From the IMG/VR virus record IMGVR_UViG_3300018080_000116, positions 1 through 64,000 of that record: DNA of 64,000 nt; one strand, written 5' to 3'. This stretch comes from a virus. Both the position numbers and the translations under genes were made by a program. The notes under the pieces were generated by a model. That model saw nothing but the letters and a program-made list of their open reading frames with translations, was not told the origin of the DNA and made no database searches. How positions within the stretch are numbered: the first letter of the stretch is position 1; every line of letters starts with the position of its first letter. Of the stretch, positions 1 through 64,000 are shown one piece after another.

Positions 1-1
1 A

Positions 2-487
2 ACGGAAGAAGCCGAACAACTCGCTGACGAGATCGATGAGAACGACAAGCAGTTGGCCGATTACGAAGCGCAGCTTCACGAAATGGTGCGTGAACTGAAG
101 CAGATCGACCAAGAGAAAAGTTCGACTATCGCCGACGTGACCATCGCCAAGCAACAGGCCGAAGCGAATGACCTGATCGCCGGTATCAGTCGCAGCAGCA
201 GCACCGAGGAACGTCAACGTCTGCAAGACATGCGACAGCGACTCAAGGCCGAAGCCAAGATCTCGGCCAAACTCGCCGGTGCCGATGCCGACCGTGCCGA
301 AAAAGAATTCTTGGAGTACGCCGAGACGGAGGTGGCCACCGATGAATTCGCCAAGCTCATGGGTCTCGCCGCCGAAGCCGAGACGCCGAAGCTGGAAGAT
401 CAGCGAGCCGGTCAAGTAAGTTACGAGATCGGTGGAGCCGCCACACCGGAGAAAGAGGAGGTTCGTTCTCGTCTTCCCGAAGGCTAA
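2..487 (+). CDS. PspA/IM30-like coiled-coil protein, 5' partial
   Basis: The frame is open to the left edge, so the true start lies outside the window; the TTG near 53 is not a convincing start. The visible 161 residues are charged and helix-rich. An internal segment (GISRSSS, then LQDMRQRLKAEAKISAKLAG) resembles the central and C-terminal coiled coil of PspA/IM30 proteins, which act at the inner face of the cytoplasmic membrane. The C-terminus (about the last 40 residues) is less ordered. A GC-rich hairpin follows 43 bases after the stop. The family call is by sequence style only, and another coiled-coil protein is possible. Confidence 0.6.
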   Translation, partial: TEEAEQLADEIDENDKQLADYEAQLHEMVRELKQIDQEKSSTIADVTIAKQQAEANDLIAGISRSSSTEERQRLQDMRQRLKAEAKISAKLAGADADRAEKEFLEYAETEVATDEFAKLMGLAAEAETPKLEDQRAGQVSYEIGGAATPEKEEVRSRLPEG

Positions 488-489
488 AC

Positions 490-525
490 CTCAGGATACA
501 TCCTGAGCGTGATACATCCTGGTCC
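490..525. repeat. GGATnnATCC palindrome plus GATACATCCTGGTCC half-element
   Basis: CTCAGGAT and ATCCTGAG form 8-bp inverted arms around AC at 490-507. A second half-copy, GATACATCCTGGTCCA, follows at 511-526. The same family is iterated at 8337-8454. Confidence 0.7.
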
Positions 526-529
526 ACAA

Positions 530-557
530 CAGCCCGCCCGGCACGCCGGGCGGGCTG
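530..557 (+). terminator. GC-rich hairpin, probable terminator
   Basis: CAGCCCGCCCGGC pairs with the mirrored arm across a very short loop, then TATTTC. It separates the PspA-like gene from pilM. Confidence 0.6.
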
Positions 558-578
558 TATTTCACACCGGAGATTTCA

Positions 579-1787
579 ATGGCAAAGCTACAAACTGCGT
601 GGGGCATCGACATCGGCAACAATTCCCTGAAGGCACTTCGATTAAGGGCCTCTCAGGATGGTGCGGCTGTGGTGCCGGAAGCAATCCATTGCCATGAATA
701 TCCCAGGCCGCTCGATCATCCCGACGCTCACATGCCCACATTGATCGAAGAAGCCGTTGACCAGTTTATCACCAACAGGAACATTGCGGTCGGCGAACCC
801 ATCGCCGTTAATGTGAGTGGTCGCTGTTCTATGGCTCGTTTCATGCGACCACCACCGGTGATGGAAGATAAACTGCCCGACATCGTAAAGTACGAAGCCC
901 GGCAGATGATTCCCTTCGACTTGGAAGATGTCTATTGGGATTGGGTTCGCACATGGGGCTTCTCGGAACAAGGCATGGCCATTGATGGCGAATTCATGCT
1001 TCAAGCTGTGAAGCGTCCTATCGTGGATGAACTGGTCCAGCCATTCAAGGATCGCAAAGTTCGTGTGCGCATCATGCAATCTGATCCAATCGCTCTCATG
1101 AACGCCCTCTACTTCGACCGGTTGCAAGATGATCTCGCCAACTACGATCCCGATGACGATGTTGAAGATGAGCCCTACTACGCTGTGTTGAGCATCGGCG
1201 GTGCCAGCACGGAATTGCTGTTGACGAATGGGTTCAAGATCTGGCATCGGAACATCCCGCTCGGTGGCAGCCATTTCACTCGCCAGATCGGCCAGGAATT
1301 GAAGCTGACGTTCGCCAAGGCCGAGTACCTGAAGATCAATGCCAGGACGGCCAGCGACCCGATGCCCATTTTCAAGGCCGTGAAATCAGTTTTCGAGGAT
1401 CTGGCTGTAGAAACCAAGAGGAGTCTCAGCTATTTTGCATCAATTGAGAAAAAAGCACAGATTAAAATGGTGCTGTTGACTGGCGGTGGCACTCTCCTGC
1501 CCGGCCTGAGTAACTTTCTTCAGACGCAATTAACGGACGTTGAAAGTGTGGAGCCTTGGGCGAGCTACTCGAAGATGCAAGATACCAACAAAATCATGAC
1601 CGAAGAGCACGGTTGGTCAGGCCCCCTCTTCCGAGTGGCCTATGGCCTGGGGTTGCAAGCCCTTGGGATTTCAAGGTTTAAGACAAATATGGTTGGGAAA
1701 AAGGCGTCGGCAGTATTTTCATTCAGCAGCCTATTTTCCTCCTTGAAGAGGTGGATTCCCAGAGTTAGAATTGATTGGGAACGTTGA
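579..1787 (+). CDS. pilM: PilM-like actin-fold ATPase (type IV pilus assembly)
   Basis: A 402-residue actin-superfamily protein of the PilM class, which sits on the inner membrane platform of type IV pili or type II secretion systems and binds ATP. The phosphate-1 loop GIDIGNNSLKAL is at residues 9-20. A second phosphate motif LSIGGASTELLL is near 205, with Ser where Asp is common. The adenosine motif LLTGGGTLLPGL is near 300. The family segment YEARQMIPFDLEDVYWDW is clear. No pilN, pilO or pilQ gene adjoins it, so this may be a stand-alone actin-like protein or part of a cut-off locus. It ends in a basic, aromatic tail after residue 370. A bidirectional terminator follows. Confidence 0.8.
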   Translation: MAKLQTAWGIDIGNNSLKALRLRASQDGAAVVPEAIHCHEYPRPLDHPDAHMPTLIEEAVDQFITNRNIAVGEPIAVNVSGRCSMARFMRPPPVMEDKLPDIVKYEARQMIPFDLEDVYWDWVRTWGFSEQGMAIDGEFMLQAVKRPIVDELVQPFKDRKVRVRIMQSDPIALMNALYFDRLQDDLANYDPDDDVEDEPYYAVLSIGGASTELLLTNGFKIWHRNIPLGGSHFTRQIGQELKLTFAKAEYLKINARTASDPMPIFKAVKSVFEDLAVETKRSLSYFASIEKKAQIKMVLLTGGGTLLPGLSNFLQTQLTDVESVEPWASYSKMQDTNKIMTEEHGWSGPLFRVAYGLGLQALGISRFKTNMVGKKASAVFSFSSLFSSLKRWIPRVRIDWER

Positions 1788-1807
1788 AGCGTTCGTCCCT
1801 CTGCCTT

Positions 1808-1843
1808 AACCCGCTTCGGGGTTTATCCCCCGTGGCGGGTTTT
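1808..1843. terminator. Bidirectional terminator between convergent genes
   Basis: AACCCGC (1808-1814) pairs with GCGGGTT (1835-1841), with a nested CGGGG/CCCCG, then TTTTCT. It lies between pilM (+) and the minus-strand radical SAM gene. Confidence 0.75.
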
Positions 1844-2794
1844 CTATTGAACATTCCCCAGGTTTGTGTCTTTTTGGAAGATTGGGTCGGTTAATAATGC
1901 CACGAGTTGTTCGTGTTCGGGGTGATCTTTATCCACAACGTCCAGTGAACGATATTGCTCTGGCGTGAATGTTCCCCAGTTCATCAGCCGGTCGAACTGC
2001 GCTCGTGCTCCATATCGATGGCTCATCTCCACAAACTGTTTCATCTCTCGCCAGTTGTTTTGTTGTACGACCATGACGAAACACAGGTATTCTATTTTCT
2101 TTTGTGCCAACAAGTCGTATGCGAATTGAAGGTTCTCGTGCAACAGTTCCCAATCACCCCCACGATTTTTAGCGTAAGTCTCAGGCGTGGCGGCATCGAT
2201 GGAGATCTGAATCTCTGTAACCTTGTTCTTGACCTTGTGCCAATGCTTCTTGAGCAGCAAGCCATTGGTTGCCAATTTTATTTTCACATCTTTGGTGCTC
2301 AAAAATTCTATCACATCCATATAGGCAATGAATGGTTCGCCAGATCCGCAGACACTCACTACTTCCAGTTTGTCGGCGATCTGTGTTAAGATCTCTTTTT
2401 CACGAACGCATTCTCTTCTTTTATCTTTGGTGATCCTTTCAACCCTACATGCTGGACAATGAAGGTTACATGCACGGTTGGTGTCGAGATGCATGTGTTG
2501 AGGGCCCGACATTGTTAGGTAGAACGGGTCCACGATTTCATCTTTCCTGAGCATCCATGTTGTCTTGGGGAGTTGGCATAGCCGTGGGCAAGTGTCTTTG
2601 CAGAACTTGTAGGAACCATTTAGAATGGATTGACGGATTTCGTGCGCTACGGGCCCGTTCCAGATTTCCTCAATGTCGTCATCAATGGTGCCAATAGGTT
2701 TGGAGAGCCATTGGCAGTTAAACACCTTGTCTCCGATTATCACAATGTAAATGAAAGGGCTGGGGCAAAGAAATTGTGATTTGTCTACAGACAT
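1844..2794 (-). CDS. Radical SAM protein with N-terminal SPASM-like cysteines
   Basis: A 316-residue radical SAM enzyme. The [4Fe-4S]/SAM motif CNLHCPAC has cysteines at 109, 113 and 116. The GGE-equivalent is GSGEP, and ATNG plus SIDAA match the TIM-barrel strands. The auxiliary-cluster (SPASM-type) segment is N-terminal instead of C-terminal: C10, C27, IGTIDDDIEEIW, then C65, C69 and C73. It is the last gene of a four-gene minus-strand operon and overlaps the deacetylase by 10 bases. The substrate is unknown; the neighbours suggest modification of a surface glycan or a peptide. Confidence 0.85.
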   Translation of the reverse strand: MSVDKSQFLCPSPFIYIVIIGDKVFNCQWLSKPIGTIDDDIEEIWNGPVAHEIRQSILNGSYKFCKDTCPRLCQLPKTTWMLRKDEIVDPFYLTMSGPQHMHLDTNRACNLHCPACRVERITKDKRRECVREKEILTQIADKLEVVSVCGSGEPFIAYMDVIEFLSTKDVKIKLATNGLLLKKHWHKVKNKVTEIQISIDAATPETYAKNRGGDWELLHENLQFAYDLLAQKKIEYLCFVMVVQQNNWREMKQFVEMSHRYGARAQFDRLMNWGTFTPEQYRSLDVVDKDHPEHEQLVALLTDPIFQKDTNLGNVQ

Positions 2795-3399
2795 AGTACA
2801 TCCGCATGGGTGAGGAACAGAGCGTCGGCCATGCTTAACTCCAACAGCAATTCATACATGTATTCCCAGTTGGCCTTTTTATCATAGGGTTTTATACCGG
2901 CCATTTCATAGCTGTGTCCCCATATGGAAAATAATTGCGCTGTTCGGCTGCGATTGAATTCCCTTAGGGCCTTTAAGGCGTGGCTGTAATGACACGTCGG
3001 TTGCCAAGCGAACCTGTCTTTGGGCATATCAAAGTTCGTTGTGTTCCAAGCAACAGTACGTGCATAACGCATTCCAGACTCTTGCGCCATGTCAGCAGCC
3101 TCTTCGCTGTACTCTCCGAACGGATAGGCAAACCCCACAACGTCCTGGCCGCTCATTTGTTCCAGGCTGAATTTGTCATCACGCACTTCTTGCAGAGTTA
3201 GATCTGAGATGTGCGGGTGGTTAATTGAGTGCGATCCTATCTCATGGGCGGCATATGGCGTATAGGACGACATGTATTCATTGCCTCGTCTTCCTGAGTT
3301 TAAAAAGAACGTGGCGGGCATTCGATATGTTTTTAGCATGTCGATTAGTTGTGCGTCATGGATTGTGCCGTCGTCAAAACTCAGTGTAATTATCTTCAT
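2785..3399 (-). CDS. Polysaccharide deacetylase (NodB-type)
   Basis: A 204-residue carbohydrate esterase family 4-like enzyme that removes N- or O-acetyl groups from sugars. Motif 1 is SFDDG (Asp9, Asp10), motif 2 is HEIGSHSINHP with the metal-binding histidines, and motif 3 is FAYPFGEY. C-terminal motifs are represented by WQPTCHY and WGHSYEM. It has no signal peptide, so it probably acts in the cytoplasm on a precursor. It overlaps the upstream rhamnosyltransferase-like gene by ATGA and the downstream radical SAM gene by 10 bases, implying translational coupling. Confidence 0.85.
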   Translation of the reverse strand: MKIITLSFDDGTIHDAQLIDMLKTYRMPATFFLNSGRRGNEYMSSYTPYAAHEIGSHSINHPHISDLTLQEVRDDKFSLEQMSGQDVVGFAYPFGEYSEEAADMAQESGMRYARTVAWNTTNFDMPKDRFAWQPTCHYSHALKALREFNRSRTAQLFSIWGHSYEMAGIKPYDKKANWEYMYELLLELSMADALFLTHADVLCL

Positions 3400-4217
3400 A
3401 GGAAATGTTTGCCTCCTTCCTGGAAAGCCTGTTTGTCTATAGGTGGGAGAAAGTGGGTTCTTACCGAATCGAAGTCGATGTCATTTCCGTGAGGCATAGT
3501 GTTCACTAGGTTGTGATCGTGACACACTTTAATCCAAAATGGGCCCTCATCAATCTTGACAACTTTCCCCAGTCGTTCTATTAGATGGTGCTGTTCGCTA
3601 AGCACAGTGGTGGTTTGGTCGGGGTCAACTGGAGTGTGCAAGAAGGAAACGAAACTGTTGGTGAAATCTCGGTCGTGGATTACTCGAACGACATTGGCTT
3701 TGGGGTCTAGGCCCAGTCCCTTGTTGAAGTTTATAACGCACGGCCCCTTCCAACCCTTCCATTTCTCCTGCACGGTTTCGACGAAGTTTTTTCGGATCAT
3801 GTCGTCACTGTCCAGTCGTGTGGTGATAACGCTTGTGCCGGGGTTTTTACCAACATATTGACGCACATAAGCCAGGAAGGGGCACGGGGCGAAATTCTTA
3901 AATCTGAACAACTCTGGGTTGTCAGGAACGTGAAGCCACACCCATGCGGGCGCATCAATGAGTTCGTGCGGCACTGTTACCAGTGATTCTATTTCGTCAA
4001 TGTGTTTTTGGGGCGTATTGGGATCGACGGCTAAGAGCCAGACAAAATTCTTGGAGGTTTGGTTTTGGATGGAGGGTATTGTGTATTTCTTGAAAAACTC
4101 CATTCGAGCTTCCATCCATGTTTCAGGGTCGTTGTACGGCTCCGATAATTGGTAAAGTCGATGTGCCTCACCGTAAATTCCTTGATTGATCCTAGTTAAT
4201 ATGAAGTGTTTTTTCAT
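3396..4217 (-). CDS. Putative rhamnosyltransferase-like glycosyltransferase
   Basis: A 273-residue protein matching the putative rhamnosyl transferase family: N-terminal HFILTRINQG, then WMEARMEFFKKYTIPSIQNQT, FVWLLAVDPNTP and the RLDSDDM metal and nucleotide-sugar motif. It probably transfers a deoxysugar to a glycan acceptor. Start and stop overlap both operon neighbours by four bases. The donor and acceptor cannot be read from the sequence. Confidence 0.75.
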   Translation of the reverse strand: MKKHFILTRINQGIYGEAHRLYQLSEPYNDPETWMEARMEFFKKYTIPSIQNQTSKNFVWLLAVDPNTPQKHIDEIESLVTVPHELIDAPAWVWLHVPDNPELFRFKNFAPCPFLAYVRQYVGKNPGTSVITTRLDSDDMIRKNFVETVQEKWKGWKGPCVINFNKGLGLDPKANVVRVIHDRDFTNSFVSFLHTPVDPDQTTTVLSEQHHLIERLGKVVKIDEGPFWIKVCHDHNLVNTMPHGNDIDFDSVRTHFLPPIDKQAFQEGGKHFL

Positions 4218-5182
4218 GATCCTATTCCGTGCTTCTTAGAAAGCCAGTTGAGAGTTTCATGGTTATTTAAGTGCCTGTCACGCCAAAAATAATACCTTAG
4301 ATCAGGTTCGCCCTGAATCATCCCTATTTCACGCATGTAAATTCGACTGGGGCACACATCAGTGGTGCATGTTTGTGGTGTCTTCTGCCATTGAACGTCA
4401 CCAATGGTTCCCAGGGACTCTCCATACCAGCAGCGTACCACATGGGGTGTGCGGTGGCGGTAAATCCAGCCCATGCGGCACCCTGAATCACACACACGGC
4501 CCTTAAAGGTGGTGGATGGGTCGAACAGGAATGGCCTATCCATCCCATCCAGGATGATTTCTCGCTCCTTGTCGGTGAAAGCAGCGGGGTAACTCTTTCC
4601 CTCATATGGCCCACGATAAGGAAGGATGAGCATTCTGAAGCCCGCCCTGCGAAACTCTTCTTGGCTCTTCTGCAACTGGCCCGATCTGATTCTGCGGGGG
4701 TGCGCAATGTATTTGATCGAAGTGTTGTATCCGTGGTCTCTCGTCCATTGTGCCTTGTGGAAGAACTGTTTCTTTAAGGGTGCCGTCTCTTCTGAGGGGC
4801 TGTGGTAGCTCGCACTGATGAGGACTACGTTTTCTGGTGGGATGTGTTCTAGGTATTTGGCCCAGTCGTGTATGGCGAAGTTGGTGGAGATCCCCAACCA
4901 ATGACCGTGTTCAACAAGCATGTTGGAGATTTCAAGGGTGTCTGGATATAGCATTGGCTCCCCGCCCCCACTCAGGTTTACGAATACACAGTTGGATAAA
5001 CTGTCTACGCTCTTTACGATCTCCTGTGGAGGGGCAATCTTTGTGTTGGGTAGTGGCGGCGGGGCGCTTTTGTTGAAACAATAGAAGCATTTGTAGTTGC
5101 ATATTTCGGTTGGAGAAAGGGTGAATACGTTCGCCATGGCCGTATCGAATCGTTCTTGTAATTTATCGACTAATTTAAGCAT
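4214..5182 (-). CDS. Radical SAM protein with C-terminal SPASM-like domain
   Basis: First gene of the minus-strand operon, 322 residues from the ATG at 5182. AGGATG lies about 9 bases upstream; the frame stays open further, but that would overlap the divergent gene. The radical SAM motif CNYKCFYC is near residue 27, followed by NLSGGGEPMLYPD. Auxiliary cysteines are C-terminal (CDSGC, CWYGESLG, CTTDVC), the normal order and the opposite of the partner gene at 1844-2794. The pair probably installs or tailors a modification on a sugar or peptide. Confidence 0.82.
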   Translation of the reverse strand: MLKLVDKLQERFDTAMANVFTLSPTEICNYKCFYCFNKSAPPPLPNTKIAPPQEIVKSVDSLSNCVFVNLSGGGEPMLYPDTLEISNMLVEHGHWLGISTNFAIHDWAKYLEHIPPENVVLISASYHSPSEETAPLKKQFFHKAQWTRDHGYNTSIKYIAHPRRIRSGQLQKSQEEFRRAGFRMLILPYRGPYEGKSYPAAFTDKEREIILDGMDRPFLFDPSTTFKGRVCDSGCRMGWIYRHRTPHVVRCWYGESLGTIGDVQWQKTPQTCTTDVCPSRIYMREIGMIQGEPDLRYYFWRDRHLNNHETLNWLSKKHGIGS

Positions 5183-5884
5183 ATGCTTCATCCTAAACGT
5201 ATCACTGCTAACATGGCCACATTCCCCCAGAGAAGAAAATATCTGGAGGACGTAGTAAACACTTTGTTGCCTCAGGTGCAAATTCTAAGAATCTACCTTA
5301 ACGGTTATCAAGAAGTGCCCGAGTTTCTTCAACACCCTAAGGTAGAAACGTTTATCGGCGATGATATTGGAGATGCGGGCAAGTTTTTCTGGTTGGGTTG
5401 TGGGCATGAAGTGTACTTCTCTGTGGATGATGATTTTTATTATCCACCCACATATGTTCGAGACCACTTGCAAACACTCCAATTTTATCGCAATAGGGTC
5501 ATTGTGACGCTTCATGGCTGCCTGCTCAAGTTCCCCGTAGAACGATACTATCGTGATCGTGCGGAAATCTATGGGTGGTACGAGTCTGCGCCATCTAAGT
5601 TTGTTCATGTTGGCGGCACAGGGGTGATGGCTTTTGATACAGAAGCTTTCCCCCTTCAATTCATAGATGTGCCCTCAAAAAACATGGCGGATATTTGGGT
5701 GGCGTTGAAAGCACAAAAACTGCAAATGCCGATTCTGGTAAGAGAGCACCAAGCGGACTATTTGACCTTGATTGATGAACCTGCGGGCGAGAGTATTTGG
5801 AACCGGCAGCAAGATGACCCTCGTCCAGCCTATGTAATCAATAGCGTCCCAGAATGGAAGTTGCATGTTGAAGAACACGCCTGA
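5183..5884 (+). CDS. GT-A type glycosyltransferase
   Basis: A 233-residue protein starting ITANMATFPQRRKYL, typical of small GT-A transferases. LRIYLNGYQEVP follows, and a metal-binding SVDDDFYYPPTY motif sits near residue 90. It starts one base from the divergent radical SAM start codon, so the two promoters must overlap in a very short space. The stop lies 17 bases inside the sulfotransferase gene, indicating co-expression. The specific sugar is unknown. Confidence 0.75.
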   Translation: MLHPKRITANMATFPQRRKYLEDVVNTLLPQVQILRIYLNGYQEVPEFLQHPKVETFIGDDIGDAGKFFWLGCGHEVYFSVDDDFYYPPTYVRDHLQTLQFYRNRVIVTLHGCLLKFPVERYYRDRAEIYGWYESAPSKFVHVGGTGVMAFDTEAFPLQFIDVPSKNMADIWVALKAQKLQMPILVREHQADYLTLIDEPAGESIWNRQQDDPRPAYVINSVPEWKLHVEEHA

Positions 5885-6515
5885 GCTAATTAAGGTTTAT
5901 TCGCACCCCAGATCGGGTACACATATGATGATGAATCTTCTGGGTCGCAACTTCTACCCCACCAGGGATCTTTCATGGCTAGAAACGGAGTGGGGACATT
6001 GGTCTGACAGGCACAAGGATAAAATCCGCAACCCCTATGCACGTCTATTTGGTAGCCATGATTTTGTAGATGAGGTTCAATATGCCGGGCCCAAGGTTTA
6101 CGTTTATCGAGATGGTCGTGCCGTTGCTTTGTCTGTTTGGAAGTTCCTGGGCTCCGAGCAGCCCTTTCCTAAGTTCTTGAGGACGAAATTGGATTGGAGT
6201 GGCACGCCGGGTCGGCGTGCCACTCCCACCAAGACGATAGCCGAACATTGGTACGATCATGTTTCGGGTTGGCTTAATAAGATGCCGCCACGAACCGTAT
6301 TTGTGCGATATGAAGATTTGCTTGCCGATCCAGCTACGCAACTACAAAGGGTGTCTTATGAGTTCAATTTACACATTTCCAAGCACGTTGATGTAGATGA
6401 GCGAGTTGGCATTCTTCCTGGGGACGACCCATTCGTTTGGAAAAAACAATTTACTACTGCCGACTTAGACTACTTTCACACAGTTGTTCCCGAAGACAGC
6501 TACTATCTTTTATGA
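5865..6515 (+). CDS. Sulfotransferase
   Basis: A 216-residue PAPS-dependent sulfotransferase. The 5'-phosphosulfate loop SHPRSGTHMMMNLL is at residues 13-26. The 3'-phosphate motif is VYRDGRAVALSVW, and the C-terminal VRYEDLLADP is characteristic. It would transfer sulfate to a hydroxyl or amino group, most likely on the glycan made by the adjacent transferases. It overlaps the upstream transferase by 20 bases. Confidence 0.85.
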   Translation: MLKNTPELIKVYSHPRSGTHMMMNLLGRNFYPTRDLSWLETEWGHWSDRHKDKIRNPYARLFGSHDFVDEVQYAGPKVYVYRDGRAVALSVWKFLGSEQPFPKFLRTKLDWSGTPGRRATPTKTIAEHWYDHVSGWLNKMPPRTVFVRYEDLLADPATQLQRVSYEFNLHISKHVDVDERVGILPGDDPFVWKKQFTTADLDYFHTVVPEDSYYLL

Positions 6516-6560
6516 TGGGGAGGATATATACCTTCAGGACTTATTATGGAGGTGACGAAC

Positions 6561-7136
6561 ATGGCAGACGACTGGTTGAAAGAACTAGAACAACAGCTAG
6601 AGACCGAGTGCGGCACTTTACCGCCGAAGAAGAAAAGGCCCACTCCGGTTAGGCCAAACCTCGTCTTGAACCCACCTCAGAAGCAATCGAGCGGCCCTTG
6701 GCCCGCAGTATTTTTTGTGTTTTTGTTGGGCCTTGTTATTGTGGTTGGTGGCCTTTGGTTGTGGCAAGGTAACGACCTATTTGCCCTCAAGAAACAACCC
6801 GACAAGCAAGAACAGTTCCAACAGCCCGAGAGAGAACCATGGGAAGAGCCGTGGCGCATGATGTCAGCAGATGTTCAAGCTACCAGTGAAGAGGTAGAAG
6901 CACTTAAAGAGGAACATGACAGAACCAGAGAAAGAATGGATTGGATTGGTTCTCGTTTGGCATTGCTCGGAGCCCTTCATAGCAATAACTTCATTGAGGC
7001 GAAAAAGAAGGGACTGACCAACGCCGAGTTTCTTCTGCCTGATAGGCATTGGCAAATTGATCGTTTGCCCGATAATCTGAAGATGACGGATGAAGACAGA
7101 GAACGATTGGGTCGCTTTGTGAAAACAGAAGAGTAG
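6561..7136 (+). CDS. Single-pass membrane protein with coiled coil, unknown
   Basis: 191 residues from the ATG at 6561, which has a strong GGAGGTG ribosome site; an upstream in-frame ATG at 6546 overlaps that site. A cytoplasmic basic/proline N-terminus is followed by one transmembrane helix (about residues 50-70, FFVFLLGLVIVVGGLWLW). A charged, probably coiled-coil external domain rich in Glu and Arg completes it. Not recognised. It follows the sulfotransferase by 45 bases and converges on the amidohydrolase-like gene. Confidence 0.7.
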   Translation: MADDWLKELEQQLETECGTLPPKKKRPTPVRPNLVLNPPQKQSSGPWPAVFFVFLLGLVIVVGGLWLWQGNDLFALKKQPDKQEQFQQPEREPWEEPWRMMSADVQATSEEVEALKEEHDRTRERMDWIGSRLALLGALHSNNFIEAKKKGLTNAEFLLPDRHWQIDRLPDNLKMTDEDRERLGRFVKTEE

Positions 7137-7811
7137 TTAAGGGGCATTGCCCAATGCTATTAAATCCATAATCGGTTTGGATAAGGCGAAAGCAGTAGCC
7201 CTAGCGGTAGATTTCTTGTGTCGCAAAGCACGGACGATCTCAAGTTGCATGCTTTGTACGCTTGGATCGGTGTATGCTGTCCATCTGCGGAAAAGCTGAT
7301 TGAGGTTATTTTTTCCACGGCCAGCATATTTGCTGTCTACTCCTTCATATACCTGCAATCCCGTTTGGAGCATGAAAGCCACCAAAGCATCTCGACGCCA
7401 CTCTTCACAACTGAAGGAGGAAAATTCAGATCCTTTTCCCGCACCGATAATTACGTCAAGATCTGGTATGCTTTGTCGAATGTGATTTCCGACTCCATGG
7501 ATGATGAAGACATAGGAATACAGGGCGCTGCGTCTTATTTGCAGGGTGTATCTTAAAAGTGGATCGAGAAATTCGTCCTTCACTACATCTTCCAAAAGGT
7601 GGGGGACGCTGTTGCAGTTTGCCAGATCGTTGAGCCAATCAACGTATGTTGCTTTTCTCCACCCCCGGTTAATCACGGCATAGCCGTCGATGTAGGTCGC
7701 AAGGGCTTCTGCCACCACAGCCGTATTGGTGTCGTCATGTCCATGAGGGGCGGCAATGATTACGGGAGTTGTGCCTTCAATCGTGCTTACTCGTTCCACC
7801 CAGTTCTCCAA
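7137..7811 (-). CDS. N-formylglutamate amidohydrolase-like hydrolase
   Basis: A 224-residue protein with an N-terminal PVIIAAPHGHDD metal-site motif, a central FIIHGVG and a C-terminal QLEIVRALR, the layout of the N-formylglutamate amidohydrolase superfamily (zinc-dependent amide hydrolysis). The acidic and histidine ligands differ somewhat from the enzyme of the histidine pathway. No hut genes are near, so the substrate is probably different. The start lies inside the 3' end of the upstream HNH gene (35-base overlap). Confidence 0.6.
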   Translation of the reverse strand: MENWVERVSTIEGTTPVIIAAPHGHDDTNTAVVAEALATYIDGYAVINRGWRKATYVDWLNDLANCNSVPHLLEDVVKDEFLDPLLRYTLQIRRSALYSYVFIIHGVGNHIRQSIPDLDVIIGAGKGSEFSSFSCEEWRRDALVAFMLQTGLQVYEGVDSKYAGRGKNNLNQLFRRWTAYTDPSVQSMQLEIVRALRHKKSTARATAFALSKPIMDLIALGNAP

Positions 7812-8328
7812 TCAAGTCTTCTTTTGATAAACCGAGTTCGTCTAACATTGCGTTAGTTATGTCGGCTACGCCTCGTAATTGTTGCTCTTTCGATTTCTTT
7901 CTGAGTCTATACAACAAAATGTTTGATCTTCCCAAGTTGGCTTGATCGCTAATGATGCGTAGGTTGCTTATTGCATAATGCCCTTTGGGATCTACTCGAT
8001 CTACTGATGGTGTGATTCCAGGGTTTTCTTTCAGGAATTTAGTCACACGTGGCAGTGCCCATTCTTTGAATTCTTTTGGAGAAACTTGTATTTCAACATT
8101 GTCATACCAGAAGCTATGTCCAACCCTATGTCGCATGCGGGCCCACATTCGATTTACAATGCCCTTGGGTGTTTTATTGTATCTTTGATTTGCCTCTTTT
8201 TGCGATTGGCTCCTATTGCGCTTCTTCCTACAAGTTTTACAAGTGCCATCCAACCCATCTGGTTGACATCTGTCTTTGTAAAATTCTGATTTTGGTTTGT
8301 CGGTTTTGCATTTGCTGCATGTTTTCAT
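7777..8328 (-). CDS. HNH-type endonuclease with zinc-binding N-terminus
   Basis: 183 residues. The N-terminus CSKCKTDKPKSEFY plus CKTCRKK gives four zinc ligands typical of phage HNH proteins. The core PSVDRVDPKGHY followed by SNLRIISDQAN (about 107-131) matches the degenerate HNH motif in homing-type and phage endonucleases. Selfish or phage-borne HNH genes often sit in accessory regions. It overlaps the amidohydrolase-like gene, and its upstream DNA carries iterated palindromes. Confidence 0.72.
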   Translation of the reverse strand: MKTCSKCKTDKPKSEFYKDRCQPDGLDGTCKTCRKKRNRSQSQKEANQRYNKTPKGIVNRMWARMRHRVGHSFWYDNVEIQVSPKEFKEWALPRVTKFLKENPGITPSVDRVDPKGHYAISNLRIISDQANLGRSNILLYRLRKKSKEQQLRGVADITNAMLDELGLSKEDLIGELGGTSKHD

Positions 8329-8336
8329 TCGGCCTC

Positions 8337-8454
8337 CAGGATGTATCCTGCGGATATATCCTAAAGCAGTAAAATAGGGCCAAAAATTCGCTAGGATCGA
8401 TCCTACGGATGTATCCCAGCGTTATATATCCTAGCTCGATATATCCTGGTCCAA
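8337..8454. repeat. Cluster of GGATnnATCC palindromic elements
   Basis: At least six elements lie in 118 bp: CAGGATGTATCCTG (8337-8350), GGATATATCC (8352-8361), TAGGATCGATCCTA (8392-8405), GGATGTATCC (8407-8416), then half-copies near 8424 and 8439. The last, GATATATCCTGGTCCA, matches the copy at 511-526 except one base. The array overlaps the 3' end of the GT9 gene. Confidence 0.75.
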
Positions 8455-9477
8455 GACAATTGTGCTATTGGGTTTTGTGCCAAGACCGAGCCATTGTTTG
8501 TGTAGGACGATAGGTCCACAGCCATCGAATTCTTCAGGTGTGTAATCGTCACAGGCGTCATTATCCAACCCCAAGGCCCTTTTTGTTTCTTGGACTAGAA
8601 CCTTTTCTAAATTACCGTAGTATCTATATCGGTAGTTGGCCTCGAAATAAGCCTTCATCTTGGGCTTGTTGTTCGATCTCATGTTCTTTTGTGCATTGTT
8701 GGGCAACAGGTGTTTGACGTTCTCGGAAAGATCGAAATAATGAATCGGGTGGTGTCTCAACCACACTCCGAGGGATTTTGTGGTGGTTGCTCCCGCCACG
8801 TGGAGGGGGCCTGAATCTATCCCGATAAAGAGCGCCGACTTCTGAATAAGGGCGGCAATTGTGCTGGCATCACCCGTCCCCGTGTTGCCCCATATCTTTT
8901 CTTTCTTACCAGGGCGAAAGATGGTCTTTGTGTTGGGCAGTGTGCTACGGCCATCCCAGTCCATAACGATGACAACATAACCCGCAGCGATTACGCTGCG
9001 GGTTACTGCTTTGGTTATGTGTTCGGGAATGTTTTTTCTGGAGCTAGATGTGTTGCCCTGATAGTGAATGGACACGAATCCTTTCTTCTGAGGCAGCTTC
9101 TCAAGGTATTCTTGCGCCAGTATGTTGGATTCCCTGGGAATAGGGACGGAGTATGTGTAGAGTTCAGGATCGGGTTCTAATCCAAGCTCTTGGACGAGGG
9201 ACTTGGTGACTTTTGTGGCTGGGCAATCAAAGCGGATTGTGGTATCGGGGTCGTGCCACCAAAGGTTGTACACCTTGTCATACGCTTTGGCATTTACCTT
9301 GTCTCGTTTTGTTCTATATGAGGCATTGCACAAACCATGAAAGCAAGAGTGCTTGCCCACTAGGCTCTCCACATCAACAAGCCAATTTTTTCGCTGTTGT
9401 TGTATGTGCTTGAGAACAATGGTGAGTTGGACGGCATCACCCAGACCGTGCCTGAAACGGATGAGGACTTTTTTCAT
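8431..9477 (-). CDS. Glycosyltransferase family 9-like (heptosyltransferase type)
   Basis: A 348-residue GT-B protein. The N-terminus IRFRHGLGDAVQLT is the family's first motif, and the C-terminal GIDSGPLHVAGA near residue 220 is its signature nucleotide-sugar site. GT9 enzymes add heptose or related sugars to lipopolysaccharide-type cores. It is transcribed toward the HNH gene and its last codons lie inside the palindrome cluster. It is divergent from the epimerase gene with only 20 bases between starts. Confidence 0.82.
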   Translation of the reverse strand: MKKVLIRFRHGLGDAVQLTIVLKHIQQQRKNWLVDVESLVGKHSCFHGLCNASYRTKRDKVNAKAYDKVYNLWWHDPDTTIRFDCPATKVTKSLVQELGLEPDPELYTYSVPIPRESNILAQEYLEKLPQKKGFVSIHYQGNTSSSRKNIPEHITKAVTRSVIAAGYVVIVMDWDGRSTLPNTKTIFRPGKKEKIWGNTGTGDASTIAALIQKSALFIGIDSGPLHVAGATTTKSLGVWLRHHPIHYFDLSENVKHLLPNNAQKNMRSNNKPKMKAYFEANYRYRYYGNLEKVLVQETKRALGLDNDACDDYTPEEFDGCGPIVLHKQWLGLGTKPNSTIVLDQDISS

Positions 9478-9497
9478 GGAGGTATCTATTATAGAGC

Positions 9498-10463
9498 ATG
9501 AAGATCTTAGTAACAGGCGGTGCGGGCTTTATCGGCAGTCACCTCGTCGATTGGCTTATTAACGACGGCCATCAGGTCGTGGTGTGGGACAATCTGAGCA
9601 CCGGGAAGAAAGAGAACGTAAACCCACGAGCAGAATTTCACCAATACGACGTAGCACACCAGCTACAAGTAGATTTGGATTTTGAGGTCATCTTTCACAT
9701 GGCAGCGTTGGCTCGAATCCAGCCCAGTTTCGATCACCCCTTCACCACCCACGATGTCAATGTGACGGGCACTGTTAATATGCTGGAGAAGGCACGGTTG
9801 TGTGGAGCACGCTTCGTGTATCCAGGCTCTAGTTCATTCTATCACAACCCTCACGCAAACCCGTACACCTGCACCAAATGGATCGGTGAAGAATACTGCA
9901 AGATGTACCATGAAGTGTTCGGTGTGCCGGTCGCCATTGCACGGTTCTTTAACGTCTACGGTCCTCGGCAGATTGAAGAGGGTGCCTATGCAACAGTTAT
10001 CGGCATCTTTGAGAAGCAGATGCGGGAGGGCAAACCACTCACGATTACCTGGGCGGGCAAGCAACGCCGGGATTTCACTCACGTCAGTGACATCGTGTCC
10101 GCATTGATCCTAATGGGCCAAAAAGATTTGTGCGGAGAGATTTTCAACCTCGGCACAAATGTTAATTTTTCAATTAACGAAGTCGCTGGGATTTTTAAAC
10201 TAAATGCTGGGATTTTTGAAGAGGCTGGGATTTTTGACGTGTCTCCCCACGACCTATATCTCATGCTCAAGGAGTCGAGTGAAGTTGTATATCTCCCCCG
10301 CCGCCCCGGCGAGGCCATCAACACGCTCGCCGATATAAAATTTACAACGGAAAAACTAGGGTGGAAGCCACGAGTCAGCCTGCGAGATTACATTGCCAGG
10401 GTAGTCCGAGAAATGGAGCCCGACCCGCCGCAGATGGGCCTGTTTTTGAGGTCGAAAACCTGA
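9498..10463 (+). CDS. NAD-dependent sugar epimerase/dehydratase
   Basis: A 321-residue short-chain dehydrogenase of the UDP-glucose 4-epimerase class. TGGAGFIGSHL is the Rossmann loop. The Ser-Tyr-Lys set appears as SSSFY and YTCTK, and C-terminal RRPGEAINTLADI is typical of the family. It supplies a nucleotide sugar for the neighbouring transferases. Odd feature: around residues 230-247 three AGIF units are encoded by a repeated GCTGGGATTTTT, an apparent in-frame repeat insertion between SINEV and EVVYLP. Confidence 0.85.
   Translation: MKILVTGGAGFIGSHLVDWLINDGHQVVVWDNLSTGKKENVNPRAEFHQYDVAHQLQVDLDFEVIFHMAALARIQPSFDHPFTTHDVNVTGTVNMLEKARLCGARFVYPGSSSFYHNPHANPYTCTKWIGEEYCKMYHEVFGVPVAIARFFNVYGPRQIEEGAYATVIGIFEKQMREGKPLTITWAGKQRRDFTHVSDIVSALILMGQKDLCGEIFNLGTNVNFSINEVAGIFKLNAGIFEEAGIFDVSPHDLYLMLKESSEVVYLPRRPGEAINTLADIKFTTEKLGWKPRVSLRDYIARVVREMEPDPPQMGLFLRSKT
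10185..10235 (+). repeat. Triple GCTGGGATTTTT repeat inside epimerase gene
   Basis: Copies at 10185-10196, 10206-10217 and 10224-10235 keep the frame and encode AGIF three times. Confidence 0.85.
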
Positions 10464-10494
10464 GTCCGTATGTATAAGCGCCAGCCCCCGGCGA

Positions 10495-10610
10495 TGCGCA
10501 CTGTATTGCGCTTAGGCGCACTTCGCTGCGCTTCGTGCGCCTATTGCGCAGCGATTGCGCATTTCATTGCGCTTTGTTTGCACAGGGGGACACTTTCTAT
10601 CCCTTTGCGC
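10495..10610. repeat. Phased TGCGC array
   Basis: Nine hexamers with a GCGC core (mostly TTGCGC) lie at 10495, 10506, 10515, 10526, 10535, 10544, 10555, 10567 and 10605. Most are 9-12 bp apart, about one helical turn. AGGCGCAC/GTGCGCCT (10514-10521, 10535-10542) can also form a stem. The open frame through this stretch looks non-coding. Confidence 0.65.
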
Positions 10611-10613
10611 AGA

Positions 10614-10772
10614 TCACTTGGGCGGCTTCAAGAGCCAGATTTGGTCGAGTTTTCGAGCACGCTGCTGAAAGACTGGACCATCGGCATGTTGCTCCTTAAA
10701 CTGCTTGGCTTGCTTCGAGCCTACGCCGTGTCGGTGGAGGATGTTCGTGTACTGAATGACGAGCGGTTTCAT
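10614..10772 (-). CDS. Small hypothetical protein, the only minus-strand gene right of 9.5 kb
   Basis: 52 residues (MKPLVIQYTN start, DQIWLLKPPK end) with a good GGGAGAGA ribosome site. The basic, helical sequence SKQAKQFKEQ followed by RARKLDQIW looks like a folded small protein. It ends just before the TGCGC array, which may be its terminator or a control region. No family recognised. Confidence 0.65.
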   Translation of the reverse strand: MKPLVIQYTNILHRHGVGSKQAKQFKEQHADGPVFQQRARKLDQIWLLKPPK

Positions 10773-10857
10773 GGGTCTCTCCCTTCGTGAAGTGAATCTT
10801 CTACCACCTAAGTGCGCCGGGGCAGAAAGATTGTTTTAACCCTTGAAATCCGGCTAG

Positions 10858-10886
10858 TTTACAATTGCCTCGGCCTGGGCTACAAT
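10858..10886 (+). promoter_or_regulatory. Sigma-70-like promoter (TTTACA-17-TACAAT)
   Basis: -35 at 10858-10863, -10 at 10881-10886, with CCTGGGC directly before the -10 as in other members of this family. It is the first promoter of the right-hand gene block. Confidence 0.75.
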
Positions 10887-10923
10887 TTGGATGGCTACAT
10901 TGTTCCAGCATGGAGGAAGAGTT

Positions 10924-11181
10924 GTGCAATACGCATTGAATTGCTGCACGTACACCGAGAGCCACGAGGGTGGCCAGCATACGTACACGTTTACTGGCCG
11001 GTGTGTGGTGACCGGGAAGCAGCATAGTGTAACGGTGCCCGCCGAGGGCCTGTTTCGCTACCACCAGGGAGCCCATATTCAGGATGCGTTCCCGAACGTC
11101 CCATCGGAGGATCGTGAGTTTCTCAAGTCGGGAATCTCACCGGAAGGATGGGCCAAGACGTTTGCCCACGATCCAGAATAA
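10924..11181 (+). CDS. Hypothetical protein
   Basis: 85 residues from a GTG at 10924 with GGAGGA six bases upstream; an in-frame ATG at 10891 sits too close to the -10 box to have a leader. It contains CCTYTESHEGGQHTYTF and a C-terminal GISPEGWAKTFAHDP. First gene after the promoter at 10858. Not recognised. Confidence 0.65.
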   Translation: MQYALNCCTYTESHEGGQHTYTFTGRCVVTGKQHSVTVPAEGLFRYHQGAHIQDAFPNVPSEDREFLKSGISPEGWAKTFAHDPE

Positions 11182-11202
11182 AATCCAAACTCGGAGGCGA
11201 GC

Positions 11203-11748
11203 ATGGTTAAAGGCAGTCCGTACAACCGACCCAACCCTGGGCCTCGAACAAACCCGTTGACGACGCATATCAACGCTGGCATCCCGGCCAACAGTTTCAT
11301 TAAGGCCAAGGCCGAGATCGGTAGCTACGAGGATTGTGAAGCGTTCCTCGACAACAAGAATGAACGGAAGGTCGCCTCGAACGTGACGATCCGCAAGGTG
11401 CGACCGCACTTCGGTGGCGACGGTCCCCACCGTTATGACAACGGAACCGAGTGTGTGTACTGTGGCGAGCCCAAGAGCCTGGACAGGCCCTCGTTCGCCG
11501 TCAAGCTGTACGGCACCGACATCATCATTTATCACCCGGACGGCACCTTTGAGTTTGACAATGGCGGCTTCAACACGCCGACCACGGCGACTCGTGCTTG
11601 TCAGTTCGGTCCTACCGGCTGGCGATTCGGCCATCACAAGAAAAAGCTGCACGCTTGGAAAACTGACTGTGGAAGTCATTGCCAGGGATGCGGTCCCATC
11701 GACGTGAAGACCGGCGAGCCCCGACACGATGACGTGGAGGTTGCGTGA
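11203..11748 (+). CDS. Hypothetical protein with C-terminal cysteines
   Basis: 181 residues, ribosome site GGAGG. The central part has CVYCGEPKS, a possible half zinc knuckle, then FAVKLYGTDIIIYHPDGT. The C-terminus has CGSHCQGCG. The mix suggests a zinc-stabilised domain followed by a beta-rich domain. Its stop overlaps the next start (TGATG). Confidence 0.68.
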   Translation: MVKGSPYNRPNPGPRTNPLTTHINAGIPANSFIKAKAEIGSYEDCEAFLDNKNERKVASNVTIRKVRPHFGGDGPHRYDNGTECVYCGEPKSLDRPSFAVKLYGTDIIIYHPDGTFEFDNGGFNTPTTATRACQFGPTGWRFGHHKKKLHAWKTDCGSHCQGCGPIDVKTGEPRHDDVEVA

Positions 11749-12062
11749 TGCCTTTGCTAATCAGTTGCCGACAAGGGAACGGTGGGTTTCCACAAAGAAC
11801 CACGAGCAACGCCCGCTCGCTGGTTGAGGGCCTTTTGCCGAGACTCAGTAGGCCCGCATTTTCTCTAGGTCTGTGGCAAGTGAGATTCGCAACACGATCC
11901 CCGCAAGGCAGACCCGACCTGCTTGACTTCATTTCAATCTACGAAACGGATGATCCACAACTTGATCCTGGCGATTGCAAGTTCGTTTTGGAGTGGTCGA
12001 GTCGTTCTGGTTGGCGAATAATGAGCCAGGAGGATTTTGACTACATTGTGGGAACAGCATGA
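11748..12062 (+). CDS. Hypothetical protein
   Basis: 104 residues from the ATG inside TGATG at 11748. It begins PLLISCRQGNGGF; the C-terminal half (DFISIYETDDPQ, FVLEWSSRSGWRIMS) looks like a small alpha/beta fold. It overlaps the following gene by ATGA, implying coupling. Confidence 0.58.
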   Translation: MPLLISCRQGNGGFPQRTTSNARSLVEGLLPRLSRPAFSLGLWQVRFATRSPQGRPDLLDFISIYETDDPQLDPGDCKFVLEWSSRSGWRIMSQEDFDYIVGTA

Positions 12063-12343
12063 TCGAAACCATCGAACGAGTGAGGCGGTTGGGCAAGTAC
12101 GACGAGTGGCCGAACTGCGACTTCTGTTGCGAAGACTTCTCACTCGGTTTTAGATTTTATCTCGACGGCGATCATGGCGGCGGCACACTTTGCATCTGCG
12201 ACGGCTGCCTTGAACGTGGCAAGGGCGGTTGGCACAATGGCTGGATCAGGCAGGAGGATTTAAGTGAGTCTGCAAAGCGATTTCAACGCACAACACACCG
12301 AACAGGAGAAGGTGGCGATGCTGCTGATGATGTTCGGTTGTGA
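12059..12343 (+). CDS. Hypothetical zinc-ribbon protein
   Basis: 94 residues. CDFCCEDFSLGFRFY followed by CICDGCLERGKGGW gives two CxxC pairs about 20 residues apart, a treble-clef or ribbon layout. The last 26 codons overlap the next gene in another frame. Confidence 0.62.
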   Translation: MIETIERVRRLGKYDEWPNCDFCCEDFSLGFRFYLDGDHGGGTLCICDGCLERGKGGWHNGWIRQEDLSESAKRFQRTTHRTGEGGDAADDVRL

Positions 12344-12458
12344 CGACTCGGACATCGAGTTGTGCAGGCACGCCGATACCAGGGCGATCCACGATCACCT
12401 TACGGCGATCATGTTGACCGATGAAGTTGGGGCATTACTTCGATACTTGCGGAGTTAA
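12264..12458 (+). CDS. Hypothetical small helical protein
   Basis: 64 residues from a GTG preceded by CAGGAGG. Acidic and helical (AQHTEQEKVAMLLMMFG, LTAIMLTDEVGALLRYL). It overlaps the 3' end of the upstream gene by 80 bases; the good ribosome site and composition favour a real overlapping gene. Confidence 0.5.
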   Translation: MSLQSDFNAQHTEQEKVAMLLMMFGCDDSDIELCRHADTRAIHDHLTAIMLTDEVGALLRYLRS

Positions 12459-12460
12459 AA

Positions 12461-12778
12461 ATGAGCACGCAACACCACGAAGACACGTTGGCGATCACGC
12501 CCGAGGTTCTACGGAATATGGGTTGTGAGGAAATTGTTCCGAGCAAGGAATTCAGGTTGAAGACACCGGAGGCTCACTTCCTCATTCGCTTCCACGATGA
12601 AGGTAAACGATGTACGTTCTGCACTGTGGATGAATACGAGCGATCCGGCGATGGTCGTGTCGGCAACGCCGTCACCCACGTTTCCGAGTTGATCGGCTTT
12701 GCCAGCATGAAGGGCTACGAGGCTGGTCAGGAAGACTTGAAAGCCAAGTTTCGTCGTCTCATGGACCCTCGAAGGTGA
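12461..12778 (+). CDS. Hypothetical protein
   Basis: 105 residues with GGAG six bases before the ATG. LAITPEVLRNMGCEEI, then FLIRFHDEGKRCTF and a C-terminal helix (GYEAGQEDLKAKFRRLM). Similar small acidic proteins fill this region. It ends the first operon before an A-rich spacer and a GAACCT-type promoter. Confidence 0.65.
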   Translation: MSTQHHEDTLAITPEVLRNMGCEEIVPSKEFRLKTPEAHFLIRFHDEGKRCTFCTVDEYERSGDGRVGNAVTHVSELIGFASMKGYEAGQEDLKAKFRRLMDPRR

Positions 12779-12859
12779 AAAGAAAATCCATCTTCGTTCT
12801 CGTTCCCCGGCAGGCCGTCCAGGTCGCCGCAGGCCCTCGGCCCCGAAAAAAAAAAGACT

Positions 12860-12887
12860 GAACCTTTTTCGGTTTCGTGTGTATAAG
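12860..12887 (+). promoter_or_regulatory. GAACCT-16-TATAAG promoter 1
   Basis: GAACCT 12860-12865, TATAAG 12882-12887 preceded by GTG. An A11 tract lies just upstream. It drives 12923 onward. Confidence 0.75.
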
Positions 12888-12922
12888 GGTCTGGAACCCT
12901 TGTTTCCAGGGAGTATAACCGC

Positions 12923-13342
12923 ATGAAAGTGAAATGTTTGGCCTGCAATACGGAATTCGAGCCGGTTATCAAGCGGACCCGAGATGGACGAGAAATCGAG
13001 TGTCACGTTTGCCATCGACGGTATCGCCATGCCCCAACCAACTTGGAATGGGACAACTGGATCGGTGATCGGCGACTCGATGTTATTGAGCCCGAGAAGC
13101 TGCCGCCGATTGAAATGCTGAAATTCACTCGAAATCTGCATCGCCACTGGTTCGACACCCAGGTGAAAAGAAACGTGGTGTGGGGACCGGAGCGAACGCA
13201 GACGACCCACCCCTGCATGAAACTCATTTGGGATGAAATTCCGCCCGAGGAACAGGCGAATGACGTGGGCATGGTGTTGGACATTTTCGCCTGCCTGGAT
13301 GAAATGGGATTCAAGGTTGTGCCAAAGGATAAAAATGAATAG
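12923..13342 (+). CDS. Zinc-ribbon protein, unknown
   Basis: 139 residues. N-terminal CLACNTEFEPV and CHVCHRRY form a clear zinc ribbon. The rest is helical, with EEQANDVGMVLDIFACLDEMG. First gene behind GAACCT promoter 1, with leader GGGAG. It may be a nucleic-acid-binding regulator, but nothing beyond the ribbon shows it. Confidence 0.7.
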   Translation: MKVKCLACNTEFEPVIKRTRDGREIECHVCHRRYRHAPTNLEWDNWIGDRRLDVIEPEKLPPIEMLKFTRNLHRHWFDTQVKRNVVWGPERTQTTHPCMKLIWDEIPPEEQANDVGMVLDIFACLDEMGFKVVPKDKNE

Positions 13343-13508
13343 GCGACCGAACCTCGCTGCCATTCTGGACGACCCGGCAAGTCGCAAAAGGCTTGTGATA
13401 CAAGCTACGGCGTTCTTGATTGGTGTGGGAAGCGACTTTGATCTTGAATACGAGGAAGCCTTGGCTCGTGCCGAAGCGGCCCATGAGGATAAAAATGATA
13501 ATCAATGA
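13335..13508 (+). CDS. Hypothetical small protein
   Basis: 57 residues from the ATG at 13335, overlapping the upstream gene by 8 bases. RRPNLAAILDDP then ALARAEAAHEDK; acidic and helical. The longer frame upstream (from 13233) only shadows the previous gene. Confidence 0.55.
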   Translation: MNRRPNLAAILDDPASRKRLVIQATAFLIGVGSDFDLEYEEALARAEAAHEDKNDNQ

Positions 13509-13743
13509 AACGGATCGGGATGGTGTTTCCACCGTCCATCGCTGCGAAGGCGAGAGGCCGTTCGCCGAGTTGTACGCCCCGAGAGTGGTCGGCAACCGCA
13601 AGTGGGGTATCAAGTACCGAGGCCCCGGCGATCAGCCGTTCGGCGACACCTTCAACGTCTGCCCCGACACCAGGGAAGCAGCGGTTGCGGAACTGGATCG
13701 CACCATGCGTGTCTGTTCCGACCATCAACTATGCTTGGAATGA
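13495..13743 (+). CDS. Hypothetical protein
   Basis: 82 residues from the ATG at 13495, overlapping the upstream gene by 14 bases. It has IINETDRDGVSTVHR, NRKWGIKYRGPGDQPFG and a C-terminal AAVAELDRTMRVC. Probably a single alpha/beta domain. Not recognised. Confidence 0.58.
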   Translation: MIINETDRDGVSTVHRCEGERPFAELYAPRVVGNRKWGIKYRGPGDQPFGDTFNVCPDTREAAVAELDRTMRVCSDHQLCLE

Positions 13744-13749
13744 AAGATA

Positions 13750-14283
13750 ATGAACGAATACTCTCCCCTCGTGTTGTGGGATGCAGCCAAGAACCCGGAC
13801 GCCGACGAGCCCGACCTGCTTGTTTCTGATGAAACTCAAGCGATTACTGTTATGCGAAACAAGCGGCAGGGCGCTTACATTCCCCGCTGGCTTTATGAGG
13901 AACCGGTTTTCTTGCGACTATGGTCGTTACTGCCCTATCGTATGGACCACGAGCCGTTTTGGGACAAGCAGTACGAGCTAATTGCGAAGGCCACCCCCTG
14001 GCCGATTAAGACCGTCAAGTGCTGCGGTCGTAAGCTGCCTCGATACATTCAGGTCGGCTCGAATTTTATGATCTACTGCGAGGTTTGCGGCTGGCATGTT
14101 TCTACTTTCACCGGCAGCAAGGAAGATATTGTCGAGCGGTGGGAGCAAAGCCTTGCACCACAACCCCATTTGGTGGAACGAGACTGGCGATCCGCTATGA
14201 TGCGGTTCCGCAAGATCAGCGAGCAATCGTCCAGTGTCACCGAGGCAGCGATCCGCTCCAATAGTCGGATCACTGTGGGTTAG
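13750..14283 (+). CDS. Hypothetical protein with zinc-ribbon-like cysteines
   Basis: 177 residues. CCGRKLPRYIQVGSNFMIYC then EVCGW suggests a zinc ribbon in the second half. The preceding segment is rich in Trp, Tyr and Pro. It ends the operon before a palindrome and GAACCT promoter 2. Confidence 0.65.
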   Translation: MNEYSPLVLWDAAKNPDADEPDLLVSDETQAITVMRNKRQGAYIPRWLYEEPVFLRLWSLLPYRMDHEPFWDKQYELIAKATPWPIKTVKCCGRKLPRYIQVGSNFMIYCEVCGWHVSTFTGSKEDIVERWEQSLAPQPHLVERDWRSAMMRFRKISEQSSSVTEAAIRSNSRITVG

Positions 14284-14306
14284 CCCCCCCTTTGGAGGGG
14301 GATTGG

Positions 14307-14320
14307 GAATTTTAAAATTC
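14307..14320. promoter_or_regulatory. Perfect 14-bp palindrome upstream of promoter 2
   Basis: GAATTTTAAAATTC lies six bases before the GAACCT box, preceded by a CCCCCC/GGGGG hairpin at 14284-14302. It may be an operator or an AT-rich UP-type element. Confidence 0.5.
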
Positions 14321-14326
14321 TCAACC

Positions 14327-14354
14327 GAACCTTTTGCCTGCTCGTGTGTATAAG
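14327..14354 (+). promoter_or_regulatory. GAACCT-16-TATAAG promoter 2
   Basis: GAACCT 14327-14332, TATAAG 14349-14354. It drives the N-terminal half of the split helicase. Confidence 0.75.
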
Positions 14355-14415
14355 TGTGTGAGCCGGGTGAGACCCGGCAGGCCGGATCAGTTTCTTTCAG
14401 CAGGAAAGCAGGAAA

Positions 14416-15522
14416 ATGGCCAACTACTCCCGAAACCGTGGCCGTCGTCGCTACCCCGACCGTCAGACCGTCACCGTCAAGGTCGGCGACCTCGAAATTC
14501 CCGGCTGCGTGGTTTTCGCCTCGCAGTACCCTGGCTTTGATCCCGTTGCCAAAAAGCGGATCAAGCCCGGCGACATGATCGCCTACAAAAAGCAGACCAA
14601 CCTGACGGCGCAGCAGAAAAAGGCCCTCTGGCCGAACGGCAAGACCTACAACCTGACGGTTCTCTGGCCGCAACAGCAAGTCGCCAACGGCAATGGCGGC
14701 AAGCCCAAATTCCCGCCTTCGGAGTACCAGCAGGCGATCCGCACGACCCTCTTCGAGAGCGAAGACCATATCGTCATGCGTGCCCTCGCTGGCTCTGGCA
14801 AGACCGCTACGCTTGTGTGGCTGGTCTACGAACTGCAAGATGCAGGCCAGTTGGCAGGCAAGCAGGTGCTCTACATGGCCTTCGGCAAGCGAGATCAGAT
14901 GGACCTCGCCGACCGGCTGGCTGGCACCGGTGTCACCGTCAAGACGACGCACAGCTTCGGCTTCGGCATCCTCAAGGGCGTTCTGGGCGACCAGATGAAG
15001 CCCCGCAAGTCCAAGCAGCAGTATGGCGATATGTTCATCCGCCTGTTGTGCGACAAGGCCGACCTGGACTACTCGGCGAAGAACTTCAAGAAAGTTCGCA
15101 AGACCCAAGAGCACACGCTGCGTGGCGGCGTGTGCGAGTTGGTGAGTTACATCAAGAATTGGGCGCACTTCCCCGAACGGACCAAGGATGGGTGGGCGTT
15201 CACCGAGGAACAGAAGGATGCCATCCGCCAGTACATCGGCATGTACGAGATCGAGCGGCCCGAGGAATGGAAGGGCACCACCGAAGAGTGGGAAGACCTG
15301 CTCGTGGAATTCGCCTGCGAGATCACCTGCTTGTCGATCCCGGTTCCCGGTCAGCAATTGGTCGAGATCGCTTTCGACGACATGCTCTACCTGCCGTTGG
15401 CCCTGGGCCTCGAAATGCCCTACTTCGACTTGCTGTTCACCGACGAATCGCAGGACTTCAATGCCTGCCAAGTGCTCCTGTTGGAGCGGCTGCAAGCCGT
15501 GAAGCCTCCGAAGGGAAAATAA
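14416..15522 (+). CDS. UvrD/Rep-type helicase, N-terminal half (split gene)
   Basis: 368 residues with RecA domain 1 of a superfamily 1A helicase. After an extra basic N-terminal domain (1-98) come the Q motif EYQQAI (about 103), Walker A AGSGKT (125-130), motif Ia (VLYMAFGKR), motif Ib (TTHSFGFG) and Walker B DESQD (343-347). The frame then ends at KPPKGK, exactly where motif III should follow. Motifs III-VI are in the next gene, so the two products would have to assemble. Helicases of this class unwind DNA in repair and replication. Leader has AGCAGGAAAGCAGGAAA. Confidence 0.88.
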   Translation: MANYSRNRGRRRYPDRQTVTVKVGDLEIPGCVVFASQYPGFDPVAKKRIKPGDMIAYKKQTNLTAQQKKALWPNGKTYNLTVLWPQQQVANGNGGKPKFPPSEYQQAIRTTLFESEDHIVMRALAGSGKTATLVWLVYELQDAGQLAGKQVLYMAFGKRDQMDLADRLAGTGVTVKTTHSFGFGILKGVLGDQMKPRKSKQQYGDMFIRLLCDKADLDYSAKNFKKVRKTQEHTLRGGVCELVSYIKNWAHFPERTKDGWAFTEEQKDAIRQYIGMYEIERPEEWKGTTEEWEDLLVEFACEITCLSIPVPGQQLVEIAFDDMLYLPLALGLEMPYFDLLFTDESQDFNACQVLLLERLQAVKPPKGK

Positions 15523-15536
15523 ATTTGGAAACAGAT

Positions 15537-15564
15537 GAACCTTTCGCCCCGAGTTGTGTATAAG
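15537..15564 (+). promoter_or_regulatory. GAACCT-16-TATAAG promoter 3, inside the split helicase locus
   Basis: GAACCT 15537-15542, TATAAG 15559-15564, following AAATAAATTT. It gives the C-terminal half its own transcript. Confidence 0.78.
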
Positions 15565-15606
15565 GGGGCGGAAGGTTTTCATCACCCCAAACTCAAGGAA
15601 CTTGAA

Positions 15607-16896
15607 ATGCCTCGTGTCATTTGTGTCGGCGATCCTCAGCAGTCTCTTTACCGCTTTCGTGGTGCCGACTGTCACGCCTTCGAGCGGATCATCGAAATGC
15701 TCGAACGGAATGGTCGCCCCGTCACCGAGCGGCAACTGCCGATCAACTACCGTTGCGACCGGCTTGTCATCCAGCGTGGTCGCAAGTGGGTGCCCGAACT
15801 TCAAGGCAACTCCGATGCCCTGGGCACCGTGGATATTTGCACGTTCGCCGAGGCGCTTCAGCGAGTCAACAACGACGGCGTGGACATCGCTCTGCCGGAT
15901 GGCGTCGAGAGTGCCCGCCGCAGCCTCCCCCTGCCCGGCAAAGACCCGGTGTCTTTCGCCTTCCTCTGCCGCACCAACAAGGAACTGGTTGTCACCGCTT
16001 ACCAACTGACGGCGATGGCCAAGCGGTGCTGCATCCTCGGTCGTGAGTCGTTCGGCGAGCCCTTGAAGCAACTTGTGGCCCAACTGACGCACAACAAGGT
16101 GGACGAGAGGGGCCGGATTATCGAAGATACCGAGCACGAAGACTACACCAACCGGATCAGTGACAAGCGAGACCCGGAAGGCAACATCGTCGAGGAAGGT
16201 CTGTTGACCCGGCTGGCCAACTACCGCCGAGTCCAGTCCGCCAAGCTGGCTGACGAAGGCTACGAGAACAAGCTGGAAGTGCTTGTGCAAAACTGCGAGT
16301 GCCTGGAAGTTGTCGCCACCCACGTGGCCGACGATAAGGTCACCAGCGTTTTGGCCGAACTGAACAAGTTGTTCACCGATGAACCGGCCCCCGGCGTCAT
16401 TGTCCTGTCTACGGTTCACCGTGCGAAGGGCGGCGAGTGGGACGTGGTGTTCATCCTTCGCCCCGACCTTCTGCCCTTCCCCACGGCAAAGCCGAACGCT
16501 GACGGCACCGTGAGCGATGAACAGCAGCAGGAATTCAACGCCTGCTACGTGGCTGCGACCCGTGCCCGTCATCGTTTGTACTACGTCGAGAACTGGCCGT
16601 TCGGCAACATGGCTCAACGGTCGTTGCAGTTCGATGCCGAAGACATCCTTGCCATCACGCAGTATCCGGACGTTGACCCGGAAGAGTACCTCACCGATCC
16701 CGTTGCGACTCAGTACACCGAGGCAAAGCACGCCCCGGCTGAATTGAACGATGCGGCAGTCACCGAGCCGTTGCCCTACGACAAAGAGGAAGAGCCCCAC
16801 GAACGTGGTGGCATCACCAAGCGACAGTTCGGCAAGATGCTGGACGGCATGAAGGGGGAGCACGGCCCGGTTGTCGATGATGGAGAGCCGTTTTAA
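15607..16896 (+). CDS. UvrD/Rep-type helicase, C-terminal half (split gene)
   Basis: 429 residues from the ATG at 15607 (AAGGAAC upstream, about 40 bases after the promoter); an earlier in-frame ATG at 15535 lies before the -10 box. It starts directly with motif III (VGDPQQSLYRFRGAD), then motif IV (LPINYRCD), motif V (STVHRAKGGEWDVV near residue 265) and motif VI (YVAATRARHRLYYV near 313). The acidic tail is of unknown role. With the preceding gene it makes a complete helicase of about 800 residues. Nothing in the gap suggests an intein or a simple frameshift: the gap holds a stop, a spacer and a promoter. Confidence 0.88.
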   Translation: MPRVICVGDPQQSLYRFRGADCHAFERIIEMLERNGRPVTERQLPINYRCDRLVIQRGRKWVPELQGNSDALGTVDICTFAEALQRVNNDGVDIALPDGVESARRSLPLPGKDPVSFAFLCRTNKELVVTAYQLTAMAKRCCILGRESFGEPLKQLVAQLTHNKVDERGRIIEDTEHEDYTNRISDKRDPEGNIVEEGLLTRLANYRRVQSAKLADEGYENKLEVLVQNCECLEVVATHVADDKVTSVLAELNKLFTDEPAPGVIVLSTVHRAKGGEWDVVFILRPDLLPFPTAKPNADGTVSDEQQQEFNACYVAATRARHRLYYVENWPFGNMAQRSLQFDAEDILAITQYPDVDPEEYLTDPVATQYTEAKHAPAELNDAAVTEPLPYDKEEEPHERGGITKRQFGKMLDGMKGEHGPVVDDGEPF

Positions 16897-16898
16897 CC

Positions 16899-16929
16899 GA
16901 ACCATCGACCTTTTGTGTGTGTCTACAAT
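16899..16929 (+). promoter_or_regulatory. Hybrid promoter upstream of parB-like gene
   Basis: CCGAACCA resembles the GAACCT box, but the -10 is TACAAT (16924-16929) as in the sigma-70-like family. Spacing is 19 bp, so strength is uncertain. Confidence 0.45.
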
Positions 16930-16963
16930 CCAACGTACCCGTTTTGACCAAAGGGAGAACCCA

Positions 16964-17875
16964 ATGTCCGACAAGTCCATCCATCGCATCCACCTTCGTG
17001 ACATCACCGTCACCCACAACCCCCGCACACCGGCCCGTGGCCTCGCCCGTGGTCTGGTCGAAGAGGGCATCGAGTGCTCGCCGATTGCTCTTGTGCATGA
17101 TCTGGCTTTGAGCGATAATGCCGCCGAGCGTGCCGAATTCTGCCGCCTCGTCGAAGCCTACGAGAGCGGCCCGAAGGGTTTGGTTGAACTGGCAGCATCC
17201 CGCAGGAAGCAAGAATTGCAGCCGATCAGTCTCCGAAGTTTCCGGTCGCAAGTGGCCGGAACCGATCCGGTCGAGTACGTCCAGCGTTACGGCGTCGTCA
17301 TGGGTGAGCGCCGTTATCTGGCCGCTGCGTACAACTACGCCAAGCACGGCGGTGCCTGCGACATCGGTGCCACGTTCTTGCGAGTCACCACCGATGAAGC
17401 CTACGATCTTGCCGTCGCCGAGAACCTGCAACGGCAGGACATGACCGACGTGGAGATTGGCCACGTGTTCCGAGAATACTACGACGATGGCATGACCATC
17501 CGGCAGGTCGCCGAGCACCTGAACCAGGACTACCAGTTTGTGCGTGGTCGTCTCGGCCTCACCTACCTGGAAGAGAAGGAACAGCAGGCCGTCGAAGACG
17601 GTCGCCTGGGCGTCACCAAGGCCATCGAGAAGGGCTTGAAGGTCAAGAGCGGCAAGTCCAACGGCGACGAAGAGATCGACCCCAAGGCCGACGAGCGGCG
17701 TCGTGTGGCCACGTTGAAGGCCGTCGAGGCGGAATTCGACGTAACACCCCGCAACCGCAAGGGCTACTTGCAGGGTCTCGCCTGGGTCATGGGTATCGAC
17801 TACGATACCGCTCTGGAAGAGAGCGAAGTCCGCATCGCCGAGGCGATGGAGAGAGAAGCCAAGAAAGCGGCCTGA
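16964..17875 (+). CDS. ParB/Spo0J-like DNA-binding protein
   Basis: 303 residues from the ATG at 16964 (AAGGGAG upstream). The ParB N-domain shows QPISLRSF, GERRYLAAAY (114-123) and VAENLQRQDM (151-160). A helix-turn-helix follows (MTIRQVAEHLNQDYQFVRGRLG). The C-terminus lacks an obvious leucine-zipper dimerisation domain. Such proteins bind parS-like sites in partition or act as CTPases or transcription factors. No parA was found nearby, so a regulatory role is possible. A terminator separates it from the sigma-like gene. Confidence 0.82.
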   Translation: MSDKSIHRIHLRDITVTHNPRTPARGLARGLVEEGIECSPIALVHDLALSDNAAERAEFCRLVEAYESGPKGLVELAASRRKQELQPISLRSFRSQVAGTDPVEYVQRYGVVMGERRYLAAAYNYAKHGGACDIGATFLRVTTDEAYDLAVAENLQRQDMTDVEIGHVFREYYDDGMTIRQVAEHLNQDYQFVRGRLGLTYLEEKEQQAVEDGRLGVTKAIEKGLKVKSGKSNGDEEIDPKADERRRVATLKAVEAEFDVTPRNRKGYLQGLAWVMGIDYDTALEESEVRIAEAMEREAKKAA

Positions 17876-17883
17876 CAAACGAA

Positions 17884-17916
17884 CAACTCCCCCGGCACTG
17901 GTGCCGGGGGGAGTTG
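17884..17916 (+). terminator. GC-rich hairpin terminator
   Basis: CAACTCCCCCGGCAC and GTGCCGGGGGGAGTTG pair with one bulge and a 2-base loop. Its CCCCGGCAC core is almost identical to the hairpin at 47285. Confidence 0.65.
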
Positions 17917-17956
17917 AATATAGTTTTCAAAAACTCAGCAGGAAAGCGAGAACAGG

Positions 17957-19174
17957 ATGTCGGTTTACCAGGGACAAGAATACTACACGCTGCCGTACTC
18001 TCCGATGGACCCCGAACGCACCGAGGCAACGTCTTCGATCATGCGTAGGGGCAACGAAGAGATCAAGCGGTTGCACAAAGCGTTGCGCAAGGCCAACAAG
18101 TTGGGGCCGAATCAGTACATTCGTGCTGAATTCCGCCAGGAGTTGTTCGACTGGCTGGCTTCCATGAACGGTCAGGTGTCCAGACGTATAGACCCCAAGG
18201 GCAGGGTGGGCCGTCCGTCGAAAAAGCCGCTTTTGTTTGTGCCGAGTGTGACCAAAAACCCCCGTTGCGGTTTTGTCTTTGACGACGAAGGCAAGCGGAA
18301 GAAAGCGCCGAAGCCGAGGGGTGTCAGAATCTCGAATCGAGCCCTCTCCCGCATTGTTGCCGTCCGCAACATTCAAGATGAAGTGCTCTGTGGTTTCAGT
18401 CGGCTGTTTGAGCGGCTGGCCATTCGGTTCTGGTCAAACCACAAGGAACAGACGCTTGGAGTCCAAGACTATTACGATGAAGCTGTGATGGCAGGCATCA
18501 ACGCCATCTATCATTACACCAGGGAAGACGTGGAGTTTATCACCTACCTGTACCACTGCGTTCGTAGGCGCATGGGCACGGCCACGGTGAAAGACAATCC
18601 GTTGAGTCCCTGGTCGAATGATGCTCGTCGTCTTCATCGGATGTACGAGGATGCCAGGGCATCCATGAACCGGCCCACGACGTTTGCCGAAGTGTGTGAA
18701 TACTGCCAGTTCACCGACGCTGAGGCCCGGTTGGTGGAATTGACCTTGGCCGAAGTGGTTCAGGCGTGGGACTTCGCTGGTGGGGGTGAGAGTCGCCATC
18801 AGGCGGTGGAAGCCTACGAGGAAAATCACGTGCGAACCAACGGTCGTCAAAACAACTGCAATGGCCTGTACCGAAGCGGCCTTCACCTGGGCAACTTCCA
18901 TGATGGCGAGGAAGAGTTGCGGTTGGACATCGACCAAAGGGCGGCTGTAGAGCGTGCTCGTGCGAAGATGACCGAATTCGAGCGTGCTGTACTTGACGCC
19001 TACTTGAACGATGGCGAGTGGGGCTGGCAGTCCCGTGTAGCCGAGCAACATATCAACCCGAAAACCGAATTGCCATATAGCCGCCGAGCACCTGCGGTTT
19101 TGTGGCCCCGGATTGTGCGAACGATCCTGGAAGAGTATCAGGGCGAAGAAATCGACGCCGTGAAAGTTGCGTGA
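17957..19174 (+). CDS. Divergent sigma-70-family RNA polymerase sigma factor
   Basis: 405 residues. Region 2-like: RLFERLAIRFWSNHKEQTLG, then DYYDEAVMAGINAIYHYT and FITYLYHCVRRRM (about 149-206), matching the core-binding helix and the -10-recognition end. Region 3-like: DARRLHRMYEDARASM then RPTTFAEVCEYC (222-250). Region 4-like: AKMTEFERAVLDAYL to RAPAVLWPRIVRTILEEY (336-394). Residues 1-140 are a basic extension of no known type, and 275-325 is an insert. It probably binds host RNA polymerase and redirects it. Ribosome site CAGG, seven genes downstream of the first GAACCT promoter. Family call by motif order, not by strong identity. Confidence 0.72.
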   Translation: MSVYQGQEYYTLPYSPMDPERTEATSSIMRRGNEEIKRLHKALRKANKLGPNQYIRAEFRQELFDWLASMNGQVSRRIDPKGRVGRPSKKPLLFVPSVTKNPRCGFVFDDEGKRKKAPKPRGVRISNRALSRIVAVRNIQDEVLCGFSRLFERLAIRFWSNHKEQTLGVQDYYDEAVMAGINAIYHYTREDVEFITYLYHCVRRRMGTATVKDNPLSPWSNDARRLHRMYEDARASMNRPTTFAEVCEYCQFTDAEARLVELTLAEVVQAWDFAGGGESRHQAVEAYEENHVRTNGRQNNCNGLYRSGLHLGNFHDGEEELRLDIDQRAAVERARAKMTEFERAVLDAYLNDGEWGWQSRVAEQHINPKTELPYSRRAPAVLWPRIVRTILEEYQGEEIDAVKVA

Positions 19175-19253
19175 GCACCCAAGCACCATTTAACGCCATG
19201 CCACTTACAAAAGGGAGACCAACTAGAGCGACAAACAACCCGAAAGGCTATAA

Positions 19254-20534
19254 ATGGTACGCAAGAAACAACCGCATCCGAGCCTGCTTGGTACGCCCCA
19301 GTACGAGCGCACGTTCGATCATAGCGGCCTCACTGATGAAGACCGGCGATGGATCACCGATTCACGTAACCCGAAGTGCCCGTTGTCCAAGTTCATTGGC
19401 AATGAGAAGGCGCTGCGGCGTCTGTCTCGTGCTGCGTATGCGGCGTGGGGAGAGCCGAACCACGAGTGCAGCGATCAATCCTTTGCCCTGGTCGGCCCGT
19501 CTTCGACTGGTAAGACGACGCTGGCGAGACTGTTCGGAGATACGGTGCTTCTGCCGTTTGTGGAAGTCCACCCGAAGGCCGTAAAAGGTCCGAAGAACAT
19601 TTTGGAAGAAATCCAACTTGTTCTTGAGAAGATCAAAGTGTTCAGCAGAAGCCTGGGTAAGGAAATCACCCTACAGCTTGTGCCCAACATCGACAACCAC
19701 TTCGTCATTCCGCCGCTGGTGCTGTTCATCGACGAGGTTCATGCGTTGCCGAAGCAGACTGTGCAAAGCCTGCTCAAGGCCATTGAACCGAAGGATGGAA
19801 AGCTGGCCACCGAGGAAGGGTGGAGTGCCGACTGCCGGAACATTTGTTGGGTGATTGCCACCACGGATCGTGGTCTGTTGTTCGATGCGTTCGACACTCG
19901 GTTCCGCAAGGTCTACTTGAATCTCTACACCCGTGAAGAGATCGCCGAGATCGTTCAGTTGAACAACAAAGACTGGCCGATGTCGGTGTGCCGTATCGTG
20001 GCAAAGTATTGCTGGCGTGTTCCTCGTGAGGCTTTGGCCTTTGCCAAAGACATGCGGACGGAATATGAAATCCAGTCTAAGCGTGGTCGTGTGGATTGGG
20101 AACAGGTGGCAGCCGCCGTGGCGCAAGACAGTGACATTGATCCGTTGGGCATGACGCTCCAGCGCTTGCGCATCCTGGTGGCCTTGGGTCAGCAGGGAGC
20201 GATCCCGAGGGACCGTTTGTGCCACTATGCTCAGTGTAAGGTGGAAGAACTAACCAAATTCCTGATGCCGCCGCTGATTACCGCTACGTCGAATGAACCG
20301 GCATTGGTGGCCGTGACCAGCAAGGGATACTCGATCACCAGGGCTGGCTTGGAACAACTCGATGCTCGTGGCATCCCGCATCCTCCGGAAGAGAAGGTGG
20401 TTGTCATGGACATTCCGCCTTTGGATTGGGGCCAGTACGACCCCGTGGACATGGGCTATGGTGGCTCCACTGGTCGAGGCAACGCCAAGGTGGTGAAGCC
20501 GAAGCTGTGGCTGCCGTTCGGTGACAAGAAATAA
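19254..20534 (+). CDS. RuvB-like AAA+ ATPase
   Basis: 426 residues. Walker A GPSSTGKTT (81-89), Walker B LVLFIDEVHAL (155-165), sensor 1 IATTDRG (201-207) and arginine-finger region DTRFRKV. LNLYTREEIAEIV matches RuvB's FYTxEEL helix. A C-terminal winged-helix segment (LRILVALGQQGA, then LTKFLMPPLIT) follows. RuvB drives Holliday-junction branch migration; here no ruvA or ruvC is nearby. It is longer than RuvB by about 80 residues, split between the N-terminus and a Pro/Gly-rich tail. Ribosome site GAAAGG. Confidence 0.85.
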   Translation: MVRKKQPHPSLLGTPQYERTFDHSGLTDEDRRWITDSRNPKCPLSKFIGNEKALRRLSRAAYAAWGEPNHECSDQSFALVGPSSTGKTTLARLFGDTVLLPFVEVHPKAVKGPKNILEEIQLVLEKIKVFSRSLGKEITLQLVPNIDNHFVIPPLVLFIDEVHALPKQTVQSLLKAIEPKDGKLATEEGWSADCRNICWVIATTDRGLLFDAFDTRFRKVYLNLYTREEIAEIVQLNNKDWPMSVCRIVAKYCWRVPREALAFAKDMRTEYEIQSKRGRVDWEQVAAAVAQDSDIDPLGMTLQRLRILVALGQQGAIPRDRLCHYAQCKVEELTKFLMPPLITATSNEPALVAVTSKGYSITRAGLEQLDARGIPHPPEEKVVVMDIPPLDWGQYDPVDMGYGGSTGRGNAKVVKPKLWLPFGDKK

Positions 20535-20554
20535 ATCTTAGAAAGGGGAGCGAC

Positions 20555-20782
20555 ATGGATCGCATCGAATTTCTACACGACGCTGAACTTGAGTTGGTGA
20601 CCGACTTCGATGAAGGAACCGAGCACGCCGAGACCGAAACCGAGACGTTCAAGGTTGGCTCGCAACACGAGGGCGAGATCATCGACGAGACCGACGCCGA
20701 GTTGTCATTCCAGTTTGGCGATGGCAGTGTTGCCTTCAACGTGGACAAGCTGGTGGTTCGAGTGATGGAGACCGGCAAATGA
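20555..20782 (+). CDS. Acidic small hypothetical protein
   Basis: 75 residues, ribosome site AAGGGGAG. Strongly acidic (DFDEGTEHAETETETF), ending FGDGSVAFNVDKLVVRVMETG. 20 bases after the RuvB-like gene and overlapping the lipoprotein by ATGA. The acidic profile could mimic DNA, but this is only a possibility. Confidence 0.62.
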   Translation: MDRIEFLHDAELELVTDFDEGTEHAETETETFKVGSQHEGEIIDETDAELSFQFGDGSVAFNVDKLVVRVMETGK

Positions 20783-20937
20783 AAAAGCTGTTACTGGCAG
20801 GATGCCTAGTGTTTTGTGCAGGATGCAAAACAGTTTTTGTTTTCAGTGTCAATAAGGATTGGGTGGTGGACGGTTACCACAACCCCGATCTACGAACGAA
20901 AGCCGAAGTGCGACTTGAAAGGGATTGGAAACGATGA
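20779..20937 (+). CDS. Small lipoprotein
   Basis: 52 residues. MKKLLLAGCLVFCAGC is a short signal peptide with a lipobox (Cys16, or Cys9). The mature part is about 36 residues and ends in basic residues (VRLERDWKR). It probably anchors to a membrane by a lipid. Coupled to both neighbours by ATGA overlaps. Confidence 0.68.
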   Translation: MKKLLLAGCLVFCAGCKTVFVFSVNKDWVVDGYHNPDLRTKAEVRLERDWKR

Positions 20938-21131
20938 AAACGATGACCCATATAACGATGGTGGTTGCCACCGACCGGCCCGAGGGCATGACCAGGGAAG
21001 CCGAACAACTTCGAGTTTACCAAGCCATCGTCGATGCCGCCAATGATGCCCTGCAACAGTTCCAGCCGGTGGAGGGCACGATCAGCGGCCAGACGTTTGG
21101 TGCCGTGACGCTCGTTCCTCTTGGAAGTTAG
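20934..21131 (+). CDS. Hypothetical protein
   Basis: 65 residues from the ATG at 20934. HITMVVATDRPEG, then AEQLRVYQAIVDAAND and a C-terminal FGAVTLVPLGS; a beta-alpha-beta pattern. The stop overlaps the next promoter region. Confidence 0.58.
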   Translation: MKTMTHITMVVATDRPEGMTREAEQLRVYQAIVDAANDALQQFQPVEGTISGQTFGAVTLVPLGS

Positions 21132-21159
21132 TTCACAATCGGCAAACCTGTACTACAAT
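21132..21159 (+). promoter_or_regulatory. Sigma-70-like promoter (TTCACA-16-TACAAT)
   Basis: -35 21132-21137, -10 21154-21159, with CCTGTAC before the -10. Upstream of 21177. Confidence 0.68.
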
Positions 21160-21176
21160 GTCAGCAGGGAAAACCA

Positions 21177-21503
21177 ATGAAGCTGCAAGCCTCCTGGTCA
21201 TCAACGAAGACGTTTGAGCCATCGCCCGACCTGGATCAAATCCGGTTGGGGTGGCTCACCGACGAGCCTCCCGGCACGCCGGATCGGCCCGTCTTGGTGA
21301 CCCGAGATCAACGGCGAGTTTCTCCCGAGGATGCTGGCGAGATCAACTTGTTCTTGGAACGTGGATTGACTGCCGCCAACAGGCGGTTGATTGAGAGGGG
21401 CAAGGTGGTGGGCTACACCCTCGTGCCGAGGGATGATCGGCAGATGCCAGCGCCCAAGATCAACATGCGACTGCAAATTGCACCCGGTACGGAGGATGAA
21501 TAA
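21177..21503 (+). CDS. Hypothetical protein
   Basis: 108 residues, ribosome site AGGGAAAA. RPVLVTRDQRRVSPEDAGEI, then FLERGLTAANRRLIERGKVV and a beta-rich end. First gene behind the promoter at 21132; TAATG overlap to the next gene. Confidence 0.65.
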   Translation: MKLQASWSSTKTFEPSPDLDQIRLGWLTDEPPGTPDRPVLVTRDQRRVSPEDAGEINLFLERGLTAANRRLIERGKVVGYTLVPRDDRQMPAPKINMRLQIAPGTEDE

Positions 21504-21802
21504 TGGACGCTGGCCAAACCCGAGCCCTGTTGTCAGACATAGCCATGATGGAGCACCATTTGCTCTACAATCACTATCCGCCCTATGACAGGGCGGCAGT
21601 GCCCTACGCCCTAAAGGCCGTTGAGCGAGCCGCTGAGGCCGTTCTAATGGACGACGATCAAGTGTGGAACGAAGAGATCGAATGTCCCAATGGCACAACG
21701 ACCGTTAGGGAGTTGTGCGAGGCATTTCACCTGGACGACTTTGTTGCGGCCAAGGTGGCGGAACTGGAAGCAGAGGGGGATGAAAGCCATGAATCTGAAT
21801 GA
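21503..21802 (+). CDS. Hypothetical helical acidic protein
   Basis: 99 residues, predominantly helical: DAGQTRALLSDIAMMEHH, ALKAVERAAEAVL and a C-terminal KVAELEAEGDESHESE. It overlaps the next gene by 14 bases. Confidence 0.62.
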   Translation: MDAGQTRALLSDIAMMEHHLLYNHYPPYDRAAVPYALKAVERAAEAVLMDDDQVWNEEIECPNGTTTVRELCEAFHLDDFVAAKVAELEAEGDESHESE

Positions 21803-22091
21803 ATTCCAGCATGTTTTGGGAATCGCAGTCGTAAAGCGTGCCCTTGAATCGAGTTACAGGCCATCGCCAGCCGAGCAACTGCTGGATTTGGCAAAATCTT
21901 TGGAAAAGACCGAACGCTGTGGCTGTTTGGCGTGTATAAGGGTGCGAAGAGACCTGGAATCTCAGGTGCCGGAACAATTCCGGCGTCTGGCCAGGGCCTT
22001 GGCTGCCGCTCGTCCATCGTCGCAGTTCAGGGCCATGTTCGAGGAATGGACCGCCAAACAAATCGCTGAACACCTGGGCGTGAATCCATGA
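21789..22091 (+). CDS. Hypothetical helical protein
   Basis: 100 residues from the ATG at 21789 (GGGGGA eight bases upstream; an in-frame ATG at 21780 overlaps that site). CGCLACIRVRRDLE is a CxC..C knuckle in an otherwise helical, basic protein. GTGTATAAGGG inside the gene mimics the TATAAG promoters but encodes VRV-type residues here. Confidence 0.58.
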   Translation: MNLNEFQHVLGIAVVKRALESSYRPSPAEQLLDLAKSLEKTERCGCLACIRVRRDLESQVPEQFRRLARALAAARPSSQFRAMFEEWTAKQIAEHLGVNP

Positions 22092-22309
22092 AAGTTCAAT
22101 TGACCAGATTGCTCGCCGAGGCCGGTCAGACCGTCAGCATGAGTGAAGGCCGACGCTACGTTGTGACAGGCATCGTCAAGCTGAATGGTGAAGTTGTGCG
22201 AGACCTGGGCGTGGCTGTTGAAGTCAACCCCGGCGACACGATTCAGGTCGGCAAGCGCACCCCCATCACCGTCACCGCCGAAATGTTGGAGCACACCAAC
22301 GATGCCTAG
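22088..22309 (+). CDS. Stand-alone S4-type RNA-binding domain
   Basis: 73 residues that are almost entirely an S4 fold. LTRLLAEAGQTVSMSEGRRY is the alpha-L motif, followed by GIVKLNGEVV, LGVAVEVNPGDTIQVGKR. S4 domains bind structured RNA in ribosomal protein S4, tyrosyl-tRNA synthetase and Hsp15. A stand-alone copy in a mobile block may bind tRNA, rRNA or a replicon RNA. ATGA overlap upstream, 8-base overlap downstream. Confidence 0.75.
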   Translation: MKVQLTRLLAEAGQTVSMSEGRRYVVTGIVKLNGEVVRDLGVAVEVNPGDTIQVGKRTPITVTAEMLEHTNDA

Positions 22310-22598
22310 CATTTGGAAGATCAATCGCATGTTGGAAGAGGCGGCAGCCGATGATCGGCAACGCCGGTCTGGCAACAGTCCAAGGGCTAGGGTCTTCAAG
22401 GGCAATGCCGAACTAGCAGAGATCGAAGCGGATCGCCGAGCGAAGCGAGGCGAGCCAAGTGCCGAGGAACTGGCATCGGCCACCGAGTTGCCGCCTCATT
22501 GTGTCAAGTGCCCCGAGTGCGAGACGATTCACGACGAGTCGGACGTATGCCCGCATTGTCATCTGCGAAACATGGAACGCCTGGGAGGGACCGTTTAA
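22302..22598 (+). CDS. Zinc-ribbon protein
   Basis: 98 residues from the ATG at 22302. The N-terminal helix MPSIWKINRMLEEAA is followed by a charged linker, then a C-terminal ribbon CVKCPECETIHDESDVCPHCH. It overlaps the S4 gene by 8 bases, so the two may work together. Confidence 0.65.
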   Translation: MPSIWKINRMLEEAAADDRQRRSGNSPRARVFKGNAELAEIEADRRAKRGEPSAEELASATELPPHCVKCPECETIHDESDVCPHCHLRNMERLGGTV

Positions 22599-22819
22599 TG
22601 CCGACATTGTGTGAACTGCCGAACGGCACGATCCTGCAAAGACGCAACAACATTTTTTGTCTACAACACGGCCTGGATGGTCGAATCTTGGTGGACGTGG
22701 AGACCGGCGTTTGGACGTTCTTGCGTGAGATCGAAAACACGTCTGCTGGCTGCACGTTCAAGATTCTGTTTGTGCCCAATGAAGACCGACGAGCCGCAGC
22801 CTCCAAGAAAGCTGCATAA
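22598..22819 (+). CDS. Hypothetical protein
   Basis: 73 residues from the ATG in TAATG at 22598 with GGGAGGGA upstream. Beta-rich (GTILQRRNNIFCL, GRILVDVETGVW), ending in a basic tail. Confidence 0.6.
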   Translation: MPTLCELPNGTILQRRNNIFCLQHGLDGRILVDVETGVWTFLREIENTSAGCTFKILFVPNEDRRAAASKKAA

Positions 22820-22846
22820 ATAAATTTCATAAGAGGATGCAAAAGC

Positions 22847-23467
22847 ATGTTTGGTTTACAAGTACCCGACGAAGTGACTCAAGAGAAGGGCGACCCGGTT
22901 CGCTATTGGGGTTGCCGAGCCATCGACCAAGGCACCGGTGGCATCGACATCGTTCACGACCGCATCGCCTACCGTGGTCCCGAATCCGACGAAGACCTGC
23001 CGCAGGACGAGTGGCAGCACCTTCCCTTCATCTACTGGCTGAACACCGAAGCGTTGCCGGAAGTGCGTAGACGCTTTGCGGTCGGCGAGTTGTCGGACGA
23101 GCCCACCATCGTTTCTAAGCCAAGCAAGCGTTTTGGCATCGTTGCTCGCCGTGCTGGCGGCTACGTCTACATCGGTGCCTGGGAGCACCACTTCGATGGC
23201 ACCCGTTACGACCTGACCGAGAAGCCCGAAGGCGAGTGGTCCAACGACAAATTCGACCCCAACATCGGCGACCGAGTGTTGGTCAACTTCAATGGTTTTG
23301 GCACCGGCACCGTTGTGAGCTACTTCGCCGAACACGGCTACCGTGGTGTGCGAGTCAAGTTGGACAAGCAACCGGAATGGCACCAGAAGCAGGGACAGCC
23401 GCCTTATGCTCTGGTGTTTGGACAAGAGATCAAGGCGGCGCAAGCACCAGAACCCGAAGAGGTATAG
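22847..23467 (+). CDS. Hypothetical protein with SH3/KOW-like C-terminal domain
   Basis: 206 residues. The C-terminal third (GDRVLVNFNGFGTGTVV, then YRGVRVKLDKQP) has the short-strand pattern of SH3/KOW or Tudor-like domains. The N-terminal part (VRYWGCRAIDQGTGG) is unassigned. Next gene three bases away. Confidence 0.65.
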   Translation: MFGLQVPDEVTQEKGDPVRYWGCRAIDQGTGGIDIVHDRIAYRGPESDEDLPQDEWQHLPFIYWLNTEALPEVRRRFAVGELSDEPTIVSKPSKRFGIVARRAGGYVYIGAWEHHFDGTRYDLTEKPEGEWSNDKFDPNIGDRVLVNFNGFGTGTVVSYFAEHGYRGVRVKLDKQPEWHQKQGQPPYALVFGQEIKAAQAPEPEEV

Positions 23468-23469
23468 CC

Positions 23470-23652
23470 ATGCCGAGTGGAACCGACCACGATCAGAGTG
23501 GTGATGTACTTTCCATGCAGGATGTTGTAGACAACATCGCCGAAGTCCTACAGGGGATGGAAGGCGAACAGGTTGCCGAAGTCTACAATAACCTGTGCAG
23601 TGACACCATCGAGTACAAGGGTGACAGCCTTTGGGAGAGGGTATCCGAATGA
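23470..23652 (+). CDS. Small acidic hypothetical protein
   Basis: 60 residues. MQDVVDNIAEVLQGMEGEQ and VAEVYNNLCSDTI form a helical pair. ATGA overlap with the next gene. Confidence 0.6.
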   Translation: MPSGTDHDQSGDVLSMQDVVDNIAEVLQGMEGEQVAEVYNNLCSDTIEYKGDSLWERVSE

Positions 23653-24545
23653 GTTTCAACCAAAACGTTTGGGATCAGGCCCGCAAGTTGATCTTCGAGG
23701 CTTCCAAGGGAGCGCCTCCCGAAGTCATGCAGCAACTCGACGAGTTGGTCTTGCATACCGATGGGGCGTTCGAGGATTGCATCGAAACCCCCGAGTGCGG
23801 CATCATCGCCCTGGGCAACTGGAACTGCACTTACGCACAGACCGACGATGGCAGTGTCCAGCCCGACAACAACACGATGCCGATGCTGGGCAATGCCCTG
23901 GAGAAGTTGGGCATTGAACTGGACTGGAGCGATTGCTACGAAATCTGTGCGTGTTGTGGCAAGCTGGTCCGAACGGAGCCGACGCATTACGGCTGGCTTC
24001 CCCGACACTGTTTCATCGAGGGCCTGGGCGACGTTTGTGCGGCGTGTATTATCGAAGATCACGCCGAAGAGTATTTCCAGATGCTTGAAGGTCACGGCGA
24101 GCGTGCCGTAGCGCTCGAAGACGTTGATCCGACCGACCATGATTATGTTCAGATCATTGGCGAGTGCGAGAATGGTCTGTATCATGGTCAGGACGACGAC
24201 CCCGAATCCATTGCCACGGCCCTCCGCAAATTGGGCATCGAGCGATTCTTGTTCAAGGTGGACTCGACCGGTCAGTTCGATACGCATTTCAGCGTGTTCG
24301 TCCACGAAGACGAGGCAGAGTTGTTTGACGTTCAGCGGTATGCCAAGGCGCTCAAGCAACCGGAGTTGTCACCGGCTGAGGCGTGTCAGCAATACTTGCA
24401 GAACGCCAGTGCGGCCATGAAAGACCAGGGCGATAAGCCCGGTGTCACTATCATCCGCCGTGACCCCGAAGATGACACCCAGCCCGTCATCAAGACCATA
24501 ACACCCCTCGAATTCGTCCAGGGGAAAGCCTTCCAAGAAAACTGA
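23649..24545 (+). CDS. Hypothetical acidic protein, possible zinc ligands
   Basis: 298 residues. The first 110 contain WDQARKLIFEASKG and CACCGKLVRTEP with later CAACI, possible ligands of a zinc site. The second half has DDDPESIATALRKLGIERFLF and FSVFVHEDEAELF. Acidic overall. Unknown function, but clearly a folded protein. Confidence 0.68.
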   Translation: MSFNQNVWDQARKLIFEASKGAPPEVMQQLDELVLHTDGAFEDCIETPECGIIALGNWNCTYAQTDDGSVQPDNNTMPMLGNALEKLGIELDWSDCYEICACCGKLVRTEPTHYGWLPRHCFIEGLGDVCAACIIEDHAEEYFQMLEGHGERAVALEDVDPTDHDYVQIIGECENGLYHGQDDDPESIATALRKLGIERFLFKVDSTGQFDTHFSVFVHEDEAELFDVQRYAKALKQPELSPAEACQQYLQNASAAMKDQGDKPGVTIIRRDPEDDTQPVIKTITPLEFVQGKAFQEN

Positions 24546-24555
24546 AAGGGAACCC

Positions 24556-24681
24556 ATGAATTGGACTCGTGACCAGTGGAAAGCGCTTGTGTTCGGCATC
24601 GGTCTGTTGATCGTGCTGGTGCAGTTCGGATTGTGGCCTGCCGTGGCCGTTGGCTGCATCGCATGGAGCGTGAAGAGCTAG
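24556..24681 (+). CDS. Small single-pass membrane protein
   Basis: 41 residues. WTRDQWKALVFG leads into one hydrophobic helix (VFGIGLLIVLVQFGLWPAVA). It ends VKS. Ribosome site AAAGGGAA. Confidence 0.6.
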   Translation: MNWTRDQWKALVFGIGLLIVLVQFGLWPAVAVGCIAWSVKS

Positions 24682-24873
24682 GCCCCCGAAACTCAAGGGT
24701 GGACCCGAAATGGTGCAACCGGCTTAGCGGCAGGTCGGTTTGGTCCGAAGTTCTAGCACTACCCATGAGCGGATAAGGCGTTATGTACGGTGGAGATTCG
24801 GGTGCCGACATTGCCCGATGGATCAGGGAGAAGCCGGACGCCGGGGGTTTTTATTTTTAGAAGGAACTGAACT
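24682..24873 (+). other. Intergenic stretch, possible structured leader
   Basis: 192 bases without a supported gene. Several short complementary pairs (GGACC/GGTCC, AACCG/CGGTT, GGTGC/GCAC) suggest a folded RNA, and a 25-codon frame starts at 24794. Neither is convincing alone. Confidence 0.3.
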
Positions 24874-25407
24874 GTGAAGAAATTCAATCCCGTTACCGCA
24901 TTGATCGTCTTTCTCGCCGTGCTGTTCATCGCTGGTGTTGGCACCTTTATCACCAAGAGCCTGCCCGTTTGGCGTGAGCAAGCCCGAGTACGAGACACGC
25001 AGGAACTTGTGTTGCGTACATCGAAGGTCGCCGAGCGACACGGTTGGGAAGCGATCCCCGCTGACTTCGAGGCGGACGCCTGGGGCAATCCCATCAGACT
25101 AGAAAGAATACCAGCCGAAGGGTTGGACAAGACCGGCATCGGTTACCTCGTTGTGTCGCCCGGTCCCGATGGCCAGTTGGATACGATGGACGACATCAAG
25201 GCCCTGGAAATCGACTGGAACAAATCCAGGATCGTGGGCAAGTGGATGGGCAAGAAAATGCGACAGGCCGGTGAGGGCATGGCCGAAGGCATCATGGGCA
25301 AGAACGAATTCGAGACCGAGGAAGAGCATGAAGAACTGAAAGAGAAGGGGTTCTTCGGCAAGCTAAAAGACAAGTTCACCGGAGGCGATGATGAACCAGA
25401 AGAGTAA
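24874..25407 (+). CDS. Pseudopilin-like (type II secretion G-type) membrane protein
   Basis: 177 residues from a GTG with GAAGGAAC. The N-terminal membrane helix is at 8-27, followed by a helix (WREQARVRDTQELVLR). DAWGNPIRLERI (68-79) and SPGPDGQLDTMDDI (95-108) match the C-terminal calcium-binding loop of GspG-type pseudopilins. The usual prepilin cleavage site (GFTLxE) is missing, so it is probably a non-assembling relative. The tail after 120 is highly charged. Confidence 0.68.
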   Translation: MKKFNPVTALIVFLAVLFIAGVGTFITKSLPVWREQARVRDTQELVLRTSKVAERHGWEAIPADFEADAWGNPIRLERIPAEGLDKTGIGYLVVSPGPDGQLDTMDDIKALEIDWNKSRIVGKWMGKKMRQAGEGMAEGIMGKNEFETEEEHEELKEKGFFGKLKDKFTGGDDEPEE

Positions 25408-25564
25408 AGTCCTGTTGGCCATCCTCCTGTTTTTTGTGTTGGCGGTCGTTTTTGGGGCGGTATTGGCAGCGTTCGGTTTAACTGATGTTTTTCCCAATGC
25501 CGTCCTGAGTGGCCTCGCCGGTGGCTTCATCAGTCGAGCTATTTACGACCTGTTTCTCAAGTAG
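25391..25564 (+). CDS. Small membrane protein
   Basis: 57 residues from the second ATG of ATGATG (GGAGGCG upstream). Hydrophobic helix VLLAILLFFVLAVVFGAVLA and a second weaker one near AVLSGLAGGF. It overlaps the pseudopilin-like gene by 17 bases, so they may act together in the membrane. Confidence 0.62.
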   Translation: MNQKSKVLLAILLFFVLAVVFGAVLAAFGLTDVFPNAVLSGLAGGFISRAIYDLFLK

Positions 25565-25590
25565 CACAACCTTACGGAGTACCAAGCACC

Positions 25591-26148
25591 ATGTCCAAGA
25601 ACGATTACGAGAACGTCGATCCGAGTTGTCACTGTGAATCCTGCGGCGAACGTATCACCGAGGATGGTGACGCTGGTGGTCGCTGCATGAACTGTCACAC
25701 GGCCATCCTGCCCTTCGGTCACGATGGCCTCAAGCAGTTTCGAGTCATCGTGACTCGCAACAAGAAAGGTCGCCCGGCCACTGATGCCTTCGAGTGTTGG
25801 GGCGAGAATGAACAGCAAGTTCGCAAGGCCACCGAAGGGGCAGGGTTCGACGTGGACGACGTGGAACTGTTGTGTGAGTGCGAACGTTATTTTCATCTGC
25901 CCATCGAGGGCGGCATCAACGTCTACTGCAACGTCGAAAACCAGCCCGGTGGCTGTATCGAATCCGGTCTGAAAGTGCCCGAAGTGGGCGACGGCGAAGA
26001 TGCCGAAAGCAACCACGACTACAACGTGGCAACCGACGCCATCGAATCCTTGATCCTGGCCCACGCCTGTGCCGGTATCGACGTTTCCTCTCTCGATTAC
26101 TTGGAGGGATTGGAAACGGCGTTGGAGGCTTGTGCCAACAACCTGTAA
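25591..26148 (+). CDS. Zinc-ribbon protein
   Basis: 185 residues. CHCESCGERITEDGDAGG and CMNCHTAILPFG form an N-terminal ribbon. The rest is acidic with further cysteines (CECER, CNVENQPGGC). Leader TTACGGAG recurs before several genes in this block. Confidence 0.65.
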   Translation: MSKNDYENVDPSCHCESCGERITEDGDAGGRCMNCHTAILPFGHDGLKQFRVIVTRNKKGRPATDAFECWGENEQQVRKATEGAGFDVDDVELLCECERYFHLPIEGGINVYCNVENQPGGCIESGLKVPEVGDGEDAESNHDYNVATDAIESLILAHACAGIDVSSLDYLEGLETALEACANNL

Positions 26149-26168
26149 CCCTACGGAGTGAAAGTGCC

Positions 26169-26414
26169 ATGAGTCAAACGACAGTCAACGTTGCCAACAT
26201 GACGGAAGTGTACCGCTACCACAGTGGTTCCAACCAGTTGTTCAAGGTCCAGCGAGCCGTTCAGGCCATTAGCCGCCTGGGCAACCTGGACATCCGAGCC
26301 GAACTGGAAGGCGAAAGCATCGTCTTTTACGCCAAGGCAAGTATCGGCGAGTTGGATCGGTGCCACCTGGACAAGATCATTTCCAGCCTCATTCAGTTGT
26401 TGGGGAAAGAATGA
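26169..26414 (+). CDS. Hypothetical protein
   Basis: 81 residues. MTEVYRYHSGSNQLFKVQ, then LDIRAELEGESIVFYAK and a C-terminal helix; an alpha/beta mini-domain. ATGA overlap with the next gene, CCTACGGAG leader. Confidence 0.6.
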   Translation: MSQTTVNVANMTEVYRYHSGSNQLFKVQRAVQAISRLGNLDIRAELEGESIVFYAKASIGELDRCHLDKIISSLIQLLGKE

Positions 26415-26809
26415 AGACGCTGCCGACAAAATGGGCTTTCTACGACCTGCCCGAAAAAGAACGTCTGGCCATGATTGGCCAGCCGTTCATGGAGTCGCAG
26501 GGCAGAAGTCGTTCGGTTTACTTCCCGGTGGACTTGCACCCGGATGAATTTAATTACGAAGCCCCGCAAGGTCTGATCTTCGTTACTGAAATCTTTCCCA
26601 ACGATGGGATGCAGAACTGGTTTCGTGTGGGCGTATGTTCCCCCGATGACCTGGACAAAGACCTGGACTTTGATAGCCCGGAGTCTCCGCAACATCGAGC
26701 CCAAGCAATTGAGTTTTTGAGCGACCCAACCAACCTTCGTGGCGTGTTCTACGACGACGTATTGAACATGATCCAGGAATTGGTTGGCGCAGGAACGAGA
26801 ACAAGCTGA
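26411..26809 (+). CDS. Hypothetical protein
   Basis: 132 residues. WAFYDLPEKERLAMIGQPF, then RSRSVYFPVDLHPDEFNYE and a helical end (DVLNMIQELVGA). It shares a base with the next start. Confidence 0.6.
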   Translation: MKTLPTKWAFYDLPEKERLAMIGQPFMESQGRSRSVYFPVDLHPDEFNYEAPQGLIFVTEIFPNDGMQNWFRVGVCSPDDLDKDLDFDSPESPQHRAQAIEFLSDPTNLRGVFYDDVLNMIQELVGAGTRTS

Positions 26810-27324
26810 TGAACGCAACCATCTTTGTTTTGTGTATGCTTCCGACTGTCAACCCGGCACCCGTGCCCACGCAACTGCAAGGCGGTTTCGTGAGACTGAG
26901 CGAACTGCCCGAGGGTGGTCGAGTCCGAGTCTACAGCCAAGCCCTGGTCATGGACACACAGGGTCGAGCGTGGTTGCGCAAGGATTACGTTGCCAGCGTC
27001 TCAAGAACCAAGTGGGACCGCAACAAGGAACTGGAAGTCATCAATAACAAACTCGGCTGGATTGTGCGAGTGCATCCGACCTACCGGACCATCGACGGCT
27101 ACAAGATTCCAGCGTATCCCAAGTGGGAAAAGGAAGTGGTGAGCCACTACACGCATTACCCGGTCAAGGCTATCAATGTCGTTCAGCCACCGAGAGCGAG
27201 AGTGAATCGCCCCATGTACGTGCGTGTGGGCGTTTCCACCGGCCCGGTATTCCGGCCACCGTACTACCGGCATTATGTTCCAAGGTTACAAACACGATCA
27301 CCTGGGGTACAATATCGCCAATGA
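26809..27324 (+). CDS. Probable secreted or surface hypothetical protein
   Basis: 171 residues. A short hydrophobic N-terminus (NATIFVLCMLPTVNPAPVP) may be a signal peptide. The body is basic, Pro/Tyr/Arg-rich (VVQPPRARVNRPMYVRVGV), ending RSPGVQYRQ. A promoter lies inside its 3' end. Confidence 0.6.
   Translation: MNATIFVLCMLPTVNPAPVPTQLQGGFVRLSELPEGGRVRVYSQALVMDTQGRAWLRKDYVASVSRTKWDRNKELEVINNKLGWIVRVHPTYRTIDGYKIPAYPKWEKEVVSHYTHYPVKAINVVQPPRARVNRPMYVRVGVSTGPVFRPPYYRHYVPRLQTRSPGVQYRQ
27285..27313 (+). promoter_or_regulatory. Sigma-70-like promoter (GTTACA-17-TACAAT) inside a gene end
   Basis: -35 27285-27290, -10 27308-27313, CCTGGGG before the -10. The next ATG is at 27321, so transcription would start almost at the start codon. 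Confidence 0.6.
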
Positions 27325-27536
27325 GTAATCAAACAAGCCCACCAACGTTGCCCCGCTGTGGCGAAAGATACAACGTGGGGACTGAGGCCCCGCCTCGTGC
27401 CAAGTGGGCGTTGTGGTTTTGGGGCTACGTCATCTTCCATCAGACCAAAGCAGCAGCCGAACGCAGCCTGGGGAAACTGAGCTACTACGAAGCCGAAGAC
27501 GCTCAAATACTACCCGTCAATCGGAAAAAGAAATGA
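27321..27536 (+). CDS. Hypothetical protein
   Basis: 71 residues. PRCGERYNVGTEAPPRAK, KWALWFWGYVIFHQTKAA and a basic C-terminal tail. The Trp-rich centre is unusual. If made from the promoter at 27285 the message would be nearly leaderless. Confidence 0.55.
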   Translation: MSNQTSPPTLPRCGERYNVGTEAPPRAKWALWFWGYVIFHQTKAAAERSLGKLSYYEAEDAQILPVNRKKK

Positions 27537-27742
27537 CGACCAAACCAGCACCGCATACCTCCAAGCGTTACCGATGCACCAAATGCGGTCACGTTATGGA
27601 AATTAAAACGAACCACTATGGTGCGTGCTGGTCCTGGGGCCACGTGAATTGTTGCCCAAGCTGTCCGCCCTACGCCAAGTATCCCGAGTTTGGCGGACAG
27701 ACCATTTGGGAGTGCATTGACAATCCAGGGGATACAAACTAA
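27533..27742 (+). CDS. Small zinc-ribbon protein
   Basis: 69 residues. YRCTKCGHVMEIKTN followed by CCPSCPPY gives a ribbon. Coupled to the upstream gene by ATGA. Confidence 0.62.
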   Translation: MTTKPAPHTSKRYRCTKCGHVMEIKTNHYGACWSWGHVNCCPSCPPYAKYPEFGGQTIWECIDNPGDTN

Positions 27743-27753
27743 CGGAGAGCACC

Positions 27754-28305
27754 ATGTCAATCGTAGTAAGCAGACAAGTCATTGACCGAATCTTTGACGA
27801 GTGGGAGTTTGAGCACGAAGTCAAAGACAGCGATGGTTGGTCGTCCACTGTGTTGCCCCCCAACCAACAAGTGTCAACCCGCAACGTGTTTCTTGAAGTC
27901 GATCCCGAAGAGCCTTCGCAACTAGGCGTTTTCAAGGTGGAAGTGACTGAAACACCTTTGGGCAAGCAACCGCTGCTTTGTGCGTCGTTCAACTTCGTCA
28001 CCAGGACCATTCGATATTACGACCTGGAAGGCAATCCCATCAAGCCGCACTTCACCGACGAAGAGACAGACGGCCCGTTGTACCTCGCCGTGGCCGTGGG
28101 CTACGATCCGCCAGCCGGTCGGACCTACACTTACACCCACAACTTCCGCAGCCATGAACGGCCCGAACCGCAAGCGGTGTTCGAGGAACTGGACAAGGCC
28201 GATGGCCACCACGTCGTCTTCGAGCGAATCCTGTTGATCCAAGATGGCGAAGTCGTTAGCAATTGGGGGCTGGATGAAGATTACTTTGAGAGACCCGACG
28301 CATGA
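27754..28305 (+). CDS. Hypothetical protein
   Basis: 183 residues. SRQVIDRIFDEWEFEHEV, then a beta-rich core (GVFKVEVTETPLGKQPLL) and VFERILLIQDGEVVSNWGL. Acidic. ATGA overlap with the S24-like gene, TAACGGAG leader. Confidence 0.65.
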   Translation: MSIVVSRQVIDRIFDEWEFEHEVKDSDGWSSTVLPPNQQVSTRNVFLEVDPEEPSQLGVFKVEVTETPLGKQPLLCASFNFVTRTIRYYDLEGNPIKPHFTDEETDGPLYLAVAVGYDPPAGRTYTYTHNFRSHERPEPQAVFEELDKADGHHVVFERILLIQDGEVVSNWGLDEDYFERPDA

Positions 28306-28628
28306 ATTGGGAACACTACAAAGACCGTCTCGCCGCTGGCGAGACGGTCAAGATCAGGCCCCGTGGCAATTCGATGCAGCCGAGAATCAATTCCGGCGAC
28401 GAAGTGACCATTGTGCCGATTGGCGACAGCTACGAGGATCAAGACAAGATCAAAAAGGGCGACATCGTTTTCTGTTGGGTGAACGGCCACTACTGCGTTC
28501 ATCTTGTGCAAGCGGTTCAGCAGAAGATGGGTGGCTGCCGCTACCAGATCGGCAACAACAAAAAACGAACCAACGGTGTCATTGACATCACACGCATCTT
28601 TGGCAAGGCCACAAGGGTGGAGGCATGA
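28302..28628 (+). CDS. S24/S26 (LexA/signal-peptidase fold) protein
   Basis: 108 residues. RGNSMQPRINSGDEVTI (21-37) is the catalytic-serine motif of the LexA/UmuD and signal-peptidase clan, with Ser24. KKGDIVFCWV (51-60) is the second conserved strand. The catalytic lysine position is occupied by His67 in YCVHLV, so the peptidase may be inactive, use a different base, or be a domain remnant. No DNA-binding domain precedes it. Coupled to both neighbours by ATGA overlaps. Confidence 0.7.
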   Translation: MNWEHYKDRLAAGETVKIRPRGNSMQPRINSGDEVTIVPIGDSYEDQDKIKKGDIVFCWVNGHYCVHLVQAVQQKMGGCRYQIGNNKKRTNGVIDITRIFGKATRVEA

Positions 28629-28921
28629 GCAGGAGCAGACGGCGAATAGACAGCCCAATTGTGGGTGGCCTACATTTGGTTGGCAAGTGGTTTTGTTCCG
28701 AGAGTGCGATGGGGTCGGATGGTCATGTCGTCCATCGTTATCTTCAAGAGGATGGGACGTGGGGGAAGACTACTTTCTATTTCGACAGCGAAGAGCAACT
28801 GTTAGCCGCTGAGCAATTGGGGCATCAGCCAGACTTCACGTTGTCCGAAAGAGAAGCCCAAGATCGAGCCTTAATTAGAGACGACGTGGAGAGAATGTTT
28901 GAGGAAGACTTTGAGGATTAA
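28625..28921 (+). CDS. Hypothetical protein
   Basis: 98 residues. Basic N-terminus MSRSRRRIDSPIVGG, central HRYLQEDGTWGKTTFYF, acidic helical C-terminus (DDVERMFEEDFED). Next start is four bases on. Confidence 0.6.
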   Translation: MSRSRRRIDSPIVGGLHLVGKWFCSESAMGSDGHVVHRYLQEDGTWGKTTFYFDSEEQLLAAEQLGHQPDFTLSEREAQDRALIRDDVERMFEEDFED

Positions 28922-28924
28922 AAA

Positions 28925-29095
28925 ATGGAAATGGTTCGTATCCGATCAACCGAAGAGTTACCCACGTGCCACGATGGCGTGAAGGGCCAAGTGTGGAAGC
29001 GGTGGAGCGCATGCTACCCCGACTTCTTCATCGTGCTGGTGTGGACCACCGGCGAGACCTGCGTGTTCCACGAATCACAGTTGAGGCCATTATGA
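28925..29095 (+). CDS. Small hypothetical protein
   Basis: 56 residues. VRIRSTEELPTCHDG then GQVWKRWSACYPDFFIVLVW and a Cys-His end (CVFHESQLRPL). The SH3-like strand pattern is plausible. It overlaps the next gene by ATGA and is in a different frame from the longer open frame that starts at 28966. Confidence 0.6.
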   Translation: MEMVRIRSTEELPTCHDGVKGQVWKRWSACYPDFFIVLVWTTGETCVFHESQLRPL

Positions 29096-29592
29096 AAATT
29101 ATCTCGCACTTAGAGATCGACGCCGATGGGGTTGGTCATCCCACGCTTTGTGTGGTTGAGGGCGGACAGGTCATCGAACAGGTGGAAGACAACGAAGCTG
29201 GTCGGACTCACCTGTTCACCAAGTACGACAAAGACGACATGGAATACAAGCGATGGTGCGGCAACGATCAATGTTGTTGCTCCACCGGCATCCACGAGGG
29301 CAATACGTATGGGCACGGTCGCCTGGATCAATTCGGATACTGGCAACACCCATGTCGAGTTTGTGCTGCCGCCGCCGATCACCGGCGACCCGAGTTGTTG
29401 AAAGAGTTGATCCGAGATCATGGTCCAGCGCCCGAGGATGATCCGACCCGATGGTCCTGGGCCGAACAGGATGCGTGGCCTTATGTCGGCACCGACATTG
29501 AGGCTGAGTCTGCCGTTGTCACCGCTCGTGTTCAAGAGGAAGATGAACAGTGGGACGAATTACACCAACTATTTGGGGAAGATGATGATTGA
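29092..29592 (+). CDS. Hypothetical Cys-rich acidic protein
   Basis: 166 residues. Beta-rich N-terminus (KIISHLEIDADGVGHP), then a Cys/His cluster (WCGNDQCCCSTGIHEGN, CRVCAAAADH) likely to bind zinc. The tail is acidic and Trp-rich. Confidence 0.65.
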   Translation: MKIISHLEIDADGVGHPTLCVVEGGQVIEQVEDNEAGRTHLFTKYDKDDMEYKRWCGNDQCCCSTGIHEGNTYGHGRLDQFGYWQHPCRVCAAAADHRRPELLKELIRDHGPAPEDDPTRWSWAEQDAWPYVGTDIEAESAVVTARVQEEDEQWDELHQLFGEDDD

Positions 29593-29824
29593 CACAGCCA
29601 GCACCACACTGAAAAAGGTCTCCGACCTTGAGGTCGGAGACAAGGTTGACTTGGAGTCTTGCCCGTTTCTCAACTGTCACCCGATGGCCGAATTCGAGTA
29701 TGCGGAAGTGGTCGCTGTTCACCCCGAGAGTGCTGGTTGTATTTGTGTCTACTACGAGATCGGCGACCCGTCTGCGTGCGGTTACTCACCCGACACTGAA
29801 CTAAGGGTACTCGTGGAGGAATAA
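29582..29824 (+). CDS. Small hypothetical protein
   Basis: 80 residues. LKKVSDLEVGDKVDLESC and EFEYAEVVAVHPES look like an SH3 or DUF-type barrel. Overlaps the upstream gene by 11 bases. Confidence 0.58.
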   Translation: MMIDTASTTLKKVSDLEVGDKVDLESCPFLNCHPMAEFEYAEVVAVHPESAGCICVYYEIGDPSACGYSPDTELRVLVEE

Positions 29825-30205
29825 ATGAAGAACGAAGCAGAATACGGTCGAGGCAAGACGAGAATCTTCGTTGGCGGCTGGCGACCGTCCAATTACGACA
29901 TCGCCTGGGCCAAAGAAATGGTCCGAGTGTTGAAGGATGGAGGGCTCTGGAAGCTGCCCGAATCCGACAACGTGTATAAGATTGACCAGAAGAAAAAGAC
30001 GTTTGATCTTGTGCAGGGCGAACCGGATGAAACCTTCTCGAAGAACTTTCTGTGCTTCGGCAAGATCGGTTATCTGGTTCGAGACGCCCGAGGCAAGAAC
30101 CCGGTCGAGCCGAAGATGGAGGGCCGCATGTTGATCGTGCCGGATGGCGAACTGCCGACCACAACGAACAGCATTGTCATCGAAACTGAAAAGGATGAAG
30201 ATTAA
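29825..30205 (+). CDS. Hypothetical protein
   Basis: 126 residues starting directly after the previous stop. KNEAEYGRGKTRIFVGGWRP, then WAKEMVRVLKDGGLWKLP, and a beta-rich end. Weak similarity in layout to PriA-type ribbons was considered, but no zinc ligands remain. Confidence 0.6.
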   Translation: MKNEAEYGRGKTRIFVGGWRPSNYDIAWAKEMVRVLKDGGLWKLPESDNVYKIDQKKKTFDLVQGEPDETFSKNFLCFGKIGYLVRDARGKNPVEPKMEGRMLIVPDGELPTTTNSIVIETEKDED

Positions 30206-30410
30206 AGCCCCGGCTGGTTGTGCGCAGGCCAGCGAAATGACTGTTGAAGTCGTCGAATAGACAGGTGGGAGACGTTGAAGCGGTGTAGCCTATGTTCTTG
30301 CAGGGGCGAGGGTAGTTGAGCCCAAGGGACTCCCTCGCCCGTTCCAGGATTATGCTATTTCGTGGAGTCGCCAAATGCGAAACCACCCGCAGTCGGCGGG
30401 GCTTTTTAAG
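30206..30410 (+). other. Intergenic region with hairpin
   Basis: Holds a GGGCGAGGG/CCCTCGCCC inverted repeat (30304-30312 and 30332-30340, 19-base loop) that probably ends the upstream operon. No gene seen. Confidence 0.5.
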
Positions 30411-30439
30411 TTTACAATCCCCGAACCTCGTACTACAAT
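30411..30439 (+). promoter_or_regulatory. Sigma-70-like promoter (TTTACA-17-TACAAT)
   Basis: -35 30411-30416, -10 30434-30439. The spacer also contains GAACCT (30423-30428), mixing both promoter families. Confidence 0.72.
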
Positions 30440-30478
30440 TCCGGTGTCAACTGAAACATCCGTTACGAGGAATGAGCC

Positions 30479-31576
30479 ATGTCCGTAGCACGAGATCGAG
30501 TAGTCGATAACTATGCAGCCCAAAAGCCCAACCGCAACCACGAAGGCCGTGTGGTGTGGTCTTACGAACGTGGGCCGTCGATGTATGGTGGTGGCGGCAC
30601 ACAAATCTACTGCGACGGCCAAGTTCTCTACAGCTACGGCCCGCACTTTCCTCTCGCCAGTATCATCGGCATCGAGGGGGCAGGAACCGACAAGCAACGC
30701 TTTTTGTTTGTCAAGAATGGCGACAAGGCTTCTTCCACGACAAACACCCATCAGGCATTAACGCAACGTGCCTGCGATGGTCCCACCGTGTCAGCGTCCG
30801 CTCTGGAAGCCGCAGGTATTGACTTCCTTGACTTGGTGCTCAAGCCCACCACCAGGAACAAGATCACCGTTCCCGACAAAGACACCGGCGAACGGTCGCA
30901 ACCGATCATCGTGTTCTGGCGAGAAGACAAGCGAGAGTACCTGTGGCGTGATGACGATGGGAATTACACGACCGCCCACGATTACCCCGAGAAGAAATTC
31001 ACGCCGCCCAAACAGGGTATGTTCGTTGCCTCGTCACGCCAGAAGGAAGATGGCAAAACTTATGGCTATTGGCACATCCTTGGTGCCGTAGTCATCTTCC
31101 ACAAGGGCAAATACTATCTCTGTGGCCTGGACGACGGCACGTACTTTGTGTGCGAGTTGCCGAAGACGCCTCGCAACTGCGACGACGCTTACGAAGTCCT
31201 CAAACCTCGTGAAGTGAAAAAGGCCGAGGCCGAGGGCGCAAAGGTGTTGAGGCAGGGTGAATGGTTCTTTGTGCCGACTGGCATGAAAGACAAAGACCTC
31301 GCCAACAAACTGGAATGGACGCAAACCAAGTTGCTCAAGCGGTCCAAAGTCGAAGCGTTGCCCCGGCGAAGCACCGACAGCAACAAACACGAGTGCCGCC
31401 AGTTAAAGTTGCAGGGCGGCAAGCGAGTGTATGCCAAAGGCAAAGTGTTTCATCGCTCTGCCTATGGCCGTGAACTGACCAATCAGCATCCAACCGTAAA
31501 CCTGGGCGACGAGTGGTTCGTCGTCTATCACAACACCGAAGTGCAATCCTGGTCAATGGGCGGCACGTTTGACTAA
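30479..31576 (+). CDS. Hypothetical protein, 365 residues
   Basis: A large soluble protein of unknown family. An N-terminal globular part with SYGPHFPLASIIGIEGAG is followed by EREDK-rich segments and repeated short strands (YYLCGLDDGTYFVCELP, AKVLRQGEWFFVPTG). The last third contains RQLKLQGGKRVYAKGKVFHR. The strand-rich pattern hints at a beta-barrel or Tudor-like repeats. First gene behind the promoter at 30411. Confidence 0.7.
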   Translation: MSVARDRVVDNYAAQKPNRNHEGRVVWSYERGPSMYGGGGTQIYCDGQVLYSYGPHFPLASIIGIEGAGTDKQRFLFVKNGDKASSTTNTHQALTQRACDGPTVSASALEAAGIDFLDLVLKPTTRNKITVPDKDTGERSQPIIVFWREDKREYLWRDDDGNYTTAHDYPEKKFTPPKQGMFVASSRQKEDGKTYGYWHILGAVVIFHKGKYYLCGLDDGTYFVCELPKTPRNCDDAYEVLKPREVKKAEAEGAKVLRQGEWFFVPTGMKDKDLANKLEWTQTKLLKRSKVEALPRRSTDSNKHECRQLKLQGGKRVYAKGKVFHRSAYGRELTNQHPTVNLGDEWFVVYHNTEVQSWSMGGTFD

Positions 31577-31616
31577 CAGAAGGGACCATCTACAAAGGTT
31601 AATGGGGAGAAATGAA

Positions 31617-31982
31617 ATGGCCGAATTACTGAGCGATACGTTGGACGTTCAGATCGACACGTGGGATGATCCAGGCGATTATCCCAATGCCGTAGCGTCC
31701 GGTCCACTGCCGTCCTACGACTACGTTGAGTGTGTCGAAGGTGAAATGACGTTCAGGCTGACCCCCGAGGAAGTTGCCGAGTACCTCGAAATGAAAGGTG
31801 ACGGCGAAGACGACACGCCTGTGCAGGACTTCATCAACGACACGCTTGATCCTGGCTACCCCACTGGCATCACTTCCGCCAAGTGGGAGCACAGGCTGGA
31901 AGACGACGTGCTTACCATTAGTATTGGCGAAGACTTCGAGTCAGACCTGGGCGAGTTTGACGAACGCTATGATCCCTATTGA
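31617..31982 (+). CDS. Acidic hypothetical protein
   Basis: 121 residues from the ATG at 31617 (GGGGAGA upstream). Very acidic (DTLDVQIDTWDDPGDYP, ending LGEFDERYDPY). No family seen. Confidence 0.6.
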   Translation: MAELLSDTLDVQIDTWDDPGDYPNAVASGPLPSYDYVECVEGEMTFRLTPEEVAEYLEMKGDGEDDTPVQDFINDTLDPGYPTGITSAKWEHRLEDDVLTISIGEDFESDLGEFDERYDPY

Positions 31983-31993
31983 AAGGCATGTTA

Positions 31994-32494
31994 ATGGGTA
32001 TCGAACGATTGAGTAAGCAGGGGCAGCATGAGATCGGAGTCTACGTCCTGGAACAGGACGTAGACAATCCTCAAGCCGATCAGCGCCACAAGTACGATTG
32101 GACCAAGGTGAAGAAATTCAAGGCCGGTAATCGTTTTGTGGTAGGCTTTGACCAATTCGATCCCGACCTTGTGCAAGACATCCCCCAACTACAGGGCCGA
32201 GGCAGAAACACGATCAACCCGATGGGCGGTGGTAGTCAAGTGATGGAAGGCGACTCCACTGGCATCTTCGAGGCGATCATGCCTCACTTGCGCAAACTGG
32301 ATTCCAACAAGCGCACCTTGGGCGTCGTGCTCAAGGTGGAAGGGTCGGACATTTGTGCTAGGGGTGATGAAGTCCTGGCGTTCTTGATCGACCACGGCAT
32401 CATCGACATCAAGCATGTGTCGTATGCTGTGGGCACAATGAGGGAGTGGAAGGATGAAGAATGGGAAGCCCATCGCCAGAAGCACGACCTGTAA
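31994..32494 (+). CDS. Hypothetical protein
   Basis: 166 residues, GAAAGG seven bases before the ATG at 31994. GVYVLEQDVDNPQADQRHKY, then FVVGFDQFDPDLVQDIPQ and a C-terminal EVLAFLIDHGIIDIKHVSY helix. Next gene overlaps by 34 bases. Confidence 0.62.
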   Translation: MGIERLSKQGQHEIGVYVLEQDVDNPQADQRHKYDWTKVKKFKAGNRFVVGFDQFDPDLVQDIPQLQGRGRNTINPMGGGSQVMEGDSTGIFEAIMPHLRKLDSNKRTLGVVLKVEGSDICARGDEVLAFLIDHGIIDIKHVSYAVGTMREWKDEEWEAHRQKHDL

Positions 32495-32772
32495 GAGAAG
32501 CCTTCTACTCTGCTGAGGCTGCCGATAATTGGGGTGCTGGTGTTTACATGACACCGGACGGTCGAGAGGTTACGGCGACCGGCTTGTTCTTCACCCAAGA
32601 GCAAGGTGAACGCAAGTATGGCTACCCCGACAAGGTGTACGTGGGCACGGTGCTCATGCCAGCGATTCGAGAGTTTGACGGCAAGCGATCCCACGAGTTA
32701 GAAGAGCCGCCCGAAGACGTGCCCTTGTGGTACGACGAAGACTTCGAGCCCGATGAAGGGGACATGGAATGA
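32461..32772 (+). CDS. Hypothetical protein
   Basis: 103 residues, start in GGATGAAGAATG. GAGVYMTPDGREVTATG, then KVYVGTVLMPAIREFDG and an acidic end. The body resembles ADP-ribosyltransferase-like strand layout only superficially. Confidence 0.55.
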   Translation: MGSPSPEARPVREAFYSAEAADNWGAGVYMTPDGREVTATGLFFTQEQGERKYGYPDKVYVGTVLMPAIREFDGKRSHELEEPPEDVPLWYDEDFEPDEGDME

Positions 32773-32972
32773 ATGGACAGCCGAACCCACTGCCTGTAAT
32801 CCTTCTGGTCATCGGTGGTGTCGCCCTGGCGATCTTCATTCTCCCGATTCTGCTGACGGTGGTGGTCGCCATCTTTGCGGCCCTGGCAGAAGTTCTTGTG
32901 TACCTGTTTCCGTTCATCATCATCATCCTGTTGCTGATAATCGCCAAGAACGTGGGTAAGAGCGGCCCGTAG
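32769..32972 (+). CDS. Small membrane protein
   Basis: 67 residues with two adjacent hydrophobic helices (VILLVIGGVALAIFILPILL and EVLVYLFPFIIIILLLII) separated by a few residues. C-terminus NVGKSGP. ATGA overlap with the upstream gene. Confidence 0.65.
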   Translation: MNGQPNPLPVILLVIGGVALAIFILPILLTVVVAIFAALAEVLVYLFPFIIIILLLIIAKNVGKSGP

Positions 32973-33015
32973 AGGGTCGCAAAGGGTTCAATGGGCTCAG
33001 AATACCCCCGAGCCC

Positions 33016-33054
33016 AACAGGCCCTTAGACGGCCTCCTGGGGCCTCTGAGAGCC
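33016..33054 (+). repeat. Dispersed AACAGGCCCTyAGACGGCCTC repeat, copy 1
   Basis: 21 bases that match the copy at 60133-60153 with one difference, followed by a second shared block GGCCTCTGAGAGCC. It lies just before the promoter at 33058 and can fold as AGGCC/GGCCT. Confidence 0.65.
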
Positions 33055-33057
33055 TGT

Positions 33058-33086
33058 TTTACAATCCTTGGAGCCTGTACTACAAT
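33058..33086 (+). promoter_or_regulatory. Sigma-70-like promoter (TTTACA-17-TACAAT)
   Basis: -35 33058-33063, -10 33081-33086, CCTGTAC before the -10. Leader of about 110 bases to 33206. Confidence 0.75.
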
Positions 33087-33205
33087 TTCAGTGGCATGAC
33101 CGAACCGTTTGGCTCCCCGGCGTGTCTTAGATAGCGAAGCATGATAGCCGCCAAACCCCTCTGTTGGGGGATGGCACCGAATAATTTTGATAATGGACTG
33201 GACGC

Positions 33206-33685
33206 ATGGCACAGTACGTGAATGTTTCGCAAGCGGAAATGGAAGCCCATTTGCTCCCGCAGGGGTTTCACGCCCTTCGCCTGGAAGGCACCCGAGAGTT
33301 GGTCTACGGTAAGCGAGTCGATCAAGACGGCATCCAACTCTCCCTCAGAGTCTACACCGGCATCGAACCGACCGGTGCTTCTCGTGATGTTGGCCGAGAC
33401 GCCATGAGGGTCAACATTTTCATGCGAGCCGAAGATGGCCGCATCATCAAACTCGGTGGCTCGAAGCGAGTCCATCGTGTCGTCAATTGGCGCAAGAACT
33501 TGCAGGATCGCATCGACCGTTGGGTCGATTACATGCCCGCCGAACGCTGTGAAGTTTGTGGGCTGCCGATGCTCCCCCGTGAGACCAAGAAACGGCCCAA
33601 ACGCAAGTTCCTCGGTTGTGCCGGTTATCCCGATTGCGACAACACCCGGAACATCCCCAATGGAGGAAACAATGGCAGAGCATAA
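33206..33685 (+). CDS. Topoisomerase-type zinc-finger protein
   Basis: 159 residues. The N-terminal 110 are unassigned and beta-rich. The C-terminus CEVCGLPMLPRETKK, KFLGCAGYPDCDNTRNI (C115, C118, C138, C144) is the Topo I C4 zinc ribbon, which binds single-stranded DNA. It probably attaches to DNA ends or helps another enzyme; no topoisomerase core is present. Confidence 0.75.
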   Translation: MAQYVNVSQAEMEAHLLPQGFHALRLEGTRELVYGKRVDQDGIQLSLRVYTGIEPTGASRDVGRDAMRVNIFMRAEDGRIIKLGGSKRVHRVVNWRKNLQDRIDRWVDYMPAERCEVCGLPMLPRETKKRPKRKFLGCAGYPDCDNTRNIPNGGNNGRA

Positions 33686-34076
33686 GCCCGCATTTGATGC
33701 GATACCGCTCTACACGTACTACCTGTTTTGCGTCTGCAACCGAGGCTTCACCAACCTGCTCGTTGCAGCACTGCAAGGCCAACAGAAACCAAAGCGATTG
33801 CCCGACCTGGGCCATGCCTTGAACAACCCGGAAGACAACGAATTCAATCATCCCGATGGTGACTTTCTGGTCTCCCGAGTGTTTGGTCGTCAGGTGTTGC
33901 TCGTGCTTCGTGAAGAGTCGGCCCGAGAACTTCGCCGGATCATCGAGGATCGTCAACACGCCCAAGACCTTGAGCCGCCGCTGTATCAGTTCATGCTCAA
34001 GATTGAAGACTTCCTTCACCAGTTGCGGCAGTTCAAGGAACGCCGCAGTCAGTTCGTACCAAACGGAGATAGCTGA
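33672..34076 (+). CDS. Hypothetical helical protein
   Basis: 134 residues, GGAGG upstream. YLFCVCNRGFTNLLVAALQ, VFGRQVLLVLREESARELRR, and a C-terminal IEDFLHQLRQFKERRSQF helix. Overlaps the zinc-finger gene by 14 bases. No family. Confidence 0.6.
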   Translation: MAEHKPAFDAIPLYTYYLFCVCNRGFTNLLVAALQGQQKPKRLPDLGHALNNPEDNEFNHPDGDFLVSRVFGRQVLLVLREESARELRRIIEDRQHAQDLEPPLYQFMLKIEDFLHQLRQFKERRSQFVPNGDS

Positions 34077-34079
34077 ACC

Positions 34080-34817
34080 ATGCCGAAAAAGAAAGTTACC
34101 AAAGTTACCGCCGGTCTCACCTTCCGCAAGGTGATCGCCGACTGCAACGCCCTGTGGAAGGTGGTTCGCCGCCGAGGCACCGGCGTGTGGTTGTGCGAAG
34201 TCGTGAACGAACCCGTCCAAATCAAGGGCGAGACCTACGATGGTGACTATGCCGGTCAGCAAGACGTGTTCCAGGAGCGAGACATCCTGGCTGCCGTCAA
34301 CATGGCATTGCTGTTCGAGTCGTTGAGCGACAGTCACGATGCGTTTTACAAGGCGCTCGTGCCCGATCAGGTGGTTCACTACAGCAACGGTTCCAACCAG
34401 TTCGTTCGCTGTAAGGTCGTCAAGACCGACCAGGGCAACAAGTTGAAACCCATCGCCCTGGTTGGCGATTGGAAACACGACCTGCCTCGCCGGATGCGTG
34501 ATGGTTCGATCTACTACCCCCGCTATGCCCAAAAGATCGTCCAGGGTGGTGATGACGCCTTGATGGAACCGAACGCCTCGAATATCTACGAGTGCAAGTC
34601 ACACTCCCCTCGTCCCGACGAATCGGACCCGAGCACGCTGCCGCCGATCAGTCTGGCCGTGCCCGACATGACCGAGGCCGAAGCGGCAGAGGCCGCTTTG
34701 TGGCGTGCCGTTTACGACGTTCAGGAGGCCGTGAGGGATGGAAGCGGTGCCAATGAAGACCCCACCAAGCGGCTGCGAACGGCCCTGAAAGTCTGCCAGA
34801 AAGCCCTGGCAAAATAG
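34080..34817 (+). CDS. Hypothetical protein
   Basis: 245 residues. A basic N-terminus (PKKKVTKVTAGLTFRKV), then VWLCEVVNEPVQIKGETYDG and VVHYSNGSNQFVRCKVVKT, a ligand-binding-like barrel. The C-terminal half is acidic and helical (MTEAEAAEAALWRAVYDVQ). Last gene before the putative small RNA. Confidence 0.65.
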   Translation: MPKKKVTKVTAGLTFRKVIADCNALWKVVRRRGTGVWLCEVVNEPVQIKGETYDGDYAGQQDVFQERDILAAVNMALLFESLSDSHDAFYKALVPDQVVHYSNGSNQFVRCKVVKTDQGNKLKPIALVGDWKHDLPRRMRDGSIYYPRYAQKIVQGGDDALMEPNASNIYECKSHSPRPDESDPSTLPPISLAVPDMTEAEAAEAALWRAVYDVQEAVRDGSGANEDPTKRLRTALKVCQKALAK

Positions 34818-34829
34818 AACGGAATCCAG

Positions 34830-34858
34830 TACAAAACAGGACGCCGCCGTGCTACAAT
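34830..34858 (+). promoter_or_regulatory. Promoter of the putative small RNA (TACAAA-17-TACAAT)
   Basis: -10 at 34853-34858 is perfect; the -35 is weak. CCGTGC precedes the -10, similar to the conserved CCTGnnC. Confidence 0.55.
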
Positions 34859-34863
34859 ACTAT

Positions 34864-34994
34864 TGGTGCAAGTCTCCGGTATCTGACGTTGCTTTTTGCT
34901 GCAACAGTCTGCTCCTGAACCCCGGAGACAGCAGAAACCGCACCGAATCTTGGACTAGCCGCCCGGCGTCGTTCGCCGGGCGGCACTTTTTTTT
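34864..34994 (+). ncRNA. Candidate structured small RNA with intrinsic terminator
   Basis: About 130 bases between a TACAAT box and a classic terminator. Nested complements: GGTGC (34865-34869) with GCACC (34940-34944), GTCTCCGG (34872-34879) with CCGGAGAC (34922-34929), and GTTGC (34888-34892) with GCAAC (34901-34905). A terminator hairpin with T8 follows. The one open frame, from an ATG-like TTG, is not convincing. An attenuator leader for 35067 is the alternative. Confidence 0.55.
34958..34994 (+). terminator. Intrinsic terminator
   Basis: GCCGCCCGGCG/CGCCGGGCGGC, 11 bp with a TCGTT loop, then ACTTTTTTTT. The strongest terminator in the window. Confidence 0.88.
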
Positions 34995-35005
34995 GAAATT
35001 ACACC

Positions 35006-35033
35006 GAACCTTTTCCGTTGAGTTGTGTATAAG
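35006..35033 (+). promoter_or_regulatory. GAACCT-16-TATAAG promoter 4
   Basis: GAACCT 35006-35011, TATAAG 35028-35033. It starts 12 bases after the terminator T-run and drives 35067. Confidence 0.76.
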
Positions 35034-35066
35034 GCCGTGTAACAGCAACCACGTAGGGAGTTGACC

Positions 35067-36140
35067 GTGGCAAAGAAAGCCTACCAGTACGACAAGTCGG
35101 CATTGCAGGAAGCGATCCGCAAGGTGGAGAGTGAGCAAAAGCCCGCCACCCACGGCGAATTGTGGAAGCTGGTTGCTGCCGAGTACAACATCGCCAACAA
35201 GCCTCAAAAGTCTCTTCAAGCAGGGACCGCTCGCAATCGTGCCGAGCAATGGAATTTGGAAGTCACGACCGCTAAGGGGGAACGTGGCCAGAAGCCCAAG
35301 GGTGGTTCTCGGTCCAAACCCAAGCCCGCTTCCAAGCCTGCTCAAGTCCACGATACCGGTGGTCCAGGTTTCAAGCCGTGTCACAATTGCGGCAAGTTCT
35401 ATGGAGTGCGTATTTCCCACTGCCCGGCGTGCGGTGCGAAGTACAAGAAACAACCCAAACCGAAGGTGGCCAAGAAACCCAAGAAACGGAAGCCCATCGA
35501 AGACTATCCCGTTTTTGATGAAGGCGGCAAGGGTCGCAAAGAGTGCTCCAATGACACTTGCGGCAAGTTCTACTTTACCATCCTGCCCAAGTGCCCGAAG
35601 TGTGGCACCGAGTATGTCAAACCCGATCAGGGCATTAAGACTTACGATGGGCCTGGGCGCATGCGGAAGCAATGCCCCGAGTGCAAAGTTTACGTGGGCT
35701 ACTCTGCCGAGAAGTGTGCGTGCGGCCACGACTTCGCCGCCGACGTGCCCGATCCCCCTGCTGAGCCCGAACCCAAGCGAGAGCCGAAGCATAGCAAGGT
35801 GGATCGGTGGTCGCAACCAACGAATATCGAGATCGAGGCCACACAATCGTTTCAGCGTTGTGGTTGCGGTGGTCGGATCATCCTGGCACCGGCAGGTGGT
35901 TCTCCCGCCAAGCTGGAATCCACCGACGAGGAAGCGGTCCAGGTTTGGCACGATAAGGTGATGGAAGACGGCCACTCCAAGGGCAACCACTACAGCCCTG
36001 CCGCACTGCGTTACTTTGTCGCCTTCTATCACTTCGACCGCAATAGCGACGAGTATGCAGAAGTGTGCGAAGTGTTGAGGGGCCTTTATGCCCGCCATGA
36101 CAACGAGCCTGTTGAAGAGGAAGAACTAATCGAAGCGTAA
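35067..36140 (+). CDS. Multi-zinc-ribbon protein
   Basis: 357 residues from GTG at 35067 (AGGGAG upstream). The N-terminus is a helical, basic segment (YQYDKSALQEAIRKVESEQ). Then at least three ribbons: CHNCGKFYGVRISHCPACG, CSNDTCGKFYFTILPKCPKCG and CPECKVYVGYSAEKCACG, with a fourth pair CGCGG. Lys-Pro-rich linkers separate them. Such a tandem array points to nucleic-acid or protein binding. It is the lead gene behind promoter 4. Confidence 0.75.
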   Translation: MAKKAYQYDKSALQEAIRKVESEQKPATHGELWKLVAAEYNIANKPQKSLQAGTARNRAEQWNLEVTTAKGERGQKPKGGSRSKPKPASKPAQVHDTGGPGFKPCHNCGKFYGVRISHCPACGAKYKKQPKPKVAKKPKKRKPIEDYPVFDEGGKGRKECSNDTCGKFYFTILPKCPKCGTEYVKPDQGIKTYDGPGRMRKQCPECKVYVGYSAEKCACGHDFAADVPDPPAEPEPKREPKHSKVDRWSQPTNIEIEATQSFQRCGCGGRIILAPAGGSPAKLESTDEEAVQVWHDKVMEDGHSKGNHYSPAALRYFVAFYHFDRNSDEYAEVCEVLRGLYARHDNEPVEEEELIEA

Positions 36141-36197
36141 TGCCACTGTGGCTTTTTACTTTCCCCGTCTGTACTAACTGATCCAGGAGGATACGAA

Positions 36198-36500
36198 ATG
36201 GCAGACATGCAGAAGCGACATCACCGTCTTATCTCTGATGCCCTGGTCGAGGGTATCGTGGCCTGTGCCGACAACGAGGTCATCCGGCAGAAAACCTCAA
36301 TGGCACAGAACGCCGCCATCGCCCGTGAGACCATCTTGTGTGCCGTGGCCCGTGACGTTGCCCGGTCGATGGCTGCGAAGTTGCAGCACACGAACGACAA
36401 CTTCGATACCAGGGCCGCAGGTACGTTCGAGAGCGACCTTGTGCGGCGAGTCTCGGAAGCCCTGCGAGAGAAGCGGCAGGCCGAGAAACCCGCTGCCTAA
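36198..36500 (+). CDS. Hypothetical helical protein
   Basis: 100 residues, CCAGGAGG upstream. Entirely helical (HHRLISDALVEGIVACAD, AIARETILCAVARDVARSM). Ends before a strong hairpin. Confidence 0.62.
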   Translation: MADMQKRHHRLISDALVEGIVACADNEVIRQKTSMAQNAAIARETILCAVARDVARSMAAKLQHTNDNFDTRAAGTFESDLVRRVSEALREKRQAEKPAA

Positions 36501-36509
36501 GTGAACCAA

Positions 36510-36539
36510 GACTCGCCCGGCCACCGGGCCGGGCGAGTC
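36510..36539 (+). terminator. GC-rich hairpin terminator
   Basis: GACTCGCCCGGCC pairs with GGCCGGGCGAGTC around ACCG (13 bp), followed by CCTTTC. Confidence 0.7.
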
Positions 36540-36558
36540 CCTTTCGAGGAAGATACCG

Positions 36559-36741
36559 ATGCCGACGATGGAAGAGAGAGCACGAGAACTGGAACGCCAA
36601 CTGGAACTGGACATTGCCCGCCTAGATCGTGAGTTGTTCGAGCACCTTGAGGCCATCATGGCAACCATTCGGCAGAAGGGTGCCGAGCGTGATCGTAAGG
36701 TGGCGAGGTATCAGACTGTTAAAGGTTTGTTGAATTCTTAG
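36559..36741 (+). CDS. Small coiled-coil protein
   Basis: 60 residues: MEERARELERQLELDIARLD and LEAIMATIRQKGAERDRK form one long amphipathic helix. It lacks a close family. It starts 19 bases after the hairpin at 36510-36539, with AGGAAG upstream. Confidence 0.6.
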   Translation: MPTMEERARELERQLELDIARLDRELFEHLEAIMATIRQKGAERDRKVARYQTVKGLLNS

Positions 36742-36769
36742 CACCCATTAACCAGGAGTCAAAAGCACC

Positions 36770-37729
36770 ATGAAAGTTTATGTAGTAGTTGACGGCGAGG
36801 GTGGCCTGCAAGAACCCGTGTTGGCCACACGCAGTTACAGCAAGGCCCTGGATGCGTACCACGGCATCCTGAAAGAGAAGGCCACCGAAGTACCGGACGA
36901 GGTTCCGCAGGACGACGTGAACCTGTGTATGGTCGATGGCAAGCAGTATTTGATCCACGACCAGTACGGCGAGCCGATTGCCCGGTTGTTTGAGTTGGAG
37001 ATCGAGGGCGATCCTCTCCCCGACGCTGAACTTCCCACTGGCCATATCTACGTCGTTGTGGAAAACGTGCCGGTCGCCGAGCGAGGCGAGTACAACGTCG
37101 AGGAAGCCCTGGTCAAGATCGTGGGCTACTTCACCGACGAGAATCAGGCCGAAGTGGTGGTCGATGCGCTGAACGCCAAGCACGTTGCCAAGCTGCGAGA
37201 GGATGGCTACGACGAAGACAACGCCGAGTGGGAAGAGGATCGGTTTGGCTTTGTCTTCCTTGAGCCCGGAAAACACGATCCGGCTGCTTTGCGGAAAATA
37301 AAATGCAAAACCGATGGCAAAGGGCCACGAGTCGTCGAGGCCGTTTTGTGTGATACCGAGCCCGACGATAAGTTCGACGTGGATGGTTACGTGCTTTCGG
37401 ACGGCGGCGTGATCGAGTGGCCCGACGATGACGGCACGATCCGACGCCGAGACGTTCACGGCAACCTGGAAGAGGTTCGAGAGCCCGCCGACGAAAACCA
37501 CGGCGAGTGGATGCACCTGTTCCGAGGCCGAGGCATCTTCTACATCGGACAACGTGTTCACGTGGATGGATGCTCGACTGACCCGGAGTGGCCCGAACGC
37601 ATCGCCAGTGATGCCACGGTCGAGGAAGTCCTGGGCGGTGAGTGCGAGGGTGAAATCCTCTTGGAAGTGGACTCCGAGGGGGCCACGATCCCGTTCGAGA
37701 TAACCGACGTGAGTGCAAAGGAAAACTAA
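36770..37729 (+). CDS. Large acidic hypothetical protein
   Basis: 319 residues, ribosome site CAGGAG. Beta-alpha N-terminus ([33 protein letters not shown]), a repeated unit ([20 protein letters not shown]) in the middle, and a C-terminal GDG-type beta-sandwich ([17 protein letters not shown]). The two VYVVV/IYVVVEN starts suggest an internal duplication. No family recognised. It abuts the nucleotidyltransferase-fold gene. Confidence 0.65.
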
Positions 37730-38131
37730 ATGCTCCCAAGAGTTGTTTACCAGATGACGGTCCACGGTGCCTACATCGTGGGTAGCTTCGCCAAGAAATT
37801 ATGCGGCGAAGACATCGAAGTCAACAACGACTTCGACCTGCTTGTGCCGTTGGAGAAATGGCAGACGGTCGCCCTGTTGATCCCGAATGATGCTCGCCCC
37901 AATAAGTTTGGCGGCTGGCGATTCAAGACAGACTTTCAGGGTGGCGAGGTTGAAGTGGACGTGTGGCCCGACACCCTGGACAACTACTTGCGGAACTGTA
38001 AGACGAAATACGGTGGCAAGGTCTACGCCGTAGACTTCGTGAACAACAGGGCCTTCTCTTCCGAGTGCGTAGACATCGACGCCGTGCTCGCCAAAGAGAA
38101 TGGCAAAAGTACCAAAGGGAAAAAGAAATGA
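37730..38131 (+). CDS. Nucleotidyltransferase-fold protein
   Basis: 133 residues starting directly at the previous stop. YIVGSFAKKLCG (15-26) and NDFDLLVP (33-40) are the GS and DxD catalytic motifs of the Pol-beta superfamily; VEVDVWP carries the third carboxylate. A minimal nucleotidyltransferase with a basic tail GKSTKGKKK. It could modify a protein, RNA or antibiotic. ATGA coupling to the next gene. Confidence 0.68.
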   Translation: MLPRVVYQMTVHGAYIVGSFAKKLCGEDIEVNNDFDLLVPLEKWQTVALLIPNDARPNKFGGWRFKTDFQGGEVEVDVWPDTLDNYLRNCKTKYGGKVYAVDFVNNRAFSSECVDIDAVLAKENGKSTKGKKK

Positions 38132-38727
38132 ACAAGCTGATTGCTTTCCACAACACAACCAACATGATTACCACGCAGCAGTTGGACGATCTGATTAGGC
38201 GTTACGACGCCTTGAGCCAGACGGCCAATCACGACGAGGAAGCGTACAACCAGCAGACCGGTCTTGTGCAGACGCTCAAGCTGTTGGGCCTGCACGAGGC
38301 GTTCCAGATTCGTCGTCAGCAACTCGAAGACGGCTACGTGCCACGTGTGTTGATTACCGTCAGCATCGTGGGCGAGAAGGTGGCCGAGCCCACGTATTCG
38401 TTTGCCCTGTTTGCTCCCGATGGTATGAGTGCCGAAGATGCCATGCGTAAGCTGGAAGACCTGCGTGACGAGTACCTGGAAGGCAACGACGGTATCTTCG
38501 AGCCCGAAGGGTACGTGGACTTTGTGTCCGCTGTTGGTTTCGACCAGTACACGTTCTGCAATCATCTGGTGCTCGACATCAACGACAATCGAACACTGTG
38601 GGAAAACCACTACGAGTGCTCAAAGTGCGGCGAGAAGTGGACCGACACCCACACTTGCCAATGCAATGATCGTTGTCCGAACTGCAACACCGAGATCGAA
38701 CCAACGGAATCTGTGGAGATCAAATGA
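38128..38727 (+). CDS. Zinc-ribbon protein
   Basis: 199 residues. A helical N-terminus (QLDDLIRRYDALSQT), a central YSFALFAPDGMSAEDAMRKL unit, and a C-terminal ribbon CSKCGEKWTDTHTCQCNDRC. ATGA overlap downstream. Confidence 0.65.
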   Translation: MNKLIAFHNTTNMITTQQLDDLIRRYDALSQTANHDEEAYNQQTGLVQTLKLLGLHEAFQIRRQQLEDGYVPRVLITVSIVGEKVAEPTYSFALFAPDGMSAEDAMRKLEDLRDEYLEGNDGIFEPEGYVDFVSAVGFDQYTFCNHLVLDINDNRTLWENHYECSKCGEKWTDTHTCQCNDRCPNCNTEIEPTESVEIK

Positions 38728-39128
38728 CCTTTACATCACAACATCCCGACTGCGCCTTCCTGGGCACCTACGTGCTCTACACCGGTGACCAGGACGACGA
38801 CCAAGCCGCAGTGGCCGAGATTCACTTGGCCATGAGTGGCGGCAGCTACGAAGTGTACGTGCAGTCCCATTCCGGTGGGACTCCGATTGCCACGTTCGCC
38901 AAGTACCCGACCTACGAAGAGGTCGTCGAAGCGGCCAACAAGGCAGGCGTTGCGCCCGAACCCGATTATGAGGTTTGCCCGCATTGCGGTGGGCCGCTCG
39001 AACCCGACGTGGAGTATATGGGCGAGGGTTACCAAAACATTCCTCGCAATGAGCAAACCCTGTACTGTGACGACTGCGATCTTGCAGGAACCTACGAAGA
39101 AATCCTCAACCAAGAACCCAACGAATGA
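38724..39128 (+). CDS. Zinc-ribbon hypothetical protein
   Basis: 134 residues. YVLYTGDQDDDQAAVAEI, then VCPHCGGPLEPDVEYMG and LYCDDCDLAG, a C-terminal ribbon of the phage Ogr/Delta kind. Function unknown. Confidence 0.62.
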   Translation: MTFTSQHPDCAFLGTYVLYTGDQDDDQAAVAEIHLAMSGGSYEVYVQSHSGGTPIATFAKYPTYEEVVEAANKAGVAPEPDYEVCPHCGGPLEPDVEYMGEGYQNIPRNEQTLYCDDCDLAGTYEEILNQEPNE

Positions 39129-39150
39129 CGAAGTTTATAGGGGTTGAAGT

Positions 39151-39558
39151 ATGACCAGCTTGACCCAACTGCAAACTGTTCTTCGAGAAGTGCGTGATGA
39201 ATTCTTGGAAGGTCCAGAACTGCCAATTACTTCCAGGCAGATCAACAACGGTTGGTGCGCTGACTTCGCCACGATTGTGTGGGAGAGAATGGGTAGTCCG
39301 CTCGACTTGCATTTTTATTCCGACGAAGACCTGGGGGGCGCAGAATACACCCACACCTTCCTCGAATTAAATGGGCTTTATTTTGACTCTCAGTGCATTG
39401 AAGGTGTAGATGACTGGACGCAGTTGCCGATCTTCCTAGAGGGGGAAGTGGGGTGTTGCGACCAGTGCGGCAAAATCGTCGCCGAACATGAGACAGAAGA
39501 GGGCGCATTGTGTAGGGGGTGTTGGAACAAACGAGAAGTGGAGTGTGTCGTATCCTGA
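39151..39558 (+). CDS. Papain-like Cys-His-Asp protein with zinc ribbon (paralogue 1)
   Basis: 135 residues. Candidate triad: Cys36 in NGWCADFAT, His68 in YTHTFLEL and Asp79 in LYFDSQCIEG, the order of papain-like folds (NlpC/P60, transglutaminase-like). A C-terminal ribbon CCDQCGKIV and CRGCW is fused on. It is a clear paralogue of 54182-54544, which lacks the ribbon. Possible peptidase or acyl transferase. Confidence 0.6.
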   Translation: MTSLTQLQTVLREVRDEFLEGPELPITSRQINNGWCADFATIVWERMGSPLDLHFYSDEDLGGAEYTHTFLELNGLYFDSQCIEGVDDWTQLPIFLEGEVGCCDQCGKIVAEHETEEGALCRGCWNKREVECVVS

Positions 39559-39607
39559 ACGGAATACTCCAAGGTGAGTCCGGTAATGACCCGAGAGCCT
39601 TGGGGAA

Positions 39608-39646
39608 GAGACTGCCGGGCTAGTAGCGCTCGATCCCGGCAGTCTC
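39608..39646 (+). terminator. GC-rich hairpin with 15-base loop
   Basis: GAGACTGCCGGG (39608-39619) pairs with CCCGGCAGTCTC (39635-39646). A weak T-run follows. Confidence 0.65.
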
Positions 39647-39687
39647 GAAACCCGTTCTAAATTTCACAACGATTGGAGGAATTGGAA

Positions 39688-40371
39688 ATGAGAAACCTTG
39701 TTCATTTGGTGTGTCTCGTCGTCATCTTGCTGGCCAGCCATTACGGTGCCTACAACGAAGGGCTGAGCGATGGTCTTCGTTCCCACGTCGAGTTGGACGA
39801 GCCGACGCAGACCTACACGTGCCCGCCCATCGTCGTCGAGTTAGGTGAACCGACGCAAACCTACAGCACGCCCGATCTGCAACACGAACCGTTGTTCACG
39901 CCGACCGACCTGGACGAAGTGTTCAAGAATGAGAACCCGTACCGCATCCGCAGCATCTTCGATCCCGAGTACGAACCCGACCCCGAAGTCAAGCGGCTGC
40001 CGCCTGTTGAAGACGAGGCCGAGCCCCCGAAGCGTGAGCGAGGGGGCTGTACCGGACCCGTGGAGAATTTGTGTCAGCAGCACAAGTTGCCGAGTTGGTA
40101 CGAACCGGTTTATTGGGGATACGATGACATCGAACCGAGGCTCGTTGGCGGTGGTCTACGACCGATTGCGAAAGAGCCCGGCGTGATCCTCAGTGGCCAT
40201 CCACACGCCATGATCCGAGTCACACAGTATGAGTGGAATCTGATTAACCTGCGACGTGCGCAGTATTATGCTGATCCGCTCACTCGACTGGAAGAACAAC
40301 GCCAAGACTACGACATGGTTCGCATGGACAACCACGGCCAAGTGTGCTGGTGGACGAGGAACGGAAAGTGA
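39688..40371 (+). CDS. Membrane-anchored Pro/Glu-rich protein
   Basis: 227 residues from the ATG at 39688 with GGAGG. An N-terminal hydrophobic helix (LVHLVCLVVILLASHYGAY) acts as signal or anchor. EPTQTYTCPP and GEPTQTYSTP are duplicated 10-residue units. The mid part is acidic and Pro-rich; the C-terminus has WNLINLRRAQYYADPLTRLE. Coupled to the next gene by a GTGA overlap. Confidence 0.62.
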   Translation: MRNLVHLVCLVVILLASHYGAYNEGLSDGLRSHVELDEPTQTYTCPPIVVELGEPTQTYSTPDLQHEPLFTPTDLDEVFKNENPYRIRSIFDPEYEPDPEVKRLPPVEDEAEPPKRERGGCTGPVENLCQQHKLPSWYEPVYWGYDDIEPRLVGGGLRPIAKEPGVILSGHPHAMIRVTQYEWNLINLRRAQYYADPLTRLEEQRQDYDMVRMDNHGQVCWWTRNGK

Positions 40372-40565
40372 AGACGATCCGAGTTGAAGTGCAACTAAGC
40401 GACGAAGACCTTGCGGCCTTCCTCCACTATCACCAGTTGGTGTATGGCGAGAAGCCAAAGGATGTTCGCAAGGCTCTTCGTCGCCGGTTGGGCGATGCCA
40501 TTGACGCAACAGTGAACGACTGGCACGTCCAAATGGAAGAGAATCCCATCGGCGAAGACGATTAA
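40368..40565 (+). CDS. Small helical protein
   Basis: 65 residues from GTG 40368 (GGAACGGAAA upstream). VEVQLSDEDLAAFLHYHQLV and RKALRRRLGDAIDATVND; ribbon-helix-helix-like in spacing but acidic. Confidence 0.55.
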   Translation: MKTIRVEVQLSDEDLAAFLHYHQLVYGEKPKDVRKALRRRLGDAIDATVNDWHVQMEENPIGEDD

Positions 40566-40566
40566 G

Positions 40567-40595
40567 TTTACATTCGCCTTTTGCTGGGCTACAAT
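40567..40595 (+). promoter_or_regulatory. Sigma-70-like promoter (TTTACA-17-TACAAT)
   Basis: -35 40567-40572, -10 40590-40595, GCTGGGC before the -10. Confidence 0.74.
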
Positions 40596-40617
40596 TTAAA
40601 GACAAGGGGAACCCACG

Positions 40618-40869
40618 ATGCCGAAACCGCACGGACCAAAAGACGAATTGCTCGAATCAGCGGAGATCGACGCCCTGGTTCAAGACTTGTTGAAGGGCGA
40701 CAAGCCCACCAGAACCGAAGCGGCCCGGCGAGTCAAGCAAGACCTTTGCCCCGTTGACATCGTGCGTGTGTGCATCGAAGTCTCCTGTCAGTCGCCACCC
40801 GATAACAATTGTCTGACGCACGACAACCTTACCGTTCTTGCGAACCGGATGAACCATGACGTGCCCTAA
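40618..40869 (+). CDS. Small hypothetical protein
   Basis: 83 residues, AAGGGG upstream. KDELLESAEIDALVQDLLKG, TRTEAARRVKQDLCPVDIV and an acidic helical end. First gene behind the promoter at 40567. Confidence 0.6.
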   Translation: MPKPHGPKDELLESAEIDALVQDLLKGDKPTRTEAARRVKQDLCPVDIVRVCIEVSCQSPPDNNCLTHDNLTVLANRMNHDVP

Positions 40870-40883
40870 GTGTGGAAAAGACC

Positions 40884-41132
40884 ATGCCAGCCGACGCCCA
40901 TGCGGACCAATGTCAATCGACCCTGCCACCATACGTGCAGCAGTTCGTAGACTCACACAAGGTTCATCGAGTGCAACAGGCAGCGCCGAACCTCAACGTG
41001 TGGATTGTCGAGTGGGAGTGGACCGGCAGGCCGGTTCAAGACGTGGTTTATCTGGCGTGCAACAGCGAAGGCGAGTGGCTTAACTTCAGCGGCAGTTACT
41101 ACAGTCAAGCCTGCGATCATGCAAGGAAATAA
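40884..41132 (+). CDS. Small hypothetical protein
   Basis: 82 residues from the ATG at 40884 (GGAAAAG upstream; GTG at 40872 is an alternative). PPYVQQFVDSHKVHRVQQ, then WIVEWEWTGRPVQDVVYLA, a beta-strand-rich end. The competing frame 40856-41083 ends in an unlikely Arg-Val-Gly tail. Confidence 0.55.
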   Translation: MPADAHADQCQSTLPPYVQQFVDSHKVHRVQQAAPNLNVWIVEWEWTGRPVQDVVYLACNSEGEWLNFSGSYYSQACDHARK

Positions 41133-41135
41133 GTG

Positions 41136-41642
41136 ATGCCACGATTGCGAATGACTAAGGCTAGGATTGAAATGCTTGTGCAGAAGCGGCATCGTTTCTG
41201 CATCGAACTGAATCCCCGAGCCAAAACCGCCAAGGGTAAGTTTGCCCGACTGTGGGAACTGCGAGCACTCACCAGCAAGATAAAGACTCGACCCGGTTTT
41301 TGGCGAACCTCGGTCGTCTTCCAAGCCGAAACATTGAGAGAAGTGGCGGCGAAGGCCAAAGAGCTATTGGGTGCCGACACGTTTTTGTGCTACTTCCATC
41401 GCTTCGCCCTGCCGGTGCCGGATGGTCGATACATGCGGTTTCACTGCATGGAAGACTTGGCGGAATATCGAAACGCCCACCCCGACGTGGAATTCGGCCA
41501 TTGGAAATCAGACACGGCCATTTCGTTGCCCATGTATTTGGATGACAAGAACGTGTTTGATAAACACGATGCAGAAGAGTGTGCGGCAGGTGGCGAAAAG
41601 ATAGGTCCAAGACCTGGGCCGTCCCCATACGACGAAGACTGA
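41136..41642 (+). CDS. Hypothetical basic protein
   Basis: 168 residues from the ATG at 41136. Basic N-terminal half (MTKARIEMLVQKRHRFC, RTSVVFQAETLREVAAKAK), C-terminal acidic YDED. An RNA- or nucleotide-binding fold is possible. Confidence 0.62.
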   Translation: MPRLRMTKARIEMLVQKRHRFCIELNPRAKTAKGKFARLWELRALTSKIKTRPGFWRTSVVFQAETLREVAAKAKELLGADTFLCYFHRFALPVPDGRYMRFHCMEDLAEYRNAHPDVEFGHWKSDTAISLPMYLDDKNVFDKHDAEECAAGGEKIGPRPGPSPYDED

Positions 41643-41675
41643 AATTTATTCTCCCCAAACCGTGAGGCAGTTGCC

Positions 41676-42344
41676 ATGAGAACAGACGTGTACGGTCAGA
41701 TCAGTGGCGACCACAACACGCAAAGTGTTGGTGGTCGAAGAAACAACACCAGCGTTGACGCTTGGATCAACACCGACAATGCCACCAAGAGTGATTGCGG
41801 CATCCGGGTTAGTGGCCGAGTGTATGGTGAGCGCAGCCTAAACGGTCGTATGCGGAAGACCTGTCACGGTTGTGGTTACAAGTGGGGCGAAGGTCATTGG
41901 GACGAAGGGAACCACGAGTGGGTGCCCCACGAAGACGATGATCGTCGAGAGTGCCCGCAGTGCGGTGCCACTCGTCAAGGCATCGACACTCGCAAGAGTC
42001 AGTTCATCGTGCGGTTGCCCGATCAGACCGATGACAACTGCCATATCGAAATCACAACGCCTCACCATGAGGCGACCAAGATACTACAGTTTGGTGCCGC
42101 CTTGGTTACGGTCCAAGGTGTTATGCAACAGGCCGAGGGTATCGAGAAGAAAGAGCCCGAACTTGTGCAGCGTGGCAAGGTGCGGATCAAGCAGGCCATG
42201 CAGTTGTTGGAAGAACATGAGGCCGAGGGTGACAAAGCGTTGCCCAACGTCACGCTGCCCGGAGGCGTCACACTGGCACACGCCCTGGCTTGTGTCGCCC
42301 TCGTTGAAAGAATCGTCAAGGGCGAAGCCCATTCGGACAGTTGA
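41676..42344 (+). CDS. Zinc-binding hypothetical protein
   Basis: 222 residues. An N-terminal low-complexity, Asn/Thr/Gly-rich stretch, CHGCGYKWGEGHWDEGNH and CPQCGATRQG form a ribbon, followed by a helical second half (IKQAMQLLEEHEAEGDKAL). Confidence 0.65.
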   Translation: MRTDVYGQISGDHNTQSVGGRRNNTSVDAWINTDNATKSDCGIRVSGRVYGERSLNGRMRKTCHGCGYKWGEGHWDEGNHEWVPHEDDDRRECPQCGATRQGIDTRKSQFIVRLPDQTDDNCHIEITTPHHEATKILQFGAALVTVQGVMQQAEGIEKKEPELVQRGKVRIKQAMQLLEEHEAEGDKALPNVTLPGGVTLAHALACVALVERIVKGEAHSDS

Positions 42345-42538
42345 TGAAAGAGATCGTAGTCAAACTCGATGACGACGTATGGGAAGACCTTCGCCGAGCG
42401 GCAGGTGTTCGCATGAGAATGGGCGTTGCGTCTCCCACGGTTGTCGATGAATTCTCGCTCAAGTTGATCCGGGCGATTGACGAGGGCGAAACGGAAAAAC
42501 ATTTTCAGTATCGAAATCCTAACGAACCGAGGGACTAA
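42344..42538 (+). CDS. Ribbon-helix-helix-like small protein
   Basis: 64 residues. KEIVVKLDDDVWEDLRRAA is a strand followed by a helix, as in RHH DNA-binding proteins, with a second helix in VVDEFSLKLIRAIDEG. It could be an antitoxin-type regulator, but no toxin is adjacent. Confidence 0.55.
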   Translation: MKEIVVKLDDDVWEDLRRAAGVRMRMGVASPTVVDEFSLKLIRAIDEGETEKHFQYRNPNEPRD

Positions 42539-42544
42539 AGCACC

Positions 42545-42940
42545 ATGACCACTGCAATTGGCACCCAAGGTATTGTTGTGTGTGACGGCGAGAGTGGGAT
42601 GCGCCGCCTTTCCATCACCAACAACAACGGCGGCACGACGTTCTTGCCCGAGGGACGATACCTTGTTGAACTGGTTTACGGTTTCGAGGATGAAGAGACC
42701 GGCACCGTTCGTCACGGTCGCCTCCTGCGAGAGGAAGACATCCAGGTCGCTCGCAAGGTTGGCACCTGTGAGTACGATAGCGAGTATTGGCGCAAGCGTG
42801 TCGAAGGGCCGGATGCGAAACCACACGACCGTGACCACCTTCGACGTGTGCTCGAAGCCGAAAAGAACTTTGACCCGAGCTACGTTTACTTCCATGTTTG
42901 GTCCAGCAATCCAAATTGGTTCCCCGGCGAAACGGAGTGA
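42545..42940 (+). CDS. Hypothetical protein
   Basis: 131 residues. Beta-rich (GTQGIVVCDGESGMRRLSI, RYLVELVYGFEDEETG) then a helical middle DREHLRR-type segment and YVYFHVWSSNPNWFPGE. Downstream gene begins two bases later. Confidence 0.6.
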   Translation: MTTAIGTQGIVVCDGESGMRRLSITNNNGGTTFLPEGRYLVELVYGFEDEETGTVRHGRLLREEDIQVARKVGTCEYDSEYWRKRVEGPDAKPHDRDHLRRVLEAEKNFDPSYVYFHVWSSNPNWFPGETE

Positions 42941-42942
42941 CC

Positions 42943-43140
42943 ATGAGCGGCTACGTTATTAAGAGAACCGATCAAGGCGGTGGATACCTGGGCCACGATC
43001 CAGGCAACACCGGTGAGACCTGGGTGCGTGATCTTTCCAAGGCCCGACGTTTCCCCACTGAGGAAGCTGCCGACGAAGAACGCTGCCCGCAAAACGAAGT
43101 GGTTGTACCTGTTGAGAGTTTGTTGAAACCCATGCACTAA
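42943..43140 (+). CDS. Small hypothetical protein
   Basis: 65 residues. GYVIKRTDQGGGYLGHDP, then EEAADEERCPQNEVVVPV. A DUF-like small fold. AACGGAG upstream. Confidence 0.58.
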   Translation: MSGYVIKRTDQGGGYLGHDPGNTGETWVRDLSKARRFPTEEAADEERCPQNEVVVPVESLLKPMH

Positions 43141-43160
43141 CCCTACGGAGCACCAGTACC

Positions 43161-43379
43161 ATGCAAAAGTATTTTGTTTGTCAGATTAACGGCGAGAAGT
43201 TGACCTTGGGTGCAATGGACGAGAAGCCTTCGCTCGAAGAGGCACTCGCACTTGTGCGAAAGATCGTCCAAGAGAACGGCGTCAAACTGACGCCCGAAGT
43301 CGAAGACGAAATCAACGGCACCTATGGATACGTCGATGAAAACCTGGAATGGTCCGTGCAGGTTGGCATCGTTGGGTGA
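43161..43379 (+). CDS. Small acidic hypothetical protein
   Basis: 72 residues. KYFVCQINGEKLTLGAMDEK, then EEALALVRKIVQENGVKL, ending in strands. CCTACGGAG leader. Confidence 0.58.
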   Translation: MQKYFVCQINGEKLTLGAMDEKPSLEEALALVRKIVQENGVKLTPEVEDEINGTYGYVDENLEWSVQVGIVG

Positions 43380-43412
43380 AGGATCAAAACTAACGGACTC
43401 GGAGAGCAACCC

Positions 43413-43616
43413 ATGAAGGTTGTTGTAATCAACTGTCTCGTCTTGCAGCGTGCAGACGTACAGGCCGTCGTCAAAAAGGTAGAGGGCAAGTCACTGCAAT
43501 GGCATATCGACGAATACGCCATCTGCGAGGGATTGGCCAAAACCCGTGAACGACTGACCGCTCAAGAGTTTGAGTTGAGAGACCTTCAACAGGAAGGAAA
43601 CGCCGATGGGAAGTAA
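43413..43616 (+). CDS. Small hypothetical protein
   Basis: 67 residues. KVVVINCLVLQRADVQAVV, HIDEYAICEGLAKTRERL; a beta-strand plus two helices. Ten-base overlap with the next gene. Confidence 0.58.
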   Translation: MKVVVINCLVLQRADVQAVVKKVEGKSLQWHIDEYAICEGLAKTRERLTAQEFELRDLQQEGNADGK

Positions 43617-44127
43617 CTATAACATGCAGGAAATTGCCGCATTGCAAAAGATCGGTGGGTACGATGTTCCGCTGGACCAGTGGGACCACTACTTGGACCA
43701 CGAAGACCTGACCACCGACCGAACCAAGGCTCGTGACCTGACGAGCCCATACGGCAGCCTCCACTTCGCTGTTGGGTTTGGTGAGGAAGGCGACGAGAAC
43801 GGCGACTGGATGACCTGCTTTGACTATGCCGAATTGCCGGATGGTCGGATCGTGCTCCATGCCGTTGTCAACACCGACTCTGGCGGCTACATCGGCGATG
43901 CCGCTTATTTGGTCGTAGAACGCTCTGAGGCCGTTTCTGTGGCCATCCGGCTGGTTGAAGAGGCCCTAGAGGGTGTCAGCGTGAACGACGGCGAGCACGA
44001 CGCTGAGGGCTGGAATCAGACGCCTTGGTATTTCCCTTGTGCCGTCGCCTCGTTCCTGGGGGTGAGACCCTGGGCCGACCTGCCCGAGGATGAATTGAGG
44101 AAATCCCCCGGACCCCCGGAAATCTGA
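43606..44127 (+). CDS. Hypothetical acidic protein
   Basis: 173 residues. GGYDVPLDQWDHYLDHEDL, FAVGFGEEGDENGDWMTCF and AAYLVVERSEAVSVAIRLV. The dimeric alpha/beta look is common, but no family is recognised. Last gene before promoter 5. Confidence 0.62.
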   Translation: MGSNYNMQEIAALQKIGGYDVPLDQWDHYLDHEDLTTDRTKARDLTSPYGSLHFAVGFGEEGDENGDWMTCFDYAELPDGRIVLHAVVNTDSGGYIGDAAYLVVERSEAVSVAIRLVEEALEGVSVNDGEHDAEGWNQTPWYFPCAVASFLGVRPWADLPEDELRKSPGPPEI

Positions 44128-44137
44128 AAATAAATCC

Positions 44138-44165
44138 GAACCTTTTCCCCTTTCCCGTGTATAAG
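44138..44165 (+). promoter_or_regulatory. GAACCT-16-TATAAG promoter 5
   Basis: GAACCT 44138-44143, TATAAG 44160-44165. A perfect 12-bp inverted repeat covers the probable start site (44167-44192). Confidence 0.76.
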
Positions 44166-44166
44166 G

Positions 44167-44192
44167 GAGTGGCAGGGCAAGCCCTGCCACTC
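44167..44192 (+). promoter_or_regulatory. Inverted repeat at the start site of promoter 5
   Basis: GAGTGGCAGGGC and GCCCTGCCACTC flank AA, beginning two bases after the -10. It could be an operator or a 5' stem-loop of the message. Confidence 0.55.
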
Positions 44193-44216
44193 CTGCACGC
44201 TTACAGGAGACCCGAA

Positions 44217-44459
44217 ATGACGATTACCCACGTAACCCCGACAGGAACCACCGTCAAGGCCCTGCAACTGGCGAAAGACTCGACCTGGAAGCGACACAAC
44301 CGTGGCTTCAAGATGCCCAAGGGCGACATCGTTTGGACTGACGCCCACCTGGACTTCGACAAAGACCGCAAGCGTGTCCGCATCAGCCGAGTCGAATTCG
44401 GTTACGAATATCGCCGGTACATCGACCCTCACAAAATGGTGGAATTGGTGAAGAAATGA
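44217..44459 (+). CDS. Small hypothetical protein
   Basis: 80 residues from the ATG at 44217. ITHVTPTGTTVKALQLAKDS, RVRISRVEFGYEYRRYID; a basic, beta-rich small protein. Lead gene behind promoter 5. ATGA overlap downstream. Confidence 0.6.
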   Translation: MTITHVTPTGTTVKALQLAKDSTWKRHNRGFKMPKGDIVWTDAHLDFDKDRKRVRISRVEFGYEYRRYIDPHKMVELVKK

Positions 44460-44806
44460 GTTTTCCCCGGCAGCGGCAGGAACTTCTCGATCCCGTGCTC
44501 AACGACCTGAGCGGCATCCCTGGGGTCGTCTGTGTTGAGCCAGACGACTTCGACTCTACCTCCATCAACGTCTTTCTGACGTTGGACGTGGAACGCCACA
44601 CCGGTTTCCGTCTTCGACGCCCCGACGTGTTCGTGGCCCCTCTTCGATCCACGAAGGCAGGCGTCAAGCATGTCTGCAAGGAACACGGCGTCTCGTTCAA
44701 CTTCCTGGACTGGCCGGTCAAGCAGTACCAGTATTGGGACAAACGCAATCCCAAGGTGCCCGATGGTTACCAGCACGGTTACATCAAGATCGAGGTCTTT
44801 GTCTGA
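44456..44806 (+). CDS. Hypothetical protein
   Basis: 116 residues. QRQELLDPVLNDLSGIPG, INVFLTLDVERHTGFRL, and a basic Pro/Tyr-rich end. No family. Confidence 0.6.
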   Translation: MSFPRQRQELLDPVLNDLSGIPGVVCVEPDDFDSTSINVFLTLDVERHTGFRLRRPDVFVAPLRSTKAGVKHVCKEHGVSFNFLDWPVKQYQYWDKRNPKVPDGYQHGYIKIEVFV

Positions 44807-44835
44807 AAATTATTTTCATCCGCAGGAGAATCAAC

Positions 44836-44976
44836 ATGCTGGCGTTCATCATCGCATTGGTGATCCGCCTGCTACTCCGAGCGACCTGTGTCCCGTTTGG
44901 GTTTGTCCAACATCAGAATGAAGATGGACTGCAAACCGGCAGGGCGATACGGCCCTGGAAAACGGAATACGGCTAA
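44836..44976 (+). CDS. Small membrane protein
   Basis: 46 residues. LAFIIALVIRLLLRATCVPF is one hydrophobic helix with an internal Arg pair, then a polar tail. Ribosome site CAGGAGAA. Confidence 0.52.
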   Translation: MLAFIIALVIRLLLRATCVPFGFVQHQNEDGLQTGRAIRPWKTEYG

Positions 44977-45214
44977 GTGTTCTGCAACTCGGACGCAGGT
45001 GAGTTTTTATCATTGCAAGAGGATGGGAGTGGACGACGGTTCTCGGACCAACAGGCATCACAATCACACGCCGCACACGCCGGGCCATTTGGCAACACCG
45101 CCCGCCGACAGCGGCTAACCAGCCTGCGAGACACCTAGAAAAACACGATGGTGCCGGGCGTTGAGCGCTCAACTACCTGGGCCGTCGTCCACCACTTTTT
45201 CTGGAACAAGGGAC
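44977..45214 (+). other. Intergenic region with palindrome
   Basis: 238 bases. A perfect palindrome GTTGAGCGCTCAAC lies at 45160-45173. A 31-codon frame at 45023 is not convincing. Its role is unknown; a regulatory site upstream of 45215 is likely. Confidence 0.45.
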
Positions 45215-45745
45215 ATGACAACCGTACCGCTGAAAGATCGCAAGCAACCCTCCAAGTCATACGCCGATTGTGTGACCATCGAAGCAACTCGCACGTTTTG
45301 GTGTGGGGCCGACAACAACTTCTCCGGTGAATGGCGGCACGCCGGTGGCACCGAATGGAAGCCCGAAGATCAGCTTGACCCCGACGACGACGAAGCCGGT
45401 GGCCACTTGAAGTTCGGCAGTGATATTTGGGCCGATTTAATCTGTGCCATCTTCGACGACAATAGTCTTGGGGATGTATGTTACGACGTGATCGGTGGCT
45501 CCGTTACCATCGACATGAGCGAGTGTAAGTGGACCGAGGAACAGGTCATCGCCCTAATCGCCGAGGCGCTGGCACACCTGGAAGAGGGCTGGCCGATCCA
45601 CTACGACTGCGAACCCTACCTGCACAACAAGACCGGCAATCCCAACTATGTCGATCCCGAGTGGCGATTCGGCAACATTGTGCTGCCCGAACGCATCCAG
45701 GACTTGATCGGCTATAAAGTTCAAGAAAATACCGAACCCTCTTGA
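45215..45745 (+). CDS. Hypothetical acidic protein
   Basis: 176 residues from the ATG at 45215. Trp-rich and acidic (FWCGADNNFSGEWRHAG, SDIWADLICAIFDD), then CKWTEEQVIALIAEAL and a HYDCEPYLHN segment. Its stop overlaps promoter 6. Confidence 0.62.
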   Translation: MTTVPLKDRKQPSKSYADCVTIEATRTFWCGADNNFSGEWRHAGGTEWKPEDQLDPDDDEAGGHLKFGSDIWADLICAIFDDNSLGDVCYDVIGGSVTIDMSECKWTEEQVIALIAEALAHLEEGWPIHYDCEPYLHNKTGNPNYVDPEWRFGNIVLPERIQDLIGYKVQENTEPS

Positions 45746-45762
45746 GCCCTCGTGTGTATAAG
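45734..45762 (+). promoter_or_regulatory. GAACCC-17-TATAAG promoter 6
   Basis: GAACCC 45734-45739 (C in place of T), TATAAG 45757-45762, preceded by GTG. It overlaps the upstream stop codon. Confidence 0.7.
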
Positions 45763-45786
45763 GGGGCGAACACGAGGAACCGTGAA

Positions 45787-46056
45787 ATGCAATTCATCAC
45801 CTGCAACGACTTTTTCAGCGGCAAAGCCTGGGAGAACGATGTTGCTCTCAACAATCGCAATCCTTGTGTTGTGTGCGGCAAGAACTGCCGCCCCACCGCA
45901 CCGAGCATCGTTGTGGTGGATGGTGGAACCGGCGCTCTGCTTGCCACCGAAGATGAAATGGAAGCGGCAGACGATCCCGGCTTCATGGGTGCTTACGCCA
46001 TCGGCCCGGATTGTCTAAGGCAGCGACCCGAACTGAAACCGGCCATAAGGAAGTGA
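45787..46056 (+). CDS. Small Cys-containing protein
   Basis: 89 residues from the ATG at 45787. CVVCGKNCRPTAPSIVVV suggests a metal site; then EDEMEAADDPGFMGAYAIG. Lead gene behind promoter 6. Confidence 0.6.
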   Translation: MQFITCNDFFSGKAWENDVALNNRNPCVVCGKNCRPTAPSIVVVDGGTGALLATEDEMEAADDPGFMGAYAIGPDCLRQRPELKPAIRK

Positions 46057-46058
46057 CC

Positions 46059-46184
46059 ATGCACCTTCGATTCTTTTTAATGCAGCAAGGCATCCGCTTG
46101 CCTCAACAGCAGGCCGATGATGAACGAGAGGAAAGTAAGCCCAAGGATGGGAGTGACAACCAAGAGCCCGAGAAAGAAAGGTAG
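46059..46184 (+). CDS. Tiny acidic protein
   Basis: 41 residues: a hydrophobic start (HLRFFLMQQGIRLPQQQ) and a highly charged acidic tail. It precedes a basic protein of equal length. Possibly an acidic partner of that protein. Confidence 0.5.
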   Translation: MHLRFFLMQQGIRLPQQQADDEREESKPKDGSDNQEPEKER

Positions 46185-46190
46185 AGATCA

Positions 46191-46316
46191 ATGGGCAAGA
46201 GTGGCAAAGAGTGGAAGAAACGACAGCAGCAGCGCAACCGGAACCGTGGTCGCAAGCGTGACGACAACGACCGACGCCAGCACGACAGCCGACGCCAGCG
46301 CCGTAGGGCTGCGTAA
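46191..46316 (+). CDS. Tiny highly basic protein
   Basis: 41 residues, about 40% Arg/Lys (KKRQQQRNRNRGRKRDD), with no hydrophobic core. A nucleic-acid-binding peptide is likely. Arg-rich tracts end in RRQRRRAA. Confidence 0.52.
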   Translation: MGKSGKEWKKRQQQRNRNRGRKRDDNDRRQHDSRRQRRRAA

Positions 46317-46353
46317 CCAGATTGTGTAACCCCAAACTGTTAAGGAAACGAAA

Positions 46354-46947
46354 ATGGCCAAAGCAACCATCAATGGTGACCGGCAATTGCTGGTCTACCT
46401 CACCAAGGTGCTGACTGCGAAGACCGCAGGAAAGACCCTCGGTGATCGCATCCGAGAGGAAGAGCCTCTGCCAGTCGGCAAGCATGACGTGTCTGGCACC
46501 ATCCAGTTTAGCCTGACTGCCAACGTCAGCGAAGATTGCGAAACCGACCGCTTCAAGGGTGTCGGCCTGGATGAAGTGCTCACCTGGATCATGGCAACCG
46601 TGCCCGGCTTCATGGAAGACAAGCTGCGCAAAGCGGCTGCCATCGTCATCGAGATCAAGCGTGCTGAAATGGAAGGCCGCAAGATCAAGGCGACGACCTG
46701 GACCGACGAGAACGGCAAGGTCCACAAGATTCTTGTGCGTGAGATCAAGGCTGAGCAGGCCAGGGTTCAAGCCTGGAAAGAGCGTGCCCAAGAGACGATG
46801 GCTCCGTTCGCCAAGGTCATCAAAGAGACCGTGACGGCCAAAGGCCGAGTGTCGGTCTCCAACGTGGACGTGAAAGTCACTACGGACGAGGGGCAGCAGA
46901 AGCCCACGGTGCCCGTGGTGCGTGTCAGTAGTGTCACCGCAAAGTAG
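46354..46947 (+). CDS. Hypothetical protein
   Basis: 197 residues. VYLTKVLTAKTAGKTLG, VSGTIQFSLTANVSEDC and a helical C-terminus (RARVQAWKERAQETM-type), ending in a Val/Thr-rich tail. No family. RNA or DNA binding is possible from the basic helices. Confidence 0.62.
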   Translation: MAKATINGDRQLLVYLTKVLTAKTAGKTLGDRIREEEPLPVGKHDVSGTIQFSLTANVSEDCETDRFKGVGLDEVLTWIMATVPGFMEDKLRKAAAIVIEIKRAEMEGRKIKATTWTDENGKVHKILVREIKAEQARVQAWKERAQETMAPFAKVIKETVTAKGRVSVSNVDVKVTTDEGQQKPTVPVVRVSSVTAK

Positions 46948-46986
46948 CGGTGTGTTCAGCAGCAGGAACCGAATAGGAGTTTCAAC

Positions 46987-47274
46987 ATGGCCCGAAAGAA
47001 ACGAGGTCGCCCCCCGGTCTACAGCAGCAAGCTGTTGCGTAGGCGAATCGCCAAAGTGGCGGAAGACGTTGGCTTGGAAGAGTCAATGTATGTCTTGCAG
47101 GCCCGCAACGGCGTCGTAGGCATCACCAAGGTTGAGCGTGAGAGAGCCGCCATCCGCCGCAAGCATGGCCTGCCGAAGCCCTTCGCCAAAATCTCGATGC
47201 CGACCATCAGCAAGTTCTGCAAAGAGAATGGCGTGACCTTCGAGCGTGGCCGACGACCGGCAAAGGCTGCGTGA
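46987..47274 (+). CDS. Basic DNA-binding-like protein
   Basis: 95 residues. ARKKRGRPPVYSSKLLRRRI starts with an AT-hook-like RGRPP, then a helical region and a C-terminal ISKFCKENGVTFERGRRP. DNA binding is likely. Confidence 0.6.
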   Translation: MARKKRGRPPVYSSKLLRRRIAKVAEDVGLEESMYVLQARNGVVGITKVERERAAIRRKHGLPKPFAKISMPTISKFCKENGVTFERGRRPAKAA

Positions 47275-47284
47275 TCCCGTGCAA

Positions 47285-47308
47285 GCCCCCGGCACTTGTG
47301 CCGGGGGC
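47285..47308 (+). terminator. GC-rich hairpin terminator
   Basis: GCCCCCGGCAC/GTGCCGGGGGC, 11 bp around TT. Near-identical core to the hairpin at 17884. Confidence 0.65.
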
Positions 47309-47477
47309 AGTCAGAGTTGTTCTAGCATCAGAGAATGAGAATGGAACGTCTTTTGACAAAAATAAGAATTAGAGCGCCGCCTGTAGCGCTAATGAACCAA
47401 GCCCTCGCCCGTTCGGGACCGGGCGGGCGAGGGCCATAATTTCCACCACCATCAGCACCAGCAGGAAACAAGAAACC
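47309..47477 (+). other. Intergenic region between two terminator-like hairpins
   Basis: A second hairpin GCCCTCGCCCG (47401-47411) with CGGGCGAGGGC (47424-47434) lies here. TTGACA occurs near 47353 but no good -10 follows. A short RNA between the hairpins is possible. Confidence 0.45.
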
Positions 47478-48209
47478 ATGTTCCATTTCAACGAAAGCCC
47501 CGGTTATGTCTTCGGCGTCAACCCCGAAGGCGAAGTGATGCGAAACGGCGATCTGCTCGTTAGCTGCGTCAACGTTTGTGACTGTGCTCGTGAAGCCTTG
47601 TCGGAAGACGATTACGAGGCATGGGTCGAGCACGGCGAAGATCGTGATGCCCTGGAAGACAGGGTGCAAGACGCCGTGGACCATGAATTCGCCCGTCAGC
47701 TTCGCACCGAGTTGACGATCAACGAATTCAAGTTGCAGGACGAGATCGGCAAGCTGCAAGCGGTCAATGATGGCCGTTGGCGTGTGTACGGTGGCATGAA
47801 GGGCAAGGATGAACACGATGCCTTGAAACACGCCTCGATCAATCTCGTCACCGAAGTCTACCAGTACACCGACGACAAGAACGCCTCGTGTCGTGAGGAA
47901 GACTTGGGTGTCTCTTGTGCCGAATTCTGGCAGCGTCTCGAAGCCCTTGCGAAAGAGTTGGGGGCCGAGGTCTATCCGTTCGATGATGGCGTCGAAAGCG
48001 AGCATAGCTGGCGAACCACCGGCGCACCGGACTACGAGAAAATCCCCGGCAGCGACAATTACGGCCCGAACCACGGTCGGCCTTACAAGCAGGTCGAGAT
48101 CGTTTGGGAGATCAAGGGTAAGAGCCTAGAAGAGGTCCAGGCCATGATCGCCGAGTTGAATCCGAAGCTGGAAGAAATCTGGCAAACATCAGGAGTCAAC
48201 GTATGCTAG
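47478..48209 (+). CDS. Hypothetical acidic protein
   Basis: 243 residues. A Cys-rich beta segment (VSCVNVCDCAREALSED), a central helix (EFARQLRTELTINEFKLQDE) and a C-terminal SLEEVQAMIAELNPKLEEIW. No family; probably a two-domain soluble protein. Confidence 0.65.
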   Translation: MFHFNESPGYVFGVNPEGEVMRNGDLLVSCVNVCDCAREALSEDDYEAWVEHGEDRDALEDRVQDAVDHEFARQLRTELTINEFKLQDEIGKLQAVNDGRWRVYGGMKGKDEHDALKHASINLVTEVYQYTDDKNASCREEDLGVSCAEFWQRLEALAKELGAEVYPFDDGVESEHSWRTTGAPDYEKIPGSDNYGPNHGRPYKQVEIVWEIKGKSLEEVQAMIAELNPKLEEIWQTSGVNVC

Positions 48210-48571
48210 GCACACCCGAAAGACTCGAAGCCATCAAGATCAACGTGCCCGATTGGTTTGCACGTGACGACTTCCAGGCGTGGCTCAACGACAAGAGCAA
48301 GGGCATCGCCACTTGGCACTACAAGGGCAGGCCCACCGAGTCGTCCGACGTGTTTATGACGTTCGATCATGGGGAAGGATCGGACATCAACGATCCCGAC
48401 CTTCCCGCAGACATTCGTGATGCCATCGTACAGTTCTGTGTGGATGCCAACATGGGCTACGGTGTCATCTGGCTAACCAACCTGTCCGACTCCGAGGAAC
48501 CATGCTACGACTTTGCCAGCAGGCGAGTCCCTTGGATCGCACCGGACAACCCTCACGATCCAGGAGAGTGA
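48203..48571 (+). CDS. Hypothetical protein
   Basis: 122 residues. TPERLEAIKINVPDWFARDD, WLNDKSKGIATWHYKGR, then VIWLTNLSDSEEPCYDFA. Overlaps the upstream gene by 7 bases. Confidence 0.6.
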   Translation: MLGTPERLEAIKINVPDWFARDDFQAWLNDKSKGIATWHYKGRPTESSDVFMTFDHGEGSDINDPDLPADIRDAIVQFCVDANMGYGVIWLTNLSDSEEPCYDFASRRVPWIAPDNPHDPGE

Positions 48572-48578
48572 AAGCACC

Positions 48579-49055
48579 ATGCCCGTAACGAGAACCTATC
48601 ACCCGATCCGACCGCCTTCTCGTGCGTTCATGCGAATGAATGACGAGTGGCAGGAATTGAAAGTCACCGCTTGCATCCAAGAGGGTGGCTGCACCAAGAA
48701 TGAAGTTGTTCTCCCGCAAGGCGTCAGTTTCATCGTCACCAACGCAGGACTCGAATTCGACGAGCCCGAAGAGTACAACGCCTACCCACACGTGGGCGAC
48801 AGCGAGAATCTGTTCCAGGTGTACCGTGACGGCAACGGCCAACTGTACTTCAAGGATGACGATGGCGATTGGCTCTACTTCGAGCCCGAGAATCCGCCTC
48901 GTCCCGACCAAGTGGTTCAGTTGCCCGGCGACTGCTACTGTTCCGGTGGGCGTGGTCCCATCGAAGTGGATCGCCTGGAACATGACATTCCCCTGGGTGA
49001 CGTGATCCTTGGAGAGACCTGGGAACAAGTGGCAGCCAAGAGTCACGGCGTCTGA
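48579..49055 (+). CDS. Hypothetical beta-rich protein
   Basis: 158 residues. VVLPQGVSFIVTNAGLEFDE, FQVYRDGNGQLYFKDDDGDW and CYCSGGRGPIEVDRL. A beta-sandwich is likely. Confidence 0.62.
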   Translation: MPVTRTYHPIRPPSRAFMRMNDEWQELKVTACIQEGGCTKNEVVLPQGVSFIVTNAGLEFDEPEEYNAYPHVGDSENLFQVYRDGNGQLYFKDDDGDWLYFEPENPPRPDQVVQLPGDCYCSGGRGPIEVDRLEHDIPLGDVILGETWEQVAAKSHGV

Positions 49056-49089
49056 TCGAGAGCACCTTTAACCTACGGAGTTGCGTACC

Positions 49090-49308
49090 ATGCCAAGCAT
49101 CAACCTTTGTTTCCAGGGCTACATCAACGGTGTTGAAGTCACTAAGGCAACCAACGCCGATGGAGAGTCCGTTGACGTGTCCGAAATGAGCGAGGGAGAA
49201 TTGTGCAGGAAGCTGAACGCTGGCGAGTTGTTTGTCAGCCTGGGCGACTTGCTGTACGAGGGCGATGACGAAGAGATCGAACTGCACGACTTCGCCCCTG
49301 GAATATAA
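49090..49308 (+). CDS. Small acidic hypothetical protein
   Basis: 72 residues. INLCFQGYINGVEVTKATN then acidic and helical (EMSEGELCRKLNAGELF). CCTACGGAG leader. Ends before a hairpin. Confidence 0.58.
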   Translation: MPSINLCFQGYINGVEVTKATNADGESVDVSEMSEGELCRKLNAGELFVSLGDLLYEGDDEEIELHDFAPGI

Positions 49309-49318
49309 CTTTCAACAT

Positions 49319-49346
49319 GACTCCCGGCCCGCATGGGCCGGGAGTC
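49319..49346 (+). terminator. GC-rich hairpin terminator
   Basis: GACTCCCGGCCC/GGGCCGGGAGTC around GCAT, 12 bp, then TTAAT. Confidence 0.68.
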
Positions 49347-49370
49347 TTAATCAAGCAGGAGACCGAGACT

Positions 49371-49790
49371 ATGTTGAAGCAGCATTGCAGCGTGGGGATG
49401 CAGGTGTACTTTGGCCGTCAGAAGGGCGAGAAGACCCTGGGCGAAATCGTCAAGCTGAACCCCCGGAAAGCCAAGGTCAAGCAACTGGAATCCAGGGGCA
49501 CCTTGAAAAGCCATCCGGTTGGAACCATCTGGACGGTGCCCTACGAGTTGATCGAACCGGCCACCCACGAGGATCGTGGCGACTACTTCCAGGTGCAGTT
49601 GCGAGACATGATCGCCGAAGTGGCGGCACGTGAGGGAACAGGCCGTCAGCAGGCCCTCAGAGACGTTCTGACGGACTTGCGGCACGTGGCCGACTCCGAG
49701 GGCCTGGACTTCGATGGGGCCGTTGTAGGCTCCGCTGACGTGTATATGGAGGAACTGGCCGAGGGTGAACTGGCCAGGGGCATCGCCTAA
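49371..49790 (+). CDS. Hypothetical KOW/SH3-like protein
   Basis: 139 residues from the ATG at 49371. MQVYFGRQKGEKTLGEIVKL then KAKVKQLESRGTLKSHPVGT and WTVPYELI is the short barrel pattern of KOW-like proteins widespread in plasmid and phage genomes. A helical C-terminal half follows. AGGAGA upstream. Confidence 0.62.
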   Translation: MLKQHCSVGMQVYFGRQKGEKTLGEIVKLNPRKAKVKQLESRGTLKSHPVGTIWTVPYELIEPATHEDRGDYFQVQLRDMIAEVAAREGTGRQQALRDVLTDLRHVADSEGLDFDGAVVGSADVYMEELAEGELARGIA

Positions 49791-49807
49791 AAAGTGAAAT
49801 AAATACC

Positions 49808-49833
49808 GAACCTTTCCCCTCCCTGTGTATAAG
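49808..49833 (+). promoter_or_regulatory. GAACCT-14-TATAAG promoter 7 (short spacer)
   Basis: GAACCT 49808-49813, TATAAG 49828-49833, AAATAAATA just upstream. The spacer is 14 bp, two less than the others. Confidence 0.68.
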
Positions 49834-49884
49834 AGGGTCTGAGTAAACCACTTCACCTACCACCAGACTTGTGTGAGAATTACA

Positions 49885-50595
49885 ATGCAGGTATTCCAAC
49901 TGACGCTGTTAGGCTACGACCCCGAGAACCCGACGCCCGCCTCTGAGGCGTGCATCAAGTGGGTCAAGTGCTCCGACCGCAATCGCCTGAACCTTTGGAT
50001 TGTGGGGTGCGACTTGGATCAATTGGTCCGAGACATCGACGACAACCCGCCGCCCGAGTGGGGCTTCGATGATGGCGTGGACGTGATCCTGACCGAGAGC
50101 GGTGGGGAAGAGTGGTCGCCGTCCTACGGTGGCGTGGACGCTCCGCTCGACGTGTGGCGAGAGACCGTCCAGAAAGCGTGTGCCGAACGCATCGAGTGGT
50201 TGGGCACCGTCAAAGACCCCAACTTCGTGGATGCCGGTGCCATCGGCAATCTGTTTAGCTTTGGTCTGCCCGCCGATGAAAATGCAACCACTGCCAACTT
50301 CGATCCGAACGACCCGGACGCCATCGCCGAGCAACTTGGCCTCAACTGCGTGCAGGACAAGCACGGCAAGCCAGTCTACCCCGGCACGTGGCTTTCGAGC
50401 GACAGCGACCCATCTAAGCCGCCCGTCGCCTTGGCGATCCAGGTGTATGACAATGGCCAAGTGGTGATCGACACCAATCCCAAGATACCTCACCGCCTGC
50501 GACCAAAAAGCGACTACGTGACCGTAGGCAACCTTGCGGCCTGTGGTTGGGTCCGCAGCAACGAGCAACCCGAAGATAAATCGGAGCAATTATGA
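49885..50595 (+). CDS. Hypothetical acidic protein
   Basis: 236 residues from the ATG at 49885 (GTG 49873 alternative). VFQLTLLGYDPENPTPAS, LNLWIVGCDLDQLVRDI, and RLRPKSDYVTVGNLAACGW. Probably two alpha/beta domains. ATGA overlap with the next gene. Confidence 0.62.
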   Translation: MQVFQLTLLGYDPENPTPASEACIKWVKCSDRNRLNLWIVGCDLDQLVRDIDDNPPPEWGFDDGVDVILTESGGEEWSPSYGGVDAPLDVWRETVQKACAERIEWLGTVKDPNFVDAGAIGNLFSFGLPADENATTANFDPNDPDAIAEQLGLNCVQDKHGKPVYPGTWLSSDSDPSKPPVALAIQVYDNGQVVIDTNPKIPHRLRPKSDYVTVGNLAACGWVRSNEQPEDKSEQL

Positions 50596-50798
50596 TCGCA
50601 TTTTTGATTATCGCCATCGTGTTGGCCGTTGGCTCTTTGTTGGCGTGGTTGTTCACGTTCACACTCAACGGCAAGGGACCGTCCGCTGGTTTCCTGGGCA
50701 TGATGATCCTGGATAATATCAAGTGGGCACTTGTTGCCGCCGCCGTCAGCTTTGCCCTCTGGTTGGGGGCGGTCCTGGAACGACTCTACGGAGGGTGA
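50592..50798 (+). CDS. Two-helix membrane protein
   Basis: 68 residues. IAFLIIAIVLAVGSLLAWLF and KWALVAAAVSFALWLGAVLE are hydrophobic. A 17-codon frame between it and 50846 (from GTG 50802) is not called. Confidence 0.64.
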   Translation: MIAFLIIAIVLAVGSLLAWLFTFTLNGKGPSAGFLGMMILDNIKWALVAAAVSFALWLGAVLERLYGG

Positions 50799-50845
50799 AG
50801 TGTGGTTTCCCGCTGACCTTGAACAAGTGATCGAAGAGGTACGAA

Positions 50846-51475
50846 ATGGGTAGCATGATCGAAGTCACCGAAGGCATGGAAGTCGAGTTGCTCATTAACA
50901 CGTGGGCGGACGACAGCCTCTTCAACCACACCAAACAGCACGAGTTGAAGGCCGGTACGACCTTGAAGCACGTGGCCGCAACGGATCGAGGCGACTCGTT
51001 CTGGAAGATCATGGGCAGCGACGATGGTGCGACCTATCAATTCAGTCGGCGGTTGGTTCGCACACGTTACCCGAATGACCGTGGCGTGATCGTCGATCCC
51101 TCGGCCTTCGAGATCAAGAAAGGGTTTCCCCGCACGAGCAACAAGGCCCGTAGGCTCTTCCAGGAACGCCCGGATAACGTCTTCGAGCATCCGACCGACC
51201 TGCCTGTGCCCAAAAGCGAAATCCCCCTGGGGCCGATTGAAGGGTGGGTCTGCTTTGCGCCTCGCATGAATGGAGACCCAAGCCAGATCATCGGCCCGTT
51301 TGTGCCAGTAGTCCAAGATGAATTCGACGATGGTGGTCGGTGTATCATCACCGAGGATGGGACTAACTTTTGGTACGATCCCGAGAGCACCGAACATGGC
51401 CGACGTGGGTATCCCTGTTGGTTCCAGTCCGGTTCGACTCTCCGCTTCGTGAAAGCAAGGAAAAAAGACGGTTGA
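50846..51475 (+). CDS. Hypothetical protein
   Basis: 209 residues. IEVTEGMEVELLINTWADDS, FQFSRRLVRTRYPNDRGVI, a basic centre, and a C-terminal GYPCWFQSGSTLRFVKAR. Beta-rich. Confidence 0.62.
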   Translation: MGSMIEVTEGMEVELLINTWADDSLFNHTKQHELKAGTTLKHVAATDRGDSFWKIMGSDDGATYQFSRRLVRTRYPNDRGVIVDPSAFEIKKGFPRTSNKARRLFQERPDNVFEHPTDLPVPKSEIPLGPIEGWVCFAPRMNGDPSQIIGPFVPVVQDEFDDGGRCIITEDGTNFWYDPESTEHGRRGYPCWFQSGSTLRFVKARKKDG

Positions 51476-51561
51476 GAATCCGGACAAACCACGAGATTCA
51501 CCGTTAGTGAGCTAGTAGGAAAACGGTGGAACTTCAACATTCAAGTATCGGAGACAGTGTG

Positions 51562-51762
51562 ATGCCAAAAGAACTCGGCTTTTACGTTCGTCGTTGCATC
51601 GAATCCGGCAGGCGTGTTCTGATTGAGGTTTTTATGTCCGAACCGGAACACGTTTTGTATTGGCGATTCGAGGGCGGTTCCGAGGTTTTTCTGGTCGAAG
51701 ATTCCCCTGCCGAAAACGACACGGCGAGATTCAAGTACATCAAAGCCATCAGGAGCAAGTGA
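51562..51762 (+). CDS. Small hypothetical protein
   Basis: 66 residues from the ATG at 51562 (GGAGACAG upstream). LGFYVRRCIESGRRVLIEVF, YWRFEGGSEVFLVEDSP; a small barrel-like fold. A GTG at 51526 is an alternative start. Confidence 0.55.
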   Translation: MPKELGFYVRRCIESGRRVLIEVFMSEPEHVLYWRFEGGSEVFLVEDSPAENDTARFKYIKAIRSK

Positions 51763-51766
51763 GACC

Positions 51767-52552
51767 ATGAGTGACAAACTCGCAGTATCCGAATTCGTCA
51801 AACGTCAGACCGCCGACAGCCAGTTCAGCCACTTCGACGGTGGTTGGCAAGCCCTGTTGCTTCTCACCCTGCAACACTTCGACAAGGCAACGCCCGGCTA
51901 TCGTGACGGCGTGTGTCTTGTGCCGGTGCCCGCTGATAAATTTTATAGCGCCATCGTCCAACTCGAAGACGGCGACCTGCTTGCTGGTGACTACACGCCA
52001 CGACAGGAAGGCGAAGAGCCTCGTAAGAGCGTGAACGTGGTTGGCGGCAAAAAGATGCAGGCCAAGTCCTGCCAAATCGTGTGCTACCGCCACGACGTTC
52101 TTGCCGAGAACGAAGAGCACTCTTGTGATGCCGAGTGGGAGATCATCAGCATCAACGCAAGCCCCTTCGAGGCCGACGTGGAAATCCCGATGGGCGTGGG
52201 CACGTTGATCGCTAACTACTTCCAGTTCAGTGGTGGCACCGAAATGAAAGGTGTCGATGCTGAACAGTTCTGCCAAAAGCTGAAAGCCAGTGCCACGTTC
52301 TGGAAAGACAAGGCGCACGCAGCGCCCGCAGACCACGGCGAGTATTACGTGGCCATCATGGTGCAGTATGGCAGTGGGCCGGTGGACAGCGACAATCTGA
52401 GCCCGTCAACCGTCAAGTTCTTCGGCCATGACTACGTTGCCGCCAACAGGTGGAAGGAACAGAAGGCCCTGATCGACGAGACGTGGAACGTCATCAAGTG
52501 TGCGATGCCGAAGGTCGGCGACGAGTACATTCCGTTTGACCAGGAAGAGTAG
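51767..52552 (+). CDS. DUF3228 family protein
   Basis: 261 residues. Strong family-type segments: FSHFDGGW, GYRDGVCLVPVPADKFYS, YRHDVLAENEEHSCDAEWEI and LIANYFQFSGGTE. The DUF3228 core is about 190 residues, and a 70-residue extension (MVQYGSGPVDSDNLSPST onward) is extra. Function of the family is unknown. Start chosen by AGGAGCAAG upstream. Confidence 0.68.
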   Translation: MSDKLAVSEFVKRQTADSQFSHFDGGWQALLLLTLQHFDKATPGYRDGVCLVPVPADKFYSAIVQLEDGDLLAGDYTPRQEGEEPRKSVNVVGGKKMQAKSCQIVCYRHDVLAENEEHSCDAEWEIISINASPFEADVEIPMGVGTLIANYFQFSGGTEMKGVDAEQFCQKLKASATFWKDKAHAAPADHGEYYVAIMVQYGSGPVDSDNLSPSTVKFFGHDYVAANRWKEQKALIDETWNVIKCAMPKVGDEYIPFDQEE

Positions 52553-52553
52553 A

Positions 52554-52826
52554 ATGAGCCAGCCCATCCTCGAAACCGTTACGTTCAAGTGCCCCTGTGG
52601 CGCAACTGTTGATTACCCCAACACCATGAGGGGTGCAATCAACGTGGGCGATGCCGTCAAGGCGACCGGCTGGTACTCATACCACAACAACTACACCTAT
52701 GGATCAATTTGGGTTTGTCCCGATTGTGCAAAGCAGGCCCAAGAGCACGCAGAGGAAATCAAGCGACTGCTTGGCACCGATAGGGTCAACGTATCGTCCA
52801 TCATTAAATCGGAAGGGAAGAAATGA
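52554..52826 (+). CDS. Zinc-ribbon protein
   Basis: 90 residues. FKCPCGATVDYPN and WVCPDCAKQAQEHA form the ribbon. ATGA overlap downstream with the membrane protein. Confidence 0.62.
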   Translation: MSQPILETVTFKCPCGATVDYPNTMRGAINVGDAVKATGWYSYHNNYTYGSIWVCPDCAKQAQEHAEEIKRLLGTDRVNVSSIIKSEGKK

Positions 52827-53083
52827 ACTGGCTTTACCTTGTGCCCGCCTTCATCGTTGGCATCTTCCTGCTGTACCTCGCCCTGTCCTGGGCGGTTTAC
52901 TGGTGGCGTGAACGACGCAGGCTCCGCAAGCTGGAAACCGATCCGGTGGTCTTCAACGGTCAAGCAGCCGACCACTGTATGGCCGAGACCATCCGATCCC
53001 TCAACGAGTACATGGCCAGCCCGGCAGGCCGAGCCCTGCACGAGCGAGCCATGATGGACGATCCAGAGAACCCCAAGAGCTAG
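52823..53083 (+). CDS. Single-pass membrane protein
   Basis: 86 residues. NWLYLVPAFIVGIFLLYLAL is the membrane helix, followed by a basic WWRERRRLRKLE cytoplasmic stretch. Confidence 0.62.
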   Translation: MNWLYLVPAFIVGIFLLYLALSWAVYWWRERRRLRKLETDPVVFNGQAADHCMAETIRSLNEYMASPAGRALHERAMMDDPENPKS

Positions 53084-53101
53084 ATTTATTTCAAATTTAC
53101 C

Positions 53102-53129
53102 GAACCTTTCGCCATCTGGCGTGTATAAG
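53102..53129 (+). promoter_or_regulatory. GAACCT-16-TATAAG promoter 8
   Basis: GAACCT 53102-53107, TATAAG 53124-53129. AT-rich TTATTTCAAATTT upstream. Drives 53176. Confidence 0.76.
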
Positions 53130-53175
53130 GGGTCGAGAAGCTGTTTTTGCCCCTAAAACCCGCAGGAAACCAGTC

Positions 53176-53865
53176 ATGGCCAAAAAGCCCTTCCAAGCCA
53201 GCCAGTTCACCGCCACCGAATTCTATTCCGCCGCCGACAAGGCCAAGTTCGCCAACCACTTCGTCCGCTTTGTGCTCTCCGGTTTCAAGCGGTCCCTCTT
53301 CTACAAGTGGTTCTACAAGCAGCTTTCCAACTGCTTCGGCCATATCGCCCACTACAACCAAGCAGGCTTCTACGCCCATTTCTTCGAGTCTCCCGAAGAT
53401 CAACTCCGCTTCGTCGAGCGGACCCGTGATTATCGCCCGTGCGGCGATCCGGCGTACACCTTCTGCGACGTGGAACGTGCGATCCAGTCTTGGTTCAACA
53501 CTCACAATGGTGACGTGAAGCGTGTTCTGCGTCAGCAGAACACGCAACATCAGGCCGAGGTCAACGCCGAGGAAGAGCGAATCAGCGCTCTGCGTGGCCA
53601 TACGCATCAGGTTTTCGTGGTTGTCGCCAAGAGCCAGAATGTCGGCAGCTTCGGCCACCACGGTTATATCATGGTTGCCAAGGATGGCAGCGCATGGGAA
53701 GTTCATCGTAGTTGTTCCATGCCGTGGCAACAGGGCCAGGAGATCAGGGTGCCCCTGGGCAATGGCTACCCGAATTGGGCCAGCGTGTGTTGTGAGGCTC
53801 CGATGCGGAAGCCGAACGCCCCCAAGGAAGTTGTCGAACAGGTCTTCGGCCAGAAGGTAGCATGA
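53176..53865 (+). CDS. Hypothetical protein
   Basis: 229 residues, GCAGGAAA upstream. Basic helical N-terminus (FANHFVRFVLSGFKRSLFY, KQLSNCFGHIAHYNQAGFY), then HQVFVVVAKSQNVGSFGHHG and a Cys-containing WEVHRSCSMP. No family. Lead gene behind promoter 8. Confidence 0.65.
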   Translation: MAKKPFQASQFTATEFYSAADKAKFANHFVRFVLSGFKRSLFYKWFYKQLSNCFGHIAHYNQAGFYAHFFESPEDQLRFVERTRDYRPCGDPAYTFCDVERAIQSWFNTHNGDVKRVLRQQNTQHQAEVNAEEERISALRGHTHQVFVVVAKSQNVGSFGHHGYIMVAKDGSAWEVHRSCSMPWQQGQEIRVPLGNGYPNWASVCCEAPMRKPNAPKEVVEQVFGQKVA

Positions 53866-53868
53866 ATC

Positions 53869-54189
53869 ATGGGTAGAAAAAGACCACGTTGCGAAGGATG
53901 CGATGATGGCCGACGAAGAGCGTACCCGTGCGGCGAGTGCGGTCATTTCTTTTGCAGCGATTGCTTAGTTTGCGACGAAGACAACACGCCTTTTTGTTGG
54001 GCCTGCAATAGTGAGTTGGATCGGCTGGCCATAGAAGACTCCAAGAGGTTCTTGGGTGGAGATCGGCTAGAGCCACTCTGGTCGGAGGAAGCCGACGACG
54101 ACGCTGTTCTTTGCCGAGACTGGCATGGGAGTCGTACCGTTGGCCAAGTCAAAAACCTGGACGCAGATTACGAGTGCGAATATGCGTGA
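53869..54189 (+). CDS. RING/B-box-like zinc protein
   Basis: 106 residues. CEGCDDGRRRAYPCGECGH, CSDCLVCDEDNTPFCWAC carry at least eight Cys in CxxC order, resembling RING or B-box zinc folds. The tail is acidic. 8-base overlap with the next gene. Confidence 0.62.
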   Translation: MGRKRPRCEGCDDGRRRAYPCGECGHFFCSDCLVCDEDNTPFCWACNSELDRLAIEDSKRFLGGDRLEPLWSEEADDDAVLCRDWHGSRTVGQVKNLDADYECEYA

Positions 54190-54544
54190 GCAAATCGCCA
54201 GGGCGATCCGGGCCGCTCTGCCCAACTTCCTGGAAGAGCACGGCCTTGAAGACCCCTACGACATCAACTGTGGACTCTGCGAAGAGTTTGCCATCGAGAT
54301 TATCGACCAGTTGGGCGGCGAGACCGAAACACTGTGTATGGTATGGATCGAGGATGTTGTTGACACTCCATTCCCCGATGCGAGCCACGCCGTCATCTGC
54401 CTCGTGGTAGATGAAACTTATATCTACTTTGACTGTGAGTGTCCCGAGGGAACAACAGACCTTCGACAAATCCCGGCGATGAAGAACCAGGGAAAATCGA
54501 GGGGCGATGTTCTCGCAGAACGAGGAACCTTTTGCTGTGGCTAA
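54182..54544 (+). CDS. Papain-like Cys-His-Asp protein (paralogue 2)
   Basis: 120 residues. CGLCEEFAIEI (Cys33), SHAVICLVVDE (His69) and IYFDCECPEG (Asp84) align with C36, H68 and D79 of the protein at 39151. Similar N-terminal helix. It lacks the C-terminal zinc ribbon. Possible cysteine peptidase. Confidence 0.6.
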   Translation: MREQIARAIRAALPNFLEEHGLEDPYDINCGLCEEFAIEIIDQLGGETETLCMVWIEDVVDTPFPDASHAVICLVVDETYIYFDCECPEGTTDLRQIPAMKNQGKSRGDVLAERGTFCCG

Positions 54545-54827
54545 GAAATCTCAAGAGTTTGTGGACCTGGGCAATGAGTTTGGCCTGTCACTGACCCGTG
54601 ACGAGGCGCACATGGTACGCAGCGTGTACGTGCAGCACGTTTCCGGCGACCGTTATCGAGTGGGCATTTCCTTTGTCCCCAACAGCAGCCGCCCGGACAT
54701 ATACTCCCATCCCGTGCCCTATGCGAGCATGACGGCAGCGAACGCCCTGCGGTTGTTGGTCACCGAGAAGATTACGAGCTTCTGCAACCCCGCCGAGCCC
54801 ATTTCCAACGAGGAACTTGCGTCGTGA
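54537..54827 (+). CDS. Hypothetical protein
   Basis: 96 residues from GTG 54537, overlapping the upstream stop; an ATG at 54507 gives a longer overlap. FVDLGNEFGLSLTRDEAHM, VRSVYVQHVSGDRYRVGI, then helical. No family. Confidence 0.55.
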   Translation: MAKKSQEFVDLGNEFGLSLTRDEAHMVRSVYVQHVSGDRYRVGISFVPNSSRPDIYSHPVPYASMTAANALRLLVTEKITSFCNPAEPISNEELAS

Positions 54828-55093
54828 ACGGACCAACCACCGAACAACTCACCAAGTTGCGAAGATTGGCAAAGGCGTTCTATCAGTTTCGTGATGAACT
54901 GGAAGACGAGTTCTTTGTTCAGCATCTTGGCGAGAATGGGGATTGGACCGAAGTTGAGAAGTGGCTGGCAGAAAATGATCGCCAATGCAAGTTTCGATTC
55001 GGCCCCAACAACTCGTGCGAAGAACATATTTTCGGCGCTTTGGTTTACGAGACCAACCGGAGACGATGGGCCTCGCTACTTAACCCAGGATGA
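54824..55093 (+). CDS. Hypothetical acidic protein
   Basis: 89 residues from a GTG. LTKLRRLAKAFYQFRDELED, VEKWLAENDRQCKFRFG, ending in a basic patch. Helical. Confidence 0.55.
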   Translation: MNGPTTEQLTKLRRLAKAFYQFRDELEDEFFVQHLGENGDWTEVEKWLAENDRQCKFRFGPNNSCEEHIFGALVYETNRRRWASLLNPG

Positions 55094-55113
55094 AGAGCAA
55101 CAGGGAGAGAACG

Positions 55114-55323
55114 ATGCCCCAAGCCAAGCGACAGTGTAACGTCGAGGGATGCGAACTGCACCATTGCCGCAAGTGCGGTGGTCACTACGATCCAGCGTGC
55201 AGCGAAGGTCGCCCCGACGTTTGTGATGAATGTCAACTCAATGAAATCCAAGCCGAGTGCGAGGCGCAAACACAAGCCTTCGGTGGCAACTACGAGGAAG
55301 CCGCCAAGTTCTTCGGCTGGTAG
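55114..55323 (+). CDS. Cys-rich zinc protein
   Basis: 69 residues from the ATG at 55114 (GGGAGAGA upstream). CNVEGCELHHCRKCGGHY and CSEGRPDVCDECQ carry eight Cys in a zinc arrangement. Acidic helical tail. Confidence 0.6.
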   Translation: MPQAKRQCNVEGCELHHCRKCGGHYDPACSEGRPDVCDECQLNEIQAECEAQTQAFGGNYEEAAKFFGW

Positions 55324-55334
55324 AAAGAATAAAA

Positions 55335-55748
55335 ATGACAACGGACAGAACGTCAGCAAGTTCAGCACGCCGAGCCCTGGAAGACGCCCAACGCCAGTTG
55401 AAGCAGGCCGAGCAAAAGGTCCAGCAGATCGAGCGTGACTGCCAGCACGATTGGGACGTGAAGAACGAACCGATCTATGACGAGGGCTACACCTGTCCTG
55501 GTGATCCGCCTGGAACAATGGGTGTGGACTGGCGTGGACCCGTCTACGTTGAACCCAAAACGACGCCTCGTTGGATCAGGACGTGCAAGACGTGCGGCAA
55601 GGTAGAGCACACTTGCGTCAGCAAGCAAGAAACCAGGGGTGCCACACTCGACGATGGCACCAGGACCACCGCCCAAGTCACCGTTCCCGATTGGAGCCGA
55701 GCACAGGCCGGTCGTGGACGTGAGGGCTTCAAAAATCGTAGGTGGTAG
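55335..55748 (+). CDS. Coiled-coil plus zinc-ribbon protein
   Basis: 137 residues. An N-terminal coiled coil (ARRALEDAQRQLKQAEQKVQ), then CQHDWDV, YTCPGDPPG and CKTCGKVEHTC. The end is basic. Confidence 0.62.
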   Translation: MTTDRTSASSARRALEDAQRQLKQAEQKVQQIERDCQHDWDVKNEPIYDEGYTCPGDPPGTMGVDWRGPVYVEPKTTPRWIRTCKTCGKVEHTCVSKQETRGATLDDGTRTTAQVTVPDWSRAQAGRGREGFKNRRW

Positions 55749-55779
55749 CACTAACCACCGCAACCCAACGGAGAGTACC

Positions 55780-56247
55780 ATGCAAAGTGTGACCCGATGC
55801 CCGTTCTGTGGAGCACCACTTGCCAACATCATTCACGATATGGTGGAATGGCAGGCGCAGTCGATGGAAGATGGCGATAATCTCGCCAAGGTTGTTGAAC
55901 ACCAGTGCGTGAAGTGTCAGCAATCGTTTTGGACTGACCCCGAGGCGGCAGCACCCAAGACCGGTCAATACTACGTGGACTACCTTGTGCGTGTGTGTAT
56001 CGACGCCCCGGTGGACGATGACGTGAACGACATGATGGACGTTTGGAATGACGCCAATATCTCGGTTGAGTTTCCGAATGACGATAGTGTCAACGTGTTG
56101 ACCACCGAGGTTTTGGACACGCAATACGCCGGTGAGTGCGACGAAGCAACAGGCACCTTGATTCGCCGTAACTCACAGGGCGAGCAAGTAGGCACCGGAC
56201 GTACAGCCTACATCGTTCAACAACCCGACGTGGAAGACGATGCCTAA
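55780..56247 (+). CDS. Zinc-ribbon protein
   Basis: 155 residues. CPFCGAPLANIIHDM and CVKCQQSFW form the ribbon, followed by VDYLVRVCIDAPVDDDVND and an acidic tail. CAACGGAG leader. Confidence 0.62.
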   Translation: MQSVTRCPFCGAPLANIIHDMVEWQAQSMEDGDNLAKVVEHQCVKCQQSFWTDPEAAAPKTGQYYVDYLVRVCIDAPVDDDVNDMMDVWNDANISVEFPNDDSVNVLTTEVLDTQYAGECDEATGTLIRRNSQGEQVGTGRTAYIVQQPDVEDDA

Positions 56248-56551
56248 AGAACACCACTTGATCGTGACCAGCAGTGAGTTGTACGACATCGTGCGTGCCG
56301 TCGTGTATGCCACGTCGCCAACTCTCTGCTACGTGGCAGCCTGCCAGATCATCGGCAAGCTGCCGAAAGGGAATCACGAACTACGTGAACGACTCTGGCA
56401 GATCGTAGGGCGTGAGTGGTATGCCAACATAGCCAGACACAACAACTGTCACGAAGACGGTGATCCGTTTTACCGTATCGACCAACATGGGAGCACCGAT
56501 CCCAAAGATTGGGAAGTGCTCGAAGTCGAGGAAGGAATGGCTCAACACTAG
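56240..56551 (+). CDS. Hypothetical protein
   Basis: 103 residues. HHLIVTSSELYDIVRAVVYA, YVAACQIIGKLPKGNHELRE; helical with a Cys-His end. 8-base overlap upstream. Confidence 0.58.
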   Translation: MPKEHHLIVTSSELYDIVRAVVYATSPTLCYVAACQIIGKLPKGNHELRERLWQIVGREWYANIARHNNCHEDGDPFYRIDQHGSTDPKDWEVLEVEEGMAQH

Positions 56552-56559
56552 GGGGGAAC

Positions 56560-56649
56560 ATGGAAGTTTTAGAATGGGTGCTTGGAAGCGCCTGGGTGTT
56601 TGTCATGCTATTTTGCCTGCATGTCAGTGTGCATAAGCCACGAGAATAA
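56560..56649 (+). CDS. Tiny membrane peptide
   Basis: 29 residues: EVLEWVLGSAWVFVMLFCLH is one hydrophobic helix with a basic end. GGGGGG upstream. Too short to be sure. Confidence 0.42.
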   Translation: MEVLEWVLGSAWVFVMLFCLHVSVHKPRE

Positions 56650-56651
56650 AA

Positions 56652-56900
56652 ATGAAACTCCAAGAACTACGTCATAGGTTGAATGAGTTGGCAAGGGTCA
56701 ACCCCGCCGCTGACAAGCAGGAGGCATACGTAATCATTACGTTGTGCGAGTGTGGGGAACCAGCCAAGGAAGGTCGCTTTGTCATTACCGGTGTGAAACG
56801 AAAGAGACGGAAAGACCTGCTCGAAGCCAACTACGATGGGCAGGCCACCGAGATCAACATTCATCAAAACGAAAGTCTGCGTGATTGGGAGACTGACTGA
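56652..56900 (+). CDS. Hypothetical protein
   Basis: 82 residues. KLQELRHRLNELARVNPAAD, YVIITLCECGEPAKEGRFVI, and a basic middle KRKRRKDLLEAN. Alpha/beta. Confidence 0.58.
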   Translation: MKLQELRHRLNELARVNPAADKQEAYVIITLCECGEPAKEGRFVITGVKRKRRKDLLEANYDGQATEINIHQNESLRDWETD

Positions 56901-57235
56901 TGGGACTTGCAGCGTTAGCAGTGGGAGGGCTCGCCGCCGTACTCGCCCTAGTATGGCTGGCGCAATCCGATTGGGGACCAACGTGGCACGAGAACGACCT
57001 GGGCTACTACGCCCGTGTGAACCACGACAAGTTGTACGTCCGACCCATCGGTCAGACCTGGGCCGAAGACTATGATGGACCGTGGGCAGCGTCCATCGAG
57101 TATGAGGATAGCCACGTCGTCAAAGGTGGTGGCGTATGGGATACGGCAGGTGAAGCCAAGAAAGCCATTTATGCCAAGTACAAGCGGCTTCTCAAACAAC
57201 ACTTGAACGACCTGAAACAGATGGGGAGGGTGTGA
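56900..57235 (+). CDS. Membrane-anchored hypothetical protein
   Basis: 111 residues. LAALAVGGLAAVLALVWLAQ is an N-terminal anchor, then a Trp/Tyr-rich beta domain. Helical basic end (KKAIYAKYKRLLKQHLND). Confidence 0.58.
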   Translation: MGLAALAVGGLAAVLALVWLAQSDWGPTWHENDLGYYARVNHDKLYVRPIGQTWAEDYDGPWAASIEYEDSHVVKGGGVWDTAGEAKKAIYAKYKRLLKQHLNDLKQMGRV

Positions 57236-57819
57236 TGGCGATTCAGACCACCACCGAATTGGTTGTTTGTAGCAAGTGCGGCAAGCAACGAAACAAACGA
57301 CACAAGCCTTGGCGCATTTGTGGCAGGTGTGGCGAACCGTTCTGCCTTCGGTGCATCAATGGCCGCATGGAACTGTGCAACACTTGTTGGAACCTTGACT
57401 ATGATGAAAAAGAGGCCAAGCGAAAGCAAACGCCGGTCGAGTGCCAAGGGTGCCACAAACAAAAGTTGCCCGATGAAATGGAGAACCCATACGTCCCCAC
57501 AGTCTGTAAAGAGTGTGCTGAAATAACACGCAACCTCAAGGCAGCCAAAGCAAGAGAGGACAAGAAACGAAACGCCAGACCGGGACTGGTGGAAGTGGCC
57601 TATGGGGTTCACCAGCCACCTGCCGAGGATGGAGGGAGTGGATATTCCTACTATTATCACGAACCCCTCAACCTGGGCGACATCGTGCTCGTGCCTTCCA
57701 CTTGGTTGGATCAAGTGCATGAGCAAGGTGGCCCCAAGGAAGCGACCGTGGTCTCCACCTACTCTGATTATGATGGGCACGCCCAAAGCATTATTCGGGT
57801 TGTCAAGAGGAAAGCATGA
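57235..57819 (+). CDS. Multi-Cys zinc-finger protein
   Basis: 194 residues from the ATG at 57235. CSKCGKQRNKRHKPWRICGR, CGEPFCLRCINGRMELCNTC and later CQGCHKQKLP, CKECAE: at least ten Cys, like FYVE/RING or ZPR-type fingers. C-terminus has a VLVPSTWLDQVHEQGG barrel. Confidence 0.65.
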   Translation: MAIQTTTELVVCSKCGKQRNKRHKPWRICGRCGEPFCLRCINGRMELCNTCWNLDYDEKEAKRKQTPVECQGCHKQKLPDEMENPYVPTVCKECAEITRNLKAAKAREDKKRNARPGLVEVAYGVHQPPAEDGGSGYSYYYHEPLNLGDIVLVPSTWLDQVHEQGGPKEATVVSTYSDYDGHAQSIIRVVKRKA

Positions 57820-58262
57820 CCCCGGAACAACGAGCACAACAATTCCTGACTGAGCATGGATACAGCGATACAATCATCAAAGGCTCGCCCGCCTGTCGAT
57901 TGTCTGACGTGTTGGTGGCGTTCGCTAAATCGCAAGGATGTGGCTTTGCTCCCGATGGCCCCGATGACAGGATGCTCGCCGAGATCAAACAGGAGATCAT
58001 CCAGCGCATGCGTCAGCGTGCTCCCAAGATGATCCCCGACAGCGATCAAGTTCCCACGTACCTCGTTCACCGCATGGTGGACAACTACCCCATCTACCAA
58101 GAGCAAACATTTGCCCTCCTGCAAGAACTGGAAGCAGAGGGCATAGTTGAGCGACATAGCCGAGGTAAGAAATTCCTGGAAGACCACGGCATCGAAGACG
58201 ATGTAGCAGGTCACGAATTCAAATGGTCACTAACGGACAAAGGGTTCTGTGCAGATGCCTAA
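57816..58262 (+). CDS. Hypothetical helical protein, possible winged helix
   Basis: 148 residues. QFLTEHGYSDTIIKGSPAC, EIKQEIIQRMRQRAPKM and QTFALLQELEAEGIVERHS suggest a regulatory winged-helix-like domain at the C-terminus. ATGA overlap upstream, 8-base overlap downstream. Confidence 0.6.
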   Translation: MTPEQRAQQFLTEHGYSDTIIKGSPACRLSDVLVAFAKSQGCGFAPDGPDDRMLAEIKQEIIQRMRQRAPKMIPDSDQVPTYLVHRMVDNYPIYQEQTFALLQELEAEGIVERHSRGKKFLEDHGIEDDVAGHEFKWSLTDKGFCADA

Positions 58263-59412
58263 AAAAGACCGAAGAGCGGTTTTGATAGACCGGCTCGATC
58301 AACTCAGCCAACGCCTTGACGATCCCGACCTGCCGGTCACTGTGGATAGCGTTGGCATCTTTGGGTCTTTTTGCCGAGGCAAAGAGCGACCCAAAGACGT
58401 GGACTTGGTGATAGTCCTGCATCGAGACCTTGATCCCTTGGAGACAGATGAATCAGGGTGTGGCCATTTCAAGCGAACAGCCGATCCAAAGTGGCAAGAG
58501 TGGTTGGACTTCGAGCGTAAGATGCTGCCAAAGGTTTGGCGTGCTCGATGGAAGGTGGATGACGACGAACGACCGGAGAGTTGGGCTAAGGCGGCGAAGG
58601 TGAAAAAGAAATATGTCAGGTGGTGCTCGGTTCTGTCCCGAACCCACTTCGATGAATTGAGTTGGCGAGGCGGCATCAACCCCATGATGGTCACGACCAG
58701 ATTGTTGAGAAAGGGCCTGCCCGGCATCAACATCTTGGAAAACACCTACTTCTCCTGGGAAGACATGGAAGAGGGTCTTACCACCAGCAAAGTGTTCTTG
58801 TTTTGGAGTAGAGAGAAGCCGGATTGGATGGCCAATCTCGACGCCCTGCAAAACACAGATTATTTGCGTCCACTGTTGGCGTCCGAGTACGCCAATTTTC
58901 AGTCGCAGTATGATTACAACGAAAAGAGAATCCAAGAGGTTGTCGCCCAAGTTTCAGCGATTATGGCACACCCCCGTCGCTTGCAGATGGTGCCCAAGGG
59001 TGGCGAATTTTGGGGCTTGCTGGAAGTCTTCTCAAAGCAGTTTGTGTCCGCAAATACGGAAGAGGATACTTGGTCGCCTCACGAAGGCCGAAGAGAGGCG
59101 GAAGATCGTCGCAAGGCGATTGAAGCCGCTGGCGAGTTTAATGAGTGGAATGAACAGGAGTTGGCGGCTCGTGTGGAGTCGTTGCGAGTCAGCATCAAGA
59201 AACAACCTGACAGAATGAGAGTGTGGAAAACTCTCAGGGACGGCCTGCTTAGGTTCAAGTCTGGCCTGTCCTTGGAAGGCGACCGATACCTCAACAAGGA
59301 ATTCATGCCACAAACACCAGAGAAGGTGGTGGAATGGGTTGAAGAACAAATACCCAAGAGATTGTCAAGAACACTCGATCACGTTTTGGAAAATGAATTT
59401 ACATGGGGTTGA
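58255..59412 (+). CDS. Nucleotidyltransferase (MNT-like) fused to large C-terminal domain
   Basis: 385 residues from the ATG at 58255. GIFGSFCRGKERPKDVDLVI (34-53) is the GS..RG....DxD motif with Asp48 and Asp50. The C-terminal 300 residues, including WCSVLSRTHFDELSWRGG and helical LEDRRKAIEAAGEF-type segments, are unassigned and not the usual HEPN partner. The enzyme may add nucleotides to protein or RNA. It overlaps the next gene by 10 bases. Confidence 0.7.
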   Translation: MPKKDRRAVLIDRLDQLSQRLDDPDLPVTVDSVGIFGSFCRGKERPKDVDLVIVLHRDLDPLETDESGCGHFKRTADPKWQEWLDFERKMLPKVWRARWKVDDDERPESWAKAAKVKKKYVRWCSVLSRTHFDELSWRGGINPMMVTTRLLRKGLPGINILENTYFSWEDMEEGLTTSKVFLFWSREKPDWMANLDALQNTDYLRPLLASEYANFQSQYDYNEKRIQEVVAQVSAIMAHPRRLQMVPKGGEFWGLLEVFSKQFVSANTEEDTWSPHEGRREAEDRRKAIEAAGEFNEWNEQELAARVESLRVSIKKQPDRMRVWKTLRDGLLRFKSGLSLEGDRYLNKEFMPQTPEKVVEWVEEQIPKRLSRTLDHVLENEFTWG

Positions 59413-59615
59413 CCAAGCTACAAGCCGAAGTGCTCCAAGCCATCAAGGATAGTCCTGGTGAAGACGCAGGCTTCGTGTGCTACGGCTGGTTGTCACCGCA
59501 GACGTTCGGCAGAGTGGCGCACACACTGATGAAAATGGGTTTGGTCTACTACTACGACAACACGAGCCAAGGCTACAGAGAATGGTGGCCAGTGAGGGAA
59601 GAGAATGACGCCTAA
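59403..59615 (+). CDS. Winged-helix-like small protein
   Basis: 70 residues. LTKLQAEVLQAIKDSPG and VAHTLMKMGLVYYYDNTSQG resemble a MarR-type winged helix. Possible partner or regulator of the preceding gene. 11-base overlap downstream. Confidence 0.58.
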   Translation: MGLTKLQAEVLQAIKDSPGEDAGFVCYGWLSPQTFGRVAHTLMKMGLVYYYDNTSQGYREWWPVREENDA

Positions 59616-60156
59616 GCTATTCACACGAATCGACCATCCCGATCCCACGTGGTTCGTCAGGAGCCATCAACATGAATTTTATTTGCCCACCGAGGTTGTG
59701 GTCAGCGAGCCCAAGATCGTCACGCCCCGAGTGGGCAGGTACTACGAGATCGACCTGTACGTGAGAGACGAAAAAGACCTGCCCATAGCACGCCATGCCG
59801 AAGGTCGAAAGCATTTCCACAGTTATCGTGATTACCAGTGCGTCGATTGGGATAAGCAGGTGAAGTTGATCCCCTACGACGAACTGCGACAGCTTGGAGA
59901 CTTCCACGGTACAGGCCGAGAAATCCAAGTGTGCCTGTACGAGATATGGGGAGAGTTTGGAAGCGACGGTCACACGAGGTACGAACTGGTTTGCTGGATG
60001 CTGCATCCAGGTGAATGTACGGCCTGCAAACCACACGAAATGCACAACCACTTCTACGATCATTTCAGGAGCCCACAGCCGCCGCCAGACGACCACGAGC
60101 AATCACAGACGACTCAGCAGTCCCCGAAGCCTAACAGGCCCTCAGACGGCCTCTGA
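59605..60156 (+). CDS. Hypothetical His-rich protein
   Basis: 183 residues. SHQHEFYLPTEVVVSEPKI, HFHSYRDYQCVDWDKQVKL and CTACKPHEMHNHFYDHF carry many His and Cys that could bind metal. Its 3' end includes the dispersed AACAGGCCCTyAGACGGCCTC repeat. Confidence 0.6.
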   Translation: MTPKLFTRIDHPDPTWFVRSHQHEFYLPTEVVVSEPKIVTPRVGRYYEIDLYVRDEKDLPIARHAEGRKHFHSYRDYQCVDWDKQVKLIPYDELRQLGDFHGTGREIQVCLYEIWGEFGSDGHTRYELVCWMLHPGECTACKPHEMHNHFYDHFRSPQPPPDDHEQSQTTQQSPKPNRPSDGL

Positions 60157-60162
60157 GAGCCC
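60133..60162 (+). repeat. Dispersed AACAGGCCCTyAGACGGCCTC repeat, copy 2
   Basis: Matches 33016-33036 in 20 of 21 positions and runs into TGAGAGCC, also shared. It overlaps the end of the preceding gene and lies before the promoter at 60196. Confidence 0.65.
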
Positions 60163-60195
60163 CTGAGACTTGCCACCCGGTAGGGGGGGGGCAAG

Positions 60196-60223
60196 TTTAC
60201 AATGGCCCATCCTGGGCTACAAT
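60196..60223 (+). promoter_or_regulatory. Sigma-70-like promoter (TTTACA-16-TACAAT)
   Basis: -35 60196-60201, -10 60218-60223, CCTGGGC before the -10. A G9 run precedes it. Confidence 0.74.
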
Positions 60224-60261
60224 TACTGCGGAAAGGAACCCACAAATGAGAGGAAATAAAA

Positions 60262-61014
60262 ATGAAAACAGATGAAAGAGTTTACATCGTACCAATCCAA
60301 GATCGTGGCACCATCACCAGCATCCGCCCGGACGATGGCAGCCCGCCCGAATCCATCTATCACGTGAAGCGTGACGAGGATGGTGGGGACCATCTTTGCC
60401 GTGAGTGTGAGTTGCGTTCACTCGAAGAGGAACGGCCCGCCCTGCACCAACTTGTGCTGGTGCCAGGGGCCACGGTCCATGACGTGTTGGTCGCTATTGA
60501 AGATGAAGAGCCCGACGACGTGGCATCTTTGCTTGCCTGTACCGACCGCTACGACTTGCTCAAGGCCCTCAAGGATCATTACCTCTACGGCGAAGAGGCA
60601 ACCAAAGAGTTGGACATGAAGGCACGCATGGACAAGATGAAGGCCGAATTCGAGGCCAAGTGTGCCAAGTATCCCGACCAACTCAAACGCTTCCGCCGCA
60701 TCGTTCACGCCAGCCGAAAGGTCGGCCTCTTTGACGTGAACTATCCTTCGGCCATTGCCGCTCAATTCAAACTCGAAGGCAAGTTCTCTGCCATCAGCGG
60801 CGACGGTCTCTTTCTGTTCGTGCTGGAAGTGCTCTCCACCGAGGGTCCAGGTCAATACAAACTTCATCGCAATCCCACTGGTCACGAGCCCGGCGACGAA
60901 GAACAAACGTTTCTTGCTGCCACCGGTGGTGAGTACGAGCGTCCATTGACCGCCGACATGGTGGCCGAGGCCCTCATGCAAACCTTTGGAGTACAAGAGG
61001 AACCCAACGAATGA
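60262..61014 (+). CDS. Hypothetical protein
   Basis: 250 residues, GAGAGGAAA upstream. VYIVPIQDRGTITSIRPDDG with CRECELRSLEEE (a short zinc knuckle), a helical middle (MDKMKAEFEAKCAKYPDQLK), then FLFVLEVLSTEGPGQYKL. ATGA overlap downstream. Confidence 0.65.
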   Translation: MKTDERVYIVPIQDRGTITSIRPDDGSPPESIYHVKRDEDGGDHLCRECELRSLEEERPALHQLVLVPGATVHDVLVAIEDEEPDDVASLLACTDRYDLLKALKDHYLYGEEATKELDMKARMDKMKAEFEAKCAKYPDQLKRFRRIVHASRKVGLFDVNYPSAIAAQFKLEGKFSAISGDGLFLFVLEVLSTEGPGQYKLHRNPTGHEPGDEEQTFLAATGGEYERPLTADMVAEALMQTFGVQEEPNE

Positions 61015-61370
61015 CAACCAACCGACGACATCCTGTTAATCTGCGACCCAAGGGCGGCAAGAAACTCAAACTGTTCGCCATCAACGACAAGTGCGAGGTT
61101 GTGCCGGTTGAAGGCCCGATAGCTCAATACTTTTGGGTGAAAGGCTCTCAACTACAGCAGCCCGAAGGCCGCATGTTGACCCTAGACATCCATTTGTTTG
61201 AGGAAGAACGCAAGGCCAACCTCGCCGCCCGCTTGGCCATCGTCAAAAAGAAAGCGGCATTGCAGCAAGAAATCTCCGAGTTGGAACTTCAACACCAAAC
61301 ACTCACGCAGCGAGACAGGGAGATCGAACATGGCCAAGCTGAGGTCGCTCAAGCCAACGCATCATGTTGA
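61011..61370 (+). CDS. Hypothetical protein with C-terminal coiled coil
   Basis: 119 residues. KLKLFAINDKCEVVPVEGP, then MLTLDIHLFEEERKANLAA and a coiled coil KKKAALQQEISELELQHQTL. Overlaps the next gene by 41 bases. Confidence 0.6.
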   Translation: MTTNRRHPVNLRPKGGKKLKLFAINDKCEVVPVEGPIAQYFWVKGSQLQQPEGRMLTLDIHLFEEERKANLAARLAIVKKKAALQQEISELELQHQTLTQRDREIEHGQAEVAQANASC

Positions 61371-61536
61371 GTTTTTCGATAGCTCCACGATGCGGAACCG
61401 TACCGAGCCAGGGCGATTGCTTCACGCATCGGTAAGTGATGATCCCGACGTTGAGGATATGGCAACAGTGGAAGTGGACCAGCCCATCCGCAAGCGTGTG
61501 CGTGTGCCGCTCGCCTGTTGCACTCCAATAAGTTAG
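61330..61536 (+). CDS. Small hypothetical protein
   Basis: 68 residues from the ATG at 61330. KLRSLKPTHHVEFFDSSTM, and a basic C-terminal PIRKRVRVPLACC. Overlapping frames make it a moderate call. Confidence 0.5.
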   Translation: MAKLRSLKPTHHVEFFDSSTMRNRTEPGRLLHASVSDDPDVEDMATVEVDQPIRKRVRVPLACCTPIS

Positions 61537-61565
61537 GTTACAAACCCCAATTCCTGTAGTACAAT
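61537..61565 (+). promoter_or_regulatory. Sigma-70-like promoter (GTTACA-17-TACAAT)
   Basis: -35 61537-61542, -10 61560-61565, CCTGTAG before the -10. Upstream of the CPBP protease gene. Confidence 0.7.
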
Positions 61566-61640
61566 TATTACAGGCCATGATCGCATGAGACTTGGGCTAC
61601 CGACGCCCGGTCGGTTTACTAAAGCATAAAGGGATTGCGA

Positions 61641-62564
61641 ATGAGCGACGTGCTGCGACGGCTCTACTACGGACGAGAAGCCCACAACCACCCGGAACAC
61701 GCCAGCAACAAGCAAGGCTTCATCGCCATGCAGGTCATTGCACTCGCCTATGTGGGCGTGTGTTTTCTGCTTTGGGGAATCGTCGAGCACTTCTGGCCCG
61801 ACTTCTTCTCGCCCTTCGAGTGGAGCCAAGGCAATAACGGCCTGGAACACTCCCTGATTGCCAGCTTGTGCTTCTGGCCGGTCTACATTTGGGGTGCCGT
61901 GCTCGCCACCCTCAGTTGCCTCAACCTCGTGCCCGCTCGAACAACCGGAACGACAGACGAGGGGCACGCCTTCTACGACACCATCACCAGTACCCTCGCC
62001 GGTATATGGGAAGAGCTAGGCTATCGTTGTGTGTTCATCCTGGGTGCCATGATAAGCATTATGTTTGCCAACTGGTTTTGGGGATGGCTTTTGGTAATCT
62101 TCGTTATCATCGCCATCGTTGGTGGACTCGCCATGATGGCCAAGAGCGAAGGTAATCCCATTGTTATTGGCATCGCCGCCCTGTTCATTGTCTTTTGCTT
62201 CTTCCTCATGTACTGGACCTGGAACCTGGAAGACCCGGTGTACTGGCTATACCTGAACGTCGTCTTCCCGATTCTAAGTTTCATCAGCTTTGGAGCACTC
62301 GACCCGATCCTGAACTTTCAACCAGAACATGCGCCCGCTCTGTTCATCATGGGTGCAATCTCGGCCAATGCCAAGTTCCGAGACGGTCACAAATACCAGG
62401 GCATCATCGGCTACTTCAACTCGTGGATCGCCGGTTTCGTCCTGCTGTACGCCATGCTGTACTACGGACTGTTGACCGCCATCATCGTACACGCTATCTA
62501 CGACATCGAATTTGCCGTCGTCCGGTACATCGGTCGCAAGGTGGACAACTTACAGGAAGGGTGA
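61641..62564 (+). CDS. CPBP family intramembrane metalloprotease
   Basis: 307 residues from the ATG at 61641 (AAAGGGA six bases upstream). Multi-pass membrane protein with about seven hydrophobic segments. WEELGYRCVF carries the EExxxR motif (Glu124, Glu125, Arg129) and VHAIYDIEF the C-terminal HxxxD (His284, Asp288). CPBP enzymes cleave membrane or lipid-modified substrates; related ones act in bacteriocin self-immunity. No CaaX-type substrate is nearby. A small helical gene follows at once. Confidence 0.78.
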   Translation: MSDVLRRLYYGREAHNHPEHASNKQGFIAMQVIALAYVGVCFLLWGIVEHFWPDFFSPFEWSQGNNGLEHSLIASLCFWPVYIWGAVLATLSCLNLVPARTTGTTDEGHAFYDTITSTLAGIWEELGYRCVFILGAMISIMFANWFWGWLLVIFVIIAIVGGLAMMAKSEGNPIVIGIAALFIVFCFFLMYWTWNLEDPVYWLYLNVVFPILSFISFGALDPILNFQPEHAPALFIMGAISANAKFRDGHKYQGIIGYFNSWIAGFVLLYAMLYYGLLTAIIVHAIYDIEFAVVRYIGRKVDNLQEG

Positions 62565-62566
62565 AG

Positions 62567-62797
62567 ATGATTAGAGACCATTTGCTCCAATGGCGAAAAA
62601 ACAACAAGGCCGAAAACTACGCCGACTACTTAGAGTCGGTCAAGAAACTTCCCGTGGAGGATCGGCCTGCCGCATTTGCGCTGTGGGGTATTCGTAGCTT
62701 CGACGATATACCGTTTGTACTGGCGACTATGCACCACGTTGAAAGGGGTGCTAAAGATTTGGAGAACGAGCCAACAGAAAACAGGTTGGAGAGGTAA
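62567..62797 (+). CDS. Small helical protein
   Basis: 76 residues from the ATG at 62567. MIRDHLLQWRKNNKAENYAD, AFALWGIRSFDDIPFVLAT; helical. Immediately after the protease gene; a soluble partner is possible. Confidence 0.6.
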   Translation: MIRDHLLQWRKNNKAENYADYLESVKKLPVEDRPAAFALWGIRSFDDIPFVLATMHHVERGAKDLENEPTENRLER

Positions 62798-63049
62798 ATG
62801 AGCGACTGCTATTACTGTGCATGGAAGAACGGCCACCACGATCCCAACTGCCCGCAAAGACAGTTGCACTCGGAGACCGTATTCGTCTTGCACAAGACCT
62901 TATGGGAGGCCGGGTACAAAAAGGGCAGGGGCGGACAAGAACCAACCAGCGACGATCCGGTCTACCTGCTAGGCTATGGCCGAGGCGTCGTCGCCCTTGA
63001 GGAAGCAGAGAACGGCTTTGATCCAGTACATGAAGGGAGACAATGGTGA
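62798..63049 (+). CDS. Zinc-knuckle protein
   Basis: 83 residues. CYYCAWKNGHHDPNCP is a CxxC-H-C knuckle. Then HKTLWEAGYKKGRGGQEP and VYLLGYGRGVVALEEAE. Confidence 0.62.
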   Translation: MSDCYYCAWKNGHHDPNCPQRQLHSETVFVLHKTLWEAGYKKGRGGQEPTSDDPVYLLGYGRGVVALEEAENGFDPVHEGRQW

Positions 63050-63309
63050 TTATCGACGACCAAACAGTAACGCCCGAAATCGCAGAGCAAGCACCCGATT
63101 ACCAACAAATTTATTGGGGGTGTGCGATCCTCGCCAGTCACGCAGACAGGAAGGGTAAGCGAAACCTCAACTGTTCGCATGACACTCTGCATATTTGCTT
63201 CCACACCGAAGAACACGAACTGGACGAGGAAGAACGTTCGATCCTCGAAGCGTGTGGCTTCGAGTGGGACGATGCCCTGGGACAGTGGGAGCGACGGACA
63301 TCATGCTGA
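63043..63309 (+). CDS. Hypothetical protein
   Basis: 88 residues. VIIDDQTVTPEIAEQAPDYQ, ILASHADRKGKRNLNCSHD, HICFHTEEHELDEEERSI. His/Cys-rich, possible metal site. Confidence 0.58.
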   Translation: MVIIDDQTVTPEIAEQAPDYQQIYWGCAILASHADRKGKRNLNCSHDTLHICFHTEEHELDEEERSILEACGFEWDDALGQWERRTSC

Positions 63310-63641
63310 GAGACACCATCGACTTCGACACCTTCAAGGAACACTTCATCGACCAGCCCGATGGGTACTTCCCCGTCTACGCATCCTTTGAGGAAGTGGA
63401 CGACGACGAAGACATGCCCGAAGATGCCCAATACTACAAGGTGGTCGAACTGGACATGATCTGCGAGTGGCGGATGCCCGATGGCAAGGTCAAGTTCATC
63501 CAGGTGCCCTTTGAGACCAAGGAACAACTCGAAGCCATTGTGGCCTACTTGCACGTGGCCGCTGGCCTGTTGCACGAGGCCATCAGCAAACGCAACAACG
63601 AACTGTTGCCCGAAGCCGAGGCCGAAGGTTGGTGGAAATGA
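63303..63641 (+). CDS. Acidic hypothetical protein
   Basis: 112 residues. TIDFDTFKEHFIDQPDGYF, EEVDDDEDMPEDAQYYKVV, and a helical ALIV-rich end. Overlaps both neighbours. Confidence 0.6.
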   Translation: MLRDTIDFDTFKEHFIDQPDGYFPVYASFEEVDDDEDMPEDAQYYKVVELDMICEWRMPDGKVKFIQVPFETKEQLEAIVAYLHVAAGLLHEAISKRNNELLPEAEAEGWWK

Positions 63642-63778
63642 CTAGCTGGCAAACCATAGGACAGTACCAATACGAGTACGACGAGAACGGCTACACCGGC
63701 TGGTATCGTTGTGTAGGTGGACGCCTCGCCGATGGGCGCTGGCCAGAGTGGAACAGCAAAACAGGAGCACAACAATGA
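63638..63778 (+). CDS. Small Trp/Tyr-rich protein
   Basis: 46 residues. SWQTIGQYQYEYDENGYTGW then CVGGRLADGRWPEWN. ATGA-type overlaps at both ends. No family. Confidence 0.5.
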   Translation: MTSWQTIGQYQYEYDENGYTGWYRCVGGRLADGRWPEWNSKTGAQQ

Positions 63779-64000
63779 AATCACAAGCCTTACCAGCGTT
63801 CTTGCCAGCCGTCGTGTTTGTAGCCGTCTGTTTCCTCGGTTCGTGCAGCCCGCCACAATCGCCACAAGCGAAAACCCACCCGATGGCGTATGACATCGAG
63901 AACCCCATCCAAATCAATACAGGGCAAAAGGTCATGTTCCTGACATGGCACAACTTCGATGAATGGCTGCAAGAGAACCGAGGAAGGGTCTCCATCCATG
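63775..64000 (+). CDS. Lipoprotein, 3' partial
   Basis: 75 residues to the window edge. A signal peptide (PAFLPAVVFVAVCFLGSC) with a lipobox LGSC at residue 24, followed by SPPQSPQAKTHP and WHNFDEWLQENRG. Membrane-anchored; the remainder is off the window. Confidence 0.62.
   Translation, partial: MKSQALPAFLPAVVFVAVCFLGSCSPPQSPQAKTHPMAYDIENPIQINTGQKVMFLTWHNFDEWLQENRGRVSIH

Follow-up and report, generated by a model that had tools for sequence, protein, structure and literature searches.

A one-way array of predicted promoters and a candidate sigma factor in a relative of the huge phages

What reads a two-box motif that recurs in a single orientation before the genes of a virus? The window analysed here, the whole stretch of 64,000 nucleotides under study, is bases 1-64000 of a 138,192-bp IMG/VR virus record. 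Judged by its sequence, the record is a tailed phage related to the huge phages: it encodes a T4-like baseplate wedge protein at 131.6-133.2 kb with 45.7% identity to its counterpart in LR756511, a 595-kb uncultured phage record, and it is probably part of a larger one, given relatives with genomes of 225-595 kb. IMG/VR relatives were gathered with the baseplate wedge protein (the best 80 of 176 stretches, on contigs of up to 340 kb), and the closest by that protein is G001 (64%). Gene calls came from a home-made script, and individual starts may be off.

The record also encodes a PilM-like type IV pilus protein (579-1787; Pfam E 3e-26), a protein resembling NAD-dependent sugar epimerases (9498-10463), which has a relative in LR756511 at 34% identity, and an ArdC-type anti-restriction protein (record positions 74920-75951) that lies within the block of predicted promoters and has relatives in LR756511 and in another related phage, G004. 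A palindrome, GGATATATCC, is over-represented in the 138-kb record and likewise in G001, where the two strands together have 24 counts.

Two classes of sites in one orientation

The original prediction listed eight promoters of the form GAACCT-N16-TATAAG, all on the plus strand. All eight sites exist: seven fit GAACCT-N14/16-TATAAG exactly, and the one at 45734 has GAACCC and a spacer of 17 bp. In the window GAACCT-N14..18-TATAAG is matched 7 times, where shuffled sequences average 0.01 matches, and the whole record holds 14 exact copies on the plus strand, with none on the reverse strand and none in the reversed control. When the search was relaxed and anchored on TGTATAA, the total for the 138,192-bp record came to 22 sites between 12860 and 82534 (block 12.8-82.6 kb), a count that admits GAACCC variants and one weak copy (21912, GAACGC). 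Every one of these class I sites is on the plus strand, with 9 in the window and 13 beyond it. The sites in the window are listed here, together with one of a second class described below.

12860..12894, plus strand: class I site, upstream of ORF 12923-13342
14327..14361, plus strand: class I site, after a hairpin and upstream of the N part of a UvrD-like helicase (14416)
15537..15571, plus strand: class I site, at the break that splits the UvrD-like helicase in two
21912..21947, plus strand: weak class I site, GAACGC, inside a weakly scored ORF
35006..35040, plus strand: class I site, directly after a strong T-run hairpin and upstream of ORF 35067-36140
44138..44172, plus strand: class I site, upstream of ORF 44217
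45734..45769, plus strand: class I site, GAACCC, spacer 17, overlapping the stop codon of ORF 45215-45745 and upstream of ORF 45787
49808..49840, plus strand: class I site, spacer 14, upstream of ORF 49885
53102..53136, plus strand: class I site, upstream of ORF 53176
10463..10479, plus strand: class II site AGTCCGTATGTATAAGC, at the stop codon of ORF 9498-10463

Among the neighbouring genes, ORF 12923-13342, the first after site 12860, shows weak matches to a zinc ribbon and to a RyR domain, and the UvrD-like helicase (14416-16896) is split into an N-terminal ORF (14416-15522) and a C-terminal ORF (15535-16896). The homologue of ORF 53176 in G001 is also preceded by a promoter-like site.

When aligned, the class I sites give a consensus made up of an A/T-rich tract, ACC-GAACC(T/C)TTT, a 16-17 bp spacer and (G)TGTATAAG-GGGGCGAAC; the alignment also yields GTGTATAAG, followed by the conserved GGGGCGAAC. 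The spacer measures 16 bp in 14 sites, 17 bp in seven and 14 bp in one. The A/T-rich tract, already noted in the original prediction, is confirmed by a fixed position 8 nt before GAACC that is A in 20 of the 22 sites. No 10-mer in the record is more over-represented than GTGTATAAGG, and TGTATAA occurs 29 times on the plus strand and never on the minus strand, the next base always being G or C. Seven further plus-strand sites, here termed class II, keep TGTA(TAA) and have an AGTnCnG-like stretch just before TGTA in place of GAACC. They lie at 10463, 70320, 73740, 76371, 76411, 80485 and 84964; the last five are clear, and 70320 reads TGTATGA. Class II, the 13 outside sites, site 21912, the conserved GGGGCGAAC after the -10 and the sigma gene of the window all go beyond the original prediction, which understates the case, since through the shared -10 the class I sites are connected with both a second promoter class and the analogous arrays of relatives.

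From their sequence, these sites are very likely promoters. Their parts would be an upstream element rich in A/T, (ACC)GAACC(T/C)TTT as the -35 box, a spacer of 16-17 bp, (G)TGTATAAG as the -10 box and GGGGCG as a G-rich discriminator. With TATAAG taken as the -10, transcription is predicted to start at about the A of GGGGCGA, some 7 bases after TATAAG. The same boxes might instead bind a phage repressor or activator, or act as leader elements at the RNA level, without being a promoter core, and both the conservation that runs past the -10 into GGGGCGAAC and a weak CCTT-AAGG pairing possible across the spacer would fit such a role. We consider this very improbable, as the spacer length ranges from 14 to 17 and two boxes at promoter spacing suit a polymerase better. 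Moreover, the AAGG half changes to AAGA three times and to AAGT once with no compensating change in the CCTT half, and a CCTT/AAGG hairpin was rejected since the variant sites break the pairing. A known RNA element was also rejected, the window being without any Rfam match.

Placement of the sites and restriction of the motif

The -10 box falls outside called genes in 20 of the 22 class I sites (intergenic fraction 0.166; binomial P 4e-14), in agreement with the earlier description of the motif as lying between operons or over a stop codon, and the two exceptions, 15537 and 21912, are both at doubtful gene calls. The short leader expected before a start codon was also found, 18 sites being intergenic and no more than 150 nt from a start codon versus 1.9 at random. 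Strong hairpins, some with T-runs, precede sites 14327, 35006, 70440, 70897, 76478, 79574 and 82534, so that at these sites part of the A/T-rich tract may be the tail of a terminator. The motif was correctly said to be absent from 1-10 kb, and it is likewise absent from 83-138 kb, including a minus-strand block (87-118 kb) and the baseplate genes (123-138 kb); a word enrichment search over these baseplate genes and the minus-strand block gave no comparably enriched word. We propose that the array would drive a one-way block of mostly small genes of unknown function (12.8-83 kb) and not the baseplate genes. One-way blocks of small unknown genes are typical of phage host-takeover genes.

How private is the motif? 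A longer pattern matched 13 contigs of IMG/VR once each, no other contig having more than one copy, and a scan of 84,980 bacterial and archaeal genomes with a still longer pattern yielded only four matches, each of them single, for which reason the motif was rejected as a bacterial signal. A loose pattern found 0-2 matches in each of 22 related phage records, overall no more than in the reversed control, and the motif has no match in LR756511, so that it is not common to the relatives either. The predicted confinement of the enrichment to this phage thus holds; since near-identical genomes may be missing from the searched sets, private means limited to the phage and its nearest kin. The motif can serve as a signature for linking contigs of the same phage across metagenomes.

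In many phages, takeover genes are transcribed by the host holoenzyme. As genes of this type appear to be driven here, and as the upstream element, the spacer length of 16-17 bp and TATAA are common to promoters in general, the sites could be early promoters for a host sigma factor of unusual preference, aided by the A/T-rich upstream element. However, the final -10 position is never T in 29 sites, the motif is nearly absent from the bacterial and archaeal genomes, and relatives that have part of the gene block in common carry TGTACCCT or TGTACTAA instead, which makes this reading quite improbable. Neither the TTGACA-like -35 nor the TATAAT-like -10 ending in T of a housekeeping sigma-70 promoter was found, the -35 being GAACC(T/C), and the DNA examined shows no enrichment of sigma-70-type promoters, in line with the specificity other than sigma-70 that the original prediction had drawn from the -35 box.

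A candidate sigma factor in the block

Site 15537 is the nearest site upstream of three consecutive genes.

16964..17875, plus strand: ParB-like protein, directly before the sigma gene
17957..19174, plus strand: divergent sigma-70-family protein of 405 aa, candidate specificity factor
19254..20534, plus strand: AAA clamp-loader-like protein, after the sigma gene

The 405-aa protein matches Pfam Sigma70_r2 at E=0.02, below the Pfam cut-off, and the PHROG 'RNA polymerase sigma factor' at E=4e-4. It has homologues in G004 (30% identity) and LR756511 (26%), the latter matching Pfam Sigma70_r2 at 4e-5, and three scans of viral contigs gave no further homologues beyond that of G004. When a profile of the three sequences was compared with the PDB, 35 of the 37 matches were sigma factors (best 1e-5), the alignment covering sigma region 2, which is responsible for core binding and -10 recognition, and reaching into region 3. 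The C-terminus contains a conserved helical stretch with no significant profile match to region 4, whose helix-turn-helix serves the -35 box. The AlphaFold model of the protein (mean pLDDT 44.6) was set aside as too poor for use; a Foldseek search with it returned mostly sigma factors or RNA polymerase models, none at E=0.001. The ParB-like gene directly precedes the sigma gene in both the phage and G004, and the order of the sigma gene followed by the clamp-loader-like gene is common to the phage and LR756511.

No RpoB-type polymerase was matched in 11 records, in which all controls were positive, and no T7-type RNA polymerase was found in the phage's own record, G001, G004, G012 or G016, where the T7 control was detected; LR756511 has a T7-type match below the cut-off only (E=0.03). 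A phage RNA polymerase was consequently rejected as the reader, and the single-subunit polymerase gene that characterizes T7-type phage promoters was not found. Because no phage RNA polymerase was found, a sigma factor on the host core polymerase is the simplest reader, and we propose that host core RNA polymerase with a phage-encoded sigma-70-family factor would read the promoters. That a phage sigma reads the class I sites is likely; the best candidate is the 405-aa protein, which we hold, with somewhat less assurance, to be the probable reader. Since its gene lies inside the block, downstream of three promoter copies, positive feedback would be expected. If the genes of the block are the first to be expressed, either the virion would need to bring the phage sigma along or still earlier promoters would need to supply it.

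ECF promoters have an AAC-containing -35 box, which the AAC of the present -35 box recalls. LR756511, G004 and G012 encode three, four and three proteins matching Sigma70_r2, respectively, and since relatives carry several sigma genes and the record is probably a fragment, the true reader could be another phage sigma encoded elsewhere, for example an ECF-sized or gp55-like one, and the pairing of the 405-aa protein with the promoters is a proposed one. We nevertheless find another sigma an unlikely reader: none was seen in the 138,192-bp record, and all of the compared records that encode the 405-aa family (the phage, G004 and LR756511) have TGTA-type arrays, while G012 has other sigmas but CRISPR-like arrays as its top repeat. 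In G001 an array is present, yet a sigma of the 405-aa family was not found in its 131 kb. The sigma factors of the relatives are of several types each, including small gp55-like ones and a sigma-70-like one of 315 aa.

On the whole we favour, with moderate confidence, promoters of a huge-phage relative read by the host core polymerase and a phage sigma, with the 405-aa protein as the best candidate, activity, start point and pairing being what we infer. The private promoter set of alternative specificity that had been proposed is thereby supported, with a candidate sigma factor encoded in the window itself.

Known phage systems and the arrays of relatives

Phage sigma factors with dedicated promoters are already established (phiEco32, 7-11), and the present arrays are a variant of such systems. 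In the known ones the promoters are usually few and confined to a single phage or a small group of close relatives, and a search of open-licence papers found no description of arrays such as these. T4-type late promoters, TATAAATA, are read by gp55 and lie upstream of structural genes. The present clade has a T4-like baseplate wedge protein, and gp55-like proteins were recognized by eye in LR756511 and G012; unlike T4 late promoters, the sites have a -35 box and precede non-structural genes, and T4 late promoters were rejected, there being no copy of TATAAATA in the record. T4-style cassettes of a promoter and a stem-loop were also considered, as several sites follow strong hairpins.

In phiEco32, sigma gp36 reads the middle and late promoters tAATGTAtA, with starts 6-8 bases downstream, and six such single-element promoters, lacking a -35, have been mapped for middle and late genes (PMC8948821). 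The present sites are similar in their TGTATA core, in having no sigma-70 -35 match and in the proposed use of a phage sigma with the host core polymerase, but here 22 two-box and 7 single-element sites stand before non-structural genes. The gp36 family is marked by a homologous sigma and a single-element promoter; class I has two boxes, and the 405-aa protein has no detectable homology to gp36 (hhalign probability 0.2%), so the array would resemble the phiEco32 and 7-11 systems in the way it works, with no membership of the family implied. In 7-11, sigma gp47 reads GTAAtg-(16)-aCTA at eight promoters of late genes (PMC8948821). Class I has in common with these the two boxes, the 16-bp spacer and a predicted reading by a phage sigma, and differs in the boxes themselves and in that the 7-11 promoters serve late genes. 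Huge phages, in whose size class LR756511 (595 kb) falls, have been reported to encode sigma-70 in a survey whose excerpted text describes no cognate promoters for their sigmas (Al-Shayeb et al. 2020, PMC7162821).

Arrays were found in the relatives as well. G001 carries the class II-like form AGTCCAGGTGTATAAC about 60 times in a single orientation, G004 has TAGGTCCAGTGTACCCTAG about 60 times within 28 kb, and LR756511 has a one-way array of TAAAGCTGTACTAAA, with TAAAGCTGTAC(T/A)AA occurring about 100 times. Sites before start codons number 21 in G001, 45 in G004 and 31 in LR756511 (4.8, 11.3 and 9.6 at random, respectively). Further one-way words, which may be comparable arrays, occur in G015, G020 and G016; G015 has repeats of TAGAGTATTCTACAAG and the one-way word ACGCACTTGTACTCT. 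Two other top words were rejected as promoter arrays, that of G002 being a tandem repeat at a contig end and that of G012 belonging to two CRISPR-like arrays (8350-8963 and 13358-13729; repeat around CACCCCTACGCATGTAGGGAAAAC, period ~61). When homologous genes were compared, the relative had a site in 6 of the 7 cases where the phage has one and in 3 of the 20 where it has none (Fisher P 0.002), in a small table whose thresholds were chosen within the analysis.

Housekeeping sigma factors of the hosts can hardly account for dialects as divergent as these. We tentatively suggest, as a possibility, a clade of huge phages with a fast-evolving sigma-promoter pair, in which the array would be kept before homologous genes while its words are rewritten in each lineage (TGTATAAG with its -35, AGTCCAGGTGTATAAC, TAGGTCCAGTGTACCCTAG, TAAAGCTGTACTAAA), so that tens of promoters and their sigma would co-evolve, the present phage being caught between single-element class II and two-box class I. 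The arrays are comparable across the relatives, with partly homologous genes, very different promoter words and an adjoining divergent sigma family, and would thus offer a natural series for studying joint change in a specificity factor and its tens of sites, as well as a ready reporter motif for the timing of host takeover by huge phages.

Follow-up and report, generated by a model that had tools for sequence, protein, structure and literature searches.

The DNA analysed here (the window) comprises bases 1-64000 of a 138,192-bp IMG/VR record. The record is that of a contractile-tailed phage or provirus, since genes further along match the baseplate wedge and baseplate-injector families. Two consecutive genes of the window, identified by Pfam, PHROG and motif reading, together carry the motifs of one helicase. 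The first (14416-15522, + strand, 368 aa, stop TAA at 15520-15522), hereafter the N half, contains the Q motif, Walker A (AGSGKT, 14788-14805, + strand), motif Ia and motif II (DESQD, 15442-15456, + strand). The second, the C half (15607-16896, + strand, 429 aa, beginning MPRVICVGDPQQ), starts from an ATG preceded by a ribosome binding site (RBS). It has motif III (GDPQQS, 15628-15645, + strand) right at its N-terminus, followed by motifs IV (NYRC), V (LSTVHRAKGGEWD) and VI (VAATRAR), and ends with a tail of about 100 residues. Walker A and motifs II, III, V and VI, found in order and divided over two ORFs, are those of a UvrD/PcrA-like SF1A helicase. Members of this family are usually, if not by strict definition, single polypeptides, and this one is not. 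The initial annotation had described a helicase cut between motifs II and III, and the cut is indeed there, with DESQD in the first ORF and GDPQQS to motif VI in the next.

Profile matches run across the break. The first ORF matches UvrD-helicase (PF00580) at 11-236; the second matches it at 241-266 and also matches UvrD_C / UvrD_C_2 (PF13361). Positions 148-386 of PHROG_1967 (DNA helicase, 776 long) are covered by the first half and positions 392-668 by the second; as these segments are consecutive, no core part is missing. A search of the whole 138-kb record returned a single UvrD match, interrupted by a single TAA. Both ORFs (14416-15522, and 15535-16896 as listed) lie on the + strand in one common frame, with TAA 15520-15522 between them; at 1.1 and 1.3 kb, they are open without further lesions and their codon use is typical.

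Other features of this locus call for comment. The first 95 residues or so of the N half (14416-14700) form an extension that is absent from the compared homologues, and model confidence is low there. On the minus strand, a 1030-aa antisense ORF (13978-17070) runs across both halves and the sequence between them, and misleads gene callers; it was ruled out as a gene, the homology being on the + strand, and is probably a by-product of codon bias. PADLOC gave partial matches to GajB of the Gabija system (best 7.5e-20, C half), as expected for any UvrD-like protein.

The sequence between the two halves

The halves are separated by an 87-bp intercistronic module (15520-15606, + strand), hereafter the seam, made up of the TAA, an AT-rich stretch, a promoter and a 5′ leader with an RBS. 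Its GC content is 45%, versus 60% in the halves, and it has no coding signature: positions 15535-15606 score 0.05 bits per codon, versus 0.60 and 0.55 for the halves, which is less than every 24-codon window in either half. The RBS (AAGGA, 15595-15599, + strand) stands 7 nt before ATG 15607. That a second gene exists, as initially annotated, is upheld, but its listed start at 15535 is not, since it falls inside the promoter module, 2 bp before the -35-like element. Because of this position, ATG 15535 would be unusable by a transcript from the seam promoter. ATG 15607 is the better start, and the one expected for a transcript beginning near 15570, an RNA start deduced from the -10-like box.

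A simple frameshift or point nonsense mutation is excluded by the common frame of the two ORFs and by the 87-bp non-coding module, which together with the stop codon separates them; on this point we agree with the initial annotation. An intron, a ribozyme or a known RNA element was ruled out by an Rfam search, which gave no match at the gathering threshold within the window and, elsewhere in the region, two chance-level matches (E up to 5). An intein was ruled out for lack of room, and translational bypass was set aside on inspection by eye. At 87 bp, the seam is too small for an endonuclease gene, and no endonuclease or intron is present. The RNA structure of the leader is ordinary (z 0.32), and the + strand of the gap showed no hairpin resembling a terminator. 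A search of the record for a longer copy of the seam that could have acted as donor found none; the promoter core alone recurs.

A recurrent promoter in the seam

The element within the seam (GAACCTTTCGCCCCGAGTTGTGTATAAG, 15537-15564, + strand, followed by a conserved GGGGGCG) has a counterpart about 60 bp before the start of the N half (GAACCTTTTGCCTGCTCGTGTGTATAAG, 14327-14354, + strand). Both belong to a family that recurs along the phage. The + strand of the 138-kb record contains 18 matches to the pattern GAACC-N-GTGTATAAG (GAACCnnT form), the - strand contains none, and a reversed control pattern has no match in the same record. A weight matrix trained on these 18 matches scored 23 sites on the + strand, 22 of them strong and one, at 33102, weak; the - strand and three simulated sequences gave no site. 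The consensus consists of an A-rich stretch, ACCGAACCTTTT (CCGAACCYTTT), a spacer of about 11-12 nt and GTGTATAAGGGGGCGAAC; the element measures 28-29 bp in 17 of the 18 copies. The sites, about 22 in number, extend from 12860 in the window to 82534 in the record (for example 12860, 14327, 35006, 44138, 49808 and 53102, and on from there in locus L089). The strict pattern had no match in other viral contigs (IMG/VR) or in genome contigs.

The other copies are found ahead of genes or in the intervals between them, and an RBS and a start codon usually come next; four that were labelled as lying inside genes owe this to doubtful minus-strand calls of a crude gene caller. The distance from the upstream stop to GAACC is 15 bp at the seam, and the stop is at -11, -16, -18, -19 and -21 at other junctions. 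Since the promoter recurs between genes with a similar stop-to-GAACC distance, the seam, as judged from its sequence, resembles the usual gene boundaries of this phage and is set within a helicase.

The initial annotation had proposed that the gap holds a promoter of its own and that the two subunits are thereby under independent control. The recurrence of the element, its restriction to the + strand and its absence from simulated sequence support the first proposal. The second is not supported, as the N half has a promoter of the same class (14327-14354) and the gap lacks a terminator-like hairpin. For the same reasons, both halves should be co-expressed, which is likelier than independent control. 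At some other sites (34818-35066, and in L089 at record 79505-79643 and near 82500), strong GC-rich hairpins, some with T runs, precede the promoters and form terminator-plus-promoter modules; the helicase seam has no comparable hairpin and T run.

Homologues of the helicase

Both halves are found in one frame in 161 phage, plasmid and viral loci, corresponding to 136 distinct sequences. Among the remaining loci, one (L195) is interrupted by a contig end, one chromosomal relative (L163) has the halves in overlapping frames, and one viral contig (L216, IMGVR_UViG_3300027821_000004) carries a different split at 2913-5528, which falls past the motif IV region, at the 1A/2A boundary, and where about 1 kb of small ORFs separates the two parts. 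The same split was looked for in related elements, and none of the collected loci has it, that of L216 lying elsewhere. Searches of IMG/VR with the N half, the C half, the ParB-like and AAA neighbours and the promoter pattern returned no near relatives, records very near the window's own being possibly omitted; in genome contigs, only distant UvrD-type relatives were found.

The initial annotation had named intact homologues in relatives, together with reads showing a sequencing error, as evidence against a genuine split. Intact homologues do exist (the 136 distinct one-frame sequences), but they are distant, the window protein being about 24-32% identical to its homologues. Owing to this distance, they indicate that the split is derived without showing that it is an error; as far as sequence comparison goes, the split is most simply read as derived, at a date that such distant homologues do not fix.

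The spacing of the two motifs that flank the break is informative. From motif II (DExQD) to motif III (GD..Q), 126 of 128 measured homologues have 19-33 residues. In the window, the spacing is 28 residues when the halves are joined and 57 if the TAA is read through; the figure of about 25 residues initially given for the chain from DESQD to GDPQQS is corrected accordingly. In the two exceptions, L020 and L186, the protein is intact and has an insertion of about 35 residues at the very loop that is broken in the window, making it 55-56 residues long. Because intact proteins carry such insertions there, the II-III loop is a natural insertion site. The L020 and L186 insertions are Cys-rich, possibly zinc-binding, and unrelated to the window linker.

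Conservation of the protein itself gave a mixed picture. It keeps 29 of the 30 columns that are invariant in 35 other homologues, catalytic motifs included; the altered residue is a P to E change at read-through position 523. It is also the most divergent of the 36 aligned sequences, with 87% of the 90%-consensus columns kept (median 96%).

Position of the break in a structure model

An AlphaFold2 model of the read-through product has a confident core on either side of the seam, and a pLDDT of 49 for residues 381-390. It has the SF1A fold, and Foldseek placed PcrA (E 1.8e-21), UvrD1, UvrD and Rep first; as the input to AlphaFold2 was a 36-sequence alignment of intact family members, this fold match is not independent. 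For the same reason, the model bears on the placement of the seam and not on two-chain assembly. In the model, the seam follows the helix after motif II (350-359) and precedes the strand of motif III (400-405); it is inside a RecA-like domain rather than at a domain boundary.

Origin of the two-gene helicase

We consider it probable that this is a genuine gene in pieces, in which an ancestral single-chain SF1A helicase gene was broken by a module of the phage's own and the products assemble into one helicase. The ancestor would have been a phage gene of the UvrD/PcrA-like PHROG_1967 family, split in two by a short intercistronic module from the phage's expression system. This module would have brought the stop codon, the AT-rich upstream stretch, the GAACC/TATAAG promoter, the leader with its RBS and the new ATG. 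Its landing place would have been a loop of the first RecA-like domain, the one joining the motif II helix to the motif III strand; a break there costs nothing that catalysis needs, and relatives tolerate insertions at this point. The 14327 promoter would drive the N half and probably, by read-through, the C half, to which the 15537 promoter would add further transcripts. The two polypeptides, N with Walker A and motif II and C with motifs III-VI, would then fold together into an ATP-driven DNA translocase, probably by co-folding, the P-loop and motif II of the N chain being joined by the motif III strand and 2A domain of the C chain.

The organisation described above points this way, with adjacent ORFs that match consecutive parts of PHROG_1967 and lose nothing between them, and with intact homologues, all of them distant. 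From it we infer insertion of the module and expression of the two halves. If Aeh1 NrdA and gp43A/gp43B are a guide, the two products presumably associate and the pair is presumably active, and two subunits forming one motor, as initially proposed, is the best inference. What speaks against this explanation is that no relative has the split, that this protein diverges more than any other of the 36 aligned, and that the break falls inside a RecA-like domain.

A first alternative is a helicase in decay, in which a recent inactivating insertion would have left the C half expressed accidentally or never, with both halves being lost. The single frames of all other complete homologues but one, a split common to no relative, and the divergence of the protein, with one invariant proline gone, are all in line with such a history. 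Decay is nevertheless unlikely in our view, given two ORFs of 1.1 and 1.3 kb that have no further lesions, keep all catalytic motifs and show typical codon use, and a seam with an apparently working promoter, RBS and ATG, which a random disruption would not supply.

Alternatively, a full-length protein of 826 aa could still be made, either because ribosomes read through TAA 15520 or because they terminate and reinitiate at ATG 15535, with the promoter as an internal extra. The two ORFs do share a frame without further stop, and the loop of the two intact homologues noted above is similarly long (55-56 residues). The linker has no coding signature, however; its sequence is that of the promoter module, no Rfam match was found there, and it is unrelated to the long, Cys-rich loops of L020 and L186. 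TAA is moreover generally a tight stop, and we hold continued full-length synthesis to be quite improbable.

Still less probable is an artefact of assembly or sequencing at the repeated promoter. The locus is known from a single record, and the promoter core is present about 22 times in it, a situation in which short-read assemblies tend to fail. Yet the near-exact stretch common to the seam and other promoter copies is just about 15-21 bp long, and the shared core includes neither the stop that precedes it nor the RBS and ATG that follow, so that an erroneous joining of repeats would still have to involve an N half already truncated and a C half already provided with a start. Least probable of all is that the halves no longer form one motor and that one of them has taken a separate regulatory role, be it the C half or the N half, which carries the extension of about 95 residues. 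This extension, absent in compared homologues, and the C-half tail of about 100 residues would suit such a role, but the motifs of one active site all remain, divided between the halves, and their retention would not be expected under selection on halves that act separately.

A broader version of the gene-in-pieces explanation, which we regard as doubtful, would make the 22 or so promoter modules mobile regulatory cassettes, in which stop, promoter, RBS and start land as a unit in genes and make two co-expressed subunits of each, the helicase being an example caught in this state. If true, it would to our knowledge be the first natural SF1A motor whose single active site is assembled from two chains that are initiated separately, the cut falling between motifs II and III.

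Comparison with known split genes

Genes in pieces are well known in phages (PMC2988022, PMC3653736). The split nrdA of phage Aeh1 gives a fully functional RNR, and the products of the split gene 43A/43B co-purify with polymerase activity in phage 25 (PMC2988022). The present case resembles 43A/43B of Aeromonas phages 44RR and 25, where a one-chain replication enzyme is encoded by two genes, with an untranslated stretch (IC-UTS) between them in 44RR (PMC2988022). It differs in that the enzyme is a helicase, that the stretch is a copy of a phage-wide promoter, and that the cut falls in a RecA-like domain between catalytic motifs. As in Aeh1 nrdA and the split topoisomerase subunit of T4 (genes 39/60), the division is at a functionally critical place; those splits are ascribed to insertion of homing endonucleases (mobE, mobA; PMC2988022), whereas no endonuclease or intron is present here. 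The available text of PMC3653736 also describes split RNR genes in Listeria phages A511/P100 (210 nt gap) and Thermus phage phiYS40 (12 nt), likewise consecutive ORFs with intact relatives; they encode a different enzyme, and that text reports no recurrent promoter in their gap.

The viral contig L216 also has a helicase of this family as two ORFs, from which the present case differs by the cut site and by having no stretch of about 1 kb of small ORFs between. PcrA, UvrD and Rep (PDB 1pjr, 2is6, 1uaa) and PHROG_1967 have the same motifs and fold, but as single chains. Open-access literature, with most subscription journals outside its scope, yielded no report of a split UvrD-type helicase, which is weak evidence of novelty. 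What is new here is the combination of a cut within the ATPase domain and an intervening sequence that is a recurrent promoter of the phage itself. Set beside these systems, the two-gene helicase is credible as an enzyme made in two pieces, a type for which other phage genes already provide examples. It suggests that an intergenic promoter module of a phage can divide a gene without loss, homing endonuclease or intron. If the halves work together, the locus would provide a natural split point inside the ATPase domain of an SF1A helicase, helpful for studying how such motors fold, and a route to conditional (two-part) helicases.

Genes around the helicase

The neighbours of the helicase include ParB-like, sigma-like and AAA genes. 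Immediately downstream of the C half lies a ParB-like gene (16964-17875, + strand), and the second gene downstream (17957-19174, + strand) encodes a Sigma-70/ECF-like protein, whose profile matches are weak (PHROG_351, E 4e-4; TIGR02937, E 2.5e-4, under the curated cut-off of TIGR02937). GAAC-type -35 elements are typical for ECF sigma factors. This sigma-like protein may for that reason be what reads the GAACC promoters, and a phage-coded sigma of this kind is a testable idea. At the start of the window, positions 1-10500 hold bacterial-looking genes (PilM, radical SAM, NAD-dependent epimerase, glycosyltransferase), which are a provirus host flank or acquired genes. Further along the record, the promoter-rich region contains an ArdC-like anti-restriction protein (L089, 10920-11951; record 74920-75951).
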